Assembly (NCBI RefSeq): GCF_021401125.1
Contig: NZ_JACBFQ010000010.1
Span: 62,001 to 126,000 of the forward strand
Source of the DNA: Xanthobacter sp. NM-59
Lineage (GTDB): Bacteria; Pseudomonadota; Alphaproteobacteria; Rhizobiales; Xanthobacteraceae
DNA: 64,000 bases
Direction of reading: 5' to 3'
Position numbers and translations under genes: made by a program. Numbering within the stretch: the first letter of the stretch is position 1; each line of letters begins with the position of its first letter. Under the pieces are notes generated by a model. That model did not search any database and was not told the DNA's origin. It worked only from the letters and a program-made list of their open reading frames with translations. Below, one piece after another: positions 1 through 64,000 of this stretch.

Positions 1-1
1 C

Positions 2-2290
2 GGCGCCAATGCCAGCGCCGTGGTCAACGCCATCAAGGAAACGGTGGCCGACCTCGACGCCCAGTTGCCGCCGGGGGTGGAGATCCGCCCCTTCTACGAC
101 CGGTCCACCCTCGTGGAGCGCACCATCACCACGGTGACGCACAATCTGGTGGAAGGCGCGGTGCTGGTCATCGTGGTGCTGCTGCTGATCCTCGGCAATC
201 TGCGCGCGGGCCTCATCGTGGCGGCCGCCATCCCGCTGTCCATGCTCATCGCCTTCGCCGGCATGCGGGCGCTGGGCCTTTCCGGCAACCTCATGAGCCT
301 GGGCGCCATCGACTTCGGCCTGATCGTCGACGGCGCGGTGGTGATGATCGAGAACGTGATGCGCCGCCGGGCCGAGGAGCCGGGCCGCAATGCCTATGAG
401 GTGATCCGCGATGCCACCACGGAGGTGGCCAAGCCCATCGCCTTCGCGGTGGCCATCATCATCGTGGTCTATGTGCCGATCCTGTCGCTGGACGGGGTGG
501 CGGGCAAGATGTTCCGCCCCATGGCCATCACCGTGATCCTGGCGCTCGCCGGATCGCTGGTGCTGACCATGACGGTGGTCCCCGCCCTGGCCGCCCTGTT
601 CCTGGCGCGCGGGCGCATCAATGAGCATGAGACGCGGCTCGTGCGCGGCGCCCGCTGGCTCTACACGCCCACGCTCCAGCGCGCGACCCGCCATCCGGCG
701 ATGACGGTGGCGCTGACGCTCGCGGTGTTCGGCGTCAGCGTGTTCCTGGCGAGCCGGCTGGGCGGCGAGTTCCTGCCCAAGCTGTCGGAGGGCTCCATCG
801 TCATCACCTCGGAGAAGCTGCCGGGCATCAACCTCGAAGCGTCGATCCGCACGGTGACGCGCATGGAGCAGGTGTTGAAGGAGTTTCCCGAGGTCAAGCG
901 CGTGGTGTCCCTCACCGGCAGCGCCGAGATCCCCACCGACCCCATGGGGGTCGAGGCCACCGACACCTTCATCACCCTCAACGACCCCTCCACCTGGACC
1001 ACCGCCCACACCCAGAACGAGCTGGTGGCCGCCATGGACGAGCGCTTGCGGGCCAAGGTGCCCGGCGTCTCCTTCAGCTTCTCCCAGCCGATCCAGATGC
1101 GCATGGACGACCTGTTGGAAGGCATTCGCGGCGACGTGGCCATCAGCCTCTATGGCGATGACCTGAAGGTGCTGCGCGAGAAGGCAGACGAGATCGTGCG
1201 GGTGGTCTCCGGCATCGAGGGCGCCGCCGACGTGAAGGCGGAATCCCAGGCGGGCCAATCCTCCTTCTCCATCACCATCGATCGCGCCATGGCCGCGCGC
1301 TACGGCATCAACGTGTCCGAGATCCTCGACGTGGTCGAGAGCATCGGTGGGCGCACCGCCGGCATGGTCTATGGCGACGACAATTCCATCACCGACATCG
1401 TGGTGCGGGTGCCGCCCGAGGACCGGGGCGATGCCGAGCGGCTGCGCAACCTGCCGGTGGGCCGCTCCGGGCGCGCCATGGTGCCGCTGTCCCGCGTCGC
1501 CTCGGTGGAAGTGGCCTCAGGCCCGGCCCAGATAAGCCGCGACCGCCTGCAGCGCCGCATCTCGGTGCAGGCCAATGTGCGCGGCCGCGACGTGCAGAGC
1601 TTCGTGGCCGAGGCGGAAGCCGCCGTCGCCGCGAAGGTAAAGCTGCCGCCGCGCTATTCCATGGTCTGGAGCGGCCAGTTCCAGAACATGCAGGCGGCAA
1701 CCGCGCGGCTCGCCATCGTGGTGCCGGCAGCCATGGCGGCCATCGCCGTGGCGCTGGTGGTGATGTTCGGTGACGCGCGGGTCGCGGCGCTCATCTTCCT
1801 CAACGTGCCGGTGGCGGCCACGGGTGGCATCATCGCGCTCTATCTGCGGGACATGCCGTTCTCCATCTCCGCCGCCATCGGCTTCATCGCCACCTTCGGC
1901 ATCGCCATCCTGAACGGCGTGGTGCTGATGAGCTATGTGCGCGACGAGGAGGCGCACGGCCTCTCGCCCCGCGCCGCCGCCCAGAAGGCCGCCGCCATGC
2001 GCCTGCGGCCGGTGATGATGACGGCCCTGGTGGCCAGCCTCGGCTTCCTGCCCATGGCGGTGTCCACCAGCGCCGGCGCCGAGGTGCAGCGCCCGCTCGC
2101 CACCGTGGTCATCGGCGGGCTGGTCTCGGCCACCCTGCTCACCCTGGTGGTGCTGCCGGTCATCTACCCTTACGTCGCCACCTTCGACTTCCGCCGCCCC
2201 TGGGCGCGCCAGGCCCGCCGCCGGCATTGGCCGGGGCAGCCGGCAGCCCCGGCGAGCGCCCCGGCCCGGATCGAGGAGCACGCCGCATGA
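2..2290 (+). CDS. czcA: CzcA-family heavy-metal efflux RND pump (5' end outside window)
   Basis: Inner-membrane proton-driven RND pump of the heavy-metal (HME) subfamily, which with a membrane-fusion protein and an outer-membrane channel expels divalent cations such as Co, Zn, Cd or Ni. The frame is open from the first bases, so the gene starts upstream. About 760 of the usual 1,040 residues are present. The membrane motif DFGLIVDGAVVMIEN is the form typical of divalent-cation (CzcA/CnrA) pumps rather than monovalent CusA. A large periplasmic loop and a second block of membrane helices, including GFIATFGIAILNGVVLMSY, follow as expected. The last 30 residues are Pro/Ala/Arg rich and likely cytosolic. 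Metal specificity cannot be fixed from this part alone. Confidence 0.93.
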   Translation, partial: GANASAVVNAIKETVADLDAQLPPGVEIRPFYDRSTLVERTITTVTHNLVEGAVLVIVVLLLILGNLRAGLIVAAAIPLSMLIAFAGMRALGLSGNLMSLGAIDFGLIVDGAVVMIENVMRRRAEEPGRNAYEVIRDATTEVAKPIAFAVAIIIVVYVPILSLDGVAGKMFRPMAITVILALAGSLVLTMTVVPALAALFLARGRINEHETRLVRGARWLYTPTLQRATRHPAMTVALTLAVFGVSVFLASRLGGEFLPKLSEGSIVITSEKLPGINLEASIRTVTRMEQVLKEFPEVKRVVSLTGSAEIPTDPMGVEATDTFITLNDPSTWTTAHTQNELVAAMDERLRAKVPGVSFSFSQPIQMRMDDLLEGIRGDVAISLYGDDLKVLREKADEIVRVVSGIEGAADVKAESQAGQSSFSITIDRAMAARYGINVSEILDVVESIGGRTAGMVYGDDNSITDIVVRVPPEDRGDAERLRNLPVGRSGRAMVPLSRVASVEVASGPAQISRDRLQRRISVQANVRGRDVQSFVAEAEAAVAAKVKLPPRYSMVWSGQFQNMQAATARLAIVVPAAMAAIAVALVVMFGDARVAALIFLNVPVAATGGIIALYLRDMPFSISAAIGFIATFGIAILNGVVLMSYVRDEEAHGLSPRAAAQKAAAMRLRPVMMTALVASLGFLPMAVSTSAGAEVQRPLATVVIGGLVSATLLTLVVLPVIYPYVATFDFRRPWARQARRRHWPGQPAAPASAPARIEEHAA

Positions 2291-2381
2291 ACGCGTCCGC
2301 GCTCCGCGCCAGAACCGCGAAAGCAAGGCCCGCGTCGCCTGCGGCCGGCCCCTTCCCCTTCATTCCAAAAGGAAAAATAAA

Positions 2382-2645
2382 ATGAAGAACTCCATCCGCA
2401 TGCGGCCGACCATGTCGGCGGGAGCAGCCCTCGCGTCGGTGATGCTGCTGTCCGTGCCCCTGGCCGACACCGCCAACGCCCTTGATCCTCGCCCGCAGAC
2501 CTACCGCGCGCGGGCCAAGCACGACTTCCGCGATGTCCAGCTGGGGCTCTGCCATCCGGCGAACGGCAGCGGCAACGCGAAGTCCACCAAATGCAGCGAG
2601 GCCCGCCGGCAGCTCGAAGTGAAACAGGACGGCAACGCCAAATAA
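2382..2645 (+). CDS. Small secreted protein of unknown function
   Basis: 87-residue protein with an N-terminal signal peptide (basic start, hydrophobic stretch around residues 12-33 ending near ANA). A short mature part follows with two cysteines (GLCHP and TKCSE). The start has a good ribosome site: AAGGA eight bases before the ATG. It lies 91 bp after the CzcA-type pump on the same strand, so it could be co-transcribed and act in the periplasm with the metal efflux system. I do not recognise the family. The alternative, a chance ORF, is less likely given the signal peptide and ribosome site. Confidence 0.6.
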   Translation: MKNSIRMRPTMSAGAALASVMLLSVPLADTANALDPRPQTYRARAKHDFRDVQLGLCHPANGSGNAKSTKCSEARRQLEVKQDGNAK

Positions 2646-2658
2646 ACAAACCGTCCTG
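2625..2658 (+). terminator. Possible weak hairpin at the end of the small secreted protein gene
   Basis: An 8-bp perfect inverted repeat (CAGGACGG at 2625-2632 and CCGTCCTG at 2651-2658) with an 18-base loop spans the stop codon. There is no T-tract, so intrinsic termination is uncertain. Apart from this, 2646-2941 shows no recognisable feature. Confidence 0.25.
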
Positions 2659-2941
2659 CCCACCCCAGGGCCGCAGGCCGAGCGCCACAGGCGACCCGCC
2701 TCGCGTCGGCGGCCTTGGGGAAGGGGGCTGAGAGCGTTTTCGCGCGAGGTGGAGACCCGTCAAGAAAGCTTAGGAAGTGGCTTGTCGTGCGGAATGCAAA
2801 ACAAAGCCCCCACGAGATCTCCCTGTCATCCACGACCAAGCGTTTATTTGGACCGGCACGCGCGAGCGGATCGAATATTGGCGCCCCGCCGCATCGCAAT
2901 GAACTCGCTGAGACCGTCTCACGACGCTCCCTCCAGAGACA

Positions 2942-4396
2942 TCATATGCCTTCGCCAAGATTGACGAAGTCGTTGAGAAGCTGCGCCTCGTTCCGGCGCA
3001 ACGGCCCCGACGTCCGGCAGAGAGCTTCCACCAGCCGCTGAACCTGCACGGCAATTTCCGGCACGGCGGTGACCTCCCAGTAGGATGGGCGCGTGAGGGG
3101 CCCCACCGCGAACAGCCAGTCCGAGGGGTGGCCGTAGCGATCCAGAACCGCCGAGGCCCGGGTTGAGATGCCAAGCCCCAAGGGATCGGGGACAATGTGT
3201 CCCGCCTCACGCAGTCCGTCGAAGGGCGGCACGGCGAGCCCGGCGAAATCGGACCGCGGACCGGTGCAGTTGATGACCCGCAGCACCTCCAAGGTCAGCG
3301 TTCGGCCGGTGCGCTGCAGCTTCAAGGTTGCCGCGATGCCCCCCGGCACCGGCTCCAGGGCGGACAGGCGCCCCGCCATGACCCGGAGCTGACCGGCCTC
3401 GACAAGGCCGCGCAGACGCCGCGCGATGCGCGGGGCCATGCGGTGGCGGTGGATGTCCCAATAGGTGCGGGCATGCCGCAGAAAGCGGGCCTGCGCCACC
3501 CGCGTCCAGTTGCTCCAGACAGCCGCCGCCGAAGGGCGCACCGCGTCCATCACCTTCTGCCAGGGCACGCCCTTTTCAGCCGCCTGCGCCACCATGGCCC
3601 GCACCAGGCGCAGCGCTCGCGCCGGATCGCCGGCCTCGGCCGGGTCGAGAAAGGGCTCGACACCGGGATTGCCGGCCGCCACATGGCTGTGTGGCAGGAG
3701 GCCATGGCGCGACACGCTCCAGAGCGGCCCACGGTGCCCGCGCGCCGCAAGCCTCAGGGCCACATCCACCATGGTCAGCCCGGAACCGATCAGCAGCACC
3801 GGCGCATCGGACGGCACGGTGTTCAGATCCGCCCGGCACCACGGGTCCGGCACGAATAGCGGACTGTCATACACCCCATGGTCGCGCGATCGCGGCGGTT
3901 TTGGCGGAAGGTTTCCGGTCGCAAGAACCACATGGTCGCCCTCGATGCGCCGACCGTCGGCAAGCTGGACGAAGGGCATGGGGCGGTCACCGACACGCAC
4001 GACCTGCCCGCGCACACGCCGAAGCCGTCCATCATGGGCCGCGATGGCCTCTTCGAGCCGCTCGGCGAGATAGGCGCCGAACAGGGCGCGCGGCACGTAG
4101 GCGGAGGCGAGATCCCCGCCGGCTTCCTCCAGCGCCTCCGCAAGGTCGGCGCCCGACGCCGCCAACCACTGCGCGAAGCCGGGCTTCAGCCCCAGTTCCA
4201 TGCGCGCCACGGGCACATTGAGCAGGTGGATGGGGTCGCAGGCCCCATAGGCCAGCCCCCGCCCGGCCTCCCGGGTACGCTCCACCAGCACCACGTCGAG
4301 GCCGCGCGAGGCGACCGCCAGGAGTGCGAACAGAGTTCCGCTGAAGCCACCGCCGACGATAATCGCGGATCGCCGCGACCTGACCCGATTCAACAT
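2942..4396 (-). CDS. FAD/NAD(P)-binding oxidoreductase
   Basis: 484-residue soluble flavoprotein with an N-terminal FAD-binding Rossmann motif (IIVGGGFSGTLFA, residues about 12-24), an ATG-type motif (LATGNLPPKPP), and a second dinucleotide-binding motif (VLLIGSGLTMVDVAL) in the middle. This is the layout of the FAD-NAD(P)-binding family that also holds ornithine/lysine N-hydroxylase-like enzymes. It starts 27 bp after the ssuD stop on the same strand, so it is most likely in the ssuD operon and may act on sulfonates or their products. The exact reaction is unknown. It could be a flavin-dependent monooxygenase or a reductase. Confidence 0.82.
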   Translation of the reverse strand: MLNRVRSRRSAIIVGGGFSGTLFALLAVASRGLDVVLVERTREAGRGLAYGACDPIHLLNVPVARMELGLKPGFAQWLAASGADLAEALEEAGGDLASAYVPRALFGAYLAERLEEAIAAHDGRLRRVRGQVVRVGDRPMPFVQLADGRRIEGDHVVLATGNLPPKPPRSRDHGVYDSPLFVPDPWCRADLNTVPSDAPVLLIGSGLTMVDVALRLAARGHRGPLWSVSRHGLLPHSHVAAGNPGVEPFLDPAEAGDPARALRLVRAMVAQAAEKGVPWQKVMDAVRPSAAAVWSNWTRVAQARFLRHARTYWDIHRHRMAPRIARRLRGLVEAGQLRVMAGRLSALEPVPGGIAATLKLQRTGRTLTLEVLRVINCTGPRSDFAGLAVPPFDGLREAGHIVPDPLGLGISTRASAVLDRYGHPSDWLFAVGPLTRPSYWEVTAVPEIAVQVQRLVEALCRTSGPLRRNEAQLLNDFVNLGEGI

Positions 4397-4423
4397 GCCT
4401 CGTCCGCTCCCCTCGGGCCAGGC

Positions 4424-5623
4424 TCAGGACGCCGACGCGCGGCGTTCCACCGGGACGATGGCATTGCCGATGATCTCGCCGAACGGCCCGCGATGGTTGG
4501 TCACCGCCCCCGGGGCCCCGGTTTCGGCGGCGCGCGGCAGCAGCGGCAGGACGCTCTCGCCGAACCGGTAGGCCTCCTCCAGATGCGGATAGCCGGAGAG
4601 CACGAAGGTATCGATGCCGATGGCCATGTATTCCTTCATGCGCTGCGCCACCGTCTCAGGGTCGCCCACCAGGGCCGTGCCCGCGCCACCGCGCACGAGG
4701 CCGACGCCGGCCCACAGGTTGGGGACAACCTCCAGCCGGTCACGACGCCCGCCGTGCAGCGCGCTCATCCGCCGCTGCCCTTCCGAATCCATGCGCGAGA
4801 ACACCTGCTGCGCATCGGCGATGGTCTTATCGTCCACGTAGCGGATGAGTTCGTCGGCCGCCGCCCAGGCCTCGGCCTGCGTATCACGGACGATCACATG
4901 CAGGCGGATGCCGAACGTCACCTCCCGGCCCAGGGCGGCGGCGCGGGCGCGGATATCGCGGATCTTGGCGGCCACCTGCGCCGGCGGCTCGCCCCAGCTG
5001 AGATACTTCTGCACCTGCCGTGCCGCCACATCATGGGCGGGCGCGGAGGAGCCGCCGAAATACAGCGGCGGATGGGGCTGCTGCACCGGCGGATAGAGCA
5101 GCTTGCCGCCCTCCACCTTCAGGTGCTTGCCCTCGAAGGTGACCTCATCGCCCTTCAGCAGGCGGGTGTAGACGTCGATGAATTCGGCTGTGATTTCATA
5201 ACGTTCCGCATGGTCGGAGAAGAAGCCGTCGCCGCGATTCTCCACCGGATCGCCGCCGGTGACCACATTGATCAGCGCCCGCCCGCCAGAGATGCGGTCC
5301 AGCGTTGCCGTCATGCGCGCGGCCACCGCCGGCGAGAGCAGGCCCGGCCGGACCGCCACCAGGAAACGCAGCCGCTCCGTGAAGCCCGCCAGCGCCGAGG
5401 CGACGATCCAGGAATCCTCGCACGAGCGCCCGGTGGGGATCAGCACGCCGTAATAGCCGAGCTGGTCCGCCGCCTGCGCGATCTGCCTCAGATAAGCAAG
5501 GTTCACCTCACGCGCCTTGTGCGAGGTACCAAGATAGTGGCCGTCGCCGTGGGTGGGTAGGAACCACAGGACATTGGCCTGCTCGGCAGCGGGCAGGGAC
5601 GGCTCGACGGCGTTCACGGACAT
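4424..5623 (-). CDS. ssuD: FMNH2-dependent alkanesulfonate monooxygenase SsuD
   Basis: Two-component LLM-class monooxygenase that uses FMNH2 and O2 to split alkanesulfonates into aldehyde and sulfite. The 399 residues follow E. coli SsuD (381 residues) closely. [13 protein letters not shown] opens the fold, GRSCEDSW carries the conserved active-site Cys (Cys68 here), [10 protein letters not shown] carries the catalytic Arg/His pair, [16 protein letters not shown] is the phosphate-binding/lid region, and [11 protein letters not shown] carries the conserved Tyr. The protein is cytosolic. It is divergently transcribed from the reductase-ssuACB operon, with an AT-rich control region between them, and is followed by an FAD protein gene. 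Sulfur-limitation control is expected for the family. Confidence 0.95.
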
Positions 5624-5663
5624 GGGCGTGCTCCAGGCGGATCGGCAACGGGAACCGCGCGCG

Positions 5664-5700
5664 ATCTATAATTTATAAAATCCGTAGAAATTATTGACTA
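5664..5700 (-). promoter_or_regulatory. AT-rich sulfur-operon control element, site 1 (ssuD side)
   Basis: A 37-bp stretch almost free of G/C in a 70% GC region, about 40 bp upstream of the ssuD start. Read towards ssuD it contains TACGGATTTTATAAATTATAG, written here as TACGGATTTTATAAA + TTATAG. This matches the core shared by six other islands in the window (consensus near ATCGATTTTATAWAWTATAG). It may be an operator, a promoter, or both. The regulator is unknown. Confidence 0.6.
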
Positions 5701-5723
5701 CATGAAGGCAGCCTGTCTATCCT
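5694..5723 (+). promoter_or_regulatory. Possible sigma-70 type promoter for the reductase-ssuACB operon
   Basis: TTGACT (5694-5699, five of six bases of the -35 consensus) followed after 18 bp by TATCCT (5718-5723, four of six of the -10 consensus) points to the flavin reductase gene. The -35 element touches AT-rich site 1, so a protein bound there could affect both divergent operons. Confidence 0.4.
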
Positions 5724-5832
5724 TTTTTCCGATCCGCCGCTTTCGGCCCGTTCCGAAGGCGGTTCAGACCACCCGAGGGGCCGGCATCGCCGATGCAGGT
5801 CCGGTGCCCGCATGCCTACCGAGAGCTTAAAG

Positions 5833-6372
5833 ATGAACGCTCACTCCACTGCGGATGCTGCCGCCGCCACCACGACCGCCGTGCTGCCGCCGGCTTCGCT
5901 CGCCTTCCGCGCCGCCATGCGCAAGCTCGCCGGGGCGGTGAGCGTCCTCACCGTCGGCGCGGGCGAAGAGCGCACGGGGCTCACCGCGACCTCGGTGAGC
6001 TCGGTGTCGGTGGAACCGCCGACCCTGCTCATCTGCGTGAACCGCACCGCCTCCTCTTTGGCGGCGCTGCTGAAGCACCGGACCTTCGCCATCAATGTGC
6101 TGCGCCCGCAGCACGAGGAGGTGGCCGGCCGCTTCGCCGGCCAGGACGGACTGAAGGGCCCCGCGCGCTATGAAGGCGCCGACTGGACCCGCCTTTCCAC
6201 CGGCGCCCCGGTGCTAGCCGACGCCCTCGCCGCCTTCGACTGCGAGCTGGAAGACGCCATCGAGCGGCACTCCCACGTCATCGTCATCGGCCGGGTGGTG
6301 GCCTCGCGCGTCACCGAAAATGCCGAGCCGCTCCTCTACTGGGCCGGCGGCTATCGCAGCCTCGCCCTCTGA
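5833..6372 (+). CDS. Flavin reductase (FMN reductase-like domain)
   Basis: 179-residue protein of the flavin-reductase family (PF01613 type: FRAAMRKLAGAVSVLTVG, then TGLTATSVSSVSVEPPTLLICVN written as two motifs TGLTATSVSSVS and PPTLLICVN). Such enzymes use NAD(P)H to reduce free FMN, which the neighbouring monooxygenases need. It is not the flavodoxin-fold SsuE of E. coli, but fills the same role by context. I chose the ATG at 5833 because GAGAG lies seven bases upstream. An in-frame ATG at 5812 has no ribosome site. It is first in a plus-strand operon with ssuACB and the only dedicated reductase of this family seen for six LLM enzymes. Confidence 0.88.
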   Translation: MNAHSTADAAAATTTAVLPPASLAFRAAMRKLAGAVSVLTVGAGEERTGLTATSVSSVSVEPPTLLICVNRTASSLAALLKHRTFAINVLRPQHEEVAGRFAGQDGLKGPARYEGADWTRLSTGAPVLADALAAFDCELEDAIERHSHVIVIGRVVASRVTENAEPLLYWAGGYRSLAL

Positions 6373-6400
6373 TCCAGTCTTGAAGCAAGGGGTTTCGCCC

Positions 6401-7360
6401 ATGACATCCGGCATCACCCGCCGCCGCTTTGCCCTCGCCGCCGCAGCCCTGGCCGGCAGCCTTGCCCTCCCCTCCGCGCCCGCATTGGCGCAGGAAAAGG
6501 TGGTGCGCATCGGCTACCAGAAGTACGGCACCCTCATCCTGCTCAAGAACAAGGGCCTGCTGGAAGAGCGGCTGAAGCCCTTGGGCTACACCGTGAAGTG
6601 GGCCGAGTTCCCGGCCGGTCCGCAGCTGCTGGAGGCGCTCAATGCCGGGGCCGTGGACTTCGGCAATACCGGCGAGGCACCGCCCATCTTCGCCCAGGCG
6701 GCCGGCGCGCCTTTGGTCTATGTGGGCTACGAGCCCGCCGCGCCCACCGGCGAGGCCATCCTGGTGCCCAAGGACAGCCCGCTGAAGAGCGTGGCCGATC
6801 TCAAGGGCAAGACGGTGGCCCTCAACAAGGGCTCCAACGTGCACTACCTGCTGGTGAAGGCGCTGGAGAAGGCGGGCGTGCCCTATGCCGACATCAAGAC
6901 CGCCTTCCTGACCCCGGCCGATGGCCGCGCCGCCTTCGAGCGCGGTTCGGTGGACGCCTGGGCCATCTGGGACCCGTTCCAGGCGGCCGCTGAAAAGACC
7001 ATTGAGGCCCGCACCCTGGCCGACGGCACCGGCATCGTTTCCAACTACCAGTTCTATTTCACCACCAAGGCGTTCGCCGAGCGCGCGCCGCAGGTGGTGG
7101 ACGCGATCCTCGACGGCGTCGCCGAGATCGGGGCCTGGGTGACGGCCAATCCGAAGGCGGCGGCCGCGCAGTTCTCGCCCCTCATCGGGATTCCCGCGCC
7201 GGTCCTGGAAGTGACCCTGGCCCGCCAGCAATATGATGTGAAGCCGGTGACGCCCGAGGTGGCGGCGGCGCAGCAGAAGGTGGCGGACGCCTTCTTCACC
7301 CTGGGCCTCATTCCCAAGCCCATCCGCATTTCCGACGCGCTCCGGCCGCCGAAGTCCTGA
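6401..7360 (+). CDS. ssuA: Aliphatic sulfonate ABC transporter, periplasmic binding protein SsuA
   Basis: 319-residue solute-binding protein of the SsuA/NMT1-like family. The N-terminus has a twin-arginine-like signal (TRRRFALAAAALAG) and a cleavage site near ALAQEK. The mature part begins VVRIGYQKYGTLILLKNKG and continues with AGAVDFGNTGEAPPIFAQA and a SVADLKGKTVALNKGSNVHY segment, all typical of sulfonate/taurine binders. The ATG at 6401 has AAGG upstream. The longer in-frame start at 6320 would lie inside the reductase gene. It binds sulfonates in the periplasm and delivers them to the SsuC permease encoded 11 bp downstream. Confidence 0.93.
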   Translation: MTSGITRRRFALAAAALAGSLALPSAPALAQEKVVRIGYQKYGTLILLKNKGLLEERLKPLGYTVKWAEFPAGPQLLEALNAGAVDFGNTGEAPPIFAQAAGAPLVYVGYEPAAPTGEAILVPKDSPLKSVADLKGKTVALNKGSNVHYLLVKALEKAGVPYADIKTAFLTPADGRAAFERGSVDAWAIWDPFQAAAEKTIEARTLADGTGIVSNYQFYFTTKAFAERAPQVVDAILDGVAEIGAWVTANPKAAAAQFSPLIGIPAPVLEVTLARQQYDVKPVTPEVAAAQQKVADAFFTLGLIPKPIRISDALRPPKS

Positions 7361-7371
7361 AGGCACCGGCC

Positions 7372-8250
7372 ATGAGCTCCACCCTGACTTCGGCGGCGGC
7401 ATCTCCCTCCGCCGCCGAAAGCCACCCCCAGGCCAGGGAGCCCAGCGTGCCCCGGATAACGGCTTACGTCCGGTCCGTCAGCCGCGCGTTGCTGCCCTGG
7501 GCCCTGCCGCTCGGTGCGCTGATCGCCTGGCAGGCGGCGGCGAGCCTTGGCCTCCTGTCCACGCGGGTGCTGCCGGCCCCCAGCGATGTCGCGCTGGCCT
7601 TCTGGCGGACGCTGAAGGACGGATCACTGCTCGCCAATATCTCCGTCTCCACCGGGCGGGCTCTGGTCGGGCTCGCCATCGGCGGCGCCGTCGGCCTCGC
7701 CCTCGGGGTGCTCAACGGGGTGTGGCGGCCCGCGGAGACCATTTTCGATTCCACCCTGCAGATGCTGCGCAATGTGCCGCACCTCGCCATCATCCCGCTG
7801 GTGATCCTGTGGTTCGGCATCGATGAGGAAGCCAAGATCTTCCTTGTCGCCATCGGCGTCGCCTTCCCCATCTATCTCAACACCTTCCACGGCATCCGCA
7901 CGGTCGACCGGGGGCTGGTGGAGATGGCGCGGGTCTACGGGCTCCCGCCCGGCGCCCTGTTCCTGCGCATCGTGCTGCCTGGGGCGCTGCCCTCCATCCT
8001 GGTGGGGCTGCGCTATGCGCTGGGCATCATGTGGCTGACGCTGATCGTGGCGGAAACCATCTCCTCCACCTCCGGCATCGGCTACATGACCATGAACGCC
8101 CGCGAATTCCTGCAGACCGACGTGGTGGTGCTGGGGGTGGTCGCCTACGCCCTGCTCGGCAAGCTGGCCGACAGCCTCACCCGTGCCATCGAGCGCCGGG
8201 CGCTGGCCTGGCACCCCGCCTATCAAGGCGAGGCGGGAGGCATCGCATGA
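7372..8250 (+). CDS. ssuC: Aliphatic sulfonate ABC transporter permease SsuC
   Basis: 292-residue inner-membrane permease of the BPD_transp_1 family. The first 35 residues are polar, followed by about six hydrophobic helices. The EAA-type loop that contacts the ATPase is visible as EMARVYGLPPGALFLRIVLP (residues about 184-203). It forms the transmembrane pore of the sulfonate importer with SsuA and SsuB. The gene starts 11 bp after ssuA and its stop overlaps the ssuB start (ATGA), so the three genes are translationally coupled. Confidence 0.93.
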   Translation: MSSTLTSAAASPSAAESHPQAREPSVPRITAYVRSVSRALLPWALPLGALIAWQAAASLGLLSTRVLPAPSDVALAFWRTLKDGSLLANISVSTGRALVGLAIGGAVGLALGVLNGVWRPAETIFDSTLQMLRNVPHLAIIPLVILWFGIDEEAKIFLVAIGVAFPIYLNTFHGIRTVDRGLVEMARVYGLPPGALFLRIVLPGALPSILVGLRYALGIMWLTLIVAETISSTSGIGYMTMNAREFLQTDVVVLGVVAYALLGKLADSLTRAIERRALAWHPAYQGEAGGIA

Positions 8251-9065
8251 GCGAGGCCTTCGCTCCACGGCCCGGCTCCGCCACGGCACCCGCCCAATCG
8301 GCGGACATCCGCGGCACCTTCCGCCCCGCCGCGCCGCCGCCCGAGCCCTCCCTCCGCTGGGCGGGCTCACCCGTTCGGCTGGACGGCGTCACCAAGAGCT
8401 TCGGCGACCGGCCGGTGCTGCGCCGGCTCAATCTGGACATCCCCGCCGGCCAGTTCGTCGCCGTGGTCGGGCGCTCCGGCGGTGGCAAGACCACGCTCAT
8501 GCGCCTCGTCTGCGGTCTTGACCTCGCGACCTCCGGCGAGGTTTTCGTGGGCGACACGAAGGTGAACGGCCTGATGCCCCAGGTGCGGCTGCTGTTCCAG
8601 GATCCGCGGCTGGCCCCCTGGCAGCGTGTGCTTGCCAATGTGGGCATCGCCCGTGGTCCCGGCTGGCGCGAGGCGGCCGATGCCGCGCTGCGCGATGTGG
8701 GCCTTGCCGACCGCGGGCGCGACTGGCCCAGCGTGCTCTCGGGCGGGCAGAAGCAGCGCGTGGCCTTGGCGCGGGCGCTCGTGTCCCGCCCCGGCGTGCT
8801 GCTGCTGGACGAGCCCTTCGGCGCCCTCGACGCCTTGACCCGGAGCGAGATGCACCGCCTCATCGAGCGGATCTGGACCGAGCACGGCTTCACCGCGGTG
8901 CTCATCACCCATGACGTAGCCGAAGCGGTGGCCCTGGCCGACCGGGTGGTGGTGCTCCGCCAGGGCGAGGTCGCCCTCGACGTGAGCGTGGACCTGCCCC
9001 GCCCGCGCGCGTCCGCCACCACCGAAGCTCTGGAGCTGCAACGCCGCATCCTCGCCGCCGTGTGA
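8247..9065 (+). CDS. ssuB: Aliphatic sulfonate ABC transporter ATP-binding protein SsuB
   Basis: 272-residue ABC ATPase that powers the SsuABC importer from the cytosolic face. Walker A is GRSGGGKTT, the signature is LSGGQKQRVALARAL, and Walker B is LLLDEPFGALDALTR, the form shared by the nitrate/sulfonate/taurine ATPases. The H-loop is LITHDVAEA. The start is the ATG in the ATGA overlap with ssuC; an in-frame upstream start at 8031 would lie deep inside ssuC. About 45 residues precede the ABC domain, somewhat more than in E. coli SsuB. It is the last gene of the operon and is followed by a clear terminator hairpin. Confidence 0.93.
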   Translation: MSEAFAPRPGSATAPAQSADIRGTFRPAAPPPEPSLRWAGSPVRLDGVTKSFGDRPVLRRLNLDIPAGQFVAVVGRSGGGKTTLMRLVCGLDLATSGEVFVGDTKVNGLMPQVRLLFQDPRLAPWQRVLANVGIARGPGWREAADAALRDVGLADRGRDWPSVLSGGQKQRVALARALVSRPGVLLLDEPFGALDALTRSEMHRLIERIWTEHGFTAVLITHDVAEAVALADRVVVLRQGEVALDVSVDLPRPRASATTEALELQRRILAAV

Positions 9066-9114
9066 CACCCGGGCGAGCACGAGAGCAGCGTGCGGAGGCG
9101 CAGGTTCTGCGGAG

Positions 9115-9138
9115 AAGGGGGAGCATCTCCCCCTTTTT
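9115..9138 (+). terminator. Rho-independent terminator after ssuB
   Basis: Perfect 9-bp stem AAGGGGGAG / CTCCCCCTT with a 3-base loop, running into five T residues (9134-9138), 50 bp after the ssuB stop. It separates the plus-strand ssu operon from the convergent TPR/ABC operon. Confidence 0.75.
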
Positions 9139-9220
9139 GCGGGGTGGATGACATGCCCTCGCGTGTTGAGTTGGCGCGTCTGTCTTATGCGAGCCGACGC
9201 GCGCGTGGTGTGAGGAAGTT

Positions 9221-9703
9221 CTATCCCCCTTGGGGTCGGCCGGCGGCGATCAGGGCCTTGCGCAGCCTCTCATGGGGCTCGCACCCGTCGGGGAAGCACA
9301 GCAGCCGCAGCAGCTCCAGATTCTTCTCCGCCCGGTCGAAATCCCCGACCGCGATGAACAGCTCGCCCTGATATTCCAGCGCCGGGCGATGGCCGGGATC
9401 ATAGAACAGCGCTTCCTTGTACCAGCGTGCGGCTTCGTCATTTCGCTTGAGGCTGCGGTTGGCGAAGCCCAGCAGATTATAGAGGTCGGCGTGCCGCACG
9501 GTGGCGGTGAGCGGCATCAGCAGCGCCAGCGCGCGCTCATAATCGCCGGCATAGACCGCCGCGCGGCTCTCCGACAGATCCGGCAGGTCGGTGGAGGGCG
9601 CCGTGTCCATGGCGGCGGCTTCAACCGCCAGCGCAAGGGGGAGAAGGGCTGCGAGAAGGGCGGCGCAAAGGCCGCCCGTCCGGCGTGCCGCGCGCCGCCT
9701 CAC
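9221..9703 (-). CDS. Small exported TPR-repeat protein
   Basis: 160-residue protein with a hydrophobic N-terminal segment (signal peptide or anchor, residues about 10-30). Tetratricopeptide-like helices follow: AVYAGDYERALALLMPL, ADLYNLLGFANRSLKRNDEA, and GHRPALEYQGELFIAVGDFD. Such repeats mediate protein contacts. The GTG start overlaps the stop of the preceding ABC ATPase gene (GTGA), which suggests translational coupling and a role with this importer, an unusual partner for an SsuABC-type system. The C-terminus holds two cysteines (LLCFPDGCEP). Function is unknown. Confidence 0.75.
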   Translation of the reverse strand: MRRRAARRTGGLCAALLAALLPLALAVEAAAMDTAPSTDLPDLSESRAAVYAGDYERALALLMPLTATVRHADLYNLLGFANRSLKRNDEAARWYKEALFYDPGHRPALEYQGELFIAVGDFDRAEKNLELLRLLCFPDGCEPHERLRKALIAAGRPQGG

Positions 9704-10479
9704 GCGGCGTGCACGGATCGCCCGTCCTCTCCCATGGCGGTGAGGATGCGGCGCTTCACGGCCGCGAAGTCGCCGGCCGCCCGGTCGCCGGGGAAGGGCA
9801 GATCCACGGCAACCTCTTCGACAATGCGGCCCGGCCCGGCGGCCATCACCACCACCCTGTCGCTGAGAAAAATGGCCTCGTCCACGTCGTGGGTGACGAG
9901 GATCATGGTGGTGCCCTCCGCCTGCCAGATGCGCTGCAGCTCGCCTTGAAGGTGCACCCGCGTGAGCGCATCGAGGGCGCCCAGCGGCTCGTCGAGCAGC
10001 AGGATCTCCGGCCGGTTGACGAGCCCGCGTGCGATGGCGGCGCGCTGCGCCATGCCGCCGGACAGCTCGTGGGGATAGGCCTTCTCGAAGCCCGAAAGCC
10101 CCACCAGGGCAATATGCTCGGCCACGGTGGCGGCCTTCTCCTTCGCGCTCAGGCGCGCATTTTCCAAACTCAGCGCGATGTTCTGCTCCAATGTGAGCCA
10201 GGGCAGCAGGCGGTGGTCCTGGAACACGATGCCGCGCGAGAGCGCGGTGCCGGCGATGCGCGTATCGTTCAGCAGAATGTCGCCGCGATAGGTGTCGTCG
10301 AGGCCGATGATGAGCCGCAGCAGCGTGGACTTGCCGCAGCCCGAGGGGCCGACGATGGACACGAACGCGCCCGGCGCCACGTCGAAGCTGACGCCGGAGA
10401 GCACGTGGACGAGGGGGCGACCGGGCACCGCATAGGTCTTCGACACATTGCGGATTTCAAGATGCGCTGGGGAGGCCAT
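9700..10479 (-). CDS. SsuB/TauB-type ABC transporter ATP-binding protein
   Basis: 259-residue ABC ATPase with Walker A GPSGCGKST, signature LSGGMAQRAAIARGL, Walker B LLLDEPLGALDALTR and H-loop LVTHDVDEA. This is the pattern of the nitrate/sulfonate/taurine importer ATPases. I chose the ATG at 10479, with AAAGGA upstream, over an in-frame start at 10515 that would overlap the permease gene. It is third in a minus-strand operon (binding protein, permease, ATPase, TPR protein). Substrate is probably a sulfonate or other organosulfur anion, inferred from the neighbourhood. Confidence 0.9.
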   Translation of the reverse strand: MASPAHLEIRNVSKTYAVPGRPLVHVLSGVSFDVAPGAFVSIVGPSGCGKSTLLRLIIGLDDTYRGDILLNDTRIAGTALSRGIVFQDHRLLPWLTLEQNIALSLENARLSAKEKAATVAEHIALVGLSGFEKAYPHELSGGMAQRAAIARGLVNRPEILLLDEPLGALDALTRVHLQGELQRIWQAEGTTMILVTHDVDEAIFLSDRVVVMAAGPGRIVEEVAVDLPFPGDRAAGDFAAVKRRILTAMGEDGRSVHAA

Positions 10480-10504
10480 GGGTGGTCCTTTCTCGCTCCG
10501 GGGG

Positions 10505-11353
10505 TCAGCCGTCATAGCCCTGTTTCCATTTCAGGACCCGTTTCTGGGCCAGGAACATGGAGCGGTCGATGGCAAAGCCCACGAGGCCGATGATGATCAT
10601 GCACACGAGCAGCTGATCGGTGAGCAGCAGGCCTTGGGCGCGGAAGATGAGGAAGCCGAGCCCCTCGAGGCCCGACAGGCCCTCCGCCACCACCACCAAC
10701 GCCCAGGCGAGGCCCGCCGCATAGCGCAGCGAGACCATGATGGAAGGCATGGCGGCGGGCAGGATCACGCGGCGCACCAGCTGCCAGCGCGTGAGCGTCA
10801 GCACCTGCGCCAGCTCGATATAGTTCTTCTCCACATTGCGGATGCCCTGCAAAGTATTGAGGAACACCGGGAAGAACACCGACTTGGCGATGACCAGGAT
10901 CTTGGCCGGCGCGCCGATGCCGAGCCACAGCACGATCAGCGGCAGCCAGGCGATGCCGGGAATATGGCGGATGGTGTCGAAGGTAGGCCCGAAGAATTCC
11001 TCAACGCGCCGCGACAGGCCCGCCGCGATGCCCAGCGCCACCGCCGCCAGGGAGCCATAAAGGAAAGCCTGGCCCACGATCCGGATGGAGGCCAGGAAAT
11101 CGAAGGCCAGGTGCTGTTTGGTCACCATGGTCCAGAAGGCGGTGACCACTGTGAGCGGAGCAGGCAGGAACACCGGATCGATCCAGCGGTTGGCCGCCGC
11201 GATCTGCCACAAGGCGAGGATGAGGAAGGGCAGGATGAAGCCGGTGAGGTTGGGCAGCCTCAAGCCGGCCCAGGCCGGAGCGGCGGGCGCCGGCAGGTCC
11301 ACCGTGCCGGCTTCGACCGCCGCGGCCTCGATGGTGTCGGAAGTGTGGGCCAT
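10505..11353 (-). CDS. SsuC/TauC-type ABC transporter permease
   Basis: 282-residue inner-membrane permease (BPD_transp_1). About 40 Ala/Pro-rich residues precede the first helix (LTGFILPFLILALWQIAAAN). The ATPase-contact loop is ELAQVLTLTRWQLVRRVILP. The ATG at 11353 was chosen because the longest frame (to 11482) would run into the binding-protein gene. It sits between the binding protein (73 bp away) and the ATPase (25 bp away) and forms the pore of this second sulfonate-type importer. Confidence 0.88.
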   Translation of the reverse strand: MAHTSDTIEAAAVEAGTVDLPAPAAPAWAGLRLPNLTGFILPFLILALWQIAAANRWIDPVFLPAPLTVVTAFWTMVTKQHLAFDFLASIRIVGQAFLYGSLAAVALGIAAGLSRRVEEFFGPTFDTIRHIPGIAWLPLIVLWLGIGAPAKILVIAKSVFFPVFLNTLQGIRNVEKNYIELAQVLTLTRWQLVRRVILPAAMPSIMVSLRYAAGLAWALVVVAEGLSGLEGLGFLIFRAQGLLLTDQLLVCMIIIGLVGFAIDRSMFLAQKRVLKWKQGYDG

Positions 11354-11426
11354 ATCTGTCTCGTCGTGCTGTGTCGCGACCAGGCGATGAGGACAAGCAG
11401 GCGGGAGCCGGGCTCCCGCCGGCCGC

Positions 11427-12503
11427 TCAGTTGTAAATGGAATACGGGCCGCCGACGAAGAAGCGGCCGTCCACGAAGGCATTCACCTGCTCATCGGACA
11501 GCTGCCGCTCGGCGAGGATGTCGTCGCCATTGGCCACGTACCAGGCCTGGAAGGCCTTGATGGCGGAACGCGCGCGGTCGGCATTGGGCTCGCCGGCCAT
11601 GAACTCCCACTCGCCCGCATGGGTGATCTGGAACTTGGCCACCTCCAGCGGCACGCGGGTCTTGTCGGAGATGATCTGGGCGGCCTCGTCCACATGGTCG
11701 AGGGTCCAGGCGCGGGTCTTCTCGCGGGCCGCGAGGAAGGCCTTCACCACCTCGGGATACTTGTTCACGAAGTCCCTGCGGGCGAAGTAGGTCACCCGCC
11801 CGGCATTGTTCACGTACACGCCATCGTCGGGCGAATGGCCCACCACCTTCAGCCGGCCGGAAAGCCACGCCCCGGTGAAGGCGCCGGCGGCGAGATGCGC
11901 GGTGGTCGCGTCGGTCGCGCCCGAGAGCACGGAGGAGATGGCCACCGCCGAATTGTCGATGGAGGTGTAGCGGATGCGCCCCTTCTTCTCCCGGGAGTCG
12001 AAGGGCAGGCCGGCCTTGGTGGTGATCTCGAACGGCGACGACCAGTAGCAGGAGATGCGGGACGAGCCGAACGACTTGCCGTCGAGGTCGGCCACTGAAT
12101 TGATCTTGTCGTTGTCGGCGCGGGCCAGGATGGGCGCGCGGTAGCGGTTGGAGGGCTCCGAGGCCCAGATCACCACGCCGTCGAGCCCGTTGGCCCGGTG
12201 CACGGTCGCCGGATAAATCATGCGCTGGGCGATGGCGATGGCGCCGCCATTCACCGCCGCCGATTCCGCGCCGAGCAGATCCGCCGCGCCCGACGCGATG
12301 AGATTGACCTTCGTGGTGCCGATGGGCGCGAACTCTTCTTTGAAAAAGCCCTTCTCCTGCGCAACCACGGTCCAGGGCGTCAGCTGAAGATTGATGGCGG
12401 GCAGCGCTTCTGCGGCGCCAGCGGGACCGGCGGCAACGGTGAGCCCAAGGCCGAACAGAACACTCTTGAACGGGCCGGCAGGCGGGGTGCGGAAGGAGGG
12501 CAT
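11427..12503 (-). CDS. SsuA/TauA-like ABC transporter periplasmic binding protein
   Basis: 358-residue solute-binding protein. The signal peptide runs over residues 1-31 (FKSVLFGLGLTVAAGPAGAA). The mature part has the NMT1/SsuA-like pattern: INLQLTPWTVVAQEKGFF, then GAADLLGAESAAVNGGAIAI, and INSVADLDGKSFGSSRISC. It carries an odd Cys-Tyr-Trp in that last segment. The ATG at 12503 is chosen over a longer frame start at 12542 because it opens directly into the signal peptide. The gene heads the minus operon ending in the TPR gene, with AT-rich site 2 about 50 bp upstream. Ligand unknown; the context argues for an organosulfur compound. Confidence 0.87.
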   Translation of the reverse strand: MPSFRTPPAGPFKSVLFGLGLTVAAGPAGAAEALPAINLQLTPWTVVAQEKGFFKEEFAPIGTTKVNLIASGAADLLGAESAAVNGGAIAIAQRMIYPATVHRANGLDGVVIWASEPSNRYRAPILARADNDKINSVADLDGKSFGSSRISCYWSSPFEITTKAGLPFDSREKKGRIRYTSIDNSAVAISSVLSGATDATTAHLAAGAFTGAWLSGRLKVVGHSPDDGVYVNNAGRVTYFARRDFVNKYPEVVKAFLAAREKTRAWTLDHVDEAAQIISDKTRVPLEVAKFQITHAGEWEFMAGEPNADRARSAIKAFQAWYVANGDDILAERQLSDEQVNAFVDGRFFVGGPYSIYN

Positions 12504-12552
12504 CGCGGGTTCTCTTGGCAGGAAAATCGGGGGCTCCGGCATGAGCCGGCTT

Positions 12553-12590
12553 GCTATTTATATATATTCGATCATTTTTATGTACAAAAG
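12553..12590 (-). promoter_or_regulatory. AT-rich sulfur-operon control element, site 2
   Basis: AT-only island between two divergent genes (starts at 12503 on minus and 12690 on plus). Read towards the minus gene it contains GATCGAATATATATAAATAG, matching the shared core near ATCGATTTTATAWAWTATAG. Outer arms TTGCT (12551-12555) and AGCAA (12589-12593) form a further inverted repeat. Confidence 0.55.
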
Positions 12591-12689
12591 CAAGCGGTCT
12601 TTCGTCCCTTTCCCCCTGACGGGTCCGGCACCGGTGCCTTCTCTGCCCCGAAAGCCAGCCCCCGCCCTGTGTTCGCCGGTGGTCCGAGA

Positions 12690-13559
12690 ATGATCTTCCT
12701 TTCCCGTCATCCCATTGTTCTTGCGTTGGTTCTCCTGCTTTCCGGGGCCGCGATCACAGTCGCCCTCGCTTTGCGGCCACTCCAAGCCCATGTTGTCGAC
12801 GCCCCGCCGGAGCGGATTGATGGAGCCCTCCTGGCGCGCGCTTTGGGCGAGCGTCCGCTGCGGATCGGCGTCCCCTGGCTGCCGCCGCCGGATACGCCCG
12901 ACATGCGGCTCTATGTGGAGGAGGGGTTCGAGCTTGACCTGGCCGCCGAGATCGCGGGGCGCTTCGGGGTGGAGCACCGGCTTGTCCGCATCGCGCCCGG
13001 CGACGCCGCTCGGGCGCTCGCCTCCACCGAGGTGGACCTTGTGCTGGCCCGCATCGCGGAGGATGACCCGCTGCGCCAGGCCGCCCTCATCGTCGAGACC
13101 GGCTACCAGTCCGGCCAGAGCCTCGCCACCCGTTCGGATCGGCCGCTGACATCCTGGGGCGCGTTGAAGGGGCAGACGGTCTGCGTCTCGCAGGCCAATG
13201 GCCAGGGCCGCGAACTCGCCGAGCGCCTGGGGGCGAGGGTGACCAGCGTGCGCGCGCCGGCCCCAGCGCTCATGCAGATGCGCACCGGCGACTGCGTGGC
13301 GGCGCTCCACGACCGCGCGCTGCTCGAACCACTGCTCGCCAAGGCCTCGTGGCAGAAATTCTCAGCCACCCTGCCGCCGGTGGAGTCCACCGCGCTGGTG
13401 GTGGCGGTGGCGCCGGCGCACGCCCGGCTCGCGGAGGCCATGGGACGCATCCTCGCCACCGCAGCCGCGCCCCCGCGCTGGCGCCAGCGGGTTGAAAAGT
13501 GGGCCTCGACGGTCTCGTTCGAGGTCTATCGCGATCAGGTGGCTGCCGATTGCCATTGA
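12690..13559 (+). CDS. Family-3-type extracellular solute-binding protein
   Basis: 289-residue protein with an N-terminal membrane/signal segment (HPIVLALVLLLSGAAITVAL, residues 7-26). A type-2 periplasmic binding fold of the amino-acid (SBP_bac_3) class follows: LRIGVPWLPPPD, EGFELDLAAEIAGRFG, EVDLVLARIAEDD and WGALKGQTVCVSQANGQG. The longest ORF begins much earlier (12198) but inside the opposite-strand gene, so the ATG at 12690 is taken. Its stop overlaps a possible start of the di-heme peroxidase gene, so the two are probably one operon. Such proteins also act outside transport as helpers of periplasmic redox enzymes (the MxaJ/XoxJ type), which would fit the partner. Ligand unknown. Confidence 0.8.
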   Translation: MIFLSRHPIVLALVLLLSGAAITVALALRPLQAHVVDAPPERIDGALLARALGERPLRIGVPWLPPPDTPDMRLYVEEGFELDLAAEIAGRFGVEHRLVRIAPGDAARALASTEVDLVLARIAEDDPLRQAALIVETGYQSGQSLATRSDRPLTSWGALKGQTVCVSQANGQGRELAERLGARVTSVRAPAPALMQMRTGDCVAALHDRALLEPLLAKASWQKFSATLPPVESTALVVAVAPAHARLAEAMGRILATAAAPPRWRQRVEKWASTVSFEVYRDQVAADCH

Positions 13560-14773
13560 ACCATCATGCCTCGCGCGGGTCTGGCCCCGCGGCCGCGCTG
13601 ATGCTGCTCACCCTGCTTGGAGCGGATGCCGGGGCGGAGCGGCCAGGGTTGCGCGCCATGCCGGCCAATGCCGCGAGCGCCCCCCGGCCACGGACGGACG
13701 GCGCCCCACCCGCCTTTCTCGCCGACTTGCGCCAGGCCTATTCCGGGCCGCCGGAAACCTGGCCGGCGGCCGCCATCGATCCGGGTCGCACCATCCGCGA
13801 ACTCGCGGCACCGCCTGCGCCACCGGCACCCGGCCCAGAGGCCGCTCTGGGCGCGCGGCTGTTCTCGGATCCCGGCCTGTCTGTCGACGGGCGCGTGGCC
13901 TGCGCCGATTGCCATGATCCGGCGCAGGGCTTCACGGTCGGGCGGAAGGTGGGCCTTGGCGTCGGTGGCCAGCCGGGCCGGCGCAACCCGCCCGCGCTCT
14001 TTTCGGTAGCACGACGGACCCATCTCGACTGGGACGGCCGCGGCACCGCGCTGGAACGTGACATCAACGCGCTTTCTTCACGCGAACCGGTATCCACTTC
14101 GTTCGAACACGCTCTGGCCGCGCGGGTCCTGGTCCCTCTCGCCGACGCCCGGGAGATGGGGCCGGCGGATATGCGCGCGCTGTGCGGCAAGCTCGCGCGC
14201 GGCACCTACGGCGCCGCCTTTGCCGCGCTCTACGGCGCTGAAGGCGCCTCGCCGCGCACCCTGGCGGCGGCGCTTGTGGCGTATCTCGAAACCCTCGACA
14301 CACAGAGCCGCTTTGACAGCTTCCTGCGCGGCGATCGCTCAGCGCTCACCGGCACCGAGCTGCACGGCCTTCACCTCTTCCGCACCAAGGCGCGCTGCAT
14401 GAATTGCCACTTCGGGCCGCTGCTGACCGACGAGGGCTTCCACAATCTCGGCCTCTCCTTCTTCGGCGAGCCGGCGCAGGATCTGGGGCGCCACGACGTC
14501 ACCGGACGGGCGGAGGATGCGGGCCGGTTCCGCACGCCCAGCCTGAGGCATGTGGCGGCCACCGCGCCCTATATGCACAACGGCCTGTTTCCGACCCTCG
14601 AAGGCGTGGTCAACCTCTATGACCGGGGCGGCGGCGAGGTGTGGGCGCGCGATGCCGCCGAGGCCGCCCGGCGGCTCCATCAGGACGCGGCCCGGCGCTC
14701 CCCGCACATCCGCCCGCTCGGCCTCTCGCCCGAGGAGAAAGCCGCGCTGGTGGCCTTCCTCCGGACATTATGA
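13556..14773 (+). CDS. Di-heme cytochrome c peroxidase / MauG-family protein
   Basis: About 405 residues with two c-type heme sites, CADCH (residues 116-120) and CMNCH (281-285), in the spacing of bacterial cytochrome c peroxidases and MauG. The family C-terminal signature TAPYMHNGLFPTLEGVVNLY is present. These periplasmic enzymes reduce peroxide or oxidise protein side chains. The start is uncertain: a TTG at 13556 overlaps the previous stop and gives a plausible signal peptide, while the ATG at 13601 gives a very short one. Co-transcription with a family-3 binding protein inside a sulfur-scavenging block is unusual. It ends 21 bp from a convergent monooxygenase gene. Confidence 0.87.
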   Translation: MNHHASRGSGPAAALMLLTLLGADAGAERPGLRAMPANAASAPRPRTDGAPPAFLADLRQAYSGPPETWPAAAIDPGRTIRELAAPPAPPAPGPEAALGARLFSDPGLSVDGRVACADCHDPAQGFTVGRKVGLGVGGQPGRRNPPALFSVARRTHLDWDGRGTALERDINALSSREPVSTSFEHALAARVLVPLADAREMGPADMRALCGKLARGTYGAAFAALYGAEGASPRTLAAALVAYLETLDTQSRFDSFLRGDRSALTGTELHGLHLFRTKARCMNCHFGPLLTDEGFHNLGLSFFGEPAQDLGRHDVTGRAEDAGRFRTPSLRHVAATAPYMHNGLFPTLEGVVNLYDRGGGEVWARDAAEAARRLHQDAARRSPHIRPLGLSPEEKAALVAFLRTL

Positions 14774-14794
14774 GGGGCCCAGCGCAACGGGGCT

Positions 14795-16153
14795 CTATTC
14801 CGCCGCCACGGCCGGGGCGCTCGCCCGGTGGGCCGGGTGGACGGGAAAGGGCAAGCCGAGATTCTCGCGTAGCGTGGTGCCCTCATATTCCTTTCGGAAC
14901 AGGCCCCGGCGACGCAGGATGGGCAGCACCTGCTCGATGAAGTCCTCGAGCCCGCCCGGCAGGTGCGGCGCCATGATGTTGAAGCCGTCGGCGCCCTCCT
15001 TCGCGAAGCGCTCTTCCAGCTGGTCGGCGATCTGCTCCGGCGTGCCCACCACCTGCCAATGGCCGCGCGCCCCGGCAATGGACAGATAGAGCTGGCGGAT
15101 GGTGAGATTGTCGCGCCGCGCGGCGTCGATCACCAATTGCTGGCGGCTCTTCGGCCCGTTGGTTTCGGGCAGATCGGGCAGCGGGCCGTCCACGTCATAG
15201 CCGGACAGGTCGGGCACGCCCATGATGGTGGACAGGAGCTGGAGCCCCACCTGCGGCTCGATGAGCCCTTGCAGTTCCTCGAACTTCTCCCGCGCCTCCG
15301 CCTCCGTCCGGCCGATGACGGGGAAGACGCCGGGCATGATCTTCACATGGTCCGGGTCGCGCCCGGCCTTGGCGGCGCGGGCCTTGATGTCGGCATAGAA
15401 AGCCCGGGCCTCGGCCAGGGTGCGATGGGCGGCGAACACCACTTCGGCGCTGGCGCCGGCCAGATCGCGCCCATCCTCGGACGCGCCGGCCTGCACGATC
15501 ACGGGATGGCCCTGCTGCGAGCGGGCGACATTGAGCGGCCCGCGCACCGAGAAATGACGGCCATGGTGGTTCAGCGGGTGGAGCTTCTCCGGATCGAAGA
15601 AGGCGCCCGAGACCTTGTCGCGGATGAAGGCGTCGTCCTCCCAGCTGTTCCACAGCCCCTTCACCACCTCCACGAACTCGCGGGCGCGGTCATAGCGCGC
15701 GGCATGGGGCGGGTGGCCATCACCGCGGAAGTTCGCCGCCTCCTCGTCTCCGGCGGAGGTGACGAGGTTCCACCCGGCGCGCCCGCCGCTCATGAGGTCG
15801 AGGGACGCGAACTGGCGGGCCAGGTTGAACGGCTCGTTGAAGGAGGTGGAGGCGGTGCCGATGAGGCCAATATTGTGGGTCACCACCGAGAGGGCCGACA
15901 GCAGGGTCAGCGGCTCGAAGCCCACATTGCGGGACGTCCGGCTCACCGAGCGGATATTGGTGTCGCGGATGCCCAGCGCATCGGACAGGAACAGCGCGTC
16001 GAGCTTCGCCGCCTCGGCCAGGCGCGCAAGGCGCAGATAATGGTCAACCCGCACATGGGCATTGGCGGGCGAACGGGGATGGCGCCACGCTGCGATATGG
16101 TGGCCGTCCGTCATCAGGAACGCGCCGAGCTTGATCTGCCGGGTCTTGGCCAT
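14795..16153 (-). CDS. NtaA/SnaA/DszA-family flavin-dependent monooxygenase (copy 1)
   Basis: 452-residue LLM-class monooxygenase of the nitrilotriacetate/DszA/CmoJ subgroup: KLGAFLMTDGHHIAAWRHP at the start, SGGRAGWNLVTSAGDEEAANF in the barrel (split here as SGGRAGWNLVTS and GDEEAANF), and GHPVIVQAGASEDG later. Enzymes of this group use FMNH2 from a separate reductase to break C-N or C-S bonds. The 450-residue length fits. It is alone on its transcript, with AT-rich site 3 about 130 bp upstream. Substrate unknown; thioethers, sulfones or S-substituted cysteines are possible. Confidence 0.9.
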   Translation of the reverse strand: MAKTRQIKLGAFLMTDGHHIAAWRHPRSPANAHVRVDHYLRLARLAEAAKLDALFLSDALGIRDTNIRSVSRTSRNVGFEPLTLLSALSVVTHNIGLIGTASTSFNEPFNLARQFASLDLMSGGRAGWNLVTSAGDEEAANFRGDGHPPHAARYDRAREFVEVVKGLWNSWEDDAFIRDKVSGAFFDPEKLHPLNHHGRHFSVRGPLNVARSQQGHPVIVQAGASEDGRDLAGASAEVVFAAHRTLAEARAFYADIKARAAKAGRDPDHVKIMPGVFPVIGRTEAEAREKFEELQGLIEPQVGLQLLSTIMGVPDLSGYDVDGPLPDLPETNGPKSRQQLVIDAARRDNLTIRQLYLSIAGARGHWQVVGTPEQIADQLEERFAKEGADGFNIMAPHLPGGLEDFIEQVLPILRRRGLFRKEYEGTTLRENLGLPFPVHPAHRASAPAVAAE

Positions 16154-16282
16154 AACGTCCTCGAATTGCCGTTCGGGAGGGCCGAGGGCATCTAGCCCCT
16201 CGCCCCTCCACCGTTCGTGAAGCGGTCAGCTTCCGCGGCGGCTTTCGAGCGCGGCCACCAGCGGGAGAGCAGCCACCCTGAT

Positions 16283-16322
16283 CTCTATATTTGATAAAAT
16301 CAATAAAATTTATTGTATTTAG
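16283..16322 (-). promoter_or_regulatory. AT-rich sulfur-operon control element, site 3
   Basis: Forty bases with almost no G/C. Read towards the NtaA-type gene at 16153 it contains TATTGATTTTATCAAATATAG (TATTGATTTTATCAA + ATATAG), one of the best matches to the shared core. Upstream of it lies CAATAAATTTT, also found in similar form at sites 1 and 7. Confidence 0.6.
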
Positions 16323-16623
16323 AACAAGGCCCGCCTCCCCCCATCCGCCGGCGCGCTCCGCCGTCCCCGTCGACGGTGAGCTGAAGGGCCGTGGGGGCAG
16401 GGCGCCGATCCGCGTTGCGGCCCCCGGCAGGCGCCCGCCCCACCCCCGCACGCCTCAACCCCCCGGTTCATGCCGCCGCGCCCATCATTGGCCGCTCAGG
16501 CGGCGGAGCCGGGGGCCGGGGCCCGCATGCGCTCGGACCGCCGGGCGCAGCGCGCGGGCGGCCCCGCGCTCCGGCGCGGACGGGGCCGATGCCTTGCCAG
16601 CGGAGGGGCCGACCCGGATCGGT
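16323..16623. other. Gene-free GC-rich spacer
   Basis: Very GC-rich sequence between AT-rich site 3 and the end of the nitroreductase-fold gene. Long open frames here are only by-products of the GC-rich codon pattern. Nothing recognisable seen. Confidence 0.5.
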
Positions 16624-17442
16624 TCAGCGCAGGCCGAATCCCAGCGTCTCCAGCGCCTCGCGCATGCGGTCGCGCCCGCTCAAGGCTCCCGGACCACGCA
16701 CGCGATGGAGGGCGGTCCGGGCCCAGCCCACCTGCGGCAGGCCCTGCCCCTGCTGGAATGCGGCCAGGGCTTCCTCGTAACGCTCCAGCGGTGCGGCGGG
16801 CAGGCTGGCGTCATAGCGCTCGCGATGCAGCACCAGCTTCTGCGAGAGGCGCGGCTTCACCTCCGCCGGGCGGGCGGGATCAGAATAGCCGACGCACAGG
16901 CCGAACACGCCGAGCACATTGGGCGGCAGGCCCAGCAACTCCGCCACCTCCTGGGGCCGGTTGCGCAGGGCGCCGATATAGACCCCGCCGAGCCCCAGGG
17001 ATTCGAGCGCGACCAAAGCATTCTGCGCCGCCAATGCGGCATCGATGATGCCGACGAACAGGGTCTCGAGATAATCCAGCCCTTCGGTGGGGGCATCGGC
17101 GCGACGGCCGATCTCCTCCAGCCGCGCCAAATCGGCCAGCCAGACCAGCACAAGCGGCGCCTCGATCACATGCTTCTGGCCACCGGCCACCTCGGCCAGG
17201 CGGGCCTTGGTGGCCGGATCCTCCACCGCGACCACGCTGAAGGTCTGCAGGTTCGAGGAGGACGGCGCCGATTGCGCCGCCGCCACCAGGGTTTCCACCA
17301 GTCCCTCCGGCAGCGGCCGGTCCAGGAAGGCGCGCACCGAGCGGTGGGCGATGAGGCCGGCAATGGTGGGATTGATCAGGATGCCCTGGGGCGTCTCGGC
17401 CGCGCCGTAGCGGGCGTCGAGCAGGGATCTGGCGTTCGACAT
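16624..17442 (-). CDS. Nitroreductase-fold NAD(P)H:flavin oxidoreductase (NfsA/Frp-like)
   Basis: 272-residue protein of the nitroreductase superfamily. HRSVRAFLDRPLPEG binds FMN phosphate, and APSSSNLQTFSVVAVED and GGVYIGALRNRP follow in the order seen in NfsA/FRP flavin reductases. The ATG at 17442 has GGAGG five bases upstream and is preferred over a GTG at 17454. It is last in the metQ-DszC-like-DmoA-like operon, 18 bp after the DmoA-like gene, so it may supply FMNH2 to those enzymes. A nitro-compound reductase role is possible but less suited to the context. Confidence 0.87.
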   Translation of the reverse strand: MSNARSLLDARYGAAETPQGILINPTIAGLIAHRSVRAFLDRPLPEGLVETLVAAAQSAPSSSNLQTFSVVAVEDPATKARLAEVAGGQKHVIEAPLVLVWLADLARLEEIGRRADAPTEGLDYLETLFVGIIDAALAAQNALVALESLGLGGVYIGALRNRPQEVAELLGLPPNVLGVFGLCVGYSDPARPAEVKPRLSQKLVLHRERYDASLPAAPLERYEEALAAFQQGQGLPQVGWARTALHRVRGPGALSGRDRMREALETLGFGLR

Positions 17443-17460
17443 GGCAACCTCCACGGGGGA

Positions 17461-18885
17461 TCAGGCGGAAACGGCGTTCGGGACCGGCGCGGCGGCATCC
17501 GTTGCGCCCGCCGCCCCCGCGCGGCGGAAGGCCGCCGCCGGATGGGTGACCGGCAGGCGCGCGCCGCGGCCGGGGAACAGCTTCTGCCGCAATGTCCCCT
17601 CGCCATAGGCGGTAGGATAAACGCCGCGCGCCTGGAGCTCGGGCACCACCAGATCCACGAACGCTTCAAGCGTTTCCGGCGAGACCAGCCGGTTGAGGTT
17701 GAAGCCGTCCACGTCGGTGTCCTCCACCCAGGAGATCAGCTCATCGGCCACGTCCCGCGGCGAGCCGACGATGAACGGCGCCCGCGCCCCGGTGGCGGAC
17801 AGGGTGGCCAGATCCTTCACCTTCAGCGGCACCGTGCTGCGCAGGGTCAGGTTTTCCAGGGTGGACTGGATGGCATTGCTCTGCACATAGGCGATGGGCT
17901 CATCGGGATCGGCCTTCGACAGGTCGACCCCGGTCCAGCCGGACAGCAGAGCGAGCTGCCCGGCCGTATCCACATGGCGCGCATAATCCGCCAGCAGGTC
18001 CTCGGCCTCGGCCCGGGTCGGCGCCACGATGACGGTGGCGCCCGCATACAGGCGGATGTCGTAAGGATCGCGGCCGGCGGCGGCGGCCTCCTGGCGGATG
18101 GACTTCACCGCATCTGCGAGGATGGGCCGGGTCTGGCCATTGAGAAAGATGCCCTCGGCATGGCGCGCTGCGAAGACGCGCCCGCGCCCGGAAGTGCCGG
18201 CCTGGAACAGCACCGGCGTGCGCTGGGGCGAGGGCTCGGTGAGCTGGATGCCGTCCACCTGGTAATAGGGCCCGTCATGGACGATGCGATGCACCCGCGC
18301 GGGATCGGTGAAGACGCCCCGCGCCCGGTCGCGCCGCACGGCGCCATCCTCCCAGCTCGCTTCCCACAGCTGGTAGACGGCGGCGAGGAAATCCTCGGCC
18401 GCCTCATAGCGGGCATCGTGGGCACGGTTGGCCGCCTGGCCCATGCCCTTGGCGCCGCTGTCGAGATAGCCCGTCACCACGTTCCAGCCCACCCGGCCGC
18501 CGGTCAGGTGGTCCAGGGTGGCGAAGCGGCGGGCGAACGCATAGGGGTGCTCGTAGGTGAGATTGGCGGTCACCCCGAAGCCGATATGCCGCGTGGCATG
18601 GGCCATGGTCGGCACCACCAGTGTCGGGTCGATCTGCGGGGTCTGCGCGGCGGTGCGCAGCGCGGTGTCGGGGCTTCCACCATAGACGTCATAGATGCCG
18701 AACACGTCGGCGATGAAGACGCCGTCGAACAGGCCGCGCTCGGCGGTCCGGGCCAGCTTCACCCAATAATCGAGGGTGTTGTAGTCCGCCGCCGTGTCGC
18801 GCGGATGGGTCCACAGGCCGGCCCAGGTGTGGCTCGGGGCCGCCATGTTGAAGGCGTTGAAGCGCAAGGGCCGCGATCGGCTCAT
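17461..18885 (-). CDS. DmoA/NtaA-family flavin-dependent monooxygenase (copy 2)
   Basis: 474-residue LLM-class monooxygenase. FNAFNMAAPSHTWAGLW opens the barrel, LTGGRVGWNVVTGYLDSGAK and VLFQAGTSGRGRVFAARHAE follow, and the insert before the C-terminus fits the dimethylsulfide monooxygenase/NtaA group. The start at 18885 has an ideal AGGAGG seven bases upstream. It sits between a DszC-like and a nitroreductase gene in one operon, so it likely receives reduced flavin from a partner and oxidises a thioether or sulfone. The DmoA comparison is by family pattern only. Confidence 0.88.
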   Translation of the reverse strand: MSRSRPLRFNAFNMAAPSHTWAGLWTHPRDTAADYNTLDYWVKLARTAERGLFDGVFIADVFGIYDVYGGSPDTALRTAAQTPQIDPTLVVPTMAHATRHIGFGVTANLTYEHPYAFARRFATLDHLTGGRVGWNVVTGYLDSGAKGMGQAANRAHDARYEAAEDFLAAVYQLWEASWEDGAVRRDRARGVFTDPARVHRIVHDGPYYQVDGIQLTEPSPQRTPVLFQAGTSGRGRVFAARHAEGIFLNGQTRPILADAVKSIRQEAAAAGRDPYDIRLYAGATVIVAPTRAEAEDLLADYARHVDTAGQLALLSGWTGVDLSKADPDEPIAYVQSNAIQSTLENLTLRSTVPLKVKDLATLSATGARAPFIVGSPRDVADELISWVEDTDVDGFNLNRLVSPETLEAFVDLVVPELQARGVYPTAYGEGTLRQKLFPGRGARLPVTHPAAAFRRAGAAGATDAAAPVPNAVSA

Positions 18886-18919
18886 GACAGGTCCTCCTGA
18901 CGCGTCGCGAGGCGCGCTC

Positions 18920-20122
18920 TCAGCTGTAGAGGGGCGTGGGGGTGATGCGGCCGTTGAGGGCGTAATTGCCCACCTCGCGGGCCTTGTAGACCACCGGGTC
19001 ATGCAGGGTGTGGGTGCGGATGTTGCGCCAGAAGCGGTCATAGCCGTAATGGCTGGCGGTGGCCCGCGCGCCCATCAGCTCGAAGATCTTCGAGGTGATC
19101 TCCAGGGCGGTGCGGCTGGCCTGGACCTTGGCGGCATAGATGGCGGCGGCGGCCACGTTGCGCTCGTCGGGCGAGAGGGCATTGCCCCGCGCCACCGCCG
19201 TCTCGAACGCGCCCGCGGCCACGTCCGCCAGCGCCAGCGAGGCGCGCAGCGCCACGTCGAGATTGCCGTAATGCTCGAGGATATAGGGATCCTCGCTTGC
19301 CCGCTCCACGCCGGAGGCCTGCCAGGGGCGGGAGATCGTGCGCACATAGCGGTTGGCCTCCGCCAGCGCCCCCTCCGCCGTGCCGAGATAGAAATTGACG
19401 ATGAGGAGCTGGTGGAACGGCACGACCAGACTGGTGCGCGCCGGTGGCGGGGCGGAGAGATCGCCCAGCACCTCGTCGCGCTCCACCTTCACATGGTCGA
19501 AGGTGATGGTGCCGCTTTCCGACAGGCGCTGGCCGAAGGCGTCCCAGTCGTGGCCATGGCTCACGCCCGCCCGGTCGCCTGGAACCACCAGCACCGCGAA
19601 GCCATCGCCCAGCGCCGCGCGCAGGGTGATGCGGTCGGCCAGGGCGGCGTTGGAGGCGAAGGTCTTGCGCCCCTCAAGGCGGAAACCCTCGCCATCGGGC
19701 GTGAGCTGCGATTCCGGATCGCGCGGGTTGGAGGCCCCGCCCCAGAACCATTGCCCCGCCACCGAGGCCCGGGACAGGCGCTCCGCCTGGGCCGCGTCCG
19801 CGCGCCACAGGGCATTGGTGAGGTGCAGGTAATGATAGGACAAAAGCTGGGCAATGGAGGCATCGGCGCGCGCCACCACGCGGGTCGCCAGCAGGGCATC
19901 GGTAAAGCGGCCGCCGCCCCCGCCATGCTCCACGGGATTGAGCAGGCTGAGCAGGCCAGCCTCGCGCAGCAGCGCCACCTCGGCCACCGGCGAGGCGCCG
20001 GCATGGTCGCGCGCGGCGGCGTCGGGAGCCAGCGCGTCGGCCACCGTGCGGGCGATGTCTACCCAGTCGGTGCCGGGGCTTCGCGCGGGCACGAGGGATG
20101 AGCGAGGAAGGGGTTGGTTCAT
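18920..20122 (-). CDS. Acyl-CoA-dehydrogenase-fold flavin monooxygenase, DszC/SfnB-like (copy 1)
   Basis: 400-residue flavoprotein with the acyl-CoA dehydrogenase fold but related to DszC/SfnB oxygenases. FAVLVVPGDRAGVSHGHDWD and FGQRLSESGTITFDHVKVE match the substrate/flavin segments, and GYDRFWRNIRTHTLHDPV is the C-terminal signature of this subgroup. DszC oxidises dibenzothiophene sulfur; SfnB is linked to dimethylsulfone use. The ATG at 20122 with AGGAG is preferred over a GTG at 20140. It lies between metQ and the DmoA-like gene in one operon. Substrate unknown. Confidence 0.88.
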   Translation of the reverse strand: MNQPLPRSSLVPARSPGTDWVDIARTVADALAPDAAARDHAGASPVAEVALLREAGLLSLLNPVEHGGGGGRFTDALLATRVVARADASIAQLLSYHYLHLTNALWRADAAQAERLSRASVAGQWFWGGASNPRDPESQLTPDGEGFRLEGRKTFASNAALADRITLRAALGDGFAVLVVPGDRAGVSHGHDWDAFGQRLSESGTITFDHVKVERDEVLGDLSAPPPARTSLVVPFHQLLIVNFYLGTAEGALAEANRYVRTISRPWQASGVERASEDPYILEHYGNLDVALRASLALADVAAGAFETAVARGNALSPDERNVAAAAIYAAKVQASRTALEITSKIFELMGARATASHYGYDRFWRNIRTHTLHDPVVYKAREVGNYALNGRITPTPLYS

Positions 20123-20161
20123 CAGAAAGGCTCCTGTCACGGAAATCGGGGATGGATGCGC

Positions 20162-21010
20162 TCACCAGGCGGGCAGGATCGTTCCCTTGAACTTGGCGAG
20201 GATGAATTCCTTCACCGGCTCCGAGCGGTAGATTTCAATGAACTTGGCGATGCGCGGATCATCCTTGCGATCCGCGCGGGCGGCGAAGATCAGGGTGAAA
20301 TAGGGCTTGGCCTCCGCGTCCGTGGTCTCCGCCACCAGCGCCGTGTTGAGGTCGAGGCCGGCCAGATAGGCGTAGTTGGAGGACACGAAGGCGGCAGCCA
20401 CGTCATCGAGCGAGCGCGGGAGCTGGGCGGCGTCGAGCTCGACGATCTGAAGCTTCTTCGGGTTCTCCACCACGTCGAGGATGCTGGCATTGAGGCCGGC
20501 GCCGGGCTTCAGCTTGATGAGGCCCGCCTTCTCGAACAGCAGCAGCGCGCGCGCCGCATTGGTGGGATCATTGGGAATGGCGATCTTCGCGCCGGCCGGG
20601 ATATCCCCGGCCTTCTTGAAGGTCTTTGAATAGATGCCGGCCGGCACCAGCAGGGATTCCTCAAGACCCACCAAGTGATAGCCGCGCGCCTTGACCTGGT
20701 TGGCGAGGTAGAACCTGTGCTGGAAATTGTTGAGGTCGAGGTCGCCGGCCTCCAGCGCCGCATTGGGCTGGTTCCAGTCGCTGAACTCGATGATCTCGGC
20801 CGGAAGACCCTGCTGGGCCGAAAGCCGCGCCGCTTCGCGCAGTACGTCCCCATAGGGCCCGGCCGAAACGCCGACCTTCAGCGGCTTGTCGGTGCCCGGC
20901 GGCTGCGCTCCCGGCTGGGCAGCCGCCGGGCTGGCGAGCGCGGCCAGGGACAGGGCGACCAAAGCGGGGGCGAGAAAACGGAACAGGCGGGGAGGAAGGA
21001 TGTTGATCAT
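20162..21010 (-). CDS. metQ: MetQ/NlpA-family periplasmic binding protein without its transporter
   Basis: 282-residue binding protein with a signal peptide (residues 1-32, ending ASPAAAQ) and the NlpA/MetQ pattern: LKVGVSAGPYGDVLREAA, FSDWNQPNAALEAGDLDLN, FQHRFYLANQVKARG and IAIPNDPTNAARALLLFEKA. MetQ delivers methionine or related compounds to MetNI. No metN or metI is visible in the window. It is first in an operon with three flavin enzymes, so it may bind a methionine-like sulfur compound and use another importer. The start lacks a strong ribosome site. Symbol given for family only. Confidence 0.87.
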   Translation of the reverse strand: MINILPPRLFRFLAPALVALSLAALASPAAAQPGAQPPGTDKPLKVGVSAGPYGDVLREAARLSAQQGLPAEIIEFSDWNQPNAALEAGDLDLNNFQHRFYLANQVKARGYHLVGLEESLLVPAGIYSKTFKKAGDIPAGAKIAIPNDPTNAARALLLFEKAGLIKLKPGAGLNASILDVVENPKKLQIVELDAAQLPRSLDDVAAAFVSSNYAYLAGLDLNTALVAETTDAEAKPYFTLIFAARADRKDDPRIAKFIEIYRSEPVKEFILAKFKGTILPAW

Positions 21011-21075
21011 GGGATCCGTTGGGTTGGGGCCGGGCGGCGCGGCCGGAAATATCGGGCGGCGACGATGGCAGCACG

Positions 21076-21118
21076 TCTATATTTAATTAATTTAATCGAT
21101 TTAGTAAATTAAAATCAA
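21076..21118 (-). promoter_or_regulatory. AT-rich sulfur-operon control element, site 4
   Basis: Long AT-only island about 67 bp upstream of metQ. Read towards metQ it has AATCGATTAAATTAATTAAA followed by TATAG: the shared core with a few extra bases in the middle. TTAATTAA is a palindrome inside it. Confidence 0.52.
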
Positions 21119-21180
21119 CGACGACCCGATGCCCCTGCCGTCATTAGGGCCCTGCCGCGACTAGGCATCGGGGGCCCTTC

Positions 21181-21783
21181 TCACGCCTTCGGAAAGGCGC
21201 CCTCGAAGGCGGTTTCTGTGATGGGGCGGCGGCCATTGGGGCTCTCGCCCTTGTGGAAGCTCTCCGGCAGGATGGATTTGTCTCCATGCCGGCCGATGGC
21301 GATGGCCGCCTCGATCTCGTAATCGTCCGGCACCTTGAGTTCCCTGCGGGTCCTTTCCACGTCGAAGCCGCCGATGCCGTGGGCGTGCCAGCCGAGCTTG
21401 GTCGCCTGCAGGGCGAGGCTCGCCCAGGCTGCGCCCGTATCGAAGGAATGGTTGCGCGCCGGCTGCGCCTCGGTGGTGCCGGGCCGCACGAAGGTCCTGG
21501 CGGAAAGGGCGATGATGAGCACCGCCGCATTCTTCGCCCATTGCTGGTTGTAGGGGATGAGCAGGCCGAGAAAGGTCTCGAACTCGGGCGTGCCGCGCCG
21601 GGCGTAAAGGCAGCGCCAGGGCTGCGAATTGAAGCTCGATGGCGCCCAGCGCGCCGCCTCGAACACGGCGTTGAGCTCGCCCTGCGGGATCTCCTCCCCG
21701 GTGAAGGCCCGCGGCGACCAGCGGTCGAGGAACAGGGGATCGATGGGGTGTTCCGCCTGGCGCGGCGTGACGGCAATGGCCAT
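21181..21783 (-). CDS. Nitroreductase-family oxidoreductase
   Basis: 200-residue nitroreductase-fold protein: DRWSPRAFTGEEI (FMN phosphate contact), EAARWAPSSFNSQPWRCLYA, and KLGWHAHGIGGFDVER. These dimeric FMN enzymes use NAD(P)H to reduce nitro groups, quinones or flavins. It is the last gene of the nine-gene Dpp-type operon, 45 bp after an LLM monooxygenase gene, so it could recycle flavin for it. It is about 70 residues shorter than, and not a close copy of, the nitroreductase-fold gene ending at 16624. Exact substrate unknown. Confidence 0.88.
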   Translation of the reverse strand: MAIAVTPRQAEHPIDPLFLDRWSPRAFTGEEIPQGELNAVFEAARWAPSSFNSQPWRCLYARRGTPEFETFLGLLIPYNQQWAKNAAVLIIALSARTFVRPGTTEAQPARNHSFDTGAAWASLALQATKLGWHAHGIGGFDVERTRRELKVPDDYEIEAAIAIGRHGDKSILPESFHKGESPNGRRPITETAFEGAFPKA

Positions 21784-21828
21784 GGCTTCAGGAACCTTGT
21801 GGGAGGTTGAAAGGAGGCGCGCGGAGGC

Positions 21829-23034
21829 TCACAGCCGGAGCCCGGCCTGCTTCAGCAGCGGCAAGGTGGATTGCGCGAAGTAATCGAGATCGGGCGCGAA
21901 GTCGTGGAAGTTGAACTGCACGCCATCGATGCCCGCCTGCTTGAGGGCGGCGAGCTGCTCCACCACCTGCTCGGGCGTGCCGATGATCTCGATATTGCCG
22001 CCGAGGTTGAGGCCCTGCTTGTGGCGGGCATCGCTGCGGCCCTTCCAGGCCACGGCATCGCTCTCATAGCCGCGATGGCCGAACGAGGTGTGGGTCGGCT
22101 TGGGCACCCCCGCGGCGATGGCGCGCGCATAGGCATGGGCCTCGGCCTCCGTGTCGCCGCTCACCACGATGGGGTTGATGATGGTCTTCACCTCCCGGCC
22201 CCTGGCCCGCGCCCGCGCCTTGATGGCGGCGATATGGGCCGGCAGCGTCTCGAGGGCGCTGTCGATATGGGCCCCGCCCGGCGAGGTGATGAAGACGAGG
22301 TCCGAATGCTCGGCGGCGAAATCCATGCCCGCCTCCGAGCCGGTGGCGGTGACCAGGATGGGCCGCCCGTAGCTGGGCTTCGGCGTGATGTAGCCGTTGA
22401 CGATCTTCCACGGATTGAGCCGGCCCTCGTGGGAGTAATTCTCGGTGTCGCGCCACAGGCGGCCGAGCACCTCGAACAGCTCCCCCGCCATCTCATAGCG
22501 CTGGTCGTGCTCGATGCGGTTCCAGCCGAACATCTCGTGCTCGATGGCGCGATGGCCGGTGACGATGTTGATGCCCCATCGCCCCTTGGAGATGTGGTCG
22601 AAGGTGGCGCCGATCTTGGCGATGTGCAGGGGGTGCCACGGCCCGTAGAGCACGTGGAGGGTGGAGATCAGCAAGATGTTCCGGGTGGTGGCCGCCATGG
22701 CGCCAAGCGCCACGAAGCTGTCGAGGGAGGCTTCCCCGTCATAGCCGCCCTTGGGCAGCCACTGGGTGCGCGAGAAGGCGATGTCGAAGCCCAGCGCGTC
22801 GGCCTTCTGCACCAGGGCCGCGTTGTAGTCGTAGGTCCAGCTGTTGCTGGTGGGGTGATCCGAGAAATGGATGTCCTGCAGGTCCAGGAACAGGCCCAGC
22901 ATGAGCGGCTGGCGCGCCGCCCGCGACAGCGGGCTGTCGGGCAGATCGAGCGGCCCGGGCGCGCGGGGCGCCCCTGACCCGACAGCGGCGGGCTCCAAAG
23001 CGGGAGACGGGACAGGGGAGACGGCGAGGGACAT
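21829..23034 (-). CDS. LLM-class flavin-dependent monooxygenase (SsuD/RutA/SfnG-like)
   Basis: 401-residue LLM-class protein. A variable N-terminus of about 40 residues precedes LMLGLFLDLQDIHFSDHP. The barrel shows ADALGFDIAFSRTQW, TFDHISKGRWGINIVTGH and EHDQRYEMAGELFEVLGRLW, the pattern shared by SsuD, RutA and SfnG. C-terminal IGTPEQVVEQLAALKQAGID is the usual family end. The start at 23034 has GGAGG six bases upstream. It follows an NtaA-type gene by 110 bp in the Dpp-type operon. It probably attacks a C-S bond using FMNH2; the sequence does not match SfnG closely enough to name it. Confidence 0.87.
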   Translation of the reverse strand: MSLAVSPVPSPALEPAAVGSGAPRAPGPLDLPDSPLSRAARQPLMLGLFLDLQDIHFSDHPTSNSWTYDYNAALVQKADALGFDIAFSRTQWLPKGGYDGEASLDSFVALGAMAATTRNILLISTLHVLYGPWHPLHIAKIGATFDHISKGRWGINIVTGHRAIEHEMFGWNRIEHDQRYEMAGELFEVLGRLWRDTENYSHEGRLNPWKIVNGYITPKPSYGRPILVTATGSEAGMDFAAEHSDLVFITSPGGAHIDSALETLPAHIAAIKARARARGREVKTIINPIVVSGDTEAEAHAYARAIAAGVPKPTHTSFGHRGYESDAVAWKGRSDARHKQGLNLGGNIEIIGTPEQVVEQLAALKQAGIDGVQFNFHDFAPDLDYFAQSTLPLLKQAGLRL

Positions 23035-23144
23035 GGCAGACCTCCGGCAAGACGGACATGGGCGCGGGCCTTCCCCGGATGGACGAGGAAGAGCCCTGAT
23101 CGCGGCCGCGCCGCTTCCGGCGGAAGCGGTGCGGAACAGGGGGA

Positions 23145-24512
23145 TCACGCGGTGGCGCGGGCCTCGGCGGCGTAGAGGCTGGGCGGCCGGGGCAGGCCGT
23201 AATGCTCGCGCAGGGTGCGGCCAGTATATTCGGTGCGGAACAGCCCCCGCCGCCGCAGGATCGGCACCACTTCCGACGCAAACAGGTCGAAGCCGGCCGG
23301 ATACCAGGGCGGCATCACGTTGAAGCCGTCGGCGGCCCGGCTCTCGAACCAGAGCTGGATCTCGTCGGCGATCTTCTCCGGCGTGCCCACCGCCACATAA
23401 TGGCCGCGCGCCCCGGCGAGACGGTCGATGAGCTGGCGCAGGGTGGGCTTTTCCCGCCTCACGATGTCCACCACCAGCTGGAAGCGGCTCGCCACCTTCC
23501 TGGTCTCGGCCGCGTCGGAGAAGGCGTCGAGCGGCACCGTCCCGTCCAGCGGAGCGCCGGAGAAATCGACGCCGGTGATCTGCTTCAGCTGGGTCAGCGA
23601 ATATTCGGGCTGGATCAGCTCGTTGAAGGCGTCATGAAGCTGGCGCGCCTCGAACTCGCTCGATCCGATATAGGGGCTGATCCCGGGCAGGATCTTCACA
23701 TGGTCCCGATTGCGGCCCAGCCCCTCCGCCTGCGTCTTGATGTCCGCATAGAAGGCGCGGGCGCTCTCCACCGTCTGGTGGGCGGTGAAGATGGCCTCGG
23801 CATAGCGCGCGGCGAACGAACGCCCGTCGTCGGAGGAGCCCGCCTGCACATAGACCGGGCGGCCCTGCGGGCTGCGCGGAATGTTGAGGGCGCCCTTCAC
23901 CCGGAAGTGCCGGCCCACATGGTCGATGGGATGGATCTTGCGATCGTCCGCGAACAGGCCGGATCGGGGATCGGCGACGAGGGCATCGTCCTCCCAGCTG
24001 TCCCAGAGCTTGGTCACCACATCGACGAACTCGGCCGCGCGGGCATAGCGCTCGGCATGGCTCGGGGTCTCCGCGAGGCTGAAATTGCCCGACGCCTGCG
24101 GCACGGCGGTGGTGACGATGTTCCAGCCCGCGCGCCCGCCGGAAAGATGATCCAGCGAGGCATAGAGACGGGCGAGGTTATAAGGCTCGTAATAGGTGGT
24201 GGAGGCGGTGCCGATGAGGCCGATATGGCTTGTGGCCGCCGCGATGGCCGAAAGCCAGGTCAGCGGTTCCAGGCGGAAGCGCGAGGCGTAGCGGATATTG
24301 TCCACCTGCGCCGGGCCATCGGCGAAAAACACCGCATCGAGCTTCGCCGCCTCCGCCGAGCGAGCGAGGTCCTGGTAGAAGCCGATGTCCAGGAGCCGCT
24401 CCGGCCGCGCGCCGGGATAGCGCCAGCCGGCCTCGTGGTGGCCGCCCGGATAGATGAACAGATTGAGGACGAGCTGGCGGCCGGCGGCCGTACGGTTCAG
24501 GGTGGGTGCCAT
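23145..24512 (-). CDS. NtaA/SnaA/DszA-family flavin-dependent monooxygenase (copy 3)
   Basis: 455-residue LLM-class monooxygenase close in layout to the copy at 14795: LNLFIYPGGHHEAGWRYPGA, SGGRAGWNIVTTAVPQASGN, RPVYVQAGSSDDGRSFAARY, and a C-terminal RRRGLFRTEYTGRTLREHYG that parallels RRRGLFRKEYEGTTLRENLG of copy 1. The ATG at 24512 has AAAGGAG upstream; the frame stays open to 25871 but that part overlaps the aldo/keto reductase gene. It sits in the Dpp-type operon, so its substrate may be a peptide-like or S-substituted amino acid brought in by that importer (inference). Confidence 0.9.
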   Translation of the reverse strand: MAPTLNRTAAGRQLVLNLFIYPGGHHEAGWRYPGARPERLLDIGFYQDLARSAEAAKLDAVFFADGPAQVDNIRYASRFRLEPLTWLSAIAAATSHIGLIGTASTTYYEPYNLARLYASLDHLSGGRAGWNIVTTAVPQASGNFSLAETPSHAERYARAAEFVDVVTKLWDSWEDDALVADPRSGLFADDRKIHPIDHVGRHFRVKGALNIPRSPQGRPVYVQAGSSDDGRSFAARYAEAIFTAHQTVESARAFYADIKTQAEGLGRNRDHVKILPGISPYIGSSEFEARQLHDAFNELIQPEYSLTQLKQITGVDFSGAPLDGTVPLDAFSDAAETRKVASRFQLVVDIVRREKPTLRQLIDRLAGARGHYVAVGTPEKIADEIQLWFESRAADGFNVMPPWYPAGFDLFASEVVPILRRRGLFRTEYTGRTLREHYGLPRPPSLYAAEARATA

Positions 24513-24565
24513 GGGATCTCTCCTTTGATCGCTCAAGGCGTGACGGGGCAGAACAGGGGGCCGGC

Positions 24566-25681
24566 TCAGCCGGCGCGGGCGATGGCGGGGGCGGCATGCT
24601 CGACGGCGCGCGCCCGCGCCCGCTCGGCCACGCGCGCGGCGGCACCGCCTCCCCCGGTCAAGGGCGCGCGGCCCTCCACCGGGTGGCTGGGATCGGTGTA
24701 GAACTGGGTCGAGACGTGCCCCTCTGGCACAAGGGACGCCACCAGCGCCTCGTCTTCGGCGGTGAAGTCGTAATCGAGGGCCGCCACATAGGCCTGCCAC
24801 TGCTCCGGAGTGCGCGGGCCGGCGATGGCGGAAGTGACCAGCCGGTTGTTCAGCACCCAGGAGAGGGCGAAGGTGGCGGCCGAGATGCCGCGCTCCGCCG
24901 CGTGGCGGGCGATGGCCTGGGCGATGGCGACGGATTCCGGCCGCCATTCCGTTTCCAGGATGCGCCGGTCGCCGCGCCCGGCGCGGCTGTCGGCGGCGGG
25001 CGCGGCGCCGGGAAGGTATTTCCCGGTCAGCACGCCGCGCGCCAGCGGCGAATAGGACACCACGCCGAGGCCGTGATGATGGGCGGCGGGAAGCTGCTCC
25101 ACCTCGGCGGTGCGATCCACGATGTTGTAGAGCGGCTGGCTGGCGATGGGCCGGTCGATGCCGAGCTGATCGGCCAGGTGCGCCACCTCGCCGATGCGCC
25201 AGCCGCGGAAGTTGGACACCGCGAAATAGCGCACCTTGCCGGCGCGGATGAGGTCCGCCACCGCCCGCACCGCCTCGCTCAGGGGCTGGTCGAAGATGGC
25301 GCGGTGGAAATAGAGGATGTCGATATAATCGGTGCCGAGCCGCCTGAGGCTGGCCTCGGCCGCCTCGATCACCCATTTGCGCGACAGGCCCTGCCGGTTC
25401 GGCCCCTCCCCGCCGGGATTGGCGAGCTTGGTGGCGAGCACATAGGCATCGCGATCCGCCTTGATGGCGCGGCCCACCACCTCCTCGGTCGCACCCTTCT
25501 GGTAGGCGTCGGCGGTGTCGATGAAGAAGAAGCCGGCTGCCTTGGCTTGGTGGATGATGCGGTGGGAGGTGGCCTCGTCGGTGGGGCCGCCGAACATCAT
25601 GGTGCCTAGCGCCAGCTTCGGCACCTTGAGCCCGCTTCGGCCGAGATAGCGATAATCGGGGGAACTCAGCGAGGAGGTCAT
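24566..25681 (-). CDS. Aldo/keto reductase
   Basis: 371-residue NADPH-dependent reductase of the AKR superfamily (Tas/YghZ-like branch). Motifs in order: LGRSGLKVPKLALGTMMFG, GFFFIDTADAYQKGATEEVV (Asp and Tyr of the catalytic tetrad), YVLATKLANP (Lys), and LRRLGTDYIDILYFHRAI (His). The last about 35 residues are Ala/Arg-rich and probably disordered. The gene starts 11 bp after the Dpp-type ATPase gene. It may reduce an aldehyde or ketone released by the neighbouring monooxygenases. The ATG at 25681 has AAGGAT upstream. Confidence 0.9.
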   Translation of the reverse strand: MTSSLSSPDYRYLGRSGLKVPKLALGTMMFGGPTDEATSHRIIHQAKAAGFFFIDTADAYQKGATEEVVGRAIKADRDAYVLATKLANPGGEGPNRQGLSRKWVIEAAEASLRRLGTDYIDILYFHRAIFDQPLSEAVRAVADLIRAGKVRYFAVSNFRGWRIGEVAHLADQLGIDRPIASQPLYNIVDRTAEVEQLPAAHHHGLGVVSYSPLARGVLTGKYLPGAAPAADSRAGRGDRRILETEWRPESVAIAQAIARHAAERGISAATFALSWVLNNRLVTSAIAGPRTPEQWQAYVAALDYDFTAEDEALVASLVPEGHVSTQFYTDPSHPVEGRAPLTGGGGAAARVAERARARAVEHAAPAIARAG

Positions 25682-25692
25682 GGGAGCATCCT

Positions 25693-26643
25693 TCAATGGG
25701 GGGCGCCCGTGGGCGCGTGATGGCAGGCCACCTGCTGGCCGTCCCCGGCCGGGCGCAGCACCGGATCGGCCTCGGTGCACAAAGGCGTCGCGAGGGGGCA
25801 GCGGGGATGAAAGCGGCATCCGGCGGGAACGTTGCGCGCGCTCGGCAGGTCCCCGGAAAGGGGCGCGGCATGGCGCCGGCGCCCGGGTGTGGGCACCGCC
25901 TCCATCAGGGCGCGGGTATAGGGATGGAGCGGGCGGCTGAAGATCTCCTGCCAGCTCCCGGTCTCGACGATGCGGCCGAGATACATGACCAGCACCCGGT
26001 CGGCGAAATAACGCACCACCGACAGGTCATGGGAGATGAAGAGATAGGAGAGGCCAAGCTCGGCCTTCATCTTCGACAAAAGGTTCAGGATCTGCGCCTG
26101 GATGGACAGATCGAGCGCGGAGACCGGCTCGTCGCAGATGACGAGGCGGGGCGACAGGATCAGCGCGCGGGCAATGCCGAGCCGCTGGCGCTGGCCGCCC
26201 GAGAATTCGTGCGGATAGCGCGACAGTGCCGCGCGCGGCAGGCCCACCCGTTCGAGCGCCGCGCCCGCCGCCTGCGCCCGCTCGGCGCGGCTGCCGAGGC
26301 CGTGCACCTCCAGCGGCCCCTTGAGGATCTCGGCCACGGTGTGGCGCGGGTTCAGGGAGGCGAAGGGGTCCTGGAACACCATCTGCGCCTGCCGGCGATA
26401 GCTCTTGAGCGGGCCGCCCTTCAACGGCGCCACATCCGTCCCGTCGAACAGGACGCGCCCCGCCGAGGGGGCCACGAGGCGCATCAGCACCTTGGCGAGA
26501 CTGGACTTGCCGCATCCGGATTCACCCACAAGGCCCACCGTCTCCCCGGTGTTGACCGTGAACGAGACGCCATCCACCGCGCGCAGCATTTGGCCACCCA
26601 CGGCATAGCCGGCATGAAGGTCCTCAACCGACAGGAGCGGCAT
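25693..26643 (-). CDS. Dpp/Opp-type ABC transporter ATP-binding protein (DppF-like)
   Basis: 316-residue ABC ATPase with Walker A GESGCGKSS, signature FSGGQRQRLGIARAL, Walker B VICDEPVSALDLS and H-loop FISHDLSVVRY. The C-terminal extension with CRFHPRCPLATPLC is the cysteine-bearing tail usual in oligopeptide/dipeptide ATPases. It overlaps the end of the DppD-like gene by 20 bp, so the pair is tightly coupled. With the other four Dpp-type genes it forms an importer for peptides, glutathione or similar compounds. Confidence 0.93.
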   Translation of the reverse strand: MPLLSVEDLHAGYAVGGQMLRAVDGVSFTVNTGETVGLVGESGCGKSSLAKVLMRLVAPSAGRVLFDGTDVAPLKGGPLKSYRRQAQMVFQDPFASLNPRHTVAEILKGPLEVHGLGSRAERAQAAGAALERVGLPRAALSRYPHEFSGGQRQRLGIARALILSPRLVICDEPVSALDLSIQAQILNLLSKMKAELGLSYLFISHDLSVVRYFADRVLVMYLGRIVETGSWQEIFSRPLHPYTRALMEAVPTPGRRRHAAPLSGDLPSARNVPAGCRFHPRCPLATPLCTEADPVLRPAGDGQQVACHHAPTGAPH

Positions 26644-27625
26644 GGCACGCCTCCGAGACAGGTGCTGCTGTGGTGACAGGGCAGGCCGACAGGCGGCCGG
26701 GCGCGATGCTCACGAGGTCCGGCACGGCGATGCGGCACGCGGCACGCGCCAGCGGGCAGCGCGGGGCAAAGGCGCAGCCTTTCTCTCCGGCCGCCGAGGC
26801 GATGGATCCACGGATCTCGTTCAGCGGGCCCACCGAACAATGCTGCCCCGCCTCAAGCCGGGGCGAGGCGGCGAGCAAGCCGCGCGTATAGGGGTGCAGG
26901 GGAGTAGCAAACAGCACCTCGAACGGCGCTTCCTCCACCTTGCGGCCCGCATACATCACCGCCACCCGGTCCGCCCATTCGGCCACCACGCCCAGATCGT
27001 GGGTGATGAGAAGCAGGCCCATGGAAAGGTCCCGCCGCAGCGCGTCCAGAAGGTCCAGCACCTGCGCCTGGATGGTCACGTCCAGCGCCGTGGTGGGCTC
27101 GTCGGCGATGAGCAGGCGCGGCGAGCAGGCCACCGCGATGGCGATCATCACCCGCTGGCGCATGCCGCCCGACAATTCGTGGGGATATTCCGCCACCCGC
27201 CGCTGCGGCTCCGGGATGCGCACGAGGTCGAGGAGCTCCACCGCCCGCGCCCGCGCCGCCCCGCGCGACAGGCCCTGGTGGAGGCGCACCACCTCGGCGA
27301 TCTGGTCGCCCACGCTGAGCACCGGGTTGAGGGCGGTCATGGGCTCCTGGAACACCATGGCGATGTCGCGCCCGCGCACGTCGCGCAGCTCCCGGTCGCC
27401 CAGACGGGCAAGGTCGCGCCCGCCGAACAGCACCTCGCCGGAGGCGATGCGCGCCCGCTCGGGCAACAGCCGCAGCAGCGCCAAAGCGGTGAGCGACTTG
27501 CCTGAGCCGCTCTCGCCCACCAGTGCCACCGTCTCGCCGGCCTCCACCGTGAGCGAGACATCGCGCACCGGCGTCGCCTTCGGGAAGGCGATGGAAAGGC
27601 CCCGCACGTCGAGAAGGGCGCTCAT
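26624..27625 (-). CDS. Dpp/Opp-type ABC transporter ATP-binding protein (DppD-like)
   Basis: 333-residue ABC ATPase: Walker A GESGSGKSL, signature LSGGMRQRVMIAIAV, Walker B LIADEPTTALDVT, H-loop LITHDLGVVAEWADR, and C-terminal CAFAPRCPLARAACR. The start ATG overlaps the permease stop (ATGA) and has GGGAGG seven bases upstream. The frame is open further upstream but inside the permease gene. It works as a heterodimer with the DppF-like protein. Confidence 0.93.
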   Translation of the reverse strand: MSALLDVRGLSIAFPKATPVRDVSLTVEAGETVALVGESGSGKSLTALALLRLLPERARIASGEVLFGGRDLARLGDRELRDVRGRDIAMVFQEPMTALNPVLSVGDQIAEVVRLHQGLSRGAARARAVELLDLVRIPEPQRRVAEYPHELSGGMRQRVMIAIAVACSPRLLIADEPTTALDVTIQAQVLDLLDALRRDLSMGLLLITHDLGVVAEWADRVAVMYAGRKVEEAPFEVLFATPLHPYTRGLLAASPRLEAGQHCSVGPLNEIRGSIASAAGEKGCAFAPRCPLARAACRIAVPDLVSIAPGRLSACPVTTAAPVSEACHAAPVG

Positions 27626-28629
27626 TGCTGGCCCTCCCCCGACAGGCGCGGATTGAGCGCGTCGTTGAGGCCGTCGCCGATGAGGTTGAGGGCGAGCACG
27701 GTCGCGACGATGGCAAGCCCCGGCACGGCGGCGAGGTACCAGGCCGTGCGCAGCAGCTCCCGCCCGGCGCCGATCATGGACCCCCAGCTCACCACATTGG
27801 GGTCGCCCAGCCCCATGAAGGAGAGCGCGCTTTCCATAAGAATGGCGGTGGCCACCGTCACCGAGATGAGCACGATCACCGGCGGCAGCGCATTGGGCAG
27901 AATCTCGCGGAAGATGATACGGGCATGCCCGTAGCCCAGCGCGTGGGCGGCGGCCACGAGCTCCTTCTCCTTCAGTGCCCGGAACTGGGCCCGCACCAGC
28001 CGCGCCACCTGCGGCCACGACACCGCGCCGATGGCCAGGGCGATGGCCGGAATGGACGGCTCGGCGATGGCCACCAGGACGATCAACAGGATGAAACTGG
28101 GAATGGTCTGGAAGATCTCCACCAGCTTGACCAGCCCGTCATCCACCGCCCCGCCGAAATAGCCGGCGGTGGCGCCGATGAGAATGCCGGCGAGGAGCCC
28201 CACAATGGCGGCGGACGCGCCGATGAGGAGGCTCACCCGCGCCCCGTGGACCAGCCCCGCCAGCACGTTGCGCCCCAGGGCATCGGTGCCGAGGGGAAAG
28301 CGCGGATCCTGCCCCGGCCACAGCAGCGGGCGGCCCGCCAGCTCCAGCGGATCGTCCGGGAAGAGCAGCGGCGCCAGCAGTGCCGCGGCCGTCACGAAAA
28401 CAAGGATGAGGCAACCGGCCACCGCGGTCGGATTGGCGAGGAAGGCCCGGAGCGCCCGGCGGCCATGGGCCGGTGTGAGGCGCTGCACCTCCTGCGTCGC
28501 CGCGCGGGCTGCGTCGGGGGCATGGACATTGGGCCACGCCTCGGCCCCGGGGGAAGGCGGCAGGTTCTGCTCGCGGCTGGCCGCGATGCGGGCGCCGGCG
28601 GTTGGATTGAAGGTGTCCGTGCCGTGCAT
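27622..28629 (-). CDS. Dpp/Opp-type ABC transporter permease (DppC-like)
   Basis: 335-residue inner-membrane permease. A long polar N-terminal part of about 60 residues is followed by a first helix (AVAGCLILVFVTAAALLAPL), the FPLGTDALGRNVLAGLVHGA segment typical of DppC, further helices, and the ATPase-contact loop KELVAAAHALGYGHARIIFR. It overlaps the DppB-like gene by one base (TGATG) and the DppD-like gene by four. Confidence 0.92.
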   Translation of the reverse strand: MHGTDTFNPTAGARIAASREQNLPPSPGAEAWPNVHAPDAARAATQEVQRLTPAHGRRALRAFLANPTAVAGCLILVFVTAAALLAPLLFPDDPLELAGRPLLWPGQDPRFPLGTDALGRNVLAGLVHGARVSLLIGASAAIVGLLAGILIGATAGYFGGAVDDGLVKLVEIFQTIPSFILLIVLVAIAEPSIPAIALAIGAVSWPQVARLVRAQFRALKEKELVAAAHALGYGHARIIFREILPNALPPVIVLISVTVATAILMESALSFMGLGDPNVVSWGSMIGAGRELLRTAWYLAAVPGLAIVATVLALNLIGDGLNDALNPRLSGEGQQ

Positions 28630-29615
28630 CAGCGCACCTCGATCCGCGGGTCGAGCGCGGCCTGCAGGATGTCAATGGCCGCATTGATGGCCACCACCAG
28701 CAAAGAGGAGAGCAGGAGGATGCCCAGCAGCACGTGGAAATCGCGCCCCAGCACCGCCTCATAGGCGAGCCGCCCCAGCCCCGGCCAGCTATAGACCGTC
28801 TCCACCACCACCGCTCCGCCGAGCAATCCCGCAAGATGGATGCCGGCCATGGTGGTGACGGGGATGAGCGCGTTGCGCAGCACATGGCGGGTGGCGACAG
28901 CGAACGGCGAGAGCCCCTTGGCCCGTGCGGTTCGCACATGGTCCTGGGCCTTCACCTCCAGCATCTCGCCGCGGGTGAGGCGGGCATAGATAGCCACATA
29001 GAACAGCGCCAGGGAGAAGGCCGGCAACACCAGATAACGCGCCCGATCCAGAAGCATTTCGCCACCGGAGAACCCGGCGCCGATGGTCTCGGCGCCGCCG
29101 CTGGGCAGCCAGCCCAGCTTCACCGCGAACAGCACGATCAGCATCAGCCCGATCCAGAAGCTGGGAATGGAATAGAACAGCAGCGAGAGCACGCTCAGCA
29201 CCTTGTCCGGCACGCGCCCGGCAAAGCTCGCCATCACGGCGCCGAGGGCGATGCCCGTCAGCAGCGCGAAGCCGAGCGCGGCGCCCATGAGGCTCAAGGT
29301 GTTGGGCAGGCGCTCCGCGATGAGCTCAGCCACCGGCTGGTTGTAGCGGGGCGAGATGCCGAGGCTGAAATGAGCGAGGTTCCACAGATAGGTGCCGAGC
29401 TGCTGCAGCACCGGCAGGTCGAAACCGAACTTCGCCTTCAGCGCCGCCAGGGTTTCCTCCGTCGCCGCGCCCGCTTCACCCGCCAGCACGTCGGCGGCAT
29501 CGCCGGGCGCAAGGCGGAGCAGGAAGAAGTTGAGGATGACGATGCCGACGATGGTCGGCACCGATTGCAAGGCCGTGCGGCGCACCGCCGTGAGGATGCG
29601 GGGAAGCTGCCTCAT
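28629..29615 (-). CDS. Dpp/Opp-type ABC transporter permease (DppB-like)
   Basis: 328-residue inner-membrane permease with the DppB pattern: SVPTIVGIVILNFFLLRLAP at the first helix, FGFDLPVLQQLGTYLWNLAH, and a late HVLRNALIPVTTMAGIHLAG loop that contacts the ATPase. It starts 35 bp after the binding-protein gene and is coupled to the DppC-like gene. About six transmembrane segments are visible. Confidence 0.92.
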   Translation of the reverse strand: MRQLPRILTAVRRTALQSVPTIVGIVILNFFLLRLAPGDAADVLAGEAGAATEETLAALKAKFGFDLPVLQQLGTYLWNLAHFSLGISPRYNQPVAELIAERLPNTLSLMGAALGFALLTGIALGAVMASFAGRVPDKVLSVLSLLFYSIPSFWIGLMLIVLFAVKLGWLPSGGAETIGAGFSGGEMLLDRARYLVLPAFSLALFYVAIYARLTRGEMLEVKAQDHVRTARAKGLSPFAVATRHVLRNALIPVTTMAGIHLAGLLGGAVVVETVYSWPGLGRLAYEAVLGRDFHVLLGILLLSSLLVVAINAAIDILQAALDPRIEVR

Positions 29616-29650
29616 GGCCGGCCCCGCCAGATGCTGTCGCGGCCCATGGC

Positions 29651-31315
29651 TCAGGCCTCGATATAGACGTCGGCGAAGGACGCATCGACGCCGGTCACGC
29701 CGATGGTGTGGTTCTTCACCTTCCGATTGAAGATCGTCACGCCGTCGGGGGCGAGGAGGCCGACGGCGGCGACATCATCGTGCACCAGCTTCTGGAAATC
29801 GAACCAGAGCTGGCGGCGCGCCTGCGGATCCCTCTCGATCGCCGCCGCCTCCAGGAGACGATCGACCTCCGGATTGCTGTAGTGCGAGGCATTGGAGAAG
29901 GGCAGCCCGATGCGGAAGTTCCTGGACCACAGTGTGCGTTGCACGCCGAGGGTGGGATCAAAAAGGTTCTGCAGGGATTCCAGAGTAATGTCGAAGTCGC
30001 GGCTGGTATATGTCTTCTGGATATAGGTCGCGAAATCGAAGAATTGGAAATCCACCGGAATGCCCACTTTGGCCAGGGACTGTTTCACGAAGTCACCGGC
30101 GGCCTGGGTGTTGAACGGATTGGCATAAAGGCGCAGCGCAAAGCGCGTGCCGTCGGCCTTGCGCGGGTAGCCGGCCTCGTCCAGCAGAGCGTTGGCGGCC
30201 TTCAGGTCGTAGCCGTAGGGCTCGAGGGAAGGATCGACGAAAGCCTTCAGATTGGGGCTGATGACCGAGGCCGCGACCTTGCCATAGCCGAAATAGACCA
30301 CGTCCAGCAGCTTCTGCAGATCGATGGCCTGGGCGATCGCCAGCCGCACGCGCCGGTCCTGGAGCTGCGGCCGCTCGAAGTTGAAATAGAGCTGGGTCAT
30401 GCGCCCGGCATAGTCATAGCCCCTCGTTTCCGCCCCGAGGCCAGGCAGCGCCGAGACCCGCGCCAGGTCCGCATAGGGCACCGGCGGGCCACCGGCGAGA
30501 TCGAGCTCGCCGGCCTCGAATGCAGCGGAACGGGCGCTCTGGTCGGCGATGAAGCGCACCACCACGCGGTCGAGATAGGGCTTGCCCGCATCCCAGTAAT
30601 CGGGGTTCCGCTCAAGGATGATGTGACTGCCCCGCACCCACTCCCTGAAGAGGAAAGGGCCGGTTCCGATGGGCGCGGAACCGTTCTTGTTGGTGAGAGG
30701 GTCGGTGCCCTCATAGATATGCTTGGCAACGATCGGTGATTCGTTGGCGTCGAGCGCGGTGAGAAGATAAGTCGCCGGCTTCGACAGGCGGATGATCACC
30801 GTATGGTCATCCGGCGTCTCCACTGCTGTGACCGAGGCGAAGGTGCCGCGTCCGCGCGGGTGAATCTTCTTCAGGAGATCGAGGGAATAGGCCACGTCCG
30901 CCGCCGTGAAGGGCTGGCCGTCGTGCCACTTCACCCCCTCGCGCAGCTTGAAGGTGTAGGTGAGCCCGTCGGCGCTGACGTCCCACCGGGTGGCAAGGGC
31001 GGGCTGGGGATTGAAGTTGAGGTCATAGGTGAGGAGCCCCTCCGTCACCTTGGGCGAGATGCGCTGAGTCGGCCCTGCCGTGTGGGCGATGGTCACCAGG
31101 GTCGACGGCTCATGCTCGACCAGGAAGCGCAGCACGCCGCCCTTGACGGGCGCTGATCCCGCCCCCTCCGCCTCATCCTTGGCCCAGGCCGGCGCGAAGG
31201 CGCCACCGCCGCCGAGAAACAGCGCGGCAGCCCCGGCCAGAACCGTGCGCCGGTGGATTTCCCCACGGAAAGTCAAAGACTTCGCGGACGAGGCGGGGGC
31301 GGGAGGCAAGGGCAT
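29651..31315 (-). CDS. Dpp/Opp-type ABC transporter substrate-binding protein
   Basis: 554-residue family-5 binding protein. The N-terminus has a twin-arginine-like export signal (HRRTVLAGAAALFLGGGGAF) cleaved near AWAKD. The mature part shows GGVLRFLVEHEPSTL, LREGVKWHDGQPFTAADVAY and GTGPFLFREWVRGSHIILER, standard for peptide/nickel/glutathione binders. The ATG at 31315 with AAGGAG is preferred over an upstream frame start. It heads a nine-gene operon: importer (five genes), aldo/keto reductase, NtaA-type and LLM monooxygenases, and nitroreductase. The ligand is likely an organosulfur peptide or conjugate, inferred only from this context. Confidence 0.92.
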   Translation of the reverse strand: MPLPPAPASSAKSLTFRGEIHRRTVLAGAAALFLGGGGAFAPAWAKDEAEGAGSAPVKGGVLRFLVEHEPSTLVTIAHTAGPTQRISPKVTEGLLTYDLNFNPQPALATRWDVSADGLTYTFKLREGVKWHDGQPFTAADVAYSLDLLKKIHPRGRGTFASVTAVETPDDHTVIIRLSKPATYLLTALDANESPIVAKHIYEGTDPLTNKNGSAPIGTGPFLFREWVRGSHIILERNPDYWDAGKPYLDRVVVRFIADQSARSAAFEAGELDLAGGPPVPYADLARVSALPGLGAETRGYDYAGRMTQLYFNFERPQLQDRRVRLAIAQAIDLQKLLDVVYFGYGKVAASVISPNLKAFVDPSLEPYGYDLKAANALLDEAGYPRKADGTRFALRLYANPFNTQAAGDFVKQSLAKVGIPVDFQFFDFATYIQKTYTSRDFDITLESLQNLFDPTLGVQRTLWSRNFRIGLPFSNASHYSNPEVDRLLEAAAIERDPQARRQLWFDFQKLVHDDVAAVGLLAPDGVTIFNRKVKNHTIGVTGVDASFADVYIEA

Positions 31316-31372
31316 CTGCCATCTCCTTCGAGGCTGATCGGGAAGCCAACGATAGGGGCACGGCACATTTCG

Positions 31373-31410
31373 TCAATTGATTTTATATAAAATCGATGCA
31401 TTAACTGAAC
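31373..31410 (-). promoter_or_regulatory. AT-rich sulfur-operon control element, site 5 (between Dpp-type operon and tauD-like gene)
   Basis: Contains the perfect 16-bp palindrome GATTTTATATAAAATC (31379-31394). Read towards the Dpp-type operon it gives CGATTTTATATAAAATCAAT followed by TGAC, nearly the same 24 bases as site 6. It lies 58 bp from the Dpp binding-protein start and about 100 bp from the divergent dioxygenase start, so it may serve both. Confidence 0.65.
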
Positions 31411-31509
31411 TAAAGCGCGATCACGGTGCCGTCGCCCGGCGACGTGCTTGCCCGCGGACCCGTACCCGGGGCTGCCCGCCATACCCCGAAGCCCGCGAAA
31501 GGAAGGCCC

Positions 31510-32484
31510 ATGAGCAGTGCCACGCCCGCCCTCGCCCACTCCGCGGAGGCACCCGCCTTCGTGCCCCGTCACATCGCCGTGCATCCGCTCACCGGCCATA
31601 TCGGTGCCGAAATCGAGGGGCCGGACCTGACCCAACCGCTGGCGCAGGACGTGGTGGACGAGATCCGCGCCGCGCTCCTGAAGTGGAAGGTGGTCTTCTT
31701 CCGCGACCAGCCGCTCACCCACGCGCAGCATGTCCAGCTGGCGCGCGCCTTTGGCGCCCCCACCATTGGTCACCCCGTGTTCGGCTTCGTGGAGGGTCAT
31801 CCGGAGGTCTATTCCATCGGCCGAGATCGCTTCGCCACCCGCCATACGGGCGAGCCGCTGATCCGCCCCTGGACCGGCTGGCACACGGATGTCACCGCCG
31901 CGGTGAACCCACCTGCCGCCTCCATCCTGCGCGGCGTGGTGATCCCGCCTTATGGCGGCGACACCTTCTGGACCAATCTCGCGGTGGCCTATGAGGCGCT
32001 CTCTCCCACCCTGCGGGGCTTCATCGACACGCTGCGCGGCGTCCACGCGTTCTCCCCGCCTGAAGGCCAGAGCGCGACCGCGGACTTCAACGACCGGAAC
32101 CGGCGCCGCCCGCTGGAGAGCGAGCACCCGCTGGTGCGGGTGATTCCGGAGACCGGCGAGCGGGTGCTGTTCGTCAGCCCTTCCTTCCTGAAGCGCGTCA
32201 CCGGCCTGTCGCCGCGCGAGAGCCAGCAGATCCTGGAGCTGCTGTTCGAGCACATCACCCGGCCGGAATTCACCGTGCGCTTCCGCTGGCGGGAAGGCTC
32301 CATCGCCTTCTGGGACAACCGGACCACCGCCCATCTCGCCCCACGCGACATCTACAGCCTCGATTTCGACCGCCAGCTCTATCGCATCACCCTCAAGGGC
32401 GAGGTGCCGCTGGGCGTGGACGGGCACCCCTCCACCGCCATCGAGGGCGATCCCCTCGATGCGTTTTCCGCCGGCCACTCCTGA
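31510..32484 (+). CDS. TauD/TfdA-family Fe(II)/2-oxoglutarate dioxygenase
   Basis: 324-residue dioxygenase. Iron ligands are visible as WHTDVTA (His125, Asp127) and TTAHLAP (His275); Arg292 in YRITLKG binds 2-oxoglutarate. Enzymes of this group hydroxylate taurine, other sulfonates or alkyl sulfates next to the sulfur group, releasing sulfite or sulfate. HPLTGHIGAEIEG at the start and FGAPTIGHPVFGF are typical of the sulfonate/alkylsulfatase branch. The ATG at 31510 is preceded by GGAAGG. It is monocistronic, with a strong terminator after it, and divergent from the Dpp-type operon. Taurine specificity cannot be claimed. Confidence 0.9.
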   Translation: MSSATPALAHSAEAPAFVPRHIAVHPLTGHIGAEIEGPDLTQPLAQDVVDEIRAALLKWKVVFFRDQPLTHAQHVQLARAFGAPTIGHPVFGFVEGHPEVYSIGRDRFATRHTGEPLIRPWTGWHTDVTAAVNPPAASILRGVVIPPYGGDTFWTNLAVAYEALSPTLRGFIDTLRGVHAFSPPEGQSATADFNDRNRRRPLESEHPLVRVIPETGERVLFVSPSFLKRVTGLSPRESQQILELLFEHITRPEFTVRFRWREGSIAFWDNRTTAHLAPRDIYSLDFDRQLYRITLKGEVPLGVDGHPSTAIEGDPLDAFSAGHS

Positions 32485-32508
32485 GAGCGATCCCTCCCGG
32501 CGAACCTC

Positions 32509-32546
32509 GCCGGGCCTGCCTGAACCGCAGGCCCGGCCTTTTTTTT
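32509..32546 (+). terminator. Rho-independent terminator after the TauD-type gene
   Basis: Perfect 11-bp stem GCCGGGCCTGC / GCAGGCCCGGC with a 7-base loop, followed by eight T residues (32539-32546). It lies 24 bp after the stop codon. The next gene on the strand starts at 32601. Confidence 0.88.
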
Positions 32547-32600
32547 CCTTCACCGGCGGACCGACCCGTCCGACCGACACAGACAGAAGCGCTTGCCCCC

Positions 32601-32945
32601 ATGAGCCGTGACCGCCTGTTCCTGATTTCCCCGGGCTTCGAGGACCCCGCCGTCCCCGGACGCACTTTCTTCTGCCCTGACTGCAACCAGGTGGAAGGCT
32701 TGCTCGCCGCCAACCCCAGGCTCACCGAGGCGATCGACGTGGTGCGGGTGCCGTTCGCAAGACCCCGCGCGCCCGTCGTCGCCCTGCTTGGCGAGGAGAA
32801 TCAGAGCCTGCCGGTGCTGATTTTCGGCGATACGGCCCCCGCGCCCGCCGATGCCCTCAGCCACCAGGACCTGCGCTTCGTCACCGACACCCGCCGCATC
32901 CTGGAGCTGATCGCCGAACGCCACGGCGTGCCCCTCCCCCATTGA
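32601..32945 (+). CDS. DUF3088 family protein (small CxxC protein)
   Basis: 114-residue soluble protein that fits the DUF3088 pattern: RLFLISPGFEDP, TFFCPDCNQVEGLL with a CPDC pair (residues about 25-28), LLGEENQSLPVLIFGD, and a C-terminal HGVPLPH. The CxxC near a beta-alpha-beta start and a later Ser-Leu-Pro suggest a thioredoxin-like fold, though this is inferred. It follows the tauD terminator and precedes a DszC-like flavoprotein gene by 34 bp, so it probably shares that gene's transcript. Possible thiol-redox or sulfur-carrying role; function is not established. Confidence 0.75.
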   Translation: MSRDRLFLISPGFEDPAVPGRTFFCPDCNQVEGLLAANPRLTEAIDVVRVPFARPRAPVVALLGEENQSLPVLIFGDTAPAPADALSHQDLRFVTDTRRILELIAERHGVPLPH

Positions 32946-32979
32946 GCGACGCCGTCGCCCACCCACAAGGACCTGTCAC

Positions 32980-34215
32980 ATGAGCCAGATCGACGACGCC
33001 TGGGGCGCCGGCCCCTCCGAACGCTATGAAACGCTCGCGAGCCGGTTCCGCTCCATCTTCCGCACCATCCGCGAGAGCGCGGTGGACCGCGAGCAGACCC
33101 ATCGCCTGCCGCGCGAGGAAATCGCCGCCCTCAAGGCGTCCGGCTTCACCACGCTGCGGCTGCCGCAGGACGAAGGCGGCTTCGGCGCCACCTTGCCCGA
33201 GCTGTTCAACCTCTTGATCGAGCTGGCGGAAGCCGATCCGAACGTCACCAATGCCCTGCGCGCCCATTTTGGCTTCACCGAGGAGGTGCTGAACTCCCCC
33301 TTCAAGGATTATCGCGACCGCTGGGTGAAGCGCATCGCCGCGAAGGAAACCACCGGCAGCGGCTTCTCCGAGGCGGAAAACACGGTGGGGCACTTCTCCA
33401 CCCGCCTCGTGCGCGACGGCGACAACTGGCGCCTCGACGGCGAGAAATACTACACCACCGGCTCGCTCTTCGCCGACTGGATCAATCTCGGCGCCGATGA
33501 CGAGAATGGCGAGCTCATCCTGGCCCAAGTGCCCACCAGCGCCCCCGGCGTGACCATTCTCGATGACTGGGACGGCTTCGGCCAACAGCTCACCGCCTCG
33601 GGCACGGCGCGGTTCAAGGACGTCACCCTGAGCGACGACCTCATCAATCCGCAGCGCAAGCGCTTCCGCTATTCGGTGGCTTTCTACCAGCTGGTCCACC
33701 TCGCCACCCTGGCCGGCATCGGGCGGGCGGCGGCGGGCGATGTGGCGCGGCTGGTGGGCGCCCGCAAGCGCGTGTTCAGCCACGGCAATGCGGATCGCGC
33801 CGGCGCGGATCCACAGATTCTCCAGATGGTCGGCAAGGTGCGGGCCAGCGCCTATGGCGCCGGCGCCACCGTGCTGAAGGCCGCCGAGGCGCTGCAGCGC
33901 GCCTTTGAGGCACGGGAGCGGGAAGGCTCCGAGGGACAGGACCTCACCGCCGCGGTCGCGGACCTGGAAGTGAACCAGGCGGTCACGGTGGTGACCTCTC
34001 TCATCCTCGACGCCACCACCCTTCTGTTCGACGCCCTCGGCGCCTCGTCGGCCAAACGCGGCGTGGGGCTCGATCGCCACTGGCGCAATGCCCGCACCCT
34101 CTCCTCGCACAATCCGCGCATCTATCGCGAGCGGATCGTCGGCGATTTTGCGGTCAACGGCACCTGGCCGCCCGGCGCCTACCGTGTGGGCATCGCCGCT
34201 GGCCATGCGCGCTGA
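32980..34215 (+). CDS. Acyl-CoA-dehydrogenase-fold flavin monooxygenase, DszC/SfnB-like (copy 2)
   Basis: 411-residue flavoprotein of the DszC/SfnB branch: TLRLPQDEGGFGATLPELFN, NWRLDGEKYYTTGSLFADWI, ILDDWDGFGQQLTASGTARF and the C-terminal GVGLDRHWRNARTLSSHNP. These segments are nearly identical in kind to copy 3 at 37454 (NARTIASHNP). They differ more from copy 1. It likely oxidises an organosulfur substrate with FMNH2. It follows the DUF3088 gene and precedes an importer operon that has its own control site. Confidence 0.88.
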   Translation: MSQIDDAWGAGPSERYETLASRFRSIFRTIRESAVDREQTHRLPREEIAALKASGFTTLRLPQDEGGFGATLPELFNLLIELAEADPNVTNALRAHFGFTEEVLNSPFKDYRDRWVKRIAAKETTGSGFSEAENTVGHFSTRLVRDGDNWRLDGEKYYTTGSLFADWINLGADDENGELILAQVPTSAPGVTILDDWDGFGQQLTASGTARFKDVTLSDDLINPQRKRFRYSVAFYQLVHLATLAGIGRAAAGDVARLVGARKRVFSHGNADRAGADPQILQMVGKVRASAYGAGATVLKAAEALQRAFEAREREGSEGQDLTAAVADLEVNQAVTVVTSLILDATTLLFDALGASSAKRGVGLDRHWRNARTLSSHNPRIYRERIVGDFAVNGTWPPGAYRVGIAAGHAR

Positions 34216-34290
34216 CACACACACCCGCGCATCCGGATCCGCCCCGGGCGCGCGGGTGTGCCCGAGAGGGGCAGTTCTGCCGCCCGCCAC

Positions 34291-34330
34291 GATTTTAAAT
34301 TAAATCAATTGACATTATATATTATAAACA
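34291..34330 (+). promoter_or_regulatory. AT-rich sulfur-operon control element, site 6
   Basis: Near-palindrome GATTTTAAATTAAATC (34291-34306) followed by AATTGACATTATATATTATA. The first 24 bases, starting one base earlier with C, match site 5 with only two or three differences and the same orientation towards the downstream operon. The TTGACA at 34309-34314 resembles a -35 element. It is about 180 bp upstream of the binding-protein start at 34507. Confidence 0.62.
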
Positions 34331-34506
34331 ACCATCATCTGAAAAGGCTGCAGCCCCCGTCGGCGCTCCCTCCTCGCCACGGCGCCCCCAACCAGTCGAA
34401 GCGCCCGCCACGCGCCCCGGCGACGCCGCACCAGGCATTCCCTGACCAGCCCTCCCCGACCGGGCGCTGCCGACCCCACATGAACACAGGCGAAAGGAAA
34501 AGACAG

Positions 34507-35523
34507 ATGCCGACCCGCCGGATCCTCGGACGCCTTCTCGCGCTCGGTCTTGCCGTTGGCGGCGCGCTATGCGCCGTGCCCGCCTTCGCCGAAGGCGTGT
34601 TGCGCATCTCGCAGCAGTTCGGCACCCTCTACACGCCCTTTCATGTCATGAAAGAGAAGAAGCTTATCGAGAAGCATGGCAAAGCTTTGGGCGTCGACAT
34701 CACGGTGGACTGGACGCGCCTGTCCGGCGGCGCCGCGGTCAATGATGCCCTGCTCGCCGGCAACATCGACATCGCATCCGCCGGCATCGGGCCGTTTCTC
34801 ATCTTGTGGGACAAGACACGGGGCACGCCGAACGAAGTGAAGATCGTCGGCGCGTTCGGCGCACAACCGAATTATCTGCTCACCAACAATCCCAACGTAA
34901 AGACCATCAAGGACTTCACCGAGAAGGACAAGATCGCCATGCCGGTGGCTGGCGTCTCGGTTCAGGCGCGGATTCTCCAGTTGGCCAGCGAGCAGACATT
35001 CGGGCCCGGCAAGGCCAAGACGCTCGACCCCTTGATGGTGACGCTGCCGCATCCCGACGCCACCGCCGCGCTGATCTCCGGCAGCACGGAGATCACGGCT
35101 CATCTTTCCAATCCGCCATTCCAGAACCAGGCGTTGAAAAGTCCCAACATTCACAAGGTGTTTTCGTCCTACGACATCTTTGGTGGCCCGATCACGCCCA
35201 CCGTGGCCTATGCCACGGAGAAGTTCCGGAAGGAAAATCCCAAGACCTACCAAGCCTTCTTCGACGCCTTTGCCGAGGCAACCGAATGGGTGAAGGCGCA
35301 CAAGACGGAAGCGGCCGCGATCTATGTGCAGGTCGAGCAGTCGAAGCTCGATTCGGCCTTCATCGAAGAAGTGCTCTCCAGTCCGGACACGCAATACACC
35401 CTCGTTCCGAGTGGTACGCTCAAGTTTGCCGATTTCATGAACCGTATCGGCGCCATCAAGTCCAAGCCCGCAAGCTTCAAGGACTATACTTTCGAGGACC
35501 TGCACGCCGGCTCCGGATCGTGA
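34507..35523 (+). CDS. SsuA/TauA-like ABC transporter periplasmic binding protein
   Basis: 338-residue binding protein with a Sec signal peptide (residues 1-28, ending PAFAEG). The mature part shows GVLRISQQFGTLYTPFHVMK, GAAVNDALLAGNIDIASAGI, and TAALISGSTEITAHLSNPPF: an NMT1/SsuA-type fold in which the ligand site is read from these loops. AAAGGA lies eight bases before the ATG. Codon use looks slightly less GC-rich than in the neighbouring genes. It is first in an SBP-ATPase-permease operon downstream of AT-rich site 6. Ligand unknown. Confidence 0.87.
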   Translation: MPTRRILGRLLALGLAVGGALCAVPAFAEGVLRISQQFGTLYTPFHVMKEKKLIEKHGKALGVDITVDWTRLSGGAAVNDALLAGNIDIASAGIGPFLILWDKTRGTPNEVKIVGAFGAQPNYLLTNNPNVKTIKDFTEKDKIAMPVAGVSVQARILQLASEQTFGPGKAKTLDPLMVTLPHPDATAALISGSTEITAHLSNPPFQNQALKSPNIHKVFSSYDIFGGPITPTVAYATEKFRKENPKTYQAFFDAFAEATEWVKAHKTEAAAIYVQVEQSKLDSAFIEEVLSSPDTQYTLVPSGTLKFADFMNRIGAIKSKPASFKDYTFEDLHAGSGS

Positions 35524-35533
35524 GCCGTTGCGG

Positions 35534-36337
35534 ATGAGCCCCCTTCCATCCACGCTGCCGCGTCCGCAGCCGCCAGTATTGGAGGCGCGCGGCCTCACCC
35601 TGGATTACCCGAGCCCCCAGGGCCCGGCGCGCGCGGTGACGGATGTCAGCTTCCGCGTCGCGGCCGGCGAGCGGCTGGTGCTGCTGGGTCCGTCAGGATG
35701 CGGAAAATCCTCCATCCTCAAGGCGCTTGCGGGTTTCCTGAAGCCGGCGGCCGGCGCCGTGGAAATCCGCGGCAAGACCATCGCCGGCCCGGGGCCGGAC
35801 CGCCTCGTGGTGTTCCAGGAGTTTGACCAGCTCCTGCCCTGGAAGAGCGTGCGCGACAATGTGGCCTTCCCTCTGCGGGCCGCGCGCCGGCTCGGCTTGA
35901 GGGAGGCGCGCGCCCGTGCCGCCGTGGCGCTGACAAAAGTAGGCCTGGGCCGCGCCCTCGACGCCTATCCCCACACCCTGTCGGGCGGCATGAAGCAGCG
36001 CGCCGCGATTGCCAGGGCGCTGGCGGCCGAGCCCGACGTGCTGCTGATGGACGAGCCCTTTGCCGCCCTTGATGCCCTGACCCGCCGCACGCTGCAGGAG
36101 GACCTGCTGGCGCTCGCGCAGGAGCAGGGTTTCACCCTCGTGTTCGTCACCCATGCCATCGACGAGGCCGTGCTGCTGGGCACCCGACTGCACCTGCTGG
36201 CGGCTCATCCCGGCCGCACCATCGCCACGTTCGACACCTCGGGCCTCGGTCTTGCGGAGCGCGGCACCGCGCCGTTCGAGGATGTCGTTCGTCAAGTCCA
36301 TGACCTGCTGTTCACCGGCGGAGCTCTCCATGTCTGA
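35534..36337 (+). CDS. SsuB/TauB-type ABC transporter ATP-binding protein
   Basis: 267-residue ABC ATPase: Walker A GPSGCGKSS, signature LSGGMKQRAAIARAL, Walker B LLMDEPFAALDALTR, H-loop FVTHAIDEAVLLGTR. I chose ATG 35534 over an in-frame TTG at 35528. It starts 10 bp after the binding-protein gene and overlaps the permease start by 8 bp. It drives the third SsuABC-like importer of the window. Confidence 0.9.
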   Translation: MSPLPSTLPRPQPPVLEARGLTLDYPSPQGPARAVTDVSFRVAAGERLVLLGPSGCGKSSILKALAGFLKPAAGAVEIRGKTIAGPGPDRLVVFQEFDQLLPWKSVRDNVAFPLRAARRLGLREARARAAVALTKVGLGRALDAYPHTLSGGMKQRAAIARALAAEPDVLLMDEPFAALDALTRRTLQEDLLALAQEQGFTLVFVTHAIDEAVLLGTRLHLLAAHPGRTIATFDTSGLGLAERGTAPFEDVVRQVHDLLFTGGALHV

Positions 36338-37223
36338 CCAAGCCGCTCCTGATGACGCGCTCGGGCGAGCCGACAGCGTCATCACGTTCGAAGCCCGCGA
36401 CAGCAAGGGGTCCGTCCAACCGTGGGCATCCACGCTCAGCGATGGCCTGCGCCGGCTCTGGAAAGCCACGCTCGTGCGCCGGCTGGTGATCCTCGCGGCG
36501 CTGGCCGCGCTCTGGCAGGCGGCCGCGCTGTGGCAGAATAACCCGCTGCTGTTTCCCACCTTCACCAACATGGCGCAGGCGCTCGTCACCGGCCTCAGGG
36601 ACGAAGACCTGTTTCCCTCCGCAGTGGCGTCGCTCTGCGTTCTGGTGAAGGGCTATGCCATTGCGATCCTACTGGCGCTCGCGCTGGTCTCGACCGCCAT
36701 AGCCCTGCCCTTCGTCAGGGAAGTGCTGCTGACGCTGACGGCCATGTTCAATCCGCTGCCAGCCATCGCGCTGCTGCCCCTGGCCATGCTCTGGTTCGGT
36801 CTCGGTGAGGCCAGCCTGCTGCTGGTGATGGTGCACGCCGTGCTGTGGCCATTCGCGCTCGCGGCCCTGACCGGCTTTGAGCTGGTGCCCGAGACACAGC
36901 GCCTGGTGGGACGCAATTACGGCCTTCGGGGCCCCTCCTATGTGGTGCTCATCCTGATCCCGGCGGCGCTGCCCTCGCTGCTGTCGGGGCTGAAGATCGC
37001 CTGGGCGTTCGCCTGGCGCACGCTGATCGCGGCGGAGCTGGTGTTCGGCGTCTCCTCGCGCTCGGGCGGGCTCGGCTGGTACATCTACCGTAACCGCAAC
37101 GAATTGCTCACCGACAAGGTGTTCGCCGGCCTCGTCTCGGTGATTCTCATCGGGCTTGCGGTAGAAGTGATTTTCCGCGCCATCGAGCAGGGCACGGTGC
37201 ACCGCTGGGGCCTCCAGCGCTGA
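36330..37223 (+). CDS. SsuC/TauC-type ABC transporter permease
   Basis: 297-residue inner-membrane permease with about 45 polar N-terminal residues, then hydrophobic helices (LVILAALAALWQAAALWQNN first). FNPLPAIALLPLAMLWFGLG and the ATPase-contact loop LVGRNYGLRGPSYVVLILIP are typical of the sulfonate/nitrate/taurine permeases. Its start lies inside the end of the ATPase gene (8-bp overlap). The frame is open further upstream, but only within that gene. Confidence 0.9.
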   Translation: MSDQAAPDDALGRADSVITFEARDSKGSVQPWASTLSDGLRRLWKATLVRRLVILAALAALWQAAALWQNNPLLFPTFTNMAQALVTGLRDEDLFPSAVASLCVLVKGYAIAILLALALVSTAIALPFVREVLLTLTAMFNPLPAIALLPLAMLWFGLGEASLLLVMVHAVLWPFALAALTGFELVPETQRLVGRNYGLRGPSYVVLILIPAALPSLLSGLKIAWAFAWRTLIAAELVFGVSSRSGGLGWYIYRNRNELLTDKVFAGLVSVILIGLAVEVIFRAIEQGTVHRWGLQR

Positions 37224-37351
37224 ACGGAGGGGGCAAGAACCTCACCCCACACCGCCAACACCATGCCGAGGCCCATGGACAGGCGATCGGAGAGCGGCAC
37301 CCGAGAGGGGCTTGAACGGCACCCGTCACCGCTGGGAGGCGCGCGGATGCC

Positions 37352-37382
37352 CCCCGGGGGCCTTGAAGCTCGGCCCCCGGGG
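37352..37382. terminator. Strong GC hairpin between convergent operons
   Basis: Perfect 11-bp inverted repeat CCCCGGGGGCC (37352-37362) and GGCCCCCGGGG (37372-37382) with a 9-base loop, placed between the convergent permease gene (ends 37223) and the DszC-like gene (ends 37454). No T-tract on either strand, so it may work with Rho or simply block read-through in both directions. Confidence 0.5.
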
Positions 37383-37453
37383 AGCCGGCCAGCTGGGGGG
37401 CTGGCTTTGGTCGCCCCCGGGGGAACACGGCGCGCCGGAAGCCGAAAGGGATT

Positions 37454-38680
37454 TCAGAAGAAGCCCTTGGCGGGAAGCGGCGTGCCCTTCAGCAGCAGGG
37501 CGCCGATGGCCTGTGCCTTGTAGCTCGAGGGATTGTGGGACGCGATGGTGCGCGCATTGCGCCAGTGCCGGTCCAGATTGGCGCTGCGCTCCGTGGCGGA
37601 GGCGCCACCCGCATCGAACAGCAGCGAGCCAGAACGCAAAGCCAGATCGTCGATCACCAGCTTCGCCTGGGCTGCCGTCCGCGCGGCCTGCGCCCCCAAT
37701 TCCGCGGCCGCCTCGCCGCGGTCGCGGGCATCGCTCGCCCGGTCGAGGGCCTCGGCGGCGGTGAGGATGAGGGATCGCGCCGCGAGGGCGCTGGCCGAAA
37801 GCTGGCCCACCACCTGCTGCAGGAAGGGGTCATCCGCCGGCGTCGGCGTCGGCGCATAGTAGAAGCTGCGCTTGCGCCGCTTCACCAAGGCTATGGCATC
37901 GTTGAGGATGGCCTGCACGATGCCCGCCACCACAGTGGTGAGGAAGAGCTGGGCCTGGGTGTTGGAATAGGCAAGGCCATAGCCGCGCTCCGGCGTGTCG
38001 AAGACCGCCTCGTCCGCCTCCACCCGCACATTGTGGAAGCGGGTGGTGCCGGAAGCGGTGAGGCGCTGGCCCGCCCCGTCCCAGTCGTCGAGGATCTCGA
38101 TGCCCTCGCGCCGGGTGGGGATGATGACGGCCGCCACCCGCCCCTTGTCGTCGGCCGCGCGCACCAGCATGGAATCCGCGAACAGCGTGCCGGTGGAATA
38201 GTATTTCACCCCCTCCAGGCGGAAGCCCTCCCCTTCGGGGATGAGGCGGGTGTCCGGTGCGAAGCCGCCGGCGGGCAGGGAGCCGGCCTCGGTGGAGGCA
38301 AGGCCGAAGATGCCGCCTTCGCGCACCAAAGCCTGCCACGCCCGGCTGCGGGCATCAAAGGGCTGGCGGGCATATTGCTCGGCCACCGTGAAATGGTTGC
38401 GGAAGATGTGGGCGACATTGGCATCGGCCGCCGCCAGTTCCAGGGTGAGCCCATAGACCTGCCGGAAAGTGGCGCCGGCGCCGCCATCCACCTTGGCGAG
38501 CCGCAGTGCGCCGAAGCCGGCCCGCTTCAGGAGTTCAATGGCCTCGAACGGCAGGACGCGGTCGCGCTCGCGCTCGGACGCGCCCGCGCCGATCTGGTCG
38601 AACAGGCTCCTCCACTGCGCCGGGTCGGCGCCAAGGGGGTGCGTGGGCTGGACGGAAGCGGGAATGACGGGCTTGTTCAT
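37454..38680 (-). CDS. Acyl-CoA-dehydrogenase-fold flavin monooxygenase, DszC/SfnB-like (copy 3)
   Basis: 408-residue flavoprotein: GFGALRLAKVDGGAGATFRQ, GFRLEGVKYYSTGTLFADSM, EILDDWDGAGQRLTASGTTR, and C-terminal NLDRHWRNARTIASHNPSSY. The pattern places it with DszC/SfnB oxygenases rather than true acyl-CoA dehydrogenases. It is the last gene of the LLM-permease-ATPase-SBP operon that starts at 42450. It is closest in layout to copy 2 at 32980, which suggests duplication within the block. Substrate unknown. Confidence 0.88.
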   Translation of the reverse strand: MNKPVIPASVQPTHPLGADPAQWRSLFDQIGAGASERERDRVLPFEAIELLKRAGFGALRLAKVDGGAGATFRQVYGLTLELAAADANVAHIFRNHFTVAEQYARQPFDARSRAWQALVREGGIFGLASTEAGSLPAGGFAPDTRLIPEGEGFRLEGVKYYSTGTLFADSMLVRAADDKGRVAAVIIPTRREGIEILDDWDGAGQRLTASGTTRFHNVRVEADEAVFDTPERGYGLAYSNTQAQLFLTTVVAGIVQAILNDAIALVKRRKRSFYYAPTPTPADDPFLQQVVGQLSASALAARSLILTAAEALDRASDARDRGEAAAELGAQAARTAAQAKLVIDDLALRSGSLLFDAGGASATERSANLDRHWRNARTIASHNPSSYKAQAIGALLLKGTPLPAKGFF

Positions 38681-38716
38681 GACAGTTCCTGGGATGAGGG
38701 GCAGAGCGCAGACCGG

Positions 38717-39712
38717 TCAGAGCTGGGCGAGATGGTCGGAAACGGTGATGGGCTCTGGGAGGATCTTCCGCGCCACCAGCCAGTCCGCCGCCTGCTGCAG
38801 GTCGGCGACGAATTTCTTGTCGGAGACCGGGATCAGCGTGTAGTGCCGCTGACGCGCGATGAACTGGTCGCGGATGATGTCGCTGTAGCCGGCGCGCTTC
38901 TGCACGATGGTCTCGGCCTCGACCACATTGGCGTTGGTCCAGCGGGCCTCGGCCTCATAGGCCGCCACCACCGCCTTGACGATCTGCGAATTCTGCTCGG
39001 CGAAGGCGCGGCTGGTGAGATACGAGCTGTAATCGATGAAGAAATCGAGGTCGCGGCCTTCGACGAAGACATCGTGCGCCTTGTAATCCAGCCGCGCGAT
39101 GTCGACTCCCGGGCTCCACATGGACCAGGCATCCACCTTGCCGGACGCCAGCGCGGGAGCCGCATCGGGCGGATTGAGATAGACGAACTTCACCTTGGAA
39201 CGGTCGATGCCGTGCTTTTCCAGGGCGGCCACGAGCAGGAACTCGCCCAGGCCCGAGCGGTTGACCGCCACCGAGCGGCCGACCAGATCCTCCACCTTGT
39301 CGATGCCCGAGCCGTCCTTGGCGATGATGGCGGTGGTACGCGGCTCGTAGAGCACGAACTGGGTGAACACCAGCGGCGAGCCGGCGATGATGGCGGCCAA
39401 GGCCGGCGTGGTGGAACCGCCGAAGCCGAAATCAGCGCTGCCGCCGGTGACCGCCTGCAGCGTCGGCGCATGGTTGGGGAAGGGCCCGAGCCATTCCACC
39501 TTGATGCCCTGGTCGGCCAGCGTCTTCTCGAACACACCCCGCTCCTTGGCGATCAGGGTGAGGCCATGGAAGCCCCAGGTGAGACGCACCGTGTCCGTAT
39601 TGCGCGTATCCGCGGCCGCCCGCGCGAGGGTGGGCGCGAGGACGGCGGCGCCGAGGCCCGCCGCCACGGAAGAGAGGAAGGCGCGGCGGGAAGGGATGAG
39701 GAAGCTCGACAT
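38717..39712 (-). CDS. SsuA-like ABC transporter periplasmic binding protein
   Basis: 331-residue binding protein with a twin-arginine signal (SRRAFLSSVAAGLGAAVLAP). The mature part shows VRLTWGFHGLTLIAKERGVF, AVTGGSADFGFGGSTTPALA, and KVEDLVGRSVAVNRSGLGEF, the sulfonate-binder layout. ATG 39712 opens directly into the signal; a start at 39730 would only add six residues. It sits between the ATPase gene (42 bp) and the DszC-like gene (36 bp). Ligand is probably an organosulfur anion. Confidence 0.89.
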   Translation of the reverse strand: MSSFLIPSRRAFLSSVAAGLGAAVLAPTLARAAADTRNTDTVRLTWGFHGLTLIAKERGVFEKTLADQGIKVEWLGPFPNHAPTLQAVTGGSADFGFGGSTTPALAAIIAGSPLVFTQFVLYEPRTTAIIAKDGSGIDKVEDLVGRSVAVNRSGLGEFLLVAALEKHGIDRSKVKFVYLNPPDAAPALASGKVDAWSMWSPGVDIARLDYKAHDVFVEGRDLDFFIDYSSYLTSRAFAEQNSQIVKAVVAAYEAEARWTNANVVEAETIVQKRAGYSDIIRDQFIARQRHYTLIPVSDKKFVADLQQAADWLVARKILPEPITVSDHLAQL

Positions 39713-39754
39713 GGGGTTCTCTTGGCTCATTCTTCAAGATCTGGGGGTTGAGAC

Positions 39755-40465
39755 TCAGGCCGCAGCCGGGTCGTGCGCGACACCGAGCTCCGCCAGCAGC
39801 TGCGCGCGGCTGGCGGCGGGCGCGCCGGGTTCCGGCGAGCAATGCTCCGCCGCGATGGCGCCGCCACGCATCACCAGGATGCGGTCGGCGAGCGCGATGG
39901 CCTCATCCACGTCGTGGGTGACGAGCATCACGCCGGGCCGGTGGCGCGCCACCAGCGCCTTCACCAGCCCGTGCATGTGGATGCGGGTGAGCGCGTCGAG
40001 GGCGGCGAAGGGTTCGTCGAGCAGCAGCAGCTCCGGCTCCTGCACCAGCGCGCGGGCCAGGGCCACGCGCTGCGCCTGCCCGCCGGACAGGTTGCGCGGC
40101 CAGTCGTCCAGCCGCCCGCTCAGGCCCACTTCCGCCAGCGCCGCCCCGGCCTTTTGCCGTGCCCCGGCCGCGTTCAGGCCCAGGGCCACGTTGCGCCACA
40201 GGCTGTCCCACGGCAGAAGGCGATGTTCCTGAAACACCACCGCCGGCCGCCCGGGTGCCTCGATGCTCCCGCCGTCGATGGGATCGAGCCCAGCCAGGGC
40301 CCGCAGAAGGGTGGTCTTGCCGCAGCCGCTCTCACCCAGGAGCGCCACGAACTCGCCGCGGCCAATGACGAGGTCCAGCCGGTCGATGATGACGCGCGGC
40401 CCATAGGCGCGCCGCAGCCCCGTGACGCGGACCGCAGGGCGGCGGGAAAGGAGCGCGCCGCTCAT
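39755..40465 (-). CDS. SsuB-type ABC transporter ATP-binding protein
   Basis: 236-residue ABC ATPase: Walker A GESGCGKTT, signature LSGGQAQRVALARAL, Walker B LLLDEPFAALDALTR, H-loop LVTHDVDEAIALADR. The ATG overlaps the permease stop (ATGA); the frame continues upstream only within the permease gene. It drives the fourth SsuABC-like importer of the window. Confidence 0.91.
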   Translation of the reverse strand: MSGALLSRRPAVRVTGLRRAYGPRVIIDRLDLVIGRGEFVALLGESGCGKTTLLRALAGLDPIDGGSIEAPGRPAVVFQEHRLLPWDSLWRNVALGLNAAGARQKAGAALAEVGLSGRLDDWPRNLSGGQAQRVALARALVQEPELLLLDEPFAALDALTRIHMHGLVKALVARHRPGVMLVTHDVDEAIALADRILVMRGGAIAAEHCSPEPGAPAASRAQLLAELGVAHDPAAA

Positions 40466-41328
40466 CGTCCCGTCCCGCCGAAATTGGGATGCCAGGCCAG
40501 AAGCCGCCGTTCCAGGAGGCGCGCGGCGGAATCCGCCGCCACCCCGATGAGGGCGTAGATGACGATGGTCAGCACCACCACGTCGGTGCGCAGGAACTCC
40601 CGCGCATCCATGGCCAGAAAGCCGATGCCCGCCTCCGCCCCGAGGGTCTCGGCCACCACCAGCGCCAGCCACGCCGTCGCCAGCGAATAGCGCACGCCGG
40701 TGAGGATAGACGGCAAGGCGCCCGGCAGCACGATGCGGCGGATGAGCGTGAAGGTGGAAAGCCCCTGCACCCGGCCGAGCTCCAGCAGCTTCGGATCCAC
40801 CTGCCGGATCCCCAGGGTGGTGTTGATGTAGATGGGGAAGGCGACACCCAGCGCCACGAGGAAGATCTTCTGCCCTTCCCCAACGCCGAACCAGACGATC
40901 ACCAGCGGCAGCAGCGCGAGGAAGGGGATGGCGCGCACCATCTGCACGCTGCGGTCCAGCAGGGCCTCGGCGATCCGGGAAAAGCCCACCAGCACGCCCA
41001 GCGCGAACGCGATCGAGCCGCCGATGACAAAGCCGATGGCCGCCCGCAGCAGGCTGGTGCCAAGATCGGACAAGAGGCTGCCGGAAATGGTGAGCTTCAC
41101 GGCGGTGGCGAGCACCTTGCTCGGCGCTGGCAGCACCTGGGGCGTCACATAGCCTTGCCGGGCCAGGAATTCCCAGACCGCGAGCAGCGCCACAGGCACC
41201 GCCCAGGACAGCAGGAACAGCCCCCGCCCGCCCAGCCGCGCCGCGCGCCTGCGCGGCCGCGCCAGCGTGCCCGGGGCCGGGTCGGAACGGGATAAGACAA
41301 AGGGGGTGACGGTTTCGACCTGGCTCAC
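40462..41328 (-). CDS. SsuC-type ABC transporter permease
   Basis: 288-residue inner-membrane permease. After about 30 basic, Arg-rich residues come the helices (FLLSWAVPVALLAVWEFLAR first). AIPFLALLPLVIVWFGVGEG and the ATPase-contact loop ELGRVQGLSTFTLIRRIVLP match SsuC closely. It follows the LLM gene by 30 bp and is coupled to the ATPase gene. Confidence 0.91.
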   Translation of the reverse strand: MSQVETVTPFVLSRSDPAPGTLARPRRRAARLGGRGLFLLSWAVPVALLAVWEFLARQGYVTPQVLPAPSKVLATAVKLTISGSLLSDLGTSLLRAAIGFVIGGSIAFALGVLVGFSRIAEALLDRSVQMVRAIPFLALLPLVIVWFGVGEGQKIFLVALGVAFPIYINTTLGIRQVDPKLLELGRVQGLSTFTLIRRIVLPGALPSILTGVRYSLATAWLALVVAETLGAEAGIGFLAMDAREFLRTDVVVLTIVIYALIGVAADSAARLLERRLLAWHPNFGGTGR

Positions 41329-41358
41329 GGGGACCTCGGTTCAGCAGGGATGGGGGCG

Positions 41359-42450
41359 TCAGACCGCTTGCGCGGGGGCGGCGGTCACCGGCCCGCCCGT
41401 TGCCGGGCGCCGGCCCAGGCGGGGGAAGACCTCCGCGGCGAACCGCGCCAACTCCGCGCGCAGGGGCTGGAACTGGAGCATGAACAGCTCGACGCCGGCG
41501 GCGTGGAAGGCGGCGATGCGCTCGGCCACCTGGTCATAGCTGCCCACCAGCCCGGCCGCGGTGCCGCCATTGGTGCCGACGCCCTGCGCCTTGGCGAAGG
41601 TCTGGATCATCACCACATTGGGGTCGGTGCGCGCGGTCATTGCGGCCTTGGCGGCCGCATCCTTCGTGGCCAGGGCGAGCAGCCGCTGATACTCCTGCTC
41701 CGCCTCGCGCTCGGTCTCCCGGGCAATGACGAAGGCGGCGAGACCGAAGCCCAGGGGCGCACCGCGACGCGGCCTGCGGGCCACATCGGCGATGATCGCC
41801 TTCACGTCCGCGATGGGCTGGCCATTGATGAAGAAGACATCGGCATGATCGGCCGCGAGCGCCCGCGCCGCCTCCGACTCTCCGCCGAGATAAATGCGCG
41901 GGCGCGCGCGGGTGGGGCTGGTGGGCGCCAGACGATAGTCGGTGATATGGAAATGCTCGCCTTGGTGCGTCACGCTCTCGCCGCGCAGGAGCTTCTCCAC
42001 CACGAAGATCCATTCGCGCCCATAGGCATAGCGCGCATCATGCTCGCCGAAGGGGATGCCGGCCTTCTCGAATTCAGCCCGGTTCCAGGCATTCACCAGA
42101 TTGAAGCCGAACCGGCCGCCGGAGATGTTCTCGATCTGCAGCGCCATCTTCGCCAGCACCACCGGGTGGTAGAGATAGGGCTTGATGGCAGCCAGGATCT
42201 CGATGCGGCTGGTGAGGGCGGCGAGGGCCGCGCAACCCGTCCACGCTTCCAGCTGGTCCTTCTCGGGCAGATGCGGATTGACGGTGTGCTGCGCCACCAG
42301 GGTGGCGTCATAGCCCAGCGCCTCGGCCTGAAGCACGGTGTCGCGATTGTGGGCCCACGAGGCATCAAAAGGCTCGGCGGTGTCCTGCCAGGCCGCGCGC
42401 GGCCCATGCACAGGCGCCCAGACACCAAGCCGCAACGGGGAAGAGGTCAT
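41359..42450 (-). CDS. LLM-class flavin-dependent monooxygenase (SsuD/SfnG-like)
   Basis: 363-residue LLM-class protein: LRLGVWAPVHGPRAAWQDT, QAEALGYDATLVAQHTV, NISGGRFGFNLVNAWNRAEF, RPRIYLGGESEAARALAADH and a C-terminal LVGSYDQVAERIAAFHAAGV. The pattern lies between SsuD and SfnG. It lacks the GRSCED active-site stretch of SsuD, so the substrate likely differs. It is first in a five-gene operon with an SsuABC-like importer and a DszC-like enzyme. AT-rich site 7 ends only about 10 bp before the ATG, suggesting a very short or absent leader. Confidence 0.88.
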   Translation of the reverse strand: MTSSPLRLGVWAPVHGPRAAWQDTAEPFDASWAHNRDTVLQAEALGYDATLVAQHTVNPHLPEKDQLEAWTGCAALAALTSRIEILAAIKPYLYHPVVLAKMALQIENISGGRFGFNLVNAWNRAEFEKAGIPFGEHDARYAYGREWIFVVEKLLRGESVTHQGEHFHITDYRLAPTSPTRARPRIYLGGESEAARALAADHADVFFINGQPIADVKAIIADVARRPRRGAPLGFGLAAFVIARETEREAEQEYQRLLALATKDAAAKAAMTARTDPNVVMIQTFAKAQGVGTNGGTAAGLVGSYDQVAERIAAFHAAGVELFMLQFQPLRAELARFAAEVFPRLGRRPATGGPVTAAPAQAV

Positions 42451-42457
42451 CTCGTCA

Positions 42458-42500
42458 CCATAATTTATAATATCGATAGAAAAGATATATTATTGGCCAA
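42458..42500 (-). promoter_or_regulatory. AT-rich sulfur-operon control element, site 7
   Basis: AT-rich island at the start of the LLM operon. Read towards the gene it contains TATCGATATTATAAATTATG, a close match to the shared core, preceded by CAATAATATAT as at sites 1 and 3. It ends about 10 bp before the start codon, so transcription may begin at or very near the ATG. Confidence 0.6.
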
Positions 42501-43288
42501 TGTCAACCCCGCGCTTGCGTCGATGGCAACTGGCAGACCGCTCCCGGCCCTGCAGAGCGGCGAGAGCAACGGCATCGCTCCGGTCCGATGCTGCGCGACG
42601 TCGGACACAACCGGCGTCCATCCGGAGCTAAGCCGGCGACGATGCAGCACGAGACACCGCAGCGCTCCGGCCAAGGGTTCGATCGCGGCGAAGGGCCTGA
42701 GGCACAGCACACGTGATGGCCCACGGGCGGCGCGGGCGGTCCCGGATTGGGATAGCGGGGAGAGAGGGGGCAGGGCTGCGATCCCGGCACCGATACGGCG
42801 CGCGTCGGCCGGCGCGCGGGCGTCTCGATCCCTTATCAAGGGCGCCCTTCCCGAAGGCGGAATGCACATGGCCCTGCACCACGGCGACGGATTACCGGGC
42901 GGCGGCGTGGCATCCTCTCGTCAGTACCGAGCTTGGTCTTCGAGCCCAGGGATACCGGCTCTCAGGAAGCTGCGGCGTTAATTCAAAGCCTAGGCGAATG
43001 GAGGCAGCCTCCGAGGCGAGGCGGGCGCCGGCCTACCAAGACCGCAATCGTGCGCCGTCCCCTCCGCCGCTTTCTCAGGGGGCAACCAAAAGATCGGGAA
43101 TGCCGGCCCGGCCGCGAGGCGAAGGGCAACGCCTCCCGGGACCTTGAATGCCCATTCTCCGCCCAGGGGCGGTCATGGCGCGGAAGCTTAGGTGGCGCGG
43201 AAGGTCAGGTGGCGCGGGCCGACGCCAGCTAAGCGAAGACAAAGCCGCATGGCTCGGCCCAGCCAACATTCGGTTCAGGGGCAAAGCC

Positions 43289-43352
43289 GGTCACGGGCGA
43301 GGTCAGTCGGGGGCGAGGCCAGTCGGGGGCGAGGCCAGTCGGGGGCGAGGCC
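43289..43352 (+). repeat. 16-bp tandem repeat, three exact copies plus one diverged
   Basis: Unit AGTCGGGGGCGAGGCC occurs exactly at 43305-43320, 43321-43336 and 43337-43352; a related copy, GGTCACGGGCGAGGTC, precedes them at 43289-43304. Spacer-free, so not CRISPR. Confidence 0.85.
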
Positions 43353-43379
43353 ATGCCCGGCACATGGCCGACCACATGC

Positions 43380-43403
43380 CTGATCTCTTGGCTGATCTCT
43401 TGG
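43380..43403 (+). repeat. 12-bp direct duplication
   Basis: CTGATCTCTTGG occurs twice in a row (43380-43391 and 43392-43403) a short distance after the 16-bp repeat array. Confidence 0.7.
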
Positions 43404-43764
43404 CTTGTGGACCCAGACGCTCCTCGCGCCGCGCCGGCCTCTCCCGCGTGCGGGGGGGGAGCGGAGCCCTGCCCCTCCATGCGCCCTGGCTGTCGATCCG
43501 CGCAAGCTCCGGTGGAGCGCGCCGCGCCGAAGTGGCCGGGACAGGCGCCGGCTCCGGCAACAGCCTTCCGCCGTCGCAGCAAACGGCGTGAGTCGGTTCA
43601 AGCGTGATTTCGCGGCGGCCCGCGCCAGACCGCGCGATGACCGACGCAGCATGGCCGAGCTTCACCGCCCGCGCGCTCGATGAGGATGCAGCAGCACCGA
43701 TCGGAGCGCGGGAAAAGCCAGCCTCATTATCGCGCGGCGCGGGCGTTCCCCCGCCGCGTCGCGT

Positions 43765-44994
43765 TCAGCCCAGCAGGTCCTTGAGCGTGAGGGCGATGAC
43801 TTGCGTGGCCTTATCGAGGTCGGAAAGGCGCAGATTCTCATCCGCCCGGTGGCCGTTGGCCTCCTCGATGGTGTGCGGCCCGGCGCCGTAGAGCACCACG
43901 GGCACGCCCGCTTCCGCGTAAAGCCGCGCGTCGGTGTAGAGCGGCACGCCGGTGGCGCGCACCTCCTCGCCCGTCACCGCCGAAGCGTTGCGGCAGATGA
44001 TGTCGGCGAGGCGCTTCGCCCCCTCCCCCGGCACCAAAGGCCGCGCCAGCAGAATGCGCCGCACCTCCACCCGCGCCTTCGGCGAAGCCGCCGCCGCGCG
44101 GGCGATCACGCCACGCACCTCCTCTTCCACCTGCTCCGGCGTCTCGTCCGGAATGATGCGCCGGTCGAGGCGGAAGGTGACGCGGTCGGGCACCACATTG
44201 GTGTTGATGCCCCCCGAGATGAGCCCCACATTGAGCTGCGGCGCGCCAATGCCCCCCACCTCCGACACCTTGTCCTTCAACGTGTCGCGATAGGCATAGA
44301 GGGCGGAAAGGATGCCGGTGGCCGCCTCGAGGGCGTCGATGCCGGTCGCGGGAATGGCGGCGTGGGCGGACTTGCCCGTCACCTCCACCTCGAGGTGCAG
44401 GCAGCCATTGTGGGCCCACACGACGGAATAGGCGAAGCCGGCGGAAACGGCATAGTCGGGCTTGGTGAGCCCCTGGGCCAGGATCCAGCCCGGCCCCACC
44501 TCGCCGCCAATCTCCTCGTCATAGGTGAAATGCAGCTCCACCGTGCCCTTCAGCGGCAGGCCCGAGCGTTTCAGGGCGTCGAGGGCAAAGGCATAGGTGG
44601 CGAAATCCGACTTGGAGACCGCGACGCCCCGGCCATACATCACCCCGTCCACCACCTCGGCGCCATAGGGATCGTGGGTCCATCCCTCGCCCGGGGGCAC
44701 CACGTCACCATGGGCATTGAGGGCGATGGTGGGCCCCTCCCCGAAGCGGTGGCGGACGATGAGGTTGGTCACCGAGATCATGCCCGCCGCCTTCACCACC
44801 GCGTCCGGCACCTGGTGGCGCTCCACGGTGAAGTCCAGCGCCTCCAACAGCTCGGCCGCGCGGGCGGCATGGGGGGCGCAGTCGCCGGACGGGTTGTCGG
44901 AAGGCACCTTCACCAGCTCGGCCAGGAAGCGGCGCTGGTCATCGGCGCGCTCCGCGATGAGGCGCCGCAGCAGATCGGCGTCGGTGATGGTCAT
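43765..44994 (-). CDS. M20-family metallopeptidase / amidohydrolase (ArgE/DapE-like)
   Basis: 409-residue zinc hydrolase. ALNAHGDVVPPGEGWTHDPY (first metal ligand), GRGVAVSKSD (bridging Asp), FTYDEEIGGEVGP (general base and metal Glu), and a C-terminal GHRADENLRL are in the expected order. M20 enzymes remove acyl groups or split dipeptides. In Bacillus some act on N-acetylated S-substituted cysteines next to LLM monooxygenases, which may be relevant since it lies just beyond the sulfur block. No AT-rich control site precedes it. ATG 44994 has GAGGAT upstream; the open frame beyond it lacks similarity to the family. Confidence 0.88.
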   Translation of the reverse strand: MTITDADLLRRLIAERADDQRRFLAELVKVPSDNPSGDCAPHAARAAELLEALDFTVERHQVPDAVVKAAGMISVTNLIVRHRFGEGPTIALNAHGDVVPPGEGWTHDPYGAEVVDGVMYGRGVAVSKSDFATYAFALDALKRSGLPLKGTVELHFTYDEEIGGEVGPGWILAQGLTKPDYAVSAGFAYSVVWAHNGCLHLEVEVTGKSAHAAIPATGIDALEAATGILSALYAYRDTLKDKVSEVGGIGAPQLNVGLISGGINTNVVPDRVTFRLDRRIIPDETPEQVEEEVRGVIARAAAASPKARVEVRRILLARPLVPGEGAKRLADIICRNASAVTGEEVRATGVPLYTDARLYAEAGVPVVLYGAGPHTIEEANGHRADENLRLSDLDKATQVIALTLKDLLG

Positions 44995-45592
44995 GGATCG
45001 ATCCTCGAATGGCAGATGCCGCCGGTCATCCCGCAGCCAAGGCGCTTTTGGGGACGGCAGCGCAGGTGCGGCGGCATGGCACGCGCCGCTCCCCGGTGCA
45101 ACGGCGCCCGGTGGCAACGCAAGTGCTCGCCGCTTCTCCCCGCGCACGGTGAGCGGGAAGCACAATGACACGCGGAGCGTCTCCGGTCCGCCCCGCCCGC
45201 AGTGGAAAATACTGGACTTTCCGCACTCTGCGCCCCATTCGGCCGTGCCCTGTCCGGCCTCGCACAGGGCGGAAACGGCATAGACGGGACCGATCACGGA
45301 GGGCATTGCAGCGCACACTGGCAAAGGTGTTTTTCCCGCCACGGCAGCTCGCAGACGAGGGGCACGAGCCTCTCCGGTCGCTTGACGTTCAAGCAACCCC
45401 GCCGAGCCGGAAACCGCGTTGAGGCGCGCGCTCATCCCACCAACGTCCGGCACGGAAGGCGACCGGCCGATCCACGGCCGCCCCCCCCCCCCGCGCGCTC
45501 GCCTTCAGAAGCCGCCGGACCTCTGACCGCCACGCCGGGCGCTCCCCCCGATCGGCGCTTCTCGCCCACCACCGCTGTGCCCCCAAAATCTC
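44995..45592. other. Gene-free GC-rich stretch
   Basis: No convincing gene. Contains a run of twelve C residues (45481-45492), a likely site of length variation or sequencing error. The repeat family described next follows it. Confidence 0.5.
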
Positions 45593-46080
45593 CCACACAA
45601 GCGGGAGGGGGAGCGGCCCACGGCCGTGCGGGTCCGGCCCGCATTGAAGAGCCAGCCGACCGTGGCAGCGGGATCGCCAGCCGCACGCGGGGCGATCCGT
45701 GATCAGGCGCCGCTCTCCCCGCCGCAGCCCGCTCCCTTCCCCGCATGCGGGGAAGGCGCGACCGGGCGGCCAACCACCGCATTGCTCTGGCCCGCCATGA
45801 AGAGCCACCTGACAACTACGGCCGAACCTCCAGCCGCACGCGGAGGACCCGTGATCCGCGCTGGCTCTCCGCCACTGCGGCCGGTTCTCCACCCCTCTCC
45901 CGCAGGCGGAGAGAGCGACCGGGCGGTCGTCCGCTGCATTGCCTGGCCCGTCGCATTGAAGAGCCGCTCGACCGTGGCGGCCGGATCGTCAGCCGTACGC
46001 GGGGCGATCCGTGATCCGCGCGGGCTCTCCGCCACCACAGCCCGCTCCCCCCGCAAGCGGGAGGGAGGGAGGGGTTTGAA
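45593..46080. repeat. Three diverged tandem copies of a ~155-bp element with internal hairpins
   Basis: Copies are anchored by GCATTGAAGAGCC-like starts at about 45641, 45794 and 45953, a spacing of 153-159 bp. Each holds an AGCCGCACGCG-like loop flanked by pairing arms: GGATCGCC / GGCGATCC in copy 1, CCTCC / GGAGG in copy 2, and GGATCGTC / GGCGATCC with one G-T pair in copy 3. CCGTGATC follows in all. Each copy also has a second hairpin, for example CCCCGCATGCGGGG at 45739-45752. No coding sequence is evident. This looks like an intergenic repeat family. Confidence 0.65.
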
Positions 46081-46193
46081 CCAGGATGCCCGGGTGGAGG
46101 GGCGGCGTGCCATTGCCCTGGCAACCGCCGGATGGCGATCAGCGCGCACGTGCCATGGGGGGTCCGCGCGCGGCGGCCCACTTGCCGGCGCGG

Positions 46194-49100
46194 CTATTCC
46201 GCCGCCTGCGCGCGGATGGGCGCCGGGGCACGGAAGCGCATGAGCAGTTCCGCCTCCTCTGCCTTGGCCGCCTGGAGCTGCCGTACCTTCACCGGACCAT
46301 AACCCCGGATCTTCTCCGGGATCGAGGCCAGCGCCACGGCCAGGGCGTGATTGCCGCCGTCGAGATCGGCGAGCACTTCTCCCATCAGCCGTTCGTAATC
46401 GGTGATCAGCGCCCGTTCGGTCCGCCGCTCTGCACTGCGTCCGAAGGGATCCAGCGCCGTGCCGCGCAGCCCCTTCAGCTTCGCCAGCAGCCCCAGGGCC
46501 CGCAGCATCCACGGCCCGAAGCGCATCTTGCGCGGCTCGCCGGTTGCCGGATCGGGGCGGGCGAACACCGGCGGGGCGAGATGGAACTCGAACTTCAGAT
46601 CGCCCTCGAAGGCCGAGGCCACCTGCTTGAGGAAAGCGCCGTCCGCATAGAGCCGCGCCACTTCGTATTCGTCCTTGTAGGCCATGAGCTTGAAGAGGTT
46701 GCGCGCCACCGCCTCGGTCAGGTCGGTGCGGCCGGGGGCGGCCTCCGCCTCGCGCCGGCGCACCTTGGTCACCAGCGCCTGATAGCGCGCGGCATAGGCG
46801 GCATCCTGATAGCGCGTGAGCTCCTCCACCCGCCGAGCGATGACCTCGTCGAGGTTTTGGGACAGGCGGCGGGCATCGCTCTGCGCCCCCGCCCCGCTCT
46901 GGGGCGCCACCAGGGCCTCGACGGCGGCGGGATCGTGGGCGGCGCGACGGCCCCACAGGAAGGCCGCCTGGTTCATGGCCACCGCCTCGCCATTGAGCGC
47001 GATGGCCTGGTTCAGCGCCTCGGCGGAGACCGGCAGGGCGCCGAACTGGTAGGCATAGCCCAGCATGAAAATGTTCTGCGCCAAAGACGAGCCGAACAAG
47101 GCGGTCGCCAGCCGGCTCGCCTCCACGAAATGGGTGTTACCCTCCCCCGCGGCCGCGCTGATGGTGCTCCGGATGCGCGCGGTGGGCAGGGAATAGTCGG
47201 CGTTGCGGGTGAAATCGCCGGGCATCACCTCGTGGGTATTCACCACCACCAGGGTTTCGCCCGGCTTCACCGCCGCCAGCACCTTGCGGGTGCCCGCCAC
47301 CACGATGTCGCCGCCCAGCACCACATCGGCGCCGCGCGCCGGAACGCGGATGGCGGTGATGTCCGCCGGATCGTTGGCAAGGCGGATGTGGCTGTAGACA
47401 GCCCCGCCCTTTTGGGCGAGGCCGGCCATGTCGATCATGCCGCAGGCTTTGCCCTCCAGATGCGCCGCCATGCCCAGCAGCGCGCCGATGGTGACGACGC
47501 CGGTGCCGCCGACGCCGGTGGCGATGATGGAATAGGTGCCGTGGATCTGCGGCAGCGCCGGCTCGGGCAGCTCAGGCCACGCCCCAGCCCGACCCGCAAT
47601 GGCTTCCGCCTTCTTCGGCTTCGCCCCGTGCACGGTGACGAAGGAGGGGCAGAAGCCATTCACGCACGAAAAGTCCTTGTTGCAGGAGGATTGGTCAATC
47701 TCCCGCTTGCGGCCCCATTCGGTTTCCAGCGGCTGCACCGAGACGCAGTTGGACTTCACGCCGCAATCGCCGCAGCCCTCGCACACCCGCTCATTGATAA
47801 TGACGCGCATGTCGGGGTCGGCGAACGCGCCGCGCTTGCGGCGGCGGCGCTTTTCCGCCGCGCAGGTCTGGTCGTAAATGAGCACGGTAACGCCGGGAAT
47901 GGCCGCCAGTTCGCGCTGCACCGCGTCCAGCTCGTCCCGGTGATGGATGGTGAGGCCCGCCGGCCAGAGGGTGCCGGCCGGGTATTTTTCCGGCTCGTCG
48001 GTCACCACCACCACGCGCTCGGCGCCCTCCGCCGCCACCTGGCGGGCGATGACGGGCACGGTGAGGTCCCCGTCGTGGCGCTGGCCGCCGGTCATGGCCA
48101 CCGCGTCGTTGAACAGGATCTTGTAGGTCACGTTCACCCTGGCGGCGATGGCGGCGCGCAAGGCGAGATAACCCGAGTGATTGTAGGTGCCGTCGCCCAG
48201 ATTCTGGAACACGTGGCCGCGCTTGGAGAAGGGCGCCTCGCCCACCCAATTGGCGCCCTCGCCGCCCATCTGGGTGAAGCCGGTGGTCTCCCGGTCCATC
48301 CACTGCACCATGTAATGGCAGCCGATGCCCGCATAAGCGCGCATGCCCTCCGGCACCTTGGTGGAGGAATTGTGCGGGCAGCCGGAGCAGAAATAGGGAA
48401 TGCGGGTGGCCACGTCCTGGGTTGCCGCAAGCGCCTTCTGCGCCTCCTCCAGCCGCGCCACGCGGGCCGCGATATCCGCGATGGGCCCATAGGCCAGAAG
48501 CCGCCTGCCGAGCGCGATGGCGATGTCGTTGGGGTCGAGCGCGCCCTTCACGGGGAAGAGCCAGTTGCCGCTTTCGTCCTTCTTGCCGATGCAGACCGGC
48601 TGGTTGGCGGTGCCGTAGAGCTCCTCGCGCACCTGCACCTCGATGAGGGAGCGCTTTTCCTCCACCACCATGATGAGGTCGAGCCCGCGGGCGAAGTCCC
48701 TCAGCCCCTCGGTCTCCAGCGGCCAGGGGCAGCCCACCTTCCAGATGCGGATGCCCAGGTCGTTGGCGCGCACCTCGTCGATGCCCAATTCGTCCAGCGC
48801 CAGGCGCACGTCGAGATAGCTCTTGCCCACCGTGGCGATGCCGATGCGCGCGCGCGGCCCGCCCGAGGTGACAAGGCGGTTGAGCCGGTTGGCCCGCAGG
48901 AAGTGCAGCACGGCATCACGCTTGTGCTCCTGCAGCCGCTCTTCCTGGGCGATGGCGGTGTCGCCCAGGCGAATATTGAGCCCGCCCGGCGGCATGATGA
49001 AATCGGCGGGATGGATGATCTCCACCCGGTCCAGCCGGCCGTCCACGATGGCGGTGGACTCGATGGTGTCCTTCACCGCCTTCAGCCCCACCCAGGCGCC

Positions 49101-49679
49101 GGAGAAGCGCGAGAGGGCCCAGCCATAAAGGCCGTAATCGATGATCTCCTGAACGCCGGCCGGGTTCAGCACGGGGATCATCACGTCGACGAAATGGAAC
49201 TCGCTCTGGTGGGCGGTGGTGGAGCTCTCGCAGGTGTGGTCATCGCCCATCAAAGCCAGCACGCCGCCATGCTTCGAGGTGCCCGCATTGTTGGCGTGGC
49301 GGAACACGTCGCCGGAACGGTCCACCCCCGGCCCCTTGCCGTACCAAAGGCCGAACACGCCGTCGAACCGCCCCTCGCCCCGCAGTTCCGCCTGCTGGGA
49401 GCCCCACAAAGCGGTGGCGGCGAGATCCTCGTTAAGGCCCGACTGGAACTTGATGTCATTGGCCTTGAGGATCTTCTCGGCGCGCGTGAACTGCTGGTCG
49501 AGCCCGCCCAATGGCGAGCCGCGATAGCCGGTCACATAGCCCGCCGTATTGAGGCCCGCCTGCCGGTCGCGCGCCTTCTGCATCAGGGCCAGGCGCACCA
49601 GCGCCTGGGTGCCAGAGACGAACAGCCGTTCCTGTGAAAGGTCGTATTTGTCGTCCAGCGAGACCGACTTCAATGCCAT
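46194..49679 (-). CDS. Indolepyruvate ferredoxin oxidoreductase, fused alpha-beta form
   Basis: 1,161-residue fused enzyme that decarboxylates aryl or branched 2-oxoacids to acyl-CoA with ferredoxin as acceptor. The N-terminal pyrimidine-binding part (GYVTGYRGSPLGGLDQQF) is followed by a thiamine-diphosphate domain with CSGCPHN, GEGANWVGEAPFSKRGHVFQ and NLGDGTYNHSGYLALRAAIA, a cysteine-rich segment (CEGCGDCGVKSNC), and a gamma-like domain starting GVGGTGVVTIGALLGMAAH. The length matches the fused proteobacterial form. GGAGG precedes the ATG. It is alone on its transcript and may take part in aromatic amino acid or 2-oxoacid breakdown. Confidence 0.94.
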   Translation of the reverse strand: MALKSVSLDDKYDLSQERLFVSGTQALVRLALMQKARDRQAGLNTAGYVTGYRGSPLGGLDQQFTRAEKILKANDIKFQSGLNEDLAATALWGSQQAELRGEGRFDGVFGLWYGKGPGVDRSGDVFRHANNAGTSKHGGVLALMGDDHTCESSTTAHQSEFHFVDVMIPVLNPAGVQEIIDYGLYGWALSRFSGAWVGLKAVKDTIESTAIVDGRLDRVEIIHPADFIMPPGGLNIRLGDTAIAQEERLQEHKRDAVLHFLRANRLNRLVTSGGPRARIGIATVGKSYLDVRLALDELGIDEVRANDLGIRIWKVGCPWPLETEGLRDFARGLDLIMVVEEKRSLIEVQVREELYGTANQPVCIGKKDESGNWLFPVKGALDPNDIAIALGRRLLAYGPIADIAARVARLEEAQKALAATQDVATRIPYFCSGCPHNSSTKVPEGMRAYAGIGCHYMVQWMDRETTGFTQMGGEGANWVGEAPFSKRGHVFQNLGDGTYNHSGYLALRAAIAARVNVTYKILFNDAVAMTGGQRHDGDLTVPVIARQVAAEGAERVVVVTDEPEKYPAGTLWPAGLTIHHRDELDAVQRELAAIPGVTVLIYDQTCAAEKRRRRKRGAFADPDMRVIINERVCEGCGDCGVKSNCVSVQPLETEWGRKREIDQSSCNKDFSCVNGFCPSFVTVHGAKPKKAEAIAGRAGAWPELPEPALPQIHGTYSIIATGVGGTGVVTIGALLGMAAHLEGKACGMIDMAGLAQKGGAVYSHIRLANDPADITAIRVPARGADVVLGGDIVVAGTRKVLAAVKPGETLVVVNTHEVMPGDFTRNADYSLPTARIRSTISAAAGEGNTHFVEASRLATALFGSSLAQNIFMLGYAYQFGALPVSAEALNQAIALNGEAVAMNQAAFLWGRRAAHDPAAVEALVAPQSGAGAQSDARRLSQNLDEVIARRVEELTRYQDAAYAARYQALVTKVRRREAEAAPGRTDLTEAVARNLFKLMAYKDEYEVARLYADGAFLKQVASAFEGDLKFEFHLAPPVFARPDPATGEPRKMRFGPWMLRALGLLAKLKGLRGTALDPFGRSAERRTERALITDYERLMGEVLADLDGGNHALAVALASIPEKIRGYGPVKVRQLQAAKAEEAELLMRFRAPAPIRAQAAE

Positions 49680-49802
49680 GGGGCGCCTCCGTGCCGGCTC
49701 GTCTTTCGGCCGCCCCCGCCCCCGCCCGGATCGCTCCGGACTGCGGCCAGATGGGCGGCCCTCAGCCGTTCAACTTTAGGCTGACACGGAGTGTCGCACC
49801 CG

Positions 49803-49841
49803 GCAATTTCGTTGTTTCCGCTCCCGGCGCAACGAAATTGC
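49803..49841. promoter_or_regulatory. Perfect 12-bp inverted repeat upstream of the indolepyruvate oxidoreductase gene
   Basis: GCAATTTCGTTG (49803-49814) and CAACGAAATTGC (49830-49841) are exact inverted copies 15 bp apart, 124-162 bp upstream of the start at 49679. AT-rich arms in GC-rich DNA without a T-tract favour an operator over a terminator. A smaller palindrome, GACAC-N3-GTGTC, lies nearer the gene at 49783-49795. The rest of 49680-49998 shows nothing else. Confidence 0.5.
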
Positions 49842-49998
49842 TCCAAAAACGGGCATGACGAATTTTAGTGCAATGCAAGATGGAAAGGACGGCGGCGCAG
49901 CACGCGCAAGGCCCCGCCGCCCCCGCAGCGCAGCGAGAATCGCCCCTCGCCCGCATGGTCGCCCGGCATTGCCGCAGGATATGGCCGCGTGGCGAGCG

Positions 49999-51054
49999 TC
50001 AGCCCGGCAGCAGCCGCTCGCTTTCCAGGTAGCCCGTCAGCAGGGCAAGGCCGAACAGCATGACCAGCACGGCGGCGCTCAGTTCCACCCCACCGCGCAG
50101 GATGCTGCCCCAGCGCCCGTCTCCGCCCGCCAGCCAGACCGCGAAGCGCTTGCCGTACACGGCCAGGGCGGCGATGCCGGTGACAGTGAGGGCCGTGCCC
50201 AGCCCCATGGCGAAGGCGGACATCACCCCGCTCATGAACACCCCCTGCGAGAGGGCGAAGGTGAGCACCAGGATCGCGCCGGAGCAGGGCCGCGCGCCGG
50301 CCGAGACCACCGCCACCAGGGCCCGCCGCCAGCCGCCGCTGGCGACCAGCACCGGGTCGGGCGCATGGACATCGCCACAGCCGCAATCGGCGCCATGCGG
50401 CTCATCACCCCGCAGGGCGCGCAGCAGGCTTCGCCCCTTGGTGAAGGTGAGATAGAGCCCGAACAGGGCGATGCCGCCATAGGCCGCGATTTCCACCACG
50501 TTCATGGCCCGCGCCATGGACACCGCGGTGGCTCCGAGCAGCACCGCCAAGATGCCGACGAAAGCGATGGCCGCCACCGCCTGCACCATGCCCGCCGCCA
50601 GCGACAAGAGCGCGCCGCGGCGCAGGGTGCCGCCATCGGCCAGCAGGTAGGAGGAGATCACCGCCTTGCCGTGGCCGGGACCGGCCGCGTGGAACACGCC
50701 ATAGGCGAATGAGAGGCCCACCAGGAAGAACGCTCCGTGGCCATCGGTCTTGGCGGCCCGCACGGCCTGCACCAGGGCGCGATAGAATTCCGCCTGTCGG
50801 GCGATGATGTAGCCGCCGATGCCGGACGGATGCACCCCACCCCCAAGCCCGAACGGCGTGGCCCGGGCGCCGCCGGGCGCCGCCCCCTGGCTCACCGCCT
50901 GTCCCAGGGACTGGGCGAAAGCGAAATCGGGGAAGAACAGAAGCGCCACCAGCAGGGCGAACGCCGCAAGGCTCACCGCCACCAGCACGGCGCCGGCGAG
51001 CCACTTGGCCGAAGCAGAGGCCGGAGCCATCCAGGTGCTTGGCGTCACGGGCAC
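49999..51054 (-). CDS. NicO/RcnA-type nickel/cobalt transporter
   Basis: 351-residue inner-membrane protein with about six to seven hydrophobic helices. The family metal motif is GVFHAAGPGHGKAVISSYLL (His-rich helix). A Cys/His-rich cytosolic loop (GADCGCGDVHAPDP) and GARPCSGAILVLTFALSQGV follow. RcnA-type members export Ni/Co; others import. The GTG at 51054 overlaps the DUF1007 stop by 10 bp; an ATG at 51030 is an alternative. The DUF1007 partner is a common neighbour of this family. Confidence 0.87.
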   Translation of the reverse strand: MPVTPSTWMAPASASAKWLAGAVLVAVSLAAFALLVALLFFPDFAFAQSLGQAVSQGAAPGGARATPFGLGGGVHPSGIGGYIIARQAEFYRALVQAVRAAKTDGHGAFFLVGLSFAYGVFHAAGPGHGKAVISSYLLADGGTLRRGALLSLAAGMVQAVAAIAFVGILAVLLGATAVSMARAMNVVEIAAYGGIALFGLYLTFTKGRSLLRALRGDEPHGADCGCGDVHAPDPVLVASGGWRRALVAVVSAGARPCSGAILVLTFALSQGVFMSGVMSAFAMGLGTALTVTGIAALAVYGKRFAVWLAGGDGRWGSILRGGVELSAAVLVMLFGLALLTGYLESERLLPG

Positions 51055-51680
51055 TTCACCGTGATCTTGTCGGCATATTGGGCGCCGTAATTGCTGGAGG
51101 CCGACAGCTTCGCGAAGAAGGATTCGTCGAGCGGCGAATTCTGCTGTTCAGGCGAATCCACCTTCATGCTGCAGCTCGCGGGGGCGTCCACCATCTTGGC
51201 CGGATCCTTCTCGGCGAAGGTGAAGGAGATGAAGTAGGTGGGGTCGTAGATATCCACCGTCAGCGTTCCCTTGGCGGGGAAGGGTTTCTTCAAAGGCAGC
51301 GTGAAGTGGAGGGTCAGCGCGTCGTCGGTATAGGTCAGGTAGTAGTCGACGGGATCATCGAAGGCGAGCTTCGCGGTGGCCGACTTGGCCGTGACGAAAT
51401 AGTCATACTCCTTCAGCGAATCCACGTTCACCTGTGCGAGCGGCTTCAGCACATCGTCGCCATAGGTGCCGTCCTTCTGCTTCTCGAGCCCCTGGAGCGC
51501 GAAGGCCGTGAAGGCTTCGTCGAAGGTCCAGGCCTGGCGCAGCCCGGTCAGGTCGCCGTCCGGCCCGTAGACGAGCTCGGTGCGCATGGTGACCCACACG
51601 TGCGGGTGGGCGGATGCCGGGCGCGGCATCGCGGCGGCGATCGTCAGCACAAGGGCCAACAGCGCGAAACGCACCATCAT
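51045..51680 (-). CDS. DUF1007 family periplasmic protein
   Basis: 211-residue exported protein. A signal peptide (residues 1-24, FALLALVLTIAAAMPRPASA) is followed directly by the family hallmark HPHVWVTMRTE and a beta-rich domain with TFDEAFTAFALQ and DPTYFISFTF. DUF1007 proteins are usually encoded next to NicO-type transporters, as here with a 10-bp overlap, and probably bind or pass metal in the periplasm. Function is inferred from context. Confidence 0.87.
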   Translation of the reverse strand: MMVRFALLALVLTIAAAMPRPASAHPHVWVTMRTELVYGPDGDLTGLRQAWTFDEAFTAFALQGLEKQKDGTYGDDVLKPLAQVNVDSLKEYDYFVTAKSATAKLAFDDPVDYYLTYTDDALTLHFTLPLKKPFPAKGTLTVDIYDPTYFISFTFAEKDPAKMVDAPASCSMKVDSPEQQNSPLDESFFAKLSASSNYGAQYADKITVKCP

Positions 51681-51822
51681 GTTCGCTCCATCCTCACCCC
51701 TGCCTCACCCTTGCTGATTCTCCGCCCGGCACCGGCTCGCTTTGCTGCTCTCGCCTGGAAACGTGCCGGAATGGTGGCGGCGCAGGCCGCCCCACGCCAG
51801 CCGGCCACCCGGGCGCGCCCCG

Positions 51823-52707
51823 TCAGTTGCTCTCCAGCATCTGCTTCAGGGCAACACGGAAGTCGCTTTCGATGTCGGGCCGCGAGAGGGCATAGGCCAC
51901 ATTGGCCATGAGGAAGCCGATCTTGGAGCCGCAGTCATAGATGGCGCCGTCGAAGGTGACGGCGTAGAAATTCTCCTGCTCCTTCAGCTTCAGCATGGAG
52001 TCGGTGAGCTGGATTTCACCGCCCGCGCCGCGCTCCTGCTTGGCGAGCAGGTCGAAGATGGTGGGCTGGAGGATGTAGCGGCCGGAAATGGCAAGGTTGC
52101 TCGGCGCGGTGCCGGGCTTGGGCTTTTCCACCATCTGCGTGATGGCCTGGGCCTTGCCGTGAGAGGCGCCGGTGCCAACGATGCCATATTGGTGGGTCTG
52201 GTCGTCGGGCACTTCGTACACCGAGAGCATGTTGCCGCCGGTCTCGTTATAGGCCTCCACCATGGTGGCGAGGCAGCCCTTGCCGTTCTTGGCCATGTGC
52301 AGCATGTCCGGCAGCAGCAGCGCGAACGGCTCGTCGCCGATGAGGTCGCGCGCGCACCATACCGCATGGCCCAGGCCGAGAGGCAGCTGCTGGCGGGTGA
52401 AGGAGGTGGTTCCGGCCTTCGGGGTATCGCGGTCGAGCTGCTCCAGCTCCTTGGTCTTGCCGCGCTCCTGCAGGGTGCGCTCCAGCTCGAACTGGCGGTC
52501 GAAATGGTCCTCGATCACGGCCTTGTTGCGCCCGGTCACGAACACGATGTGCTCGATGCCCGCCGCCCGGGCCTCGTCCACCACATGCTGGACCACGGGG
52601 CGGTCCACCACGGTCAGCATTTCCTTCGGCACCGCCTTGGTGGCCGGAAGGAAACGGGTGCCGAGGCCCGCCACGGGCAGAATGGCCTTGCGAATGGGCT
52701 TACGCAT
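51823..52707 (-). CDS. galU: UTP-glucose-1-phosphate uridylyltransferase GalU
   Basis: 294-residue cytosolic enzyme making UDP-glucose from UTP and glucose-1-phosphate for polysaccharide and envelope synthesis. The nucleotide-binding start KAILPVAGLGTRFLPATKAV is canonical, followed by KEMLTVVDRPVVQHVVDEA, LLLPDMLH (metal-binding Asp), MVEKPKPG (sugar-phosphate Lys) and GGEIQLTDSM. ATG 52707 has GGCGGA nine bases upstream; the frame open to 52779 adds unrelated residues. It is divergent from the MltB-type gene. Confidence 0.96.
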   Translation of the reverse strand: MRKPIRKAILPVAGLGTRFLPATKAVPKEMLTVVDRPVVQHVVDEARAAGIEHIVFVTGRNKAVIEDHFDRQFELERTLQERGKTKELEQLDRDTPKAGTTSFTRQQLPLGLGHAVWCARDLIGDEPFALLLPDMLHMAKNGKGCLATMVEAYNETGGNMLSVYEVPDDQTHQYGIVGTGASHGKAQAITQMVEKPKPGTAPSNLAISGRYILQPTIFDLLAKQERGAGGEIQLTDSMLKLKEQENFYAVTFDGAIYDCGSKIGFLMANVAYALSRPDIESDFRVALKQMLESN

Positions 52708-53036
52708 ATCGTGAAGTCCGCCTTGACTTTTTGGAGGCTCCGCAGCCCCTGGGGCACATGAATGCCGCGCAGCTATCAATCAGAATGCAGGCCGAAATCT
52801 GGCAGTTCATGGTTGATGTTTCCCTAACCGCAGCCAAACCCCATGACGCTGCGGAAGACATCTGGCGCCGATCCCACGACCACCACCGCTCCGACCGGTC
52901 CGCGCCCTCTAAAAGGCGCAAATTCCGGGCCCATGTTAACCTTGGCGCAACCAGGTTGGACGCCCAGTAGGGACGAAACGGCAAAAGCCGCGAATGGCCG
53001 CCAATGGCGGCGCGAGATGCGACGAGGGTTCACCAT
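52708..53036. other. Divergent promoter region between galU and the MltB-type gene
   Basis: 329 bp that must hold promoters for both genes. An imperfect repeat AACCT-N10-AGGTT lies near 52938-52957, and the region is less GC-rich than its surroundings. No specific operator recognised. Confidence 0.45.
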
Positions 53037-54371
53037 ATGGCTTCCACGACCACTGAGGGCGCCGCGGTCAAGGGCCTGCTTGGCGCCGCCCTGGCCCTGG
53101 CGGCGGCTTGTCTGATTACGCCTGCGAGCGCCCAGGCGCAGACCACCGGCTCCATCTTCGGCGGCTTCAACGGCTTTGCCGCACCCCAGCAGCAGAGCGG
53201 CGGCGGCCATCCGGAAATGACGCCCCAGGCCATTGCCGCGGCCCAGGCGAACTTCCCCAACTGCATCGCCTCCATGTGGCCGCTCGCCCAGTCCAAGGGC
53301 GTGTCGCGTCGGACCTTCGAGCGTTACACCAGCTCGCTCCAGCCCGACATGAAGATCATGGACTTCCTGGACAGCCAGCCGGAATTCTCCAAGCCCACCG
53401 GCGCCTATGTCACCATGCTGGTGAGCGACTGGCGGGTGAAGAAGGGCAAGGAGATCCTGGCCCGCTACAAGCCCATCTTCGACCAGGTGGAGCGCGCCTA
53501 TGGCGTGGACCGCTACGCGGTGGCCGCCATCTGGGGCATCGAATCCACCTATGGCGACCCCAAGGGCATCGGCAGCCGCAACGTGCTGGTTTCCACCGCC
53601 ACCCTCTCCTGCATCGGCCGGCGGCAGGACTATTTCCGCGACGAGTTCATCGCCACCCTGCAGATCCTGGACAAGGACGACGTGCCCTATGACCACCTGA
53701 AAGGGTCGTGGGCGGGCGCGTTCGGCCCCACCCAGTTCATGCCCACCTCGTTCCAGCGCTTCGCCGTGGACTTCGACCGCGACGGCAGGCGCAACGTGGT
53801 GGATTCCATCCCCGACATCATCGCCTCCACCGCCAACAACCTGAAGCTGGACGGTTGGGAGTTCGGCAAGGCCTGGGGCTACGAGGTGGTGCTGCCCAAG
53901 GGCTTCGACTATCGCTACGTCAATCGCACCTTCAAACAGTCGCTGGGCCAGTGGTCGAGCCTCGGCGTGACGCGGCCGGGCGGCAAAGGCTTTCCGCGCG
54001 CCTCGGACCAGGCCTATCTGCTGCTGCCGGCGGGCGCCAACGGCCCCGCTTTCCTGATGCTCGGCAATTTCAACGCGATCCTGAAGTACAATCCGGCCGA
54101 TGCCTATGCCCTCGCCATCGGCCACCTGGCGGACCGGCTGCGCGGCGGCGGCGAGTTCGCCCAGGCCTGGCCAAAGGAAGAGCGCGGCCTCTCCAAGGCG
54201 GAGCGGCTGGAAATTCAGGGCCGCCTCTCCCAGATGGGCTACGACATCGGCAACGTGGACGGCATTCTGGGCCAGAAGACCAAGAGCGCCATCCAGGATT
54301 ATCAGGTGCGCCGCGGCCTCCTGCCCGATGGCTATCCGGACGTCGCCCTCCTGGAGCAGATGCGCCGCTGA
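53037..54371 (+). CDS. MltB-family lytic murein transglycosylase with C-terminal peptidoglycan-binding domain
   Basis: 444-residue periplasmic enzyme that cleaves peptidoglycan to form 1,6-anhydro ends. A signal peptide (residues 13-35, ending ASAQA) is followed by the catalytic domain with IWGIESTYGDP (catalytic Glu169) and WAGAFGPTQFMPTSFQRFA. A PG_binding_1 domain ends the protein (about residues 385-440: LEIQGRLSQMGYDIGNVDGI). ATG 53037 with GAGGG eight bases upstream is preferred over ATG 53004. No lipobox Cys, so soluble rather than a lipoprotein. Divergent from galU. Confidence 0.93.
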   Translation: MASTTTEGAAVKGLLGAALALAAACLITPASAQAQTTGSIFGGFNGFAAPQQQSGGGHPEMTPQAIAAAQANFPNCIASMWPLAQSKGVSRRTFERYTSSLQPDMKIMDFLDSQPEFSKPTGAYVTMLVSDWRVKKGKEILARYKPIFDQVERAYGVDRYAVAAIWGIESTYGDPKGIGSRNVLVSTATLSCIGRRQDYFRDEFIATLQILDKDDVPYDHLKGSWAGAFGPTQFMPTSFQRFAVDFDRDGRRNVVDSIPDIIASTANNLKLDGWEFGKAWGYEVVLPKGFDYRYVNRTFKQSLGQWSSLGVTRPGGKGFPRASDQAYLLLPAGANGPAFLMLGNFNAILKYNPADAYALAIGHLADRLRGGGEFAQAWPKEERGLSKAERLEIQGRLSQMGYDIGNVDGILGQKTKSAIQDYQVRRGLLPDGYPDVALLEQMRR

Positions 54372-54587
54372 CCCCTGCGGCACGGAGGGGGACGCGCCGC
54401 GCCCCTCTCCCGCCGCGCGCCCCAGCTCCGCCGAGGACGGGCCGTTGCATGACGGGCGCGCGCAGGTCCCTTTCGCCGGATGCCCCTTCGCGGCCGAAGC
54501 GGTCGCCGGGGGGCTTGAACGAAGCGCGTCGAAACAAAGGGATAGCGGGCCTCAGCGGATCCATGAAAAGCTGATGCGGCCGTAGCT
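54372..54587. other. Gene-free GC-rich stretch before the 159-bp repeats
   Basis: Start of a 741-bp gene-free region (54372-55112) between the convergent MltB-type and sensor kinase genes. Open frames here lack any family pattern. Confidence 0.45.
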
Positions 54588-54904
54588 GCGGGCAGCCACT
54601 GCGCGCGCATTCCCTGAGGGGGCCGCTTGGCCCAAGCGCGCCTGACCACCAGCCCCCGGCGCCACAGCCCCACCCTCGCGCCAGCCACCAGGACGAAGCG
54701 CCCTTCCAAAAGGGGCCGTCCGGGCCCAGGGGCGCCGAACCACGTTGCGGGCAGCCACTGCGCGCGCATTCTCTGCGGGGGCCGCTTGGCCCAAGCGCGC
54801 CTGACCGCCAGTCCCCTGCGCCACAGCCCCACCCTTGCGCCAGCCACCAGGACGAAGCGCCCTTCCAAAAGGGGCCATCCGGGCCCACGGTCACCGAACC
54901 ACGC
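54588..54904. repeat. Two tandem copies of a 159-bp element
   Basis: Copy 1 (54588-54746) and copy 2 (54747-about 54904) both start GCGGGCAGCCACTGCGCGCG and share long identical runs such as CCAGCCACCAGGACGAAGCG, with roughly ten differences. Each ends near a small hairpin (CCCTTCCAAAAGGGG). The unit length is a multiple of three, so frames stay open across both copies, but no protein family is evident. Probably a recent noncoding duplication. The remaining 54905-55112 shows nothing. Confidence 0.8.
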
Positions 54905-55112
54905 GGCGACGGGGAAACATCCGGCGCGGACTGACAGGGACAAAGGCCGCGTCCGCCGCCGAGCAGCCATCTTAGAGACGCCCGCCCCTCGGCTGCGCCA
55001 CGGGCTTCCCGCTTCAACCACGCGAGGCCGCGCAGCGACGCAGGCCACGTCCACAGCCGAACGCCCATCCTGCCGGCGCCCGCTCATCCGGCACCGCTAT
55101 GCGCCGCCTGCT

Positions 55113-56513
55113 TCAGCCGTGCCCGGCAAGGTCCCCGCCGGGCACGCCGCCCGCCGGCCCGCTGTCGAGGCGGGGCAGTGCCACGATCACCCGCGCGCCG
55201 CCGCCGGCGCGATCCGCGATCTCGATGCGTCCGCCGTGGGCCTCCACGATCTGGCGCACGATGGTGAGGCCGAGGCCTGCGCCGCCGCGCTCCCTGTTGC
55301 GGGAGGGCTCCAGACGGAAGAAGGGCTCGAACACCGCCTCGCGCGCCGCCTGCGGAATGCCGGGTCCGCGGTCCTCGACGATGAGCTCCACACTGTCGCC
55401 GCGCGGCGCCAGACTCACATCGGCGCGGCCGCCATAGGCCAGGGCATTGCCCACCAGGTTCGCCAGCACCCGCGCCAGCGCGCCCGGCGTGCCCAGCACC
55501 AGATGGGGCCCGCCGGCCCCCGCGAGCGTCATGGCCGCGCCCTGGGCAAGGCGCGCGTCCAGCTCGGCCCGTGCCAGGGGCGAGAGGTCCACCGGCTCGG
55601 CGCCCGCCCCGGCGAAGGCGGCCCGCGCATAGGATAGCGCGTCATTCACCAGCGCCTGCATGTCTTCCACGTCGGTCTTGGCCTTAGCCACCAGCGCGTC
55701 CGGCTCCATCAGCTCCAGCCGCAGCCGCAGCCGGGTGATGTAGGTCTTCAGGTCGTGGCTGATGGCGCCGAGCACGAGGGTGCGGTTGCGCACCAGCTCG
55801 GAAATGCGCGCCTGCATGGCGTTCACCGCCCGCGTCACGGCGCGCACCTCCGGTGCGCCACGCTCGACGACCTCCTTGGGCTCCAGGTCGGCGCCGAACC
55901 GTTCCACCGCCGCCGCGAGATCGGTGAGGGGGCGCACCTCCCGCCGCACCGCCAGCAGGGCCACGAACGCCACCAGGAAACCGAGCACCCCGGCCAGCAT
56001 GCCCACCGGCAGGCCAAGCAGGCGCACCACCAGGTCCCCACCCGCCGTCACCTCCAGAAAGCCGCCTTGGCGCAGCGCCACCACCACACGCAGCCGCGCG
56101 CCCGAAAGATCACTCAGCCGCTCCACCGGCTGCTCGCCCAGGCGGGGGGAGGTGAGCAGGCTGATCATGACCTGCCGTTGCGGATCGCCGCCCAGAAGGT
56201 TTCGCAGCCGCTGGGCCAGGGGCGCCAGCACCGCCGTGGTGCGCATGTGTGGCACCTCGGCCAGGTAGCGTGGCGAAAAGCCGGTGCTGGTGGCGGCCTC
56301 CAGGGCCAGTTCCCGCTGAGCAGGCGCGATCTCCTCCGCCGCCCGCGCCACGGCGGCGATCTGCCCCATGAGCGGGACGATGGTGACCTGGCCATTCATG
56401 GCGCGGCTGCGCTCCACCATGTAGGCCGCCACCATCAGCAGCTGCACCAGCGCCAGCGCGCCCACCACGATCAGCGCCAGCCGCGCGGCGATGCCAAAAC
56501 GATGCGGCCCCAT
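55113..56513 (-). CDS. EnvZ-like sensor histidine kinase
   Basis: 466-residue membrane sensor kinase. TM1 lies at residues 8-32, a periplasmic sensor loop of about 130 residues follows, and TM2 is near 165-188. HAMP spans about 190-240. The H-box is AISHDLKTYITRLRLRLELM (His253), the N-box is ANLVGNALAYGG, the G1 box is VEDRGPGIP and the G2 box is GGAGLGLTIVRQIVEAHGG. It phosphorylates the response regulator encoded just upstream (TGATG overlap of one base). The signal is unknown. Confidence 0.93.
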   Translation of the reverse strand: MGPHRFGIAARLALIVVGALALVQLLMVAAYMVERSRAMNGQVTIVPLMGQIAAVARAAEEIAPAQRELALEAATSTGFSPRYLAEVPHMRTTAVLAPLAQRLRNLLGGDPQRQVMISLLTSPRLGEQPVERLSDLSGARLRVVVALRQGGFLEVTAGGDLVVRLLGLPVGMLAGVLGFLVAFVALLAVRREVRPLTDLAAAVERFGADLEPKEVVERGAPEVRAVTRAVNAMQARISELVRNRTLVLGAISHDLKTYITRLRLRLELMEPDALVAKAKTDVEDMQALVNDALSYARAAFAGAGAEPVDLSPLARAELDARLAQGAAMTLAGAGGPHLVLGTPGALARVLANLVGNALAYGGRADVSLAPRGDSVELIVEDRGPGIPQAAREAVFEPFFRLEPSRNRERGGAGLGLTIVRQIVEAHGGRIEIADRAGGGARVIVALPRLDSGPAGGVPGGDLAGHG

Positions 56514-57223
56514 CACAGCACGCGCACGTCCAGGGCGAACAGATAGCCGCCATTGCGCACGGTCTTGATGAAGCCGCCCGCCTCCCCATCCACCGTCGAG
56601 AGCTTGCGCCGCAGGCGGCTCACGGAGACGTCGATGGTGCGGTCGAACGGGTCGGCGGTGCGCCCGCGCGTCCAATCCAGAAGCTGGTCGCGGGACAACA
56701 CCCGCTTGGGCCGTTCCAGGAAGCAGGCGAGCAGCTCGAACTCGGCCGAGGTCAGCTCCACCACGCCATCGGCGTGGGTGAGGCCGCGGGCATCCAGGTC
56801 CGCCACAAAGCCGGCGAAGGCGAGACGGCGGGTGGGCTCCGGGGCGCCCTGTGTTTCTGTCCGCCGCAGGACGGCGCGGATGCGGGCCAGCAGCTCGCGT
56901 GGATTGAACGGCTTCGGCAGATAGTCGTCCGCGCCCATCTCCAGGCCCACGATGCGGTCCACGTCGTCGCCCTTGGCGGTGAGCATGAGGATGGGCAGGC
57001 TGCTCCGCGCCCGCAGGCGCCGGCAGATGGACAGGCCATCCTCCCCCGGCAGCATCAGATCCAGCACCACCAGGTCCGGCCGGGCCGAATGAAGCAGGCG
57101 GTCCATGGTGACGCCGTCCTCGGCGGCGAGCACGCCGAAGCCCTCGCGTCCGAGGAAATCGGCCAGAAGCGAGCGAATCTCGCGGTCGTCCTCCACCAGG
57201 AGGATGGTGCGTTGCAGCGGCAT
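56513..57223 (-). CDS. OmpR-family response regulator
   Basis: 236-residue DNA-binding regulator. The receiver domain shows LVEDDREIRSLL, the phospho-accepting Asp55 in LVVLDLMLPGEDGLSICRRL, and Lys104 in YLPKPFNPRELLARIRAVLR, strikingly like E. coli OmpR. A winged-helix domain follows (TSAEFELLACFLERPKRVLS, then TIDVSVSRLRRKLS). It is first in the operon with the EnvZ-like kinase. A direct repeat GTTAC-N5-GTTAC 52 bp upstream could be its own binding site. Confidence 0.94.
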   Translation of the reverse strand: MPLQRTILLVEDDREIRSLLADFLGREGFGVLAAEDGVTMDRLLHSARPDLVVLDLMLPGEDGLSICRRLRARSSLPILMLTAKGDDVDRIVGLEMGADDYLPKPFNPRELLARIRAVLRRTETQGAPEPTRRLAFAGFVADLDARGLTHADGVVELTSAEFELLACFLERPKRVLSRDQLLDWTRGRTADPFDRTIDVSVSRLRRKLSTVDGEAGGFIKTVRNGGYLFALDVRVL

Positions 57224-57275
57224 GGCCCCACTTTCGCGGTGATCCGGCCCGGCATCAATGCACAGCGACGCGCCC

Positions 57276-57290
57276 GTTACAAAACGTTAC
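57276..57290. promoter_or_regulatory. Direct repeat GTTAC-N5-GTTAC, possible response-regulator site
   Basis: GTTAC at 57276-57280 and again at 57286-57290, exactly 10 bp apart, between the divergent response regulator gene (start 57223) and the small secreted protein gene (start 57403). OmpR-family dimers bind direct repeats with about this spacing, so it may control both genes. Confidence 0.5.
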
Positions 57291-57402
57291 GCCAGCGGGC
57301 CGCCGTGCAATTCGCGGGCAAAGGCCACCGCCCACTCTGCCGCCATCGCGACCGGCCCGGCCTGGGAAGCCCCCCTCGGCGCACTGCGAAGGAGATTTTC
57401 AC

Positions 57403-57714
57403 ATGAAGCCCATCATGCTGTCCGCATTCATCGCCGCTACCGTGAGCCTCGGGGCCATCGCGCCGGCCGGGGCCTGGGAGCGCTCCGGCTCCGTCACCAC
57501 CGCGCGGGGCACGACCACCGCCAGCGCCTCGGGGGGCTGCGCCGGCGGCACCTGCTCGCGCAGCGCCAGTGTCACCGGGCCCCAGGGCTATCGCGCGTCC
57601 CGCTCCGGCTCCGTGTCCGCCAGCGGCAATTCCTCCCTCAGCTATGGGCGCACCACCACCGGCCCCGCCGGCGGCAGCGTCACCCGCTCCGGCTCGGTGA
57701 GCGTCAGCCGCTAG
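57403..57714 (+). CDS. Small Ser/Gly/Thr-rich secreted protein with SGSV-type repeats
   Basis: 103-residue protein with a clear signal peptide (residues 1-24, ending PAGAWERS). The mature part consists of imperfect repeats (RSGSVTTARG, SRSASVTGPQG, SRSGSVSASG, TRSGSVSVSR) rich in Ser, Gly and Thr, with one CAGGTC cysteine pair. GAAGGAG eight bases before the ATG supports translation. I do not recognise the family. It is divergent from the OmpR-like regulator with a likely binding site between, so it may be a target of that system. Confidence 0.72.
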   Translation: MKPIMLSAFIAATVSLGAIAPAGAWERSGSVTTARGTTTASASGGCAGGTCSRSASVTGPQGYRASRSGSVSASGNSSLSYGRTTTGPAGGSVTRSGSVSVSR

Positions 57715-58133
57715 GGTCGATCGACACCGGAGCAACAAGGACGTCTAGAGGCCGTTCCCGCGTGCGGGCGAGACCCGCGCACCGTTGGCCCTGACGGCGG
57801 AGCGGCTTTGGCTCTGTCGCCGGCATTGCCGCTCGCCACGCTTGTGGGCCTGCGCTCCAAACGCTTCGCCCTCCCCACCAGGGGGCAATCGCGGGCACCT
57901 TGGCGGGAGAGCACCGGCCTCAAGCGGTGCCCTGACATTCAGTTCGCCCCGGAGCGCCTTCGCGCGACGCGGGTTCAAGGCCCCTGCGTGAAATACACGT
58001 GAAATCAAACTTCTAGAGCACTCCCGCTTCCGCAGAACGCGGGAGTGCCCGCAGGTACCGCCGCATCCGGGCCGCGGCCACCCAAGGGGGCCATGGTCCC
58101 CGCATCCGCCATTGTCATCATAGGAGACTAGCC
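57715..58133. other. Gene-free stretch between two small secreted protein genes
   Basis: 419 bp; overlapping short frames on both strands show no family pattern. A strong hairpin lies at 58018-58048 (listed separately). Confidence 0.45.
58018..58048 (+). other. Strong hairpin upstream of the Cys-rich protein gene
   Basis: Perfect 10-bp stem GCACTCCCGC / GCGGGAGTGC with an 11-base loop, about 85 bp before the start at 58134. No T-tract follows. It could end a transcript or sit in the leader of the downstream gene. Confidence 0.45.
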
Positions 58134-58388
58134 ATGTCCGCCTTCACCCGTACCCCCGTCCGCGCGCTGGCCGCGCTTCTCACCGGCTCCGCCCTTCTCA
58201 TGTCCGCTCCCGCCTTCGCGCAGTCGCTGGCCGACCTGCAGAAGGCCTGCGGGGCCGATGTGAAGACCCTGTGCGGTGGCATCCAGCCCGGCGGCGGCCG
58301 CATCAAGGCCTGCCTGATGGAAAAGTCGGACCAGGTCTCAGCGGCCTGTAAGGCCGCCATCGCCGCCGCCGCGCAGGCCAAGCAATAA
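58134..58388 (+). CDS. Small secreted cysteine-rich-repeat protein
   Basis: 84-residue protein with a signal peptide (residues 1-29, ending APAFAQS). A single Cys-rich repeat of the GLG1/FGFR-type family follows: LQKACGADVKTLCGGIQPGG and IKACLMEKSDQVSAACKAA, with four evenly spaced cysteines likely forming two disulfides in the periplasm. AGGAG seven bases upstream of the ATG supports the start. Such proteins are common in alphaproteobacteria but have no assigned role. Confidence 0.8.
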   Translation: MSAFTRTPVRALAALLTGSALLMSAPAFAQSLADLQKACGADVKTLCGGIQPGGGRIKACLMEKSDQVSAACKAAIAAAAQAKQ

Positions 58389-58495
58389 GGTCGACCGGCC
58401 CCGGCCCGGCTTCTCGCCCGCGAGGGGCCGGGGGGGAACCCCCGCGCCCCTTCTCGACGCCCGATCGCCGCGAAAGCGGCTGCTTGTGGCGCGGC

Positions 58496-58570
58496 GGGGC
58501 CAGGAGCGGTGGGGCCAGGAGCGGTGGGGCCAGGCGCGGTGGGGCCAGGCGCGGTGGGGCCAGGCGCGGC
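58496..58570 (+). repeat. 15-bp tandem repeat, five copies, just before a gene start
   Basis: Five head-to-tail copies of GGGGCCAGGMGCGGT (two with A, three with C at the variable base; the last ends in C). They end 20 bp before the ATG at 58591. Fifteen bases is five codons, and an upstream GTG at 58486 would read through as RWGQE/RWGQA repeats in frame with the gene. Confidence 0.85.
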
Positions 58571-58590
58571 AGGTGCCAGGAAAGGATGAC

Positions 58591-59436
58591 ATGATGGGCC
58601 TCTTCACCACGCTTCAGGGCGCGACGCCGGGCGCCGGGCTCACCTTCGCCGCTCTCGCGCTGCTGCTCATGGGCGGCGAGTTCGCCTGGCTCCGCCTTCA
58701 GGGCGCGCACGCGCACGATGGGTCGGAATCCGCCGCCTCCCTGGTGGTGGCGGCGGGCAATAAGGTCATCGGCGTGCTCACGGCCGGACTGGTGGCGGGG
58801 CCGGTGATGCTGGTCGCGGAATACCGGCTGTTCGACCTGTCCATCAACGGGCCGCTGATGGCCGCGCTGCTGTTCGTGGCAGTTGACTTCACCTATTACG
58901 TCCACCACCGCGCCATGCACCGGGTGCGCTGGCTGTGGGCGAGCCATGCGGTGCACCACTCCTCCAGCCGCATCAATCTCACGGCGGCGGTGCGCCTGGC
59001 CTGGGGCGGGCCGCTCACCGGGGGCCTCCTGTTCTACCTGCCCCTGGTGCTGCTGGGGTTTCCGCCACTGGCGGTGTTCGGCATGCTGGGGCTGAACCTC
59101 ACCTACCAATTCTTCCTGCACCTCGCCCACCCGCCGCATCTGGGGCCGCTGGAGTGGGTGTTGAACACGCCCCGCCACCATTTGGTGCACCACGCGGCCA
59201 ACCCCTCCTGCCTCGATCGCAATTTTGGCGGGGTGCTGATTGTGTTCGACCGCCTGCTGGGCACGTTCGCGCCCACACCCGCGGGGGAATCGCTGGTGTT
59301 CGGCCTCGCCGGCGGTGCGCGCGCCACTCATCCGCTGGCCATCGTGGTGGTGGGCTGGGCGCCGATGCTGAAGGATGCCTGGGTCGCACGGGGCATCCGG
59401 GCACGGCTTTCGGTGCTGTTCGGCCCTCCATCCTGA
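58591..59436 (+). CDS. Sterol desaturase / fatty acid hydroxylase family membrane protein
   Basis: 281-residue integral membrane di-iron protein. Hydrophobic helices flank the histidine clusters that bind two irons: DFTYYVHHRAMHRVRWLWAS, HAVHHSSSRINLT, HLAHPPHLGPLEWVLNTPRH and HHLVHHAANPSC. These enzymes hydroxylate or desaturate lipids using O2. AAAGGA precedes the ATG at 58591. A GTG start at 58486 would add a repeat-encoded N-terminus. Lipid substrate unknown. Confidence 0.86.
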   Translation: MMGLFTTLQGATPGAGLTFAALALLLMGGEFAWLRLQGAHAHDGSESAASLVVAAGNKVIGVLTAGLVAGPVMLVAEYRLFDLSINGPLMAALLFVAVDFTYYVHHRAMHRVRWLWASHAVHHSSSRINLTAAVRLAWGGPLTGGLLFYLPLVLLGFPPLAVFGMLGLNLTYQFFLHLAHPPHLGPLEWVLNTPRHHLVHHAANPSCLDRNFGGVLIVFDRLLGTFAPTPAGESLVFGLAGGARATHPLAIVVVGWAPMLKDAWVARGIRARLSVLFGPPS

Positions 59437-59523
59437 GATACATCCTCAGGTTGGACATCTCACCCCCTCGCGGCGCAGGCTTGTCCCCTGCTAGCATCGG
59501 GCAAGCTGCGTTAGGAGTGGGTC

Positions 59524-60657
59524 ATGTGGTTCGACGACCATCGTCCTCTCACGCCCGGCGCGCCGGATCTCCGCCGGCGCCTCGATGAGGACGCGTTCCG
59601 TCCGCTCGGTATCAGCCATGTCTGTCTGACCGAAGCGGACTTCGGCATTGAGGAGAGCATTCGCGGCCACCTGCCCTATGGCCTGCTGCGCAGCTTCAGG
59701 CGCGCGGGACCGGGGGCACCGCCCGCGACCGGCCGGCGCGTGCTGGTGGTGGCGCCCATGGCGGGGGGCTTTCCCTTCCTCATGCGCGATCTGGTGGTGT
59801 CGCTGCTGGCGGTGGCCGACGAGGTCGCCATCACCGATTGGCCCGATGCGCGCTACGTGCCGGTTTCCGCCGGCCCCTTCGGCTTCGCCGACAATTGCAT
59901 CGAGACCGCCCAGATGGTGCGGGCGCTGATGGAAGACGGCACCACCACCCATGTGGTGGGCGTGTGCCAGGGCACGGTGCCGGCGCTGGTGAGTTCCCTG
60001 CTGCTGGCCGATGAAGGGCTCGCGCCAGCCAGCCTCACCCTCATGGGCGGGCCCATCGACCCCTCGCGCAACCCGACCCGGCTGTGGCGGATGCTTCAGG
60101 ACCGCTCCCTGGACGCACTGGAAAAACAGATCATCGAGACCGTGCCCGAGCGCTTTCCCGGCTGGGGACGGCGGGTCTTTCCCGCATGGCGGCAAACAGA
60201 TACCTTCGCCCTTTATCTCTGGCGCCAGAGCATCACCGGTGGGCGGCTGCCCTTCCAGCTCGCCTTCGACGAGGGCGAGGACCCCATCCGCTACCCCCTG
60301 GCACGGCTGTGCTGGACGCTGATGGACGTGCCCGGCGAATTCTTCATGGAGAATGTGGCCACCATCTTCCGGGCCAATGCCCTGGCCCATGGCAGCCTCG
60401 CGGTCGCCGGCCACAGGGTGGACCCGGCGGCCCTGCGCGACACCGCGCTCCTCACCATCGAGGGCGAGGAGGACGACATTTCCGCCCCCAGCCAGACCGC
60501 GGCGGCTCACGAGCTGTGCGTGAACGTGCCGGACAGCCGCCGCGCCCGCCTGATAGTGCCCCAGGCGGGGCACTTCGCCCTGTTCTACGGGCGGCTGATG
60601 CGCACCCAGGTCATTCCGGCCATCACCGGCATCATGGCCACCGCAGAAGCGGGCTGA
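59524..60657 (+). CDS. phaZ: Intracellular poly(3-hydroxybutyrate) depolymerase PhaZ
   Basis: 377-residue alpha/beta-hydrolase-fold enzyme that mobilises storage polyester granules. VLVVAPMAGGFPFLMRDLVV and TDWPDARYVPVSAGPFGFAD are typical of intracellular PHB depolymerases. The nucleophile is Cys148 in VVGVCQGTVP, in place of the lipase-box Ser, as in the PhaZ1 group. The active-site His is likely in VPQAGHFALFYG. AGGAG lies six bases before the ATG. It is convergent with hslU across a strong hairpin. Confidence 0.9.
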   Translation: MWFDDHRPLTPGAPDLRRRLDEDAFRPLGISHVCLTEADFGIEESIRGHLPYGLLRSFRRAGPGAPPATGRRVLVVAPMAGGFPFLMRDLVVSLLAVADEVAITDWPDARYVPVSAGPFGFADNCIETAQMVRALMEDGTTTHVVGVCQGTVPALVSSLLLADEGLAPASLTLMGGPIDPSRNPTRLWRMLQDRSLDALEKQIIETVPERFPGWGRRVFPAWRQTDTFALYLWRQSITGGRLPFQLAFDEGEDPIRYPLARLCWTLMDVPGEFFMENVATIFRANALAHGSLAVAGHRVDPAALRDTALLTIEGEEDDISAPSQTAAAHELCVNVPDSRRARLIVPQAGHFALFYGRLMRTQVIPAITGIMATAEAG

Positions 60658-60669
60658 CCGGCCCCGGCC

Positions 60670-60692
60670 AGCCGGGGGAAACACCCCCGGCT
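60670..60692. terminator. Hairpin between convergent phaZ and hslU
   Basis: Perfect 9-bp stem AGCCGGGGG / CCCCCGGCT with a 5-base loop in the 45-bp gap between the two stop codons. No T-tract, but its position fits a shared bidirectional terminator. Confidence 0.55.
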
Positions 60693-60702
60693 CCAGACAT
60701 AC

Positions 60703-62013
60703 TCAGAGGATGAAGCGGCTGAGATCGGCGTTCTTGGCGAGGTCCGCCACGCGCGAGCGCACATAGTCCGCATCGATCAGCACCGTCTCGCCGGAGCGGT
60801 CGGGGGCGGTGAAGGAGAGATCGTCCAGCACCCGTTCCACCACCGTCTGCAGCCGGCGGGCGCCGATATTCTCCACGCTGGCATTCACCTCCACCGCCAC
60901 GTCGGCGATGGCCTCCACCGCGTCGGCGGTGATGGTGAGGCTGACGCCCTCGGTCTCCATCAAGGCCACCGACTGCTTGACGAGGCTCGCCTCGGTCTCG
61001 GTGAGGATGCGCACGAAATCGGCCCGGGTCAGCGCCTCCAGCTCCACCCGGATGGGCAGGCGGCCCTGCAGCTCCGGCAGAAGATCCGAAGGCTTGGAGA
61101 CGTGGAAGGCGCCGGAGGCGATGAACAGGATGTGGTCCGTCTTCACCGGCCCATGCTTGGTGGACACGGTGGTACCCTCGATCAGCGGCAGCAGGTCGCG
61201 CTGCACGCCCTCGCGGGAGACGTCGGCGCCCGAGCGACCCTCCCGGCCGGCGATCTTGTCGATCTCGTCCAGGAACACGATGCCGTTATTTTCCACCGCA
61301 TGGATGGCGTCCTGCACGGTGGCATCCTGGTCGATGAGCTTGTCGGCCTCCTCCGTGAGAAGAAGGGGGTGGGCCTCCTTCACCGTCACGCGGCGGGGCT
61401 TGGCGCGACCGCCAAAGGCCTTGCCCAGCATGTCGCCCAGAGAGATGGCGCCCATCTGCGCGCCCGGCATTCCGGGAATCTCGAACAAGGGCATGCCACC
61501 GCCGCCCGCCTGCAGCTCGATCTCCACTTCCTTGTCGTCCAGCTCGCCGGCGCGCAGGCGCTTCCTGAAGGCGTCACGGGTGGCGGGGGAAGCGTTGGCA
61601 CCCACCAAGGCGTCGAGCACGCGGCCCTCGGCGGCGAGATGGGCCTTGGCCTGCACGTCCTTGCGCTTGGCCTCGCGCACCAAAGCGATGCCGACCTCCA
61701 GGAGGTCGCGCACGATCTGCTCCACGTCGCGGCCCACATAGCCCACTTCCGTGAACTTGGTGGCCTCCACCTTGAGGAAGGGCGCGCCCGCGAGCTTGGC
61801 CAGGCGGCGGGAAATCTCGGTCTTGCCGACGCCGGTGGGGCCGATCATGAGGATGTTCTTGGGCAGCACCTCCTCGCGCAGCTTGTCGTCCAGCTTCAGC
61901 CGGCGCCAGCGGTTGCGCAGGGCGATAGCCACCGCGCGCTTGGCGTTCGCCTGGCCGACGATGTGGCGGTCGAGCTCGGAGACGATCTCGCGGGGGGAAA
62001 AGTCGCTGCTCAT
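60703..62013 (-). CDS. hslU: ATP-dependent protease ATPase subunit HslU
   Basis: 436-residue AAA+ unfoldase that feeds proteins into the HslV peptidase. [20 protein letters not shown] at the N-terminus, Walker [10 protein letters not shown], the pore-loop region [20 protein letters not shown], Walker [11 protein letters not shown] and the C-terminal RFIL tail that docks into HslV are all present. It follows hslV by 68 bp. Heat-shock control is usual for the pair, but no clear promoter was identified. Confidence 0.97.
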
Positions 62014-62081
62014 GCGGGTCTGGTATCCTGGCGGTGTTGCATCCGTGCGCGGGGCTGAGCGCGCGCGAAACCCGGCGGCCC

Positions 62082-62630
62082 TCAGGCGCCGATGGTCTCC
62101 ACGGTGACGTTGCGGTTGGTGTAGATGCAGATGTCGGCGGCGATCTCCAGCGCGCGGCGGGCGATGGCTTCCGGATCGTCCTGGTGGTCCACCAAAGCGC
62201 GGGCGGCGGCCAGCGCATAGGACCCGCCCGAGCCGATGGCGGCGATGCCCGCCTCCGGTTCCAGCACGTCGCCGGTGCCGGTGAGCACCAGCGTCACGGT
62301 GGCGTCGGCCACGATCATCATGGCTTCCAGCCGGCGCAGATAGCGATCGGTGCGCCAGTCCTTGGCCAGTTCCACGGCGGCGCGCTGGAGCTGGCCGGGA
62401 TACTGCTCCAGCTTGCCTTCCAGGCGCTCGAACAGGGTGAAGGCGTCGGCGGTGGCTCCGGCGAAACCGCCGATCACATCCCCCCGCCCCAGGCGCCGCA
62501 CCTTGCGCGCATTGGCCTTCAGCACCGTATTGCCCAGCGTCACCTGCCCGTCACCGGCGATGGCGACCCGACTGCCCTTGCGGATGGAAACAATGGTGGT
62601 GCCGTAAATGGTATCCGGGGACGAATGCAT
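62082..62630 (-). CDS. hslV: ATP-dependent protease peptidase subunit HslV
   Basis: 182-residue proteasome-like threonine peptidase. The N-terminus [20 protein letters not shown] carries about ten residues before the likely catalytic Thr (after Tyr-Gly), unlike E. coli HslV, where Thr follows Met directly. Alphaproteobacterial HslV often has such an extension that must be processed. [35 protein letters not shown] and [20 protein letters not shown] complete the family. First gene of the hslVU operon. A longer frame to 62708 is not needed. Confidence 0.96.
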
Positions 62631-62795
62631 CAAGCGCTCCGCTCGGGCCGCGCCTGCCCCCGGCGGGGCGTTGGGCGCGGCGCATGACTTCCTGGCGTGG
62701 AGCGCCACCGGGTGGGCTCCGCCTGGGGCTTACTTATGCCGTTCCGCGCCGTGCGCAATGCGTGAGCGCAAAGGGGGCAGGAAAAGGCGCGCCCC

Positions 62796-63590
62796 TCAAT
62801 CCGCGGCGAGGAAGCGCCGCACCACGTCGGCAAAGGCTTCCGGCTGCTCCACCATGGGACAATGGCCGCTGTCCGCGAGCTCGTCGAGGTCCGCCACCCC
62901 CGGCAGCCCGAGCACCAGCTCCCGCGCCATGGCGGGGGAGAACAGGCGGTCACCGTCGGCATAAAGCACCAGGGTGGGCACCCGGATGGCATGGAGCCGA
63001 TCCAGCGTATCGGCCGCGAGGCAGGCCTCGAGCTGGCGCAGGAAGGCGGCCTTGGGCTGGGTGAGGCCCGCGTCGAGCGCAGCCTGGACGAAATCGTAAA
63101 GGGCATTGCGCCTCAGCATGTGCTCGCCGATGACAAAGCTGGTGAGGGCGGCGCCGAACACCAATTCATCGTCGAGCTGTCGCCGAAGGTCGCCCAAAAG
63201 CTGCATGATCTGCCGGCTATAGAGATCATGCCGCGCGAAGCTGTTGGCCAGCACCATGCGCCCCACCCGCTGCGGCGCCATGATGGCGAGCTCCTGGGCG
63301 ATGGCGCCGCCCATGGAATGGCCGATCACATGGGCGCTGCCGATGCCCGCCGCATCCAGCACAGCCAGCGCGTCGCGCGCCATGTCGGCGACCGTGTAGG
63401 GCCCCTGGGCAAGGCTGCTCTTGCCGATGTCGCGAGGGTCGAATTCGATGAGCGTGAAGCCCGCGAGCCGCGGCCGGACCAGGCCCCAGAAGGCTCGCTG
63501 GGCCGAGAGGCCGGAGAGGAGAAGGAGAGCCGGCCCCTCGCCGGTCACCTGATAATCCAGCACAATTCCGTCATTGGATGCGGTCGGCAT
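62796..63590 (-). CDS. Alpha/beta hydrolase
   Basis: 264-residue soluble hydrolase of the alpha/beta fold. The nucleophile elbow is [14 protein letters not shown] (Ser), the acid lies in [13 protein letters not shown] (Asp), and the His in [20 protein letters not shown]. Domain order matches haloperoxidase/3-oxoadipate lactonase-like esterases; the real substrate is unknown. It lies between hslV and hisB, where many Hyphomicrobiales have other genes, and 165 bp upstream of hslV on the same strand. Confidence 0.88.
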
Positions 63591-63759
63591 TGCGTTTCCC
63601 GTTGGCTACAATCCAATCTTCGGCGGCGAACCGGTGCAATCGGCCCCAACTCGCGACGGTGTCATCGCATCGCCATATGGCGTTGCAGCAGGGATGCTGC
63701 TAGAACCCGCTGCCTTGGAGGGGTCCCAACGGCCTCCTGAAGGTGGTCCAGAGGCGATC

Positions 63760-64000
63760 ATGCGCAAGGCAGACATCGTTCGTGAGACGAAGGAGACGAA
63801 AATCTCTGTTTCCGTCGATCTCGACGGAACGGGGAAATCCGACATCTCCACCGGCATCGGGTTCCTGGACCATATGCTGGATGCCATCGCCCGTCATGCC
63901 CGCTTCGATCTCACCATCAAGGCGGTCGGTGATCTCCACATCGATTTCCACCACACCACGGAAGACGTGGGCATCGTGCTCGGCCAGGCGGTGAAGCGGG
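63760..64000 (+). CDS. hisB: Imidazoleglycerol-phosphate dehydratase HisB (3' end outside window)
   Basis: First 80 residues of the histidine-biosynthesis dehydratase. [40 protein letters not shown] and the metal-binding [19 protein letters not shown] are diagnostic. GAGG lies seven bases before the ATG. The frame runs off the window. An overlapping open frame from 63743 is spurious. In related genomes hisB is followed by hisH, hisA and hisF. Confidence 0.95.

Follow-up and report, generated by a model that had tools for sequence, protein, structure and literature searches.

A 20-bp palindrome shared by sulfur-acquisition genes of Xanthobacter, with a CymR-like Rrf2-family protein as candidate regulator

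The window analysed here, a stretch of 64,000 nucleotides (64 kb) from Xanthobacter sp. NM-59 with 68.7% GC, carries genes for the uptake and oxidation of organosulfur compounds. When the whole of it was scanned for A/T islands, defined as 30-bp windows with at least 80% A/T, exactly seven were found, and organosulfur-type genes adjoin all seven, the islands lying upstream of, or between, such genes. The islands and the main genes are as follows:

5663-5700, 12550-12590, 16278-16329, 21072-21121: A/T islands 1 to 4
31364-31409, 34288-34345, 42457-42496: A/T islands 5 to 7
4424-5623, minus strand: SsuD, alkanesulfonate monooxygenase (NCBIfam TIGR03565, 616.5 bits, cut-off 518.2)
6320-9065, plus strand: aliphatic-sulfonate-type transporter with SsuA-type binding protein, permease and ATPase (Pfam); its SsuA is above the cut-offs of NF008588 and TIGR01728
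14795-16153, minus strand: NtaA/DmoA-family FMN-dependent monooxygenase (TIGR03860, 604.4 bits, above cut-off)
31426 or 31510 to 32484, plus strand: TauD/TfdA-family dioxygenase, tauD-like (PF02668)
32980-34215, plus strand: SfnB/DszC-like oxidoreductase of acyl-CoA-dehydrogenase fold (TIGR04022, 257 bits, below the equivalog cut-off of 430.9)
41359 to 42411/42450, minus strand: SfnG/SsuD-like FMN monooxygenase (TIGR04021, 217.6 bits, below the cut-off of 382.95)

A sequence-only reading of this DNA had reported seven such islands, each beside organosulfur uptake or oxidation genes, and none on the M20/IOR side, and the scan confirmed all of this. Its description of the islands as almost pure A/T was too strong, as A/T content is about 80% over their whole length. 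By the same criterion, 17 stretches of 20 kb from contig C11, 340 kb altogether, contained 22 islands, 20 of which were clustered in two stretches (11 in L117 and 9 in L122), with one each in two other stretches and none in the other 13.

Motif finding on 27 sites showed that the element common to all seven islands is a 20-bp palindrome, ATWAAWTCNATNGAWTTWAT, of even length and with a 4-bp spacer, overlapping copies of which are frequent, at 9-bp steps. The single core proposed before for all sites, ATCGATTTTATAWAWTATAG, fits only three of the seven islands at two mismatches or fewer (two mismatches at sites 1, 3 and 7, three at site 5, four at sites 4 and 6, and six at site 2), and the supposed common orientation of the sites is without meaning because the shared element is a palindrome. 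The likeness noted between sites 5 and 6 was real, 22 of 25 bp being identical, GATTTTAWATWAAATC included. Two other patterns were tried and rejected. The core variant CGATTWTATNAAWTATAG, used as a search pattern, gave nine genome matches at three mismatches or fewer, four of them window islands (sites 1, 3, 4 and 7, with sites 2, 5 and 6 missed), and a two-box arrangement, consisting of the palindrome ATTTTNNATAAAAT and a second box about 20 bp further on, was dropped because motif finding had given one palindrome with overlapping 9-bp-step copies. The operator sites of the window are:

5675-5694: site 1, operator ATAAAATCCGTAGAAATTAT, 0 mismatches to the consensus, 31.2 bits; between ssuD (4424-5623, minus strand) and the flavin reductase/ssuA operon (start about 5812-5833, plus strand)
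5694-5699 and 5718-5723, plus strand: predicted promoter of site 1, TTGACT and TATCCT with an 18-bp spacer, starting at the operator's last base
12562-12581: site 2, 28.8 bits; upstream of an SsuA-family binding-protein gene (11427-12503, minus strand)
16294-16313: site 3, 38.1 bits; upstream of the NtaA/DmoA-type monooxygenase gene (14795-16153, minus strand)
16303-16322: second operator copy of site 3, shifted by 9 bp
21086-21105: site 4, 33.2 bits; upstream of a MetQ/NlpA-type lipoprotein gene (20162-21010, minus strand)
21077-21096: second operator copy of site 4, shifted by 9 bp
31367-31386: site 5a, 25.6 bits, 3 mismatches; between an oligopeptide-type binding-protein gene (29651-31276, minus strand) and the tauD-like gene (plus strand); predicted promoter on the minus strand, with its -35 TTGACG inside the operator
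31387-31406: site 5b, 23.1 bits, 3 mismatches; in tandem with 5a and abutting it (20-bp step)
34299-34318: site 6, 32.9 bits; upstream of an SsuA-family binding-protein gene (plus strand, likely start about 34576, end 35523)
34309-34314, plus strand: TTGACA of the predicted promoter of site 6, inside the operator
42467-42486: site 7, 27.7 bits; upstream of the SfnG/SsuD-like monooxygenase gene (minus strand)

No good promoter was found at sites 2, 3, 4 and 7. Around 54 sites, TTGAC starts at operator position +20, +11 or +31/32 in 20 of its 28 occurrences. When the letters of the seven islands were shuffled 1000 times, no shuffle gave matches at two mismatches or fewer in six of the seven (shuffled mean 0.05, observed 6); the pattern used was partly derived from the same islands, and the independent tests are those made with a matrix from other genomes. 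With this matrix, built from 42 sites of other genomes only, the eight best matches of the window all fell in the seven islands at 23.1-38.1 bits, the next ones reached 15.4 and 12.0, and the background maximum was 20.2 bits in 340 kb. The window sites scored higher than A/T-rich islands elsewhere in the same genome, as had been anticipated, and conservation in orthologous promoters, likewise anticipated, was found in other genomes for sites 1, 2 and 3. The operator was retained in nine of nine full-length close orthologues examined in other genomes of the genus for site 1, in all eight Xanthobacter loci (L002-L009) for site 2, and in five of five close orthologues (83-88% identity) in other genomes of the genus for site 3. 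Across the genus, the operator pattern gave 376 strand hits and the reversed one 50; each palindromic site is counted on both strands. These results support the interpretation of the islands as putative operator/promoter elements that organosulfur genes have in common and that persist in those orthologous promoters that were examined.

The regulon is not confined to one locus, as had been supposed, since operator sites also occur elsewhere in the genome. At two mismatches or fewer, the operator was found in 13 places, ten of which directly precede genes of the sulfur uptake or oxidation type (six window islands, two sulfate-binding-protein genes, an ssuCBA-tauD-like operon and a NitT/TauT-type operon); of the other three, one is in front of an Lrp gene that neighbours a second monooxygenase cluster, and two are located within low-GC DNA of C11 or close to it. 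All 11 places at one mismatch or fewer in genome G013 flank organosulfur-type genes, as read by eye, and in relatives, many of whose genes were assigned by visual inspection of the N-terminus, the operator also precedes sbp, a sulfite/nitrite-reductase-cysH operon and metY. One and the same operator is present upstream of both sulfate and organosulfur genes. In 17 regions with three-mismatch matches elsewhere (L214-L230, a part of such places), two of the sites are inside genes and no sulfur gene was recognised alongside the others; the three-mismatch matches outside the sulfur loci look like chance. The operator marks, by its link to sulfur-type genes, a genome-wide sulfur regulon, and we infer a response of these genes to sulfur starvation because of what they encode.

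An Rrf2-family gene is present in all 14 genomes of the genus that were searched (here C30:227235-227678). Its product belongs to the Rrf2 superfamily (107.8 bits, TIGR00738 cut-off 73.3), and its best PDB match is B. subtilis CymR (2e-21), followed by 4cic, an Rrf2 protein not called CymR, with IscR entries at 4e-9 and weaker. The C30 copy has four cysteines in its C-terminal part (C91, C100, C103 and C108), and the corresponding signature C-x8-C-x2-C-x4/5-C was found in 51 of 55 matched loci and 44 of 48 distinct proteins. Counting sites with at least 20 bits or at most two mismatches, the operator lies upstream of some rrf2 copies in sulfur clusters, at 129 bp in G013, 98 bp in Mesorhizobium, 145 bp in Shinella and 149 bp in G046; near the genus-wide rrf2 gene itself, no operator was seen at four mismatches or fewer (14 loci). 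Among plasmid loci found with the Rrf2 protein alone, sulfur-type genes adjoin nine of the 12 annotated ones, the remaining three lacking any within 6 kb and the S. meliloti example being weak, and only three of 14 carry an operator site above 20 bits. In Rhodobacterales and Rhodospirillales loci, the Rrf2 homologue can adjoin sulfate-transport genes with no site above 20 bits. Some weak matrix matches (8-18 bits) outside the family beat all 20 shuffles (e.g. L287, L291 and L293), and these were not counted because matches in the beta-proteobacterial loci L010 and L016 do so too. On balance, these features make it somewhat probable that the operator-binding protein is a conserved CymR-like Rrf2-family regulator, as part of an explanation by a repressor and its regulon.

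The co-occurrence of operator and Rrf2 across genomes was scored on two or more strand hits at one mismatch or fewer. Among the family's other genera, such hits were present in six of seven genomes with rrf2 and in none of 16 without it (raw counts that ignore kinship). Clearly sulfur-linked sites were limited to G019, G026 and G035 among those seven, as sulfur genes are not found near the hits of G014 and G015, and those of G031 are ambiguous; G017 has Rrf2 and an SsuD relative and no operator hit. The link fails in the order's other families (24 genomes), with hits in one of five genomes with an Rrf2 match and in nine of 19 without. Among these nine, the reversed control was of similar order to the hits in five (56 hits vs 34 in G039, 23 vs 10 in G043, 4 vs 3 in G042, 4 vs 6 in G044 and 2 vs 4 in G047) and zero in the other four (G038, G048, G056 and G058). 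The order-wide result goes against the Rrf2 interpretation.

The same failure favours binding by a protein of another family (Crp/Fnr, GntR/HutC, Lrp or one not noticed), the rrf2 genes then being mere members of the regulon. Crp/Fnr genes adjoin sites at C11:478k and in G009 (L246), and another is part of the C30 operon; a GntR gene is found next to the C30 site and likewise at the counterpart of that site in G013, and an Lrp gene neighbours the C33 site. However, no more than one to three sites were found for each of Crp/Fnr, GntR and Lrp, and Lrp was ruled out as general regulator after a search with its protein in nine other genomes of the genus had given no close orthologue (best 45%); we regard this explanation as rather unlikely. 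A LysR-type CysB/Cbl-like activator, the regulator guessed at before, is also an unlikely binder of the sites, and a slightly weaker contender. In its favour, CysB, which is of LysR type, controls such genes in gamma-proteobacteria, some sites have the position upstream of the -35 that is typical of LysR activators, the genome has 36 LysR-type matches, and two LysR genes have a three-mismatch site just upstream (oxyR and C30:75467, the latter with the site at 23 bp). However, the best genome match of E. coli CysB has 27% identity over 274 residues, so that there is no clear orthologue, and none of the 12 best LysR loci of the 36 matches has a site at two mismatches or fewer, oxyR being one of these 12 and C30:75467 a thirteenth locus. 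The neighbours of the two three-mismatch genes, katG for oxyR and a muconate-cycloisomerase-like gene (by eye) for C30:75467, are not sulfur genes, and in the gene lists and site neighbours of relatives LysR-type genes appear only in L253, L311, L326 and L329. The Rrf2-family candidate fits better than the LysR guess. That the islands are A/T-rich promoter parts of a generic kind (UP elements or low-melting DNA), read by no specific regulator, is very improbable and largely refuted: a TTGAC -35 box closely follows several of them, which is the position of UP elements, but letters conserved at fixed positions of the palindrome (with some bias from the search pattern), the control with the reversed pattern, the sulfur-gene bias of the sites and the lower matrix scores of other A/T islands of the genome speak against it.

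Each island carries one or more copies of the operator, which marks uptake/desulfonation genes of the ssu, tau, sfn-like and met types and sulfate transport genes, as well as reductive sulfate assimilation in relatives. Under the Rrf2 interpretation, at adequate cysteine or Fe-S supply, Rrf2 would most likely act as a repressor that covers or abuts the -35 box, and it would release the operator under sulfur limitation; the sensor would naturally be sought in the four conserved cysteines. That Rrf2 binds directly, that it represses and does not activate, and what signal it reads are predictions from sequence. More tentatively, with the balance tipped marginally to the other side, many Alphaproteobacteria might control sulfur genes through a separate four-cysteine, CymR-kin branch of Rrf2 and not through CysB, repressing via ATWAAWTCNATNGAWTTWAT in the Xanthobacteraceae and via diverged operators in other families and orders. 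In that case, the branch may sense cysteine or Fe-S status, and its targets in the Xanthobacteraceae may be sulfate, sulfonate, taurine and sulfone genes. The question is directly testable, as the operator is defined, its targets are listed for the whole genome and a single gene is the candidate for the regulator; if the explanation is true, the operator would mark organosulfur genes, for desulfonation and for the use of taurine and sulfones, in bacteria that live in soil or with plants.

In the open-licence papers searched, we found no description of a sulfur-scavenging switch in Alphaproteobacteria without an evident CysB. CysB/Cbl and SsuR/SfnR of gamma- and beta-proteobacteria govern the same kind of regulon, the acquisition of sulfate, sulfonates and sulfones, and are LysR-type or sigma-54 regulators; here, in contrast, the operator is a palindrome of even length whose spacer measures 4 bp, and a CysB orthologue is not evident. 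IscR, RirA and NsrR belong to the same superfamily as the candidate and likewise have their cysteines in the C-terminal part. However, IscR has three cysteines and the candidate four (C-x8-C-x2-C-x4/5-C), the scores of the candidate, 59.7, 44.1 and 60.4 bits, are below the equivalog cut-offs of 207.55, 193 and 182 for IscR, RirA and NsrR, respectively, and its apparent targets serve sulfur scavenging and not Fe-S assembly, iron or NO. CymR of Bacillus and Staphylococcus is, like the candidate, of the Rrf2 family, and its targets overlap the predicted ones. The predicted sites here precede ssu-, tau-, sbp-, cysH- and metY-type genes, which would be comparable to the cysteine/sulfonate regulon of CymR if Rrf2 binds these sites; excerpts of the respective papers state that B. 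subtilis CymR controls ssu, cysK and tcyP (PMC3828012) and that, in B. cereus, cysK and cysH are preceded by putative CymR motifs (PMC3519770). The candidate reaches 90.9 bits against the CymR equivalog cut-off of 195 (NF047409), and the operator differs in appearance, by look only, from one B. subtilis CymR site given in an excerpt of PMC11487621. B. subtilis CymR binds no Fe-S cluster, according to an excerpt of PMC9338935, whereas the candidate, with its four C-terminal cysteines, departs from the CymR trait of having no Fe-S-type cysteine cluster. If the Rrf2 interpretation is true, CymR-type logic would extend from Firmicutes to Alphaproteobacteria, and the cysteine signature would suggest a sensor different from that of CymR.

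The seven A/T islands described by the sequence-only reading were recovered in place by an A/T island scan of the window (68.7% GC, positions 62001-126000 of contig C1 in the 4.96-Mb genome), which detected none elsewhere in it. The islands sit in a large organosulfur cluster in which Pfam and NCBIfam identified SsuD, a flavin reductase, SsuABC, SsuA-family binding proteins, NtaA/DmoA- and SfnG-like monooxygenases, MetQ/NlpA, TauD, an oligopeptide-type ABC transporter and SfnB/DszC-like flavoproteins, and no regulator family among the reading frames scanned (3-45 kb of the window). The A/T core earlier proposed for all islands matched with at most two mismatches only at sites 1, 3 and 7. Motif finding with 27 sites, including orthologous promoters of sites 1 and 3 from the genus and of site 2 from eight Xanthobacter loci, yielded a 20-bp palindrome, ATAAAWTCnATnGAWTTTAT, hereafter the operator. 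In 55 non-redundant sites, a tally in which the search pattern biases the core positions and leaves the outer ones unbiased, A1, T7, A10, T11, A14 and T20 were firmest, C8/G13 stood at 70% and an outer T/A lay slightly beyond the palindrome. Operator copies often overlap with a 9-bp shift. Site 5 is a tandem pair of operators, which accounts for the palindrome GATTTTATATAAAATC noticed earlier. Site 2 (window 12550-12590) is flanked by an inverted pair, GCTTGN ... GCAAGC, whose halves are separated by about 40 bp; 4/8 of its orthologues (L002, L004, L008, L009) have it too.

When the window was scanned with a matrix trained on 42 sites, all from other genomes, the seven islands gave the eight best matches (23.1-38.1 bits), followed by scores of 15.4 (within site 4) and 12.0 bits. 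In 340 kb of contig C11, 15 places reached at least 15 bits (maximum 20.2), and 11 of the 12 listed lay in two island-rich stretches, L117 and L122. Among the orthologous promoters examined in other genomes, a site with at most two mismatches was kept in 9/9 for site 1 (leaving out the split ssuD of G011), 5/5 for site 3 and 8/8 for site 2 (eight loci, two of one strain). Across the 14 genomes of the genus, 376 strand hits (a palindrome counting twice) were obtained with the operator pattern versus 50 with the reversed pattern. The most even genome, G003 (10 versus 7), has only three SsuD-family matches, the best being a broken fragment.

The operator is not restricted to one locus, as had been supposed, since the genome has 13 places at up to two mismatches, of which six are window islands; site 5 reaches the pattern only at three mismatches, and three-mismatch matches elsewhere look like chance.

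Operator places elsewhere in the genome
C5:116692, ahead of an operon for a sulfate-binding protein and transporter
C22:48880, upstream of another sulfate-binding protein gene
C11:478337, upstream of TauC/SsuC-like permease, ATPase, SsuA-like and TauD-like genes
C30:409859, ahead of an operon for an SsuA/TauA-like transporter
C33:189454, ahead of an Lrp-type gene that adjoins a second monooxygenase cluster
C11, two matches, in stretches of 45% and 60% GC

In G013, 11/11 places with at most one mismatch flank gene kinds that occur in organosulfur clusters, and so do 33/34 sites in 20 regions that were chosen for carrying matches, with genes named from their N-termini. In relatives, the operator also lies between cysH and sbp, and other copies precede a sulfite/nitrite-reductase-cysH operon and an O-acetylhomoserine sulfhydrylase gene.

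Several neighbours were noted separately. The operator-bearing sulfate-transport operon of L233 (C5:106000-124000; overlapping operators) directly adjoins genes that by eye look like nif genes. The same DsbA-like/2-hydroxychromene-isomerase-like gene, a possible unexpected regulon member, is preceded by an operator in two genera (L319:3847, G026; L322:4070, G031). A perfect palindromic operator at L321:4112 (G031) adjoins the start of a peroxiredoxin-like gene, and an AhpD/carboxymuconolactone-decarboxylase-like gene occurs in or beside sulfur-type clusters of two genera (L236:1399-1965; L315, beside 4115). Crp/Fnr-family genes, possibly local co-regulators, recur in or beside operator-bearing transporter operons (L231:5370-6116, L232:8344-9099, L246:4797-5573). 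The Lrp/AsnC-type gene at C33:188929-189405 has the operator at its promoter and monooxygenase genes beside it; its protein had no close orthologue in nine other genus genomes searched. At L162:3377-3414 (C22), three overlapping four-mismatch sites in 9-bp steps precede a LysR-type gene by about 1.1 kb.

A LysR/CysB-type regulator, the type first guessed, is not supported: a genome search with E. coli CysB found no convincing orthologue (27% identity at best). The candidate is an Rrf2-family protein (C30:227235-227678). Rrf2-family genes lie within the sulfur clusters of G013 and G009; in G013, an operator precedes one copy by 129 bp and a further copy is flanked by two sites. A close homologue, 84-100% identical to the copy in the window's genome, is present in 14/14 genomes of the genus, and the same small membrane-protein gene adjoins it in all 14 loci read.

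In 23 genomes from other genera of the family, Rrf2 was scored as present at E 1e-25 or better (7 with, 16 without). At least two strand hits with at most one mismatch were found in 6/7 genomes with Rrf2 versus 0/16 without (Fisher 6.9e-5), and at least one in 6/7 versus 2/16 (Fisher 0.0017), both tests ignoring kinship and GC content. The gene neighbourhoods weaken this co-occurrence. Of 20 sites fetched from Rrf2-bearing genomes, ten clearly have sulfur-type neighbours (cysH/sbp in three genera, SsuD, SsuE-like, NlpA, monooxygenases, SfnB-like, an oligopeptide-type binding protein) and one plausibly does; two precede one DsbA-like gene (two genera) and seven have ambiguous neighbours. None of the sites fetched from Rrf2-bearing G014 and G015 is by sulfur genes, and the two sites from genomes that lack Rrf2 (G020, G023) have no relation to such genes. 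G024 and G030, each with about 30 SsuD-family matches, have neither Rrf2 nor an operator match. In 24 genomes from other families of the order, where Rrf2 matches share 41-63% identity, the link fails, with at least two hits in 1/5 genomes with a match versus 9/19 without; in these nine, the reversed control was similar in five and zero in four.

Plasmids were searched with the Rrf2 protein alone, and 14 of 165 matching records were examined, 12 with annotation. Sulfur-type genes lie near rrf2 in 9/12 annotated loci and are absent near it in three (A. lipoferum, P. alcaliphilus, NGR234). Matrix sites above 20 bits occur in 3/14 loci; the other 11 have none.

Plasmid rrf2 loci with sulfur-type neighbours
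Mesorhizobium: ssuD, SfnB; two sites of 22.6 bits each, one 98 bp upstream of rrf2 and one near a flavin reductase
Shinella: tauA with its transporter; sites of 29.4 bits, 56 bp upstream of tauA, and 24.9, 145 bp upstream of rrf2
Rhizobium SL42: monooxygenase and transporter; site of 26.2 bits between flavin-reductase and flavoprotein genes
S. meliloti: two FAD/NAD(P)-binding genes (weakest case of the nine)
S. medicae: SfnB
Neorhizobium: monooxygenase
Thalassospira, Thioclava: sulfate transporter immediately beside rrf2
Cereibacter: sulfate transporter 3 kb from rrf2

Three sites, scoring 23-31 bits, occur in a Methylopila locus found via the site 2 protein, and G046, from a different family of the order, has a site of 24.1 bits 149 bp upstream of rrf2 and one of 20.2 by a flavin reductase. 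Upstream of rrf2 in Rhizobiaceae, TCTAC...GTAGA and AAATCTATGTAG (L294:5599, L286:6747, L296:5770) look related, score low with the matrix and are perhaps a diverged operator.

Around 54 of the 55 sites, TTGAC -35 boxes favoured set positions from the operator: of 28 occurrences, 11 were at +20, five at +31/32 and four at +11, a position to which the sequence of the operator itself lends some bias. The -35 box lies within the operator at sites 5 and 6 and begins on its last base at site 1; the promoter search found no promoter with both boxes at plausible spacing at sites 2 and 7, and only weak ones at sites 3 and 4. An alternative mode would be activation from a position just upstream of the -35 box. 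A good -35 box under the operator suits a repressor which, when bound, would cover that box and exclude RNA polymerase.

Such a repressor agrees with CymR, which in Firmicutes keeps genes for acquiring sulfonates and cysteine repressed (PMC3828012). In the open-licence literature searched, no Rrf2 regulator of sulfur acquisition was found for Alphaproteobacteria. The closest PDB relatives of the candidate were B. subtilis CymR (2e-21), the Rrf2 protein 4cic (2e-19) and S. aureus CymR (6e-19), with IscR entries ranking behind (4e-9 and weaker). It passes the TIGR00738 (Rrf2) cut-off and scores below every equivalog cut-off matched, that of CymR included, and is therefore named CymR-like rather than CymR. 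A C-x8-C-x2-C-x4/5-C pattern is common to these Rrf2 proteins (51/55 matched loci, 44/48 distinct proteins), whereas B. subtilis CymR, according to PMC9338935, binds no cluster; the sensor of the candidate may therefore differ, and may be an Fe-S cluster, zinc or thiols.
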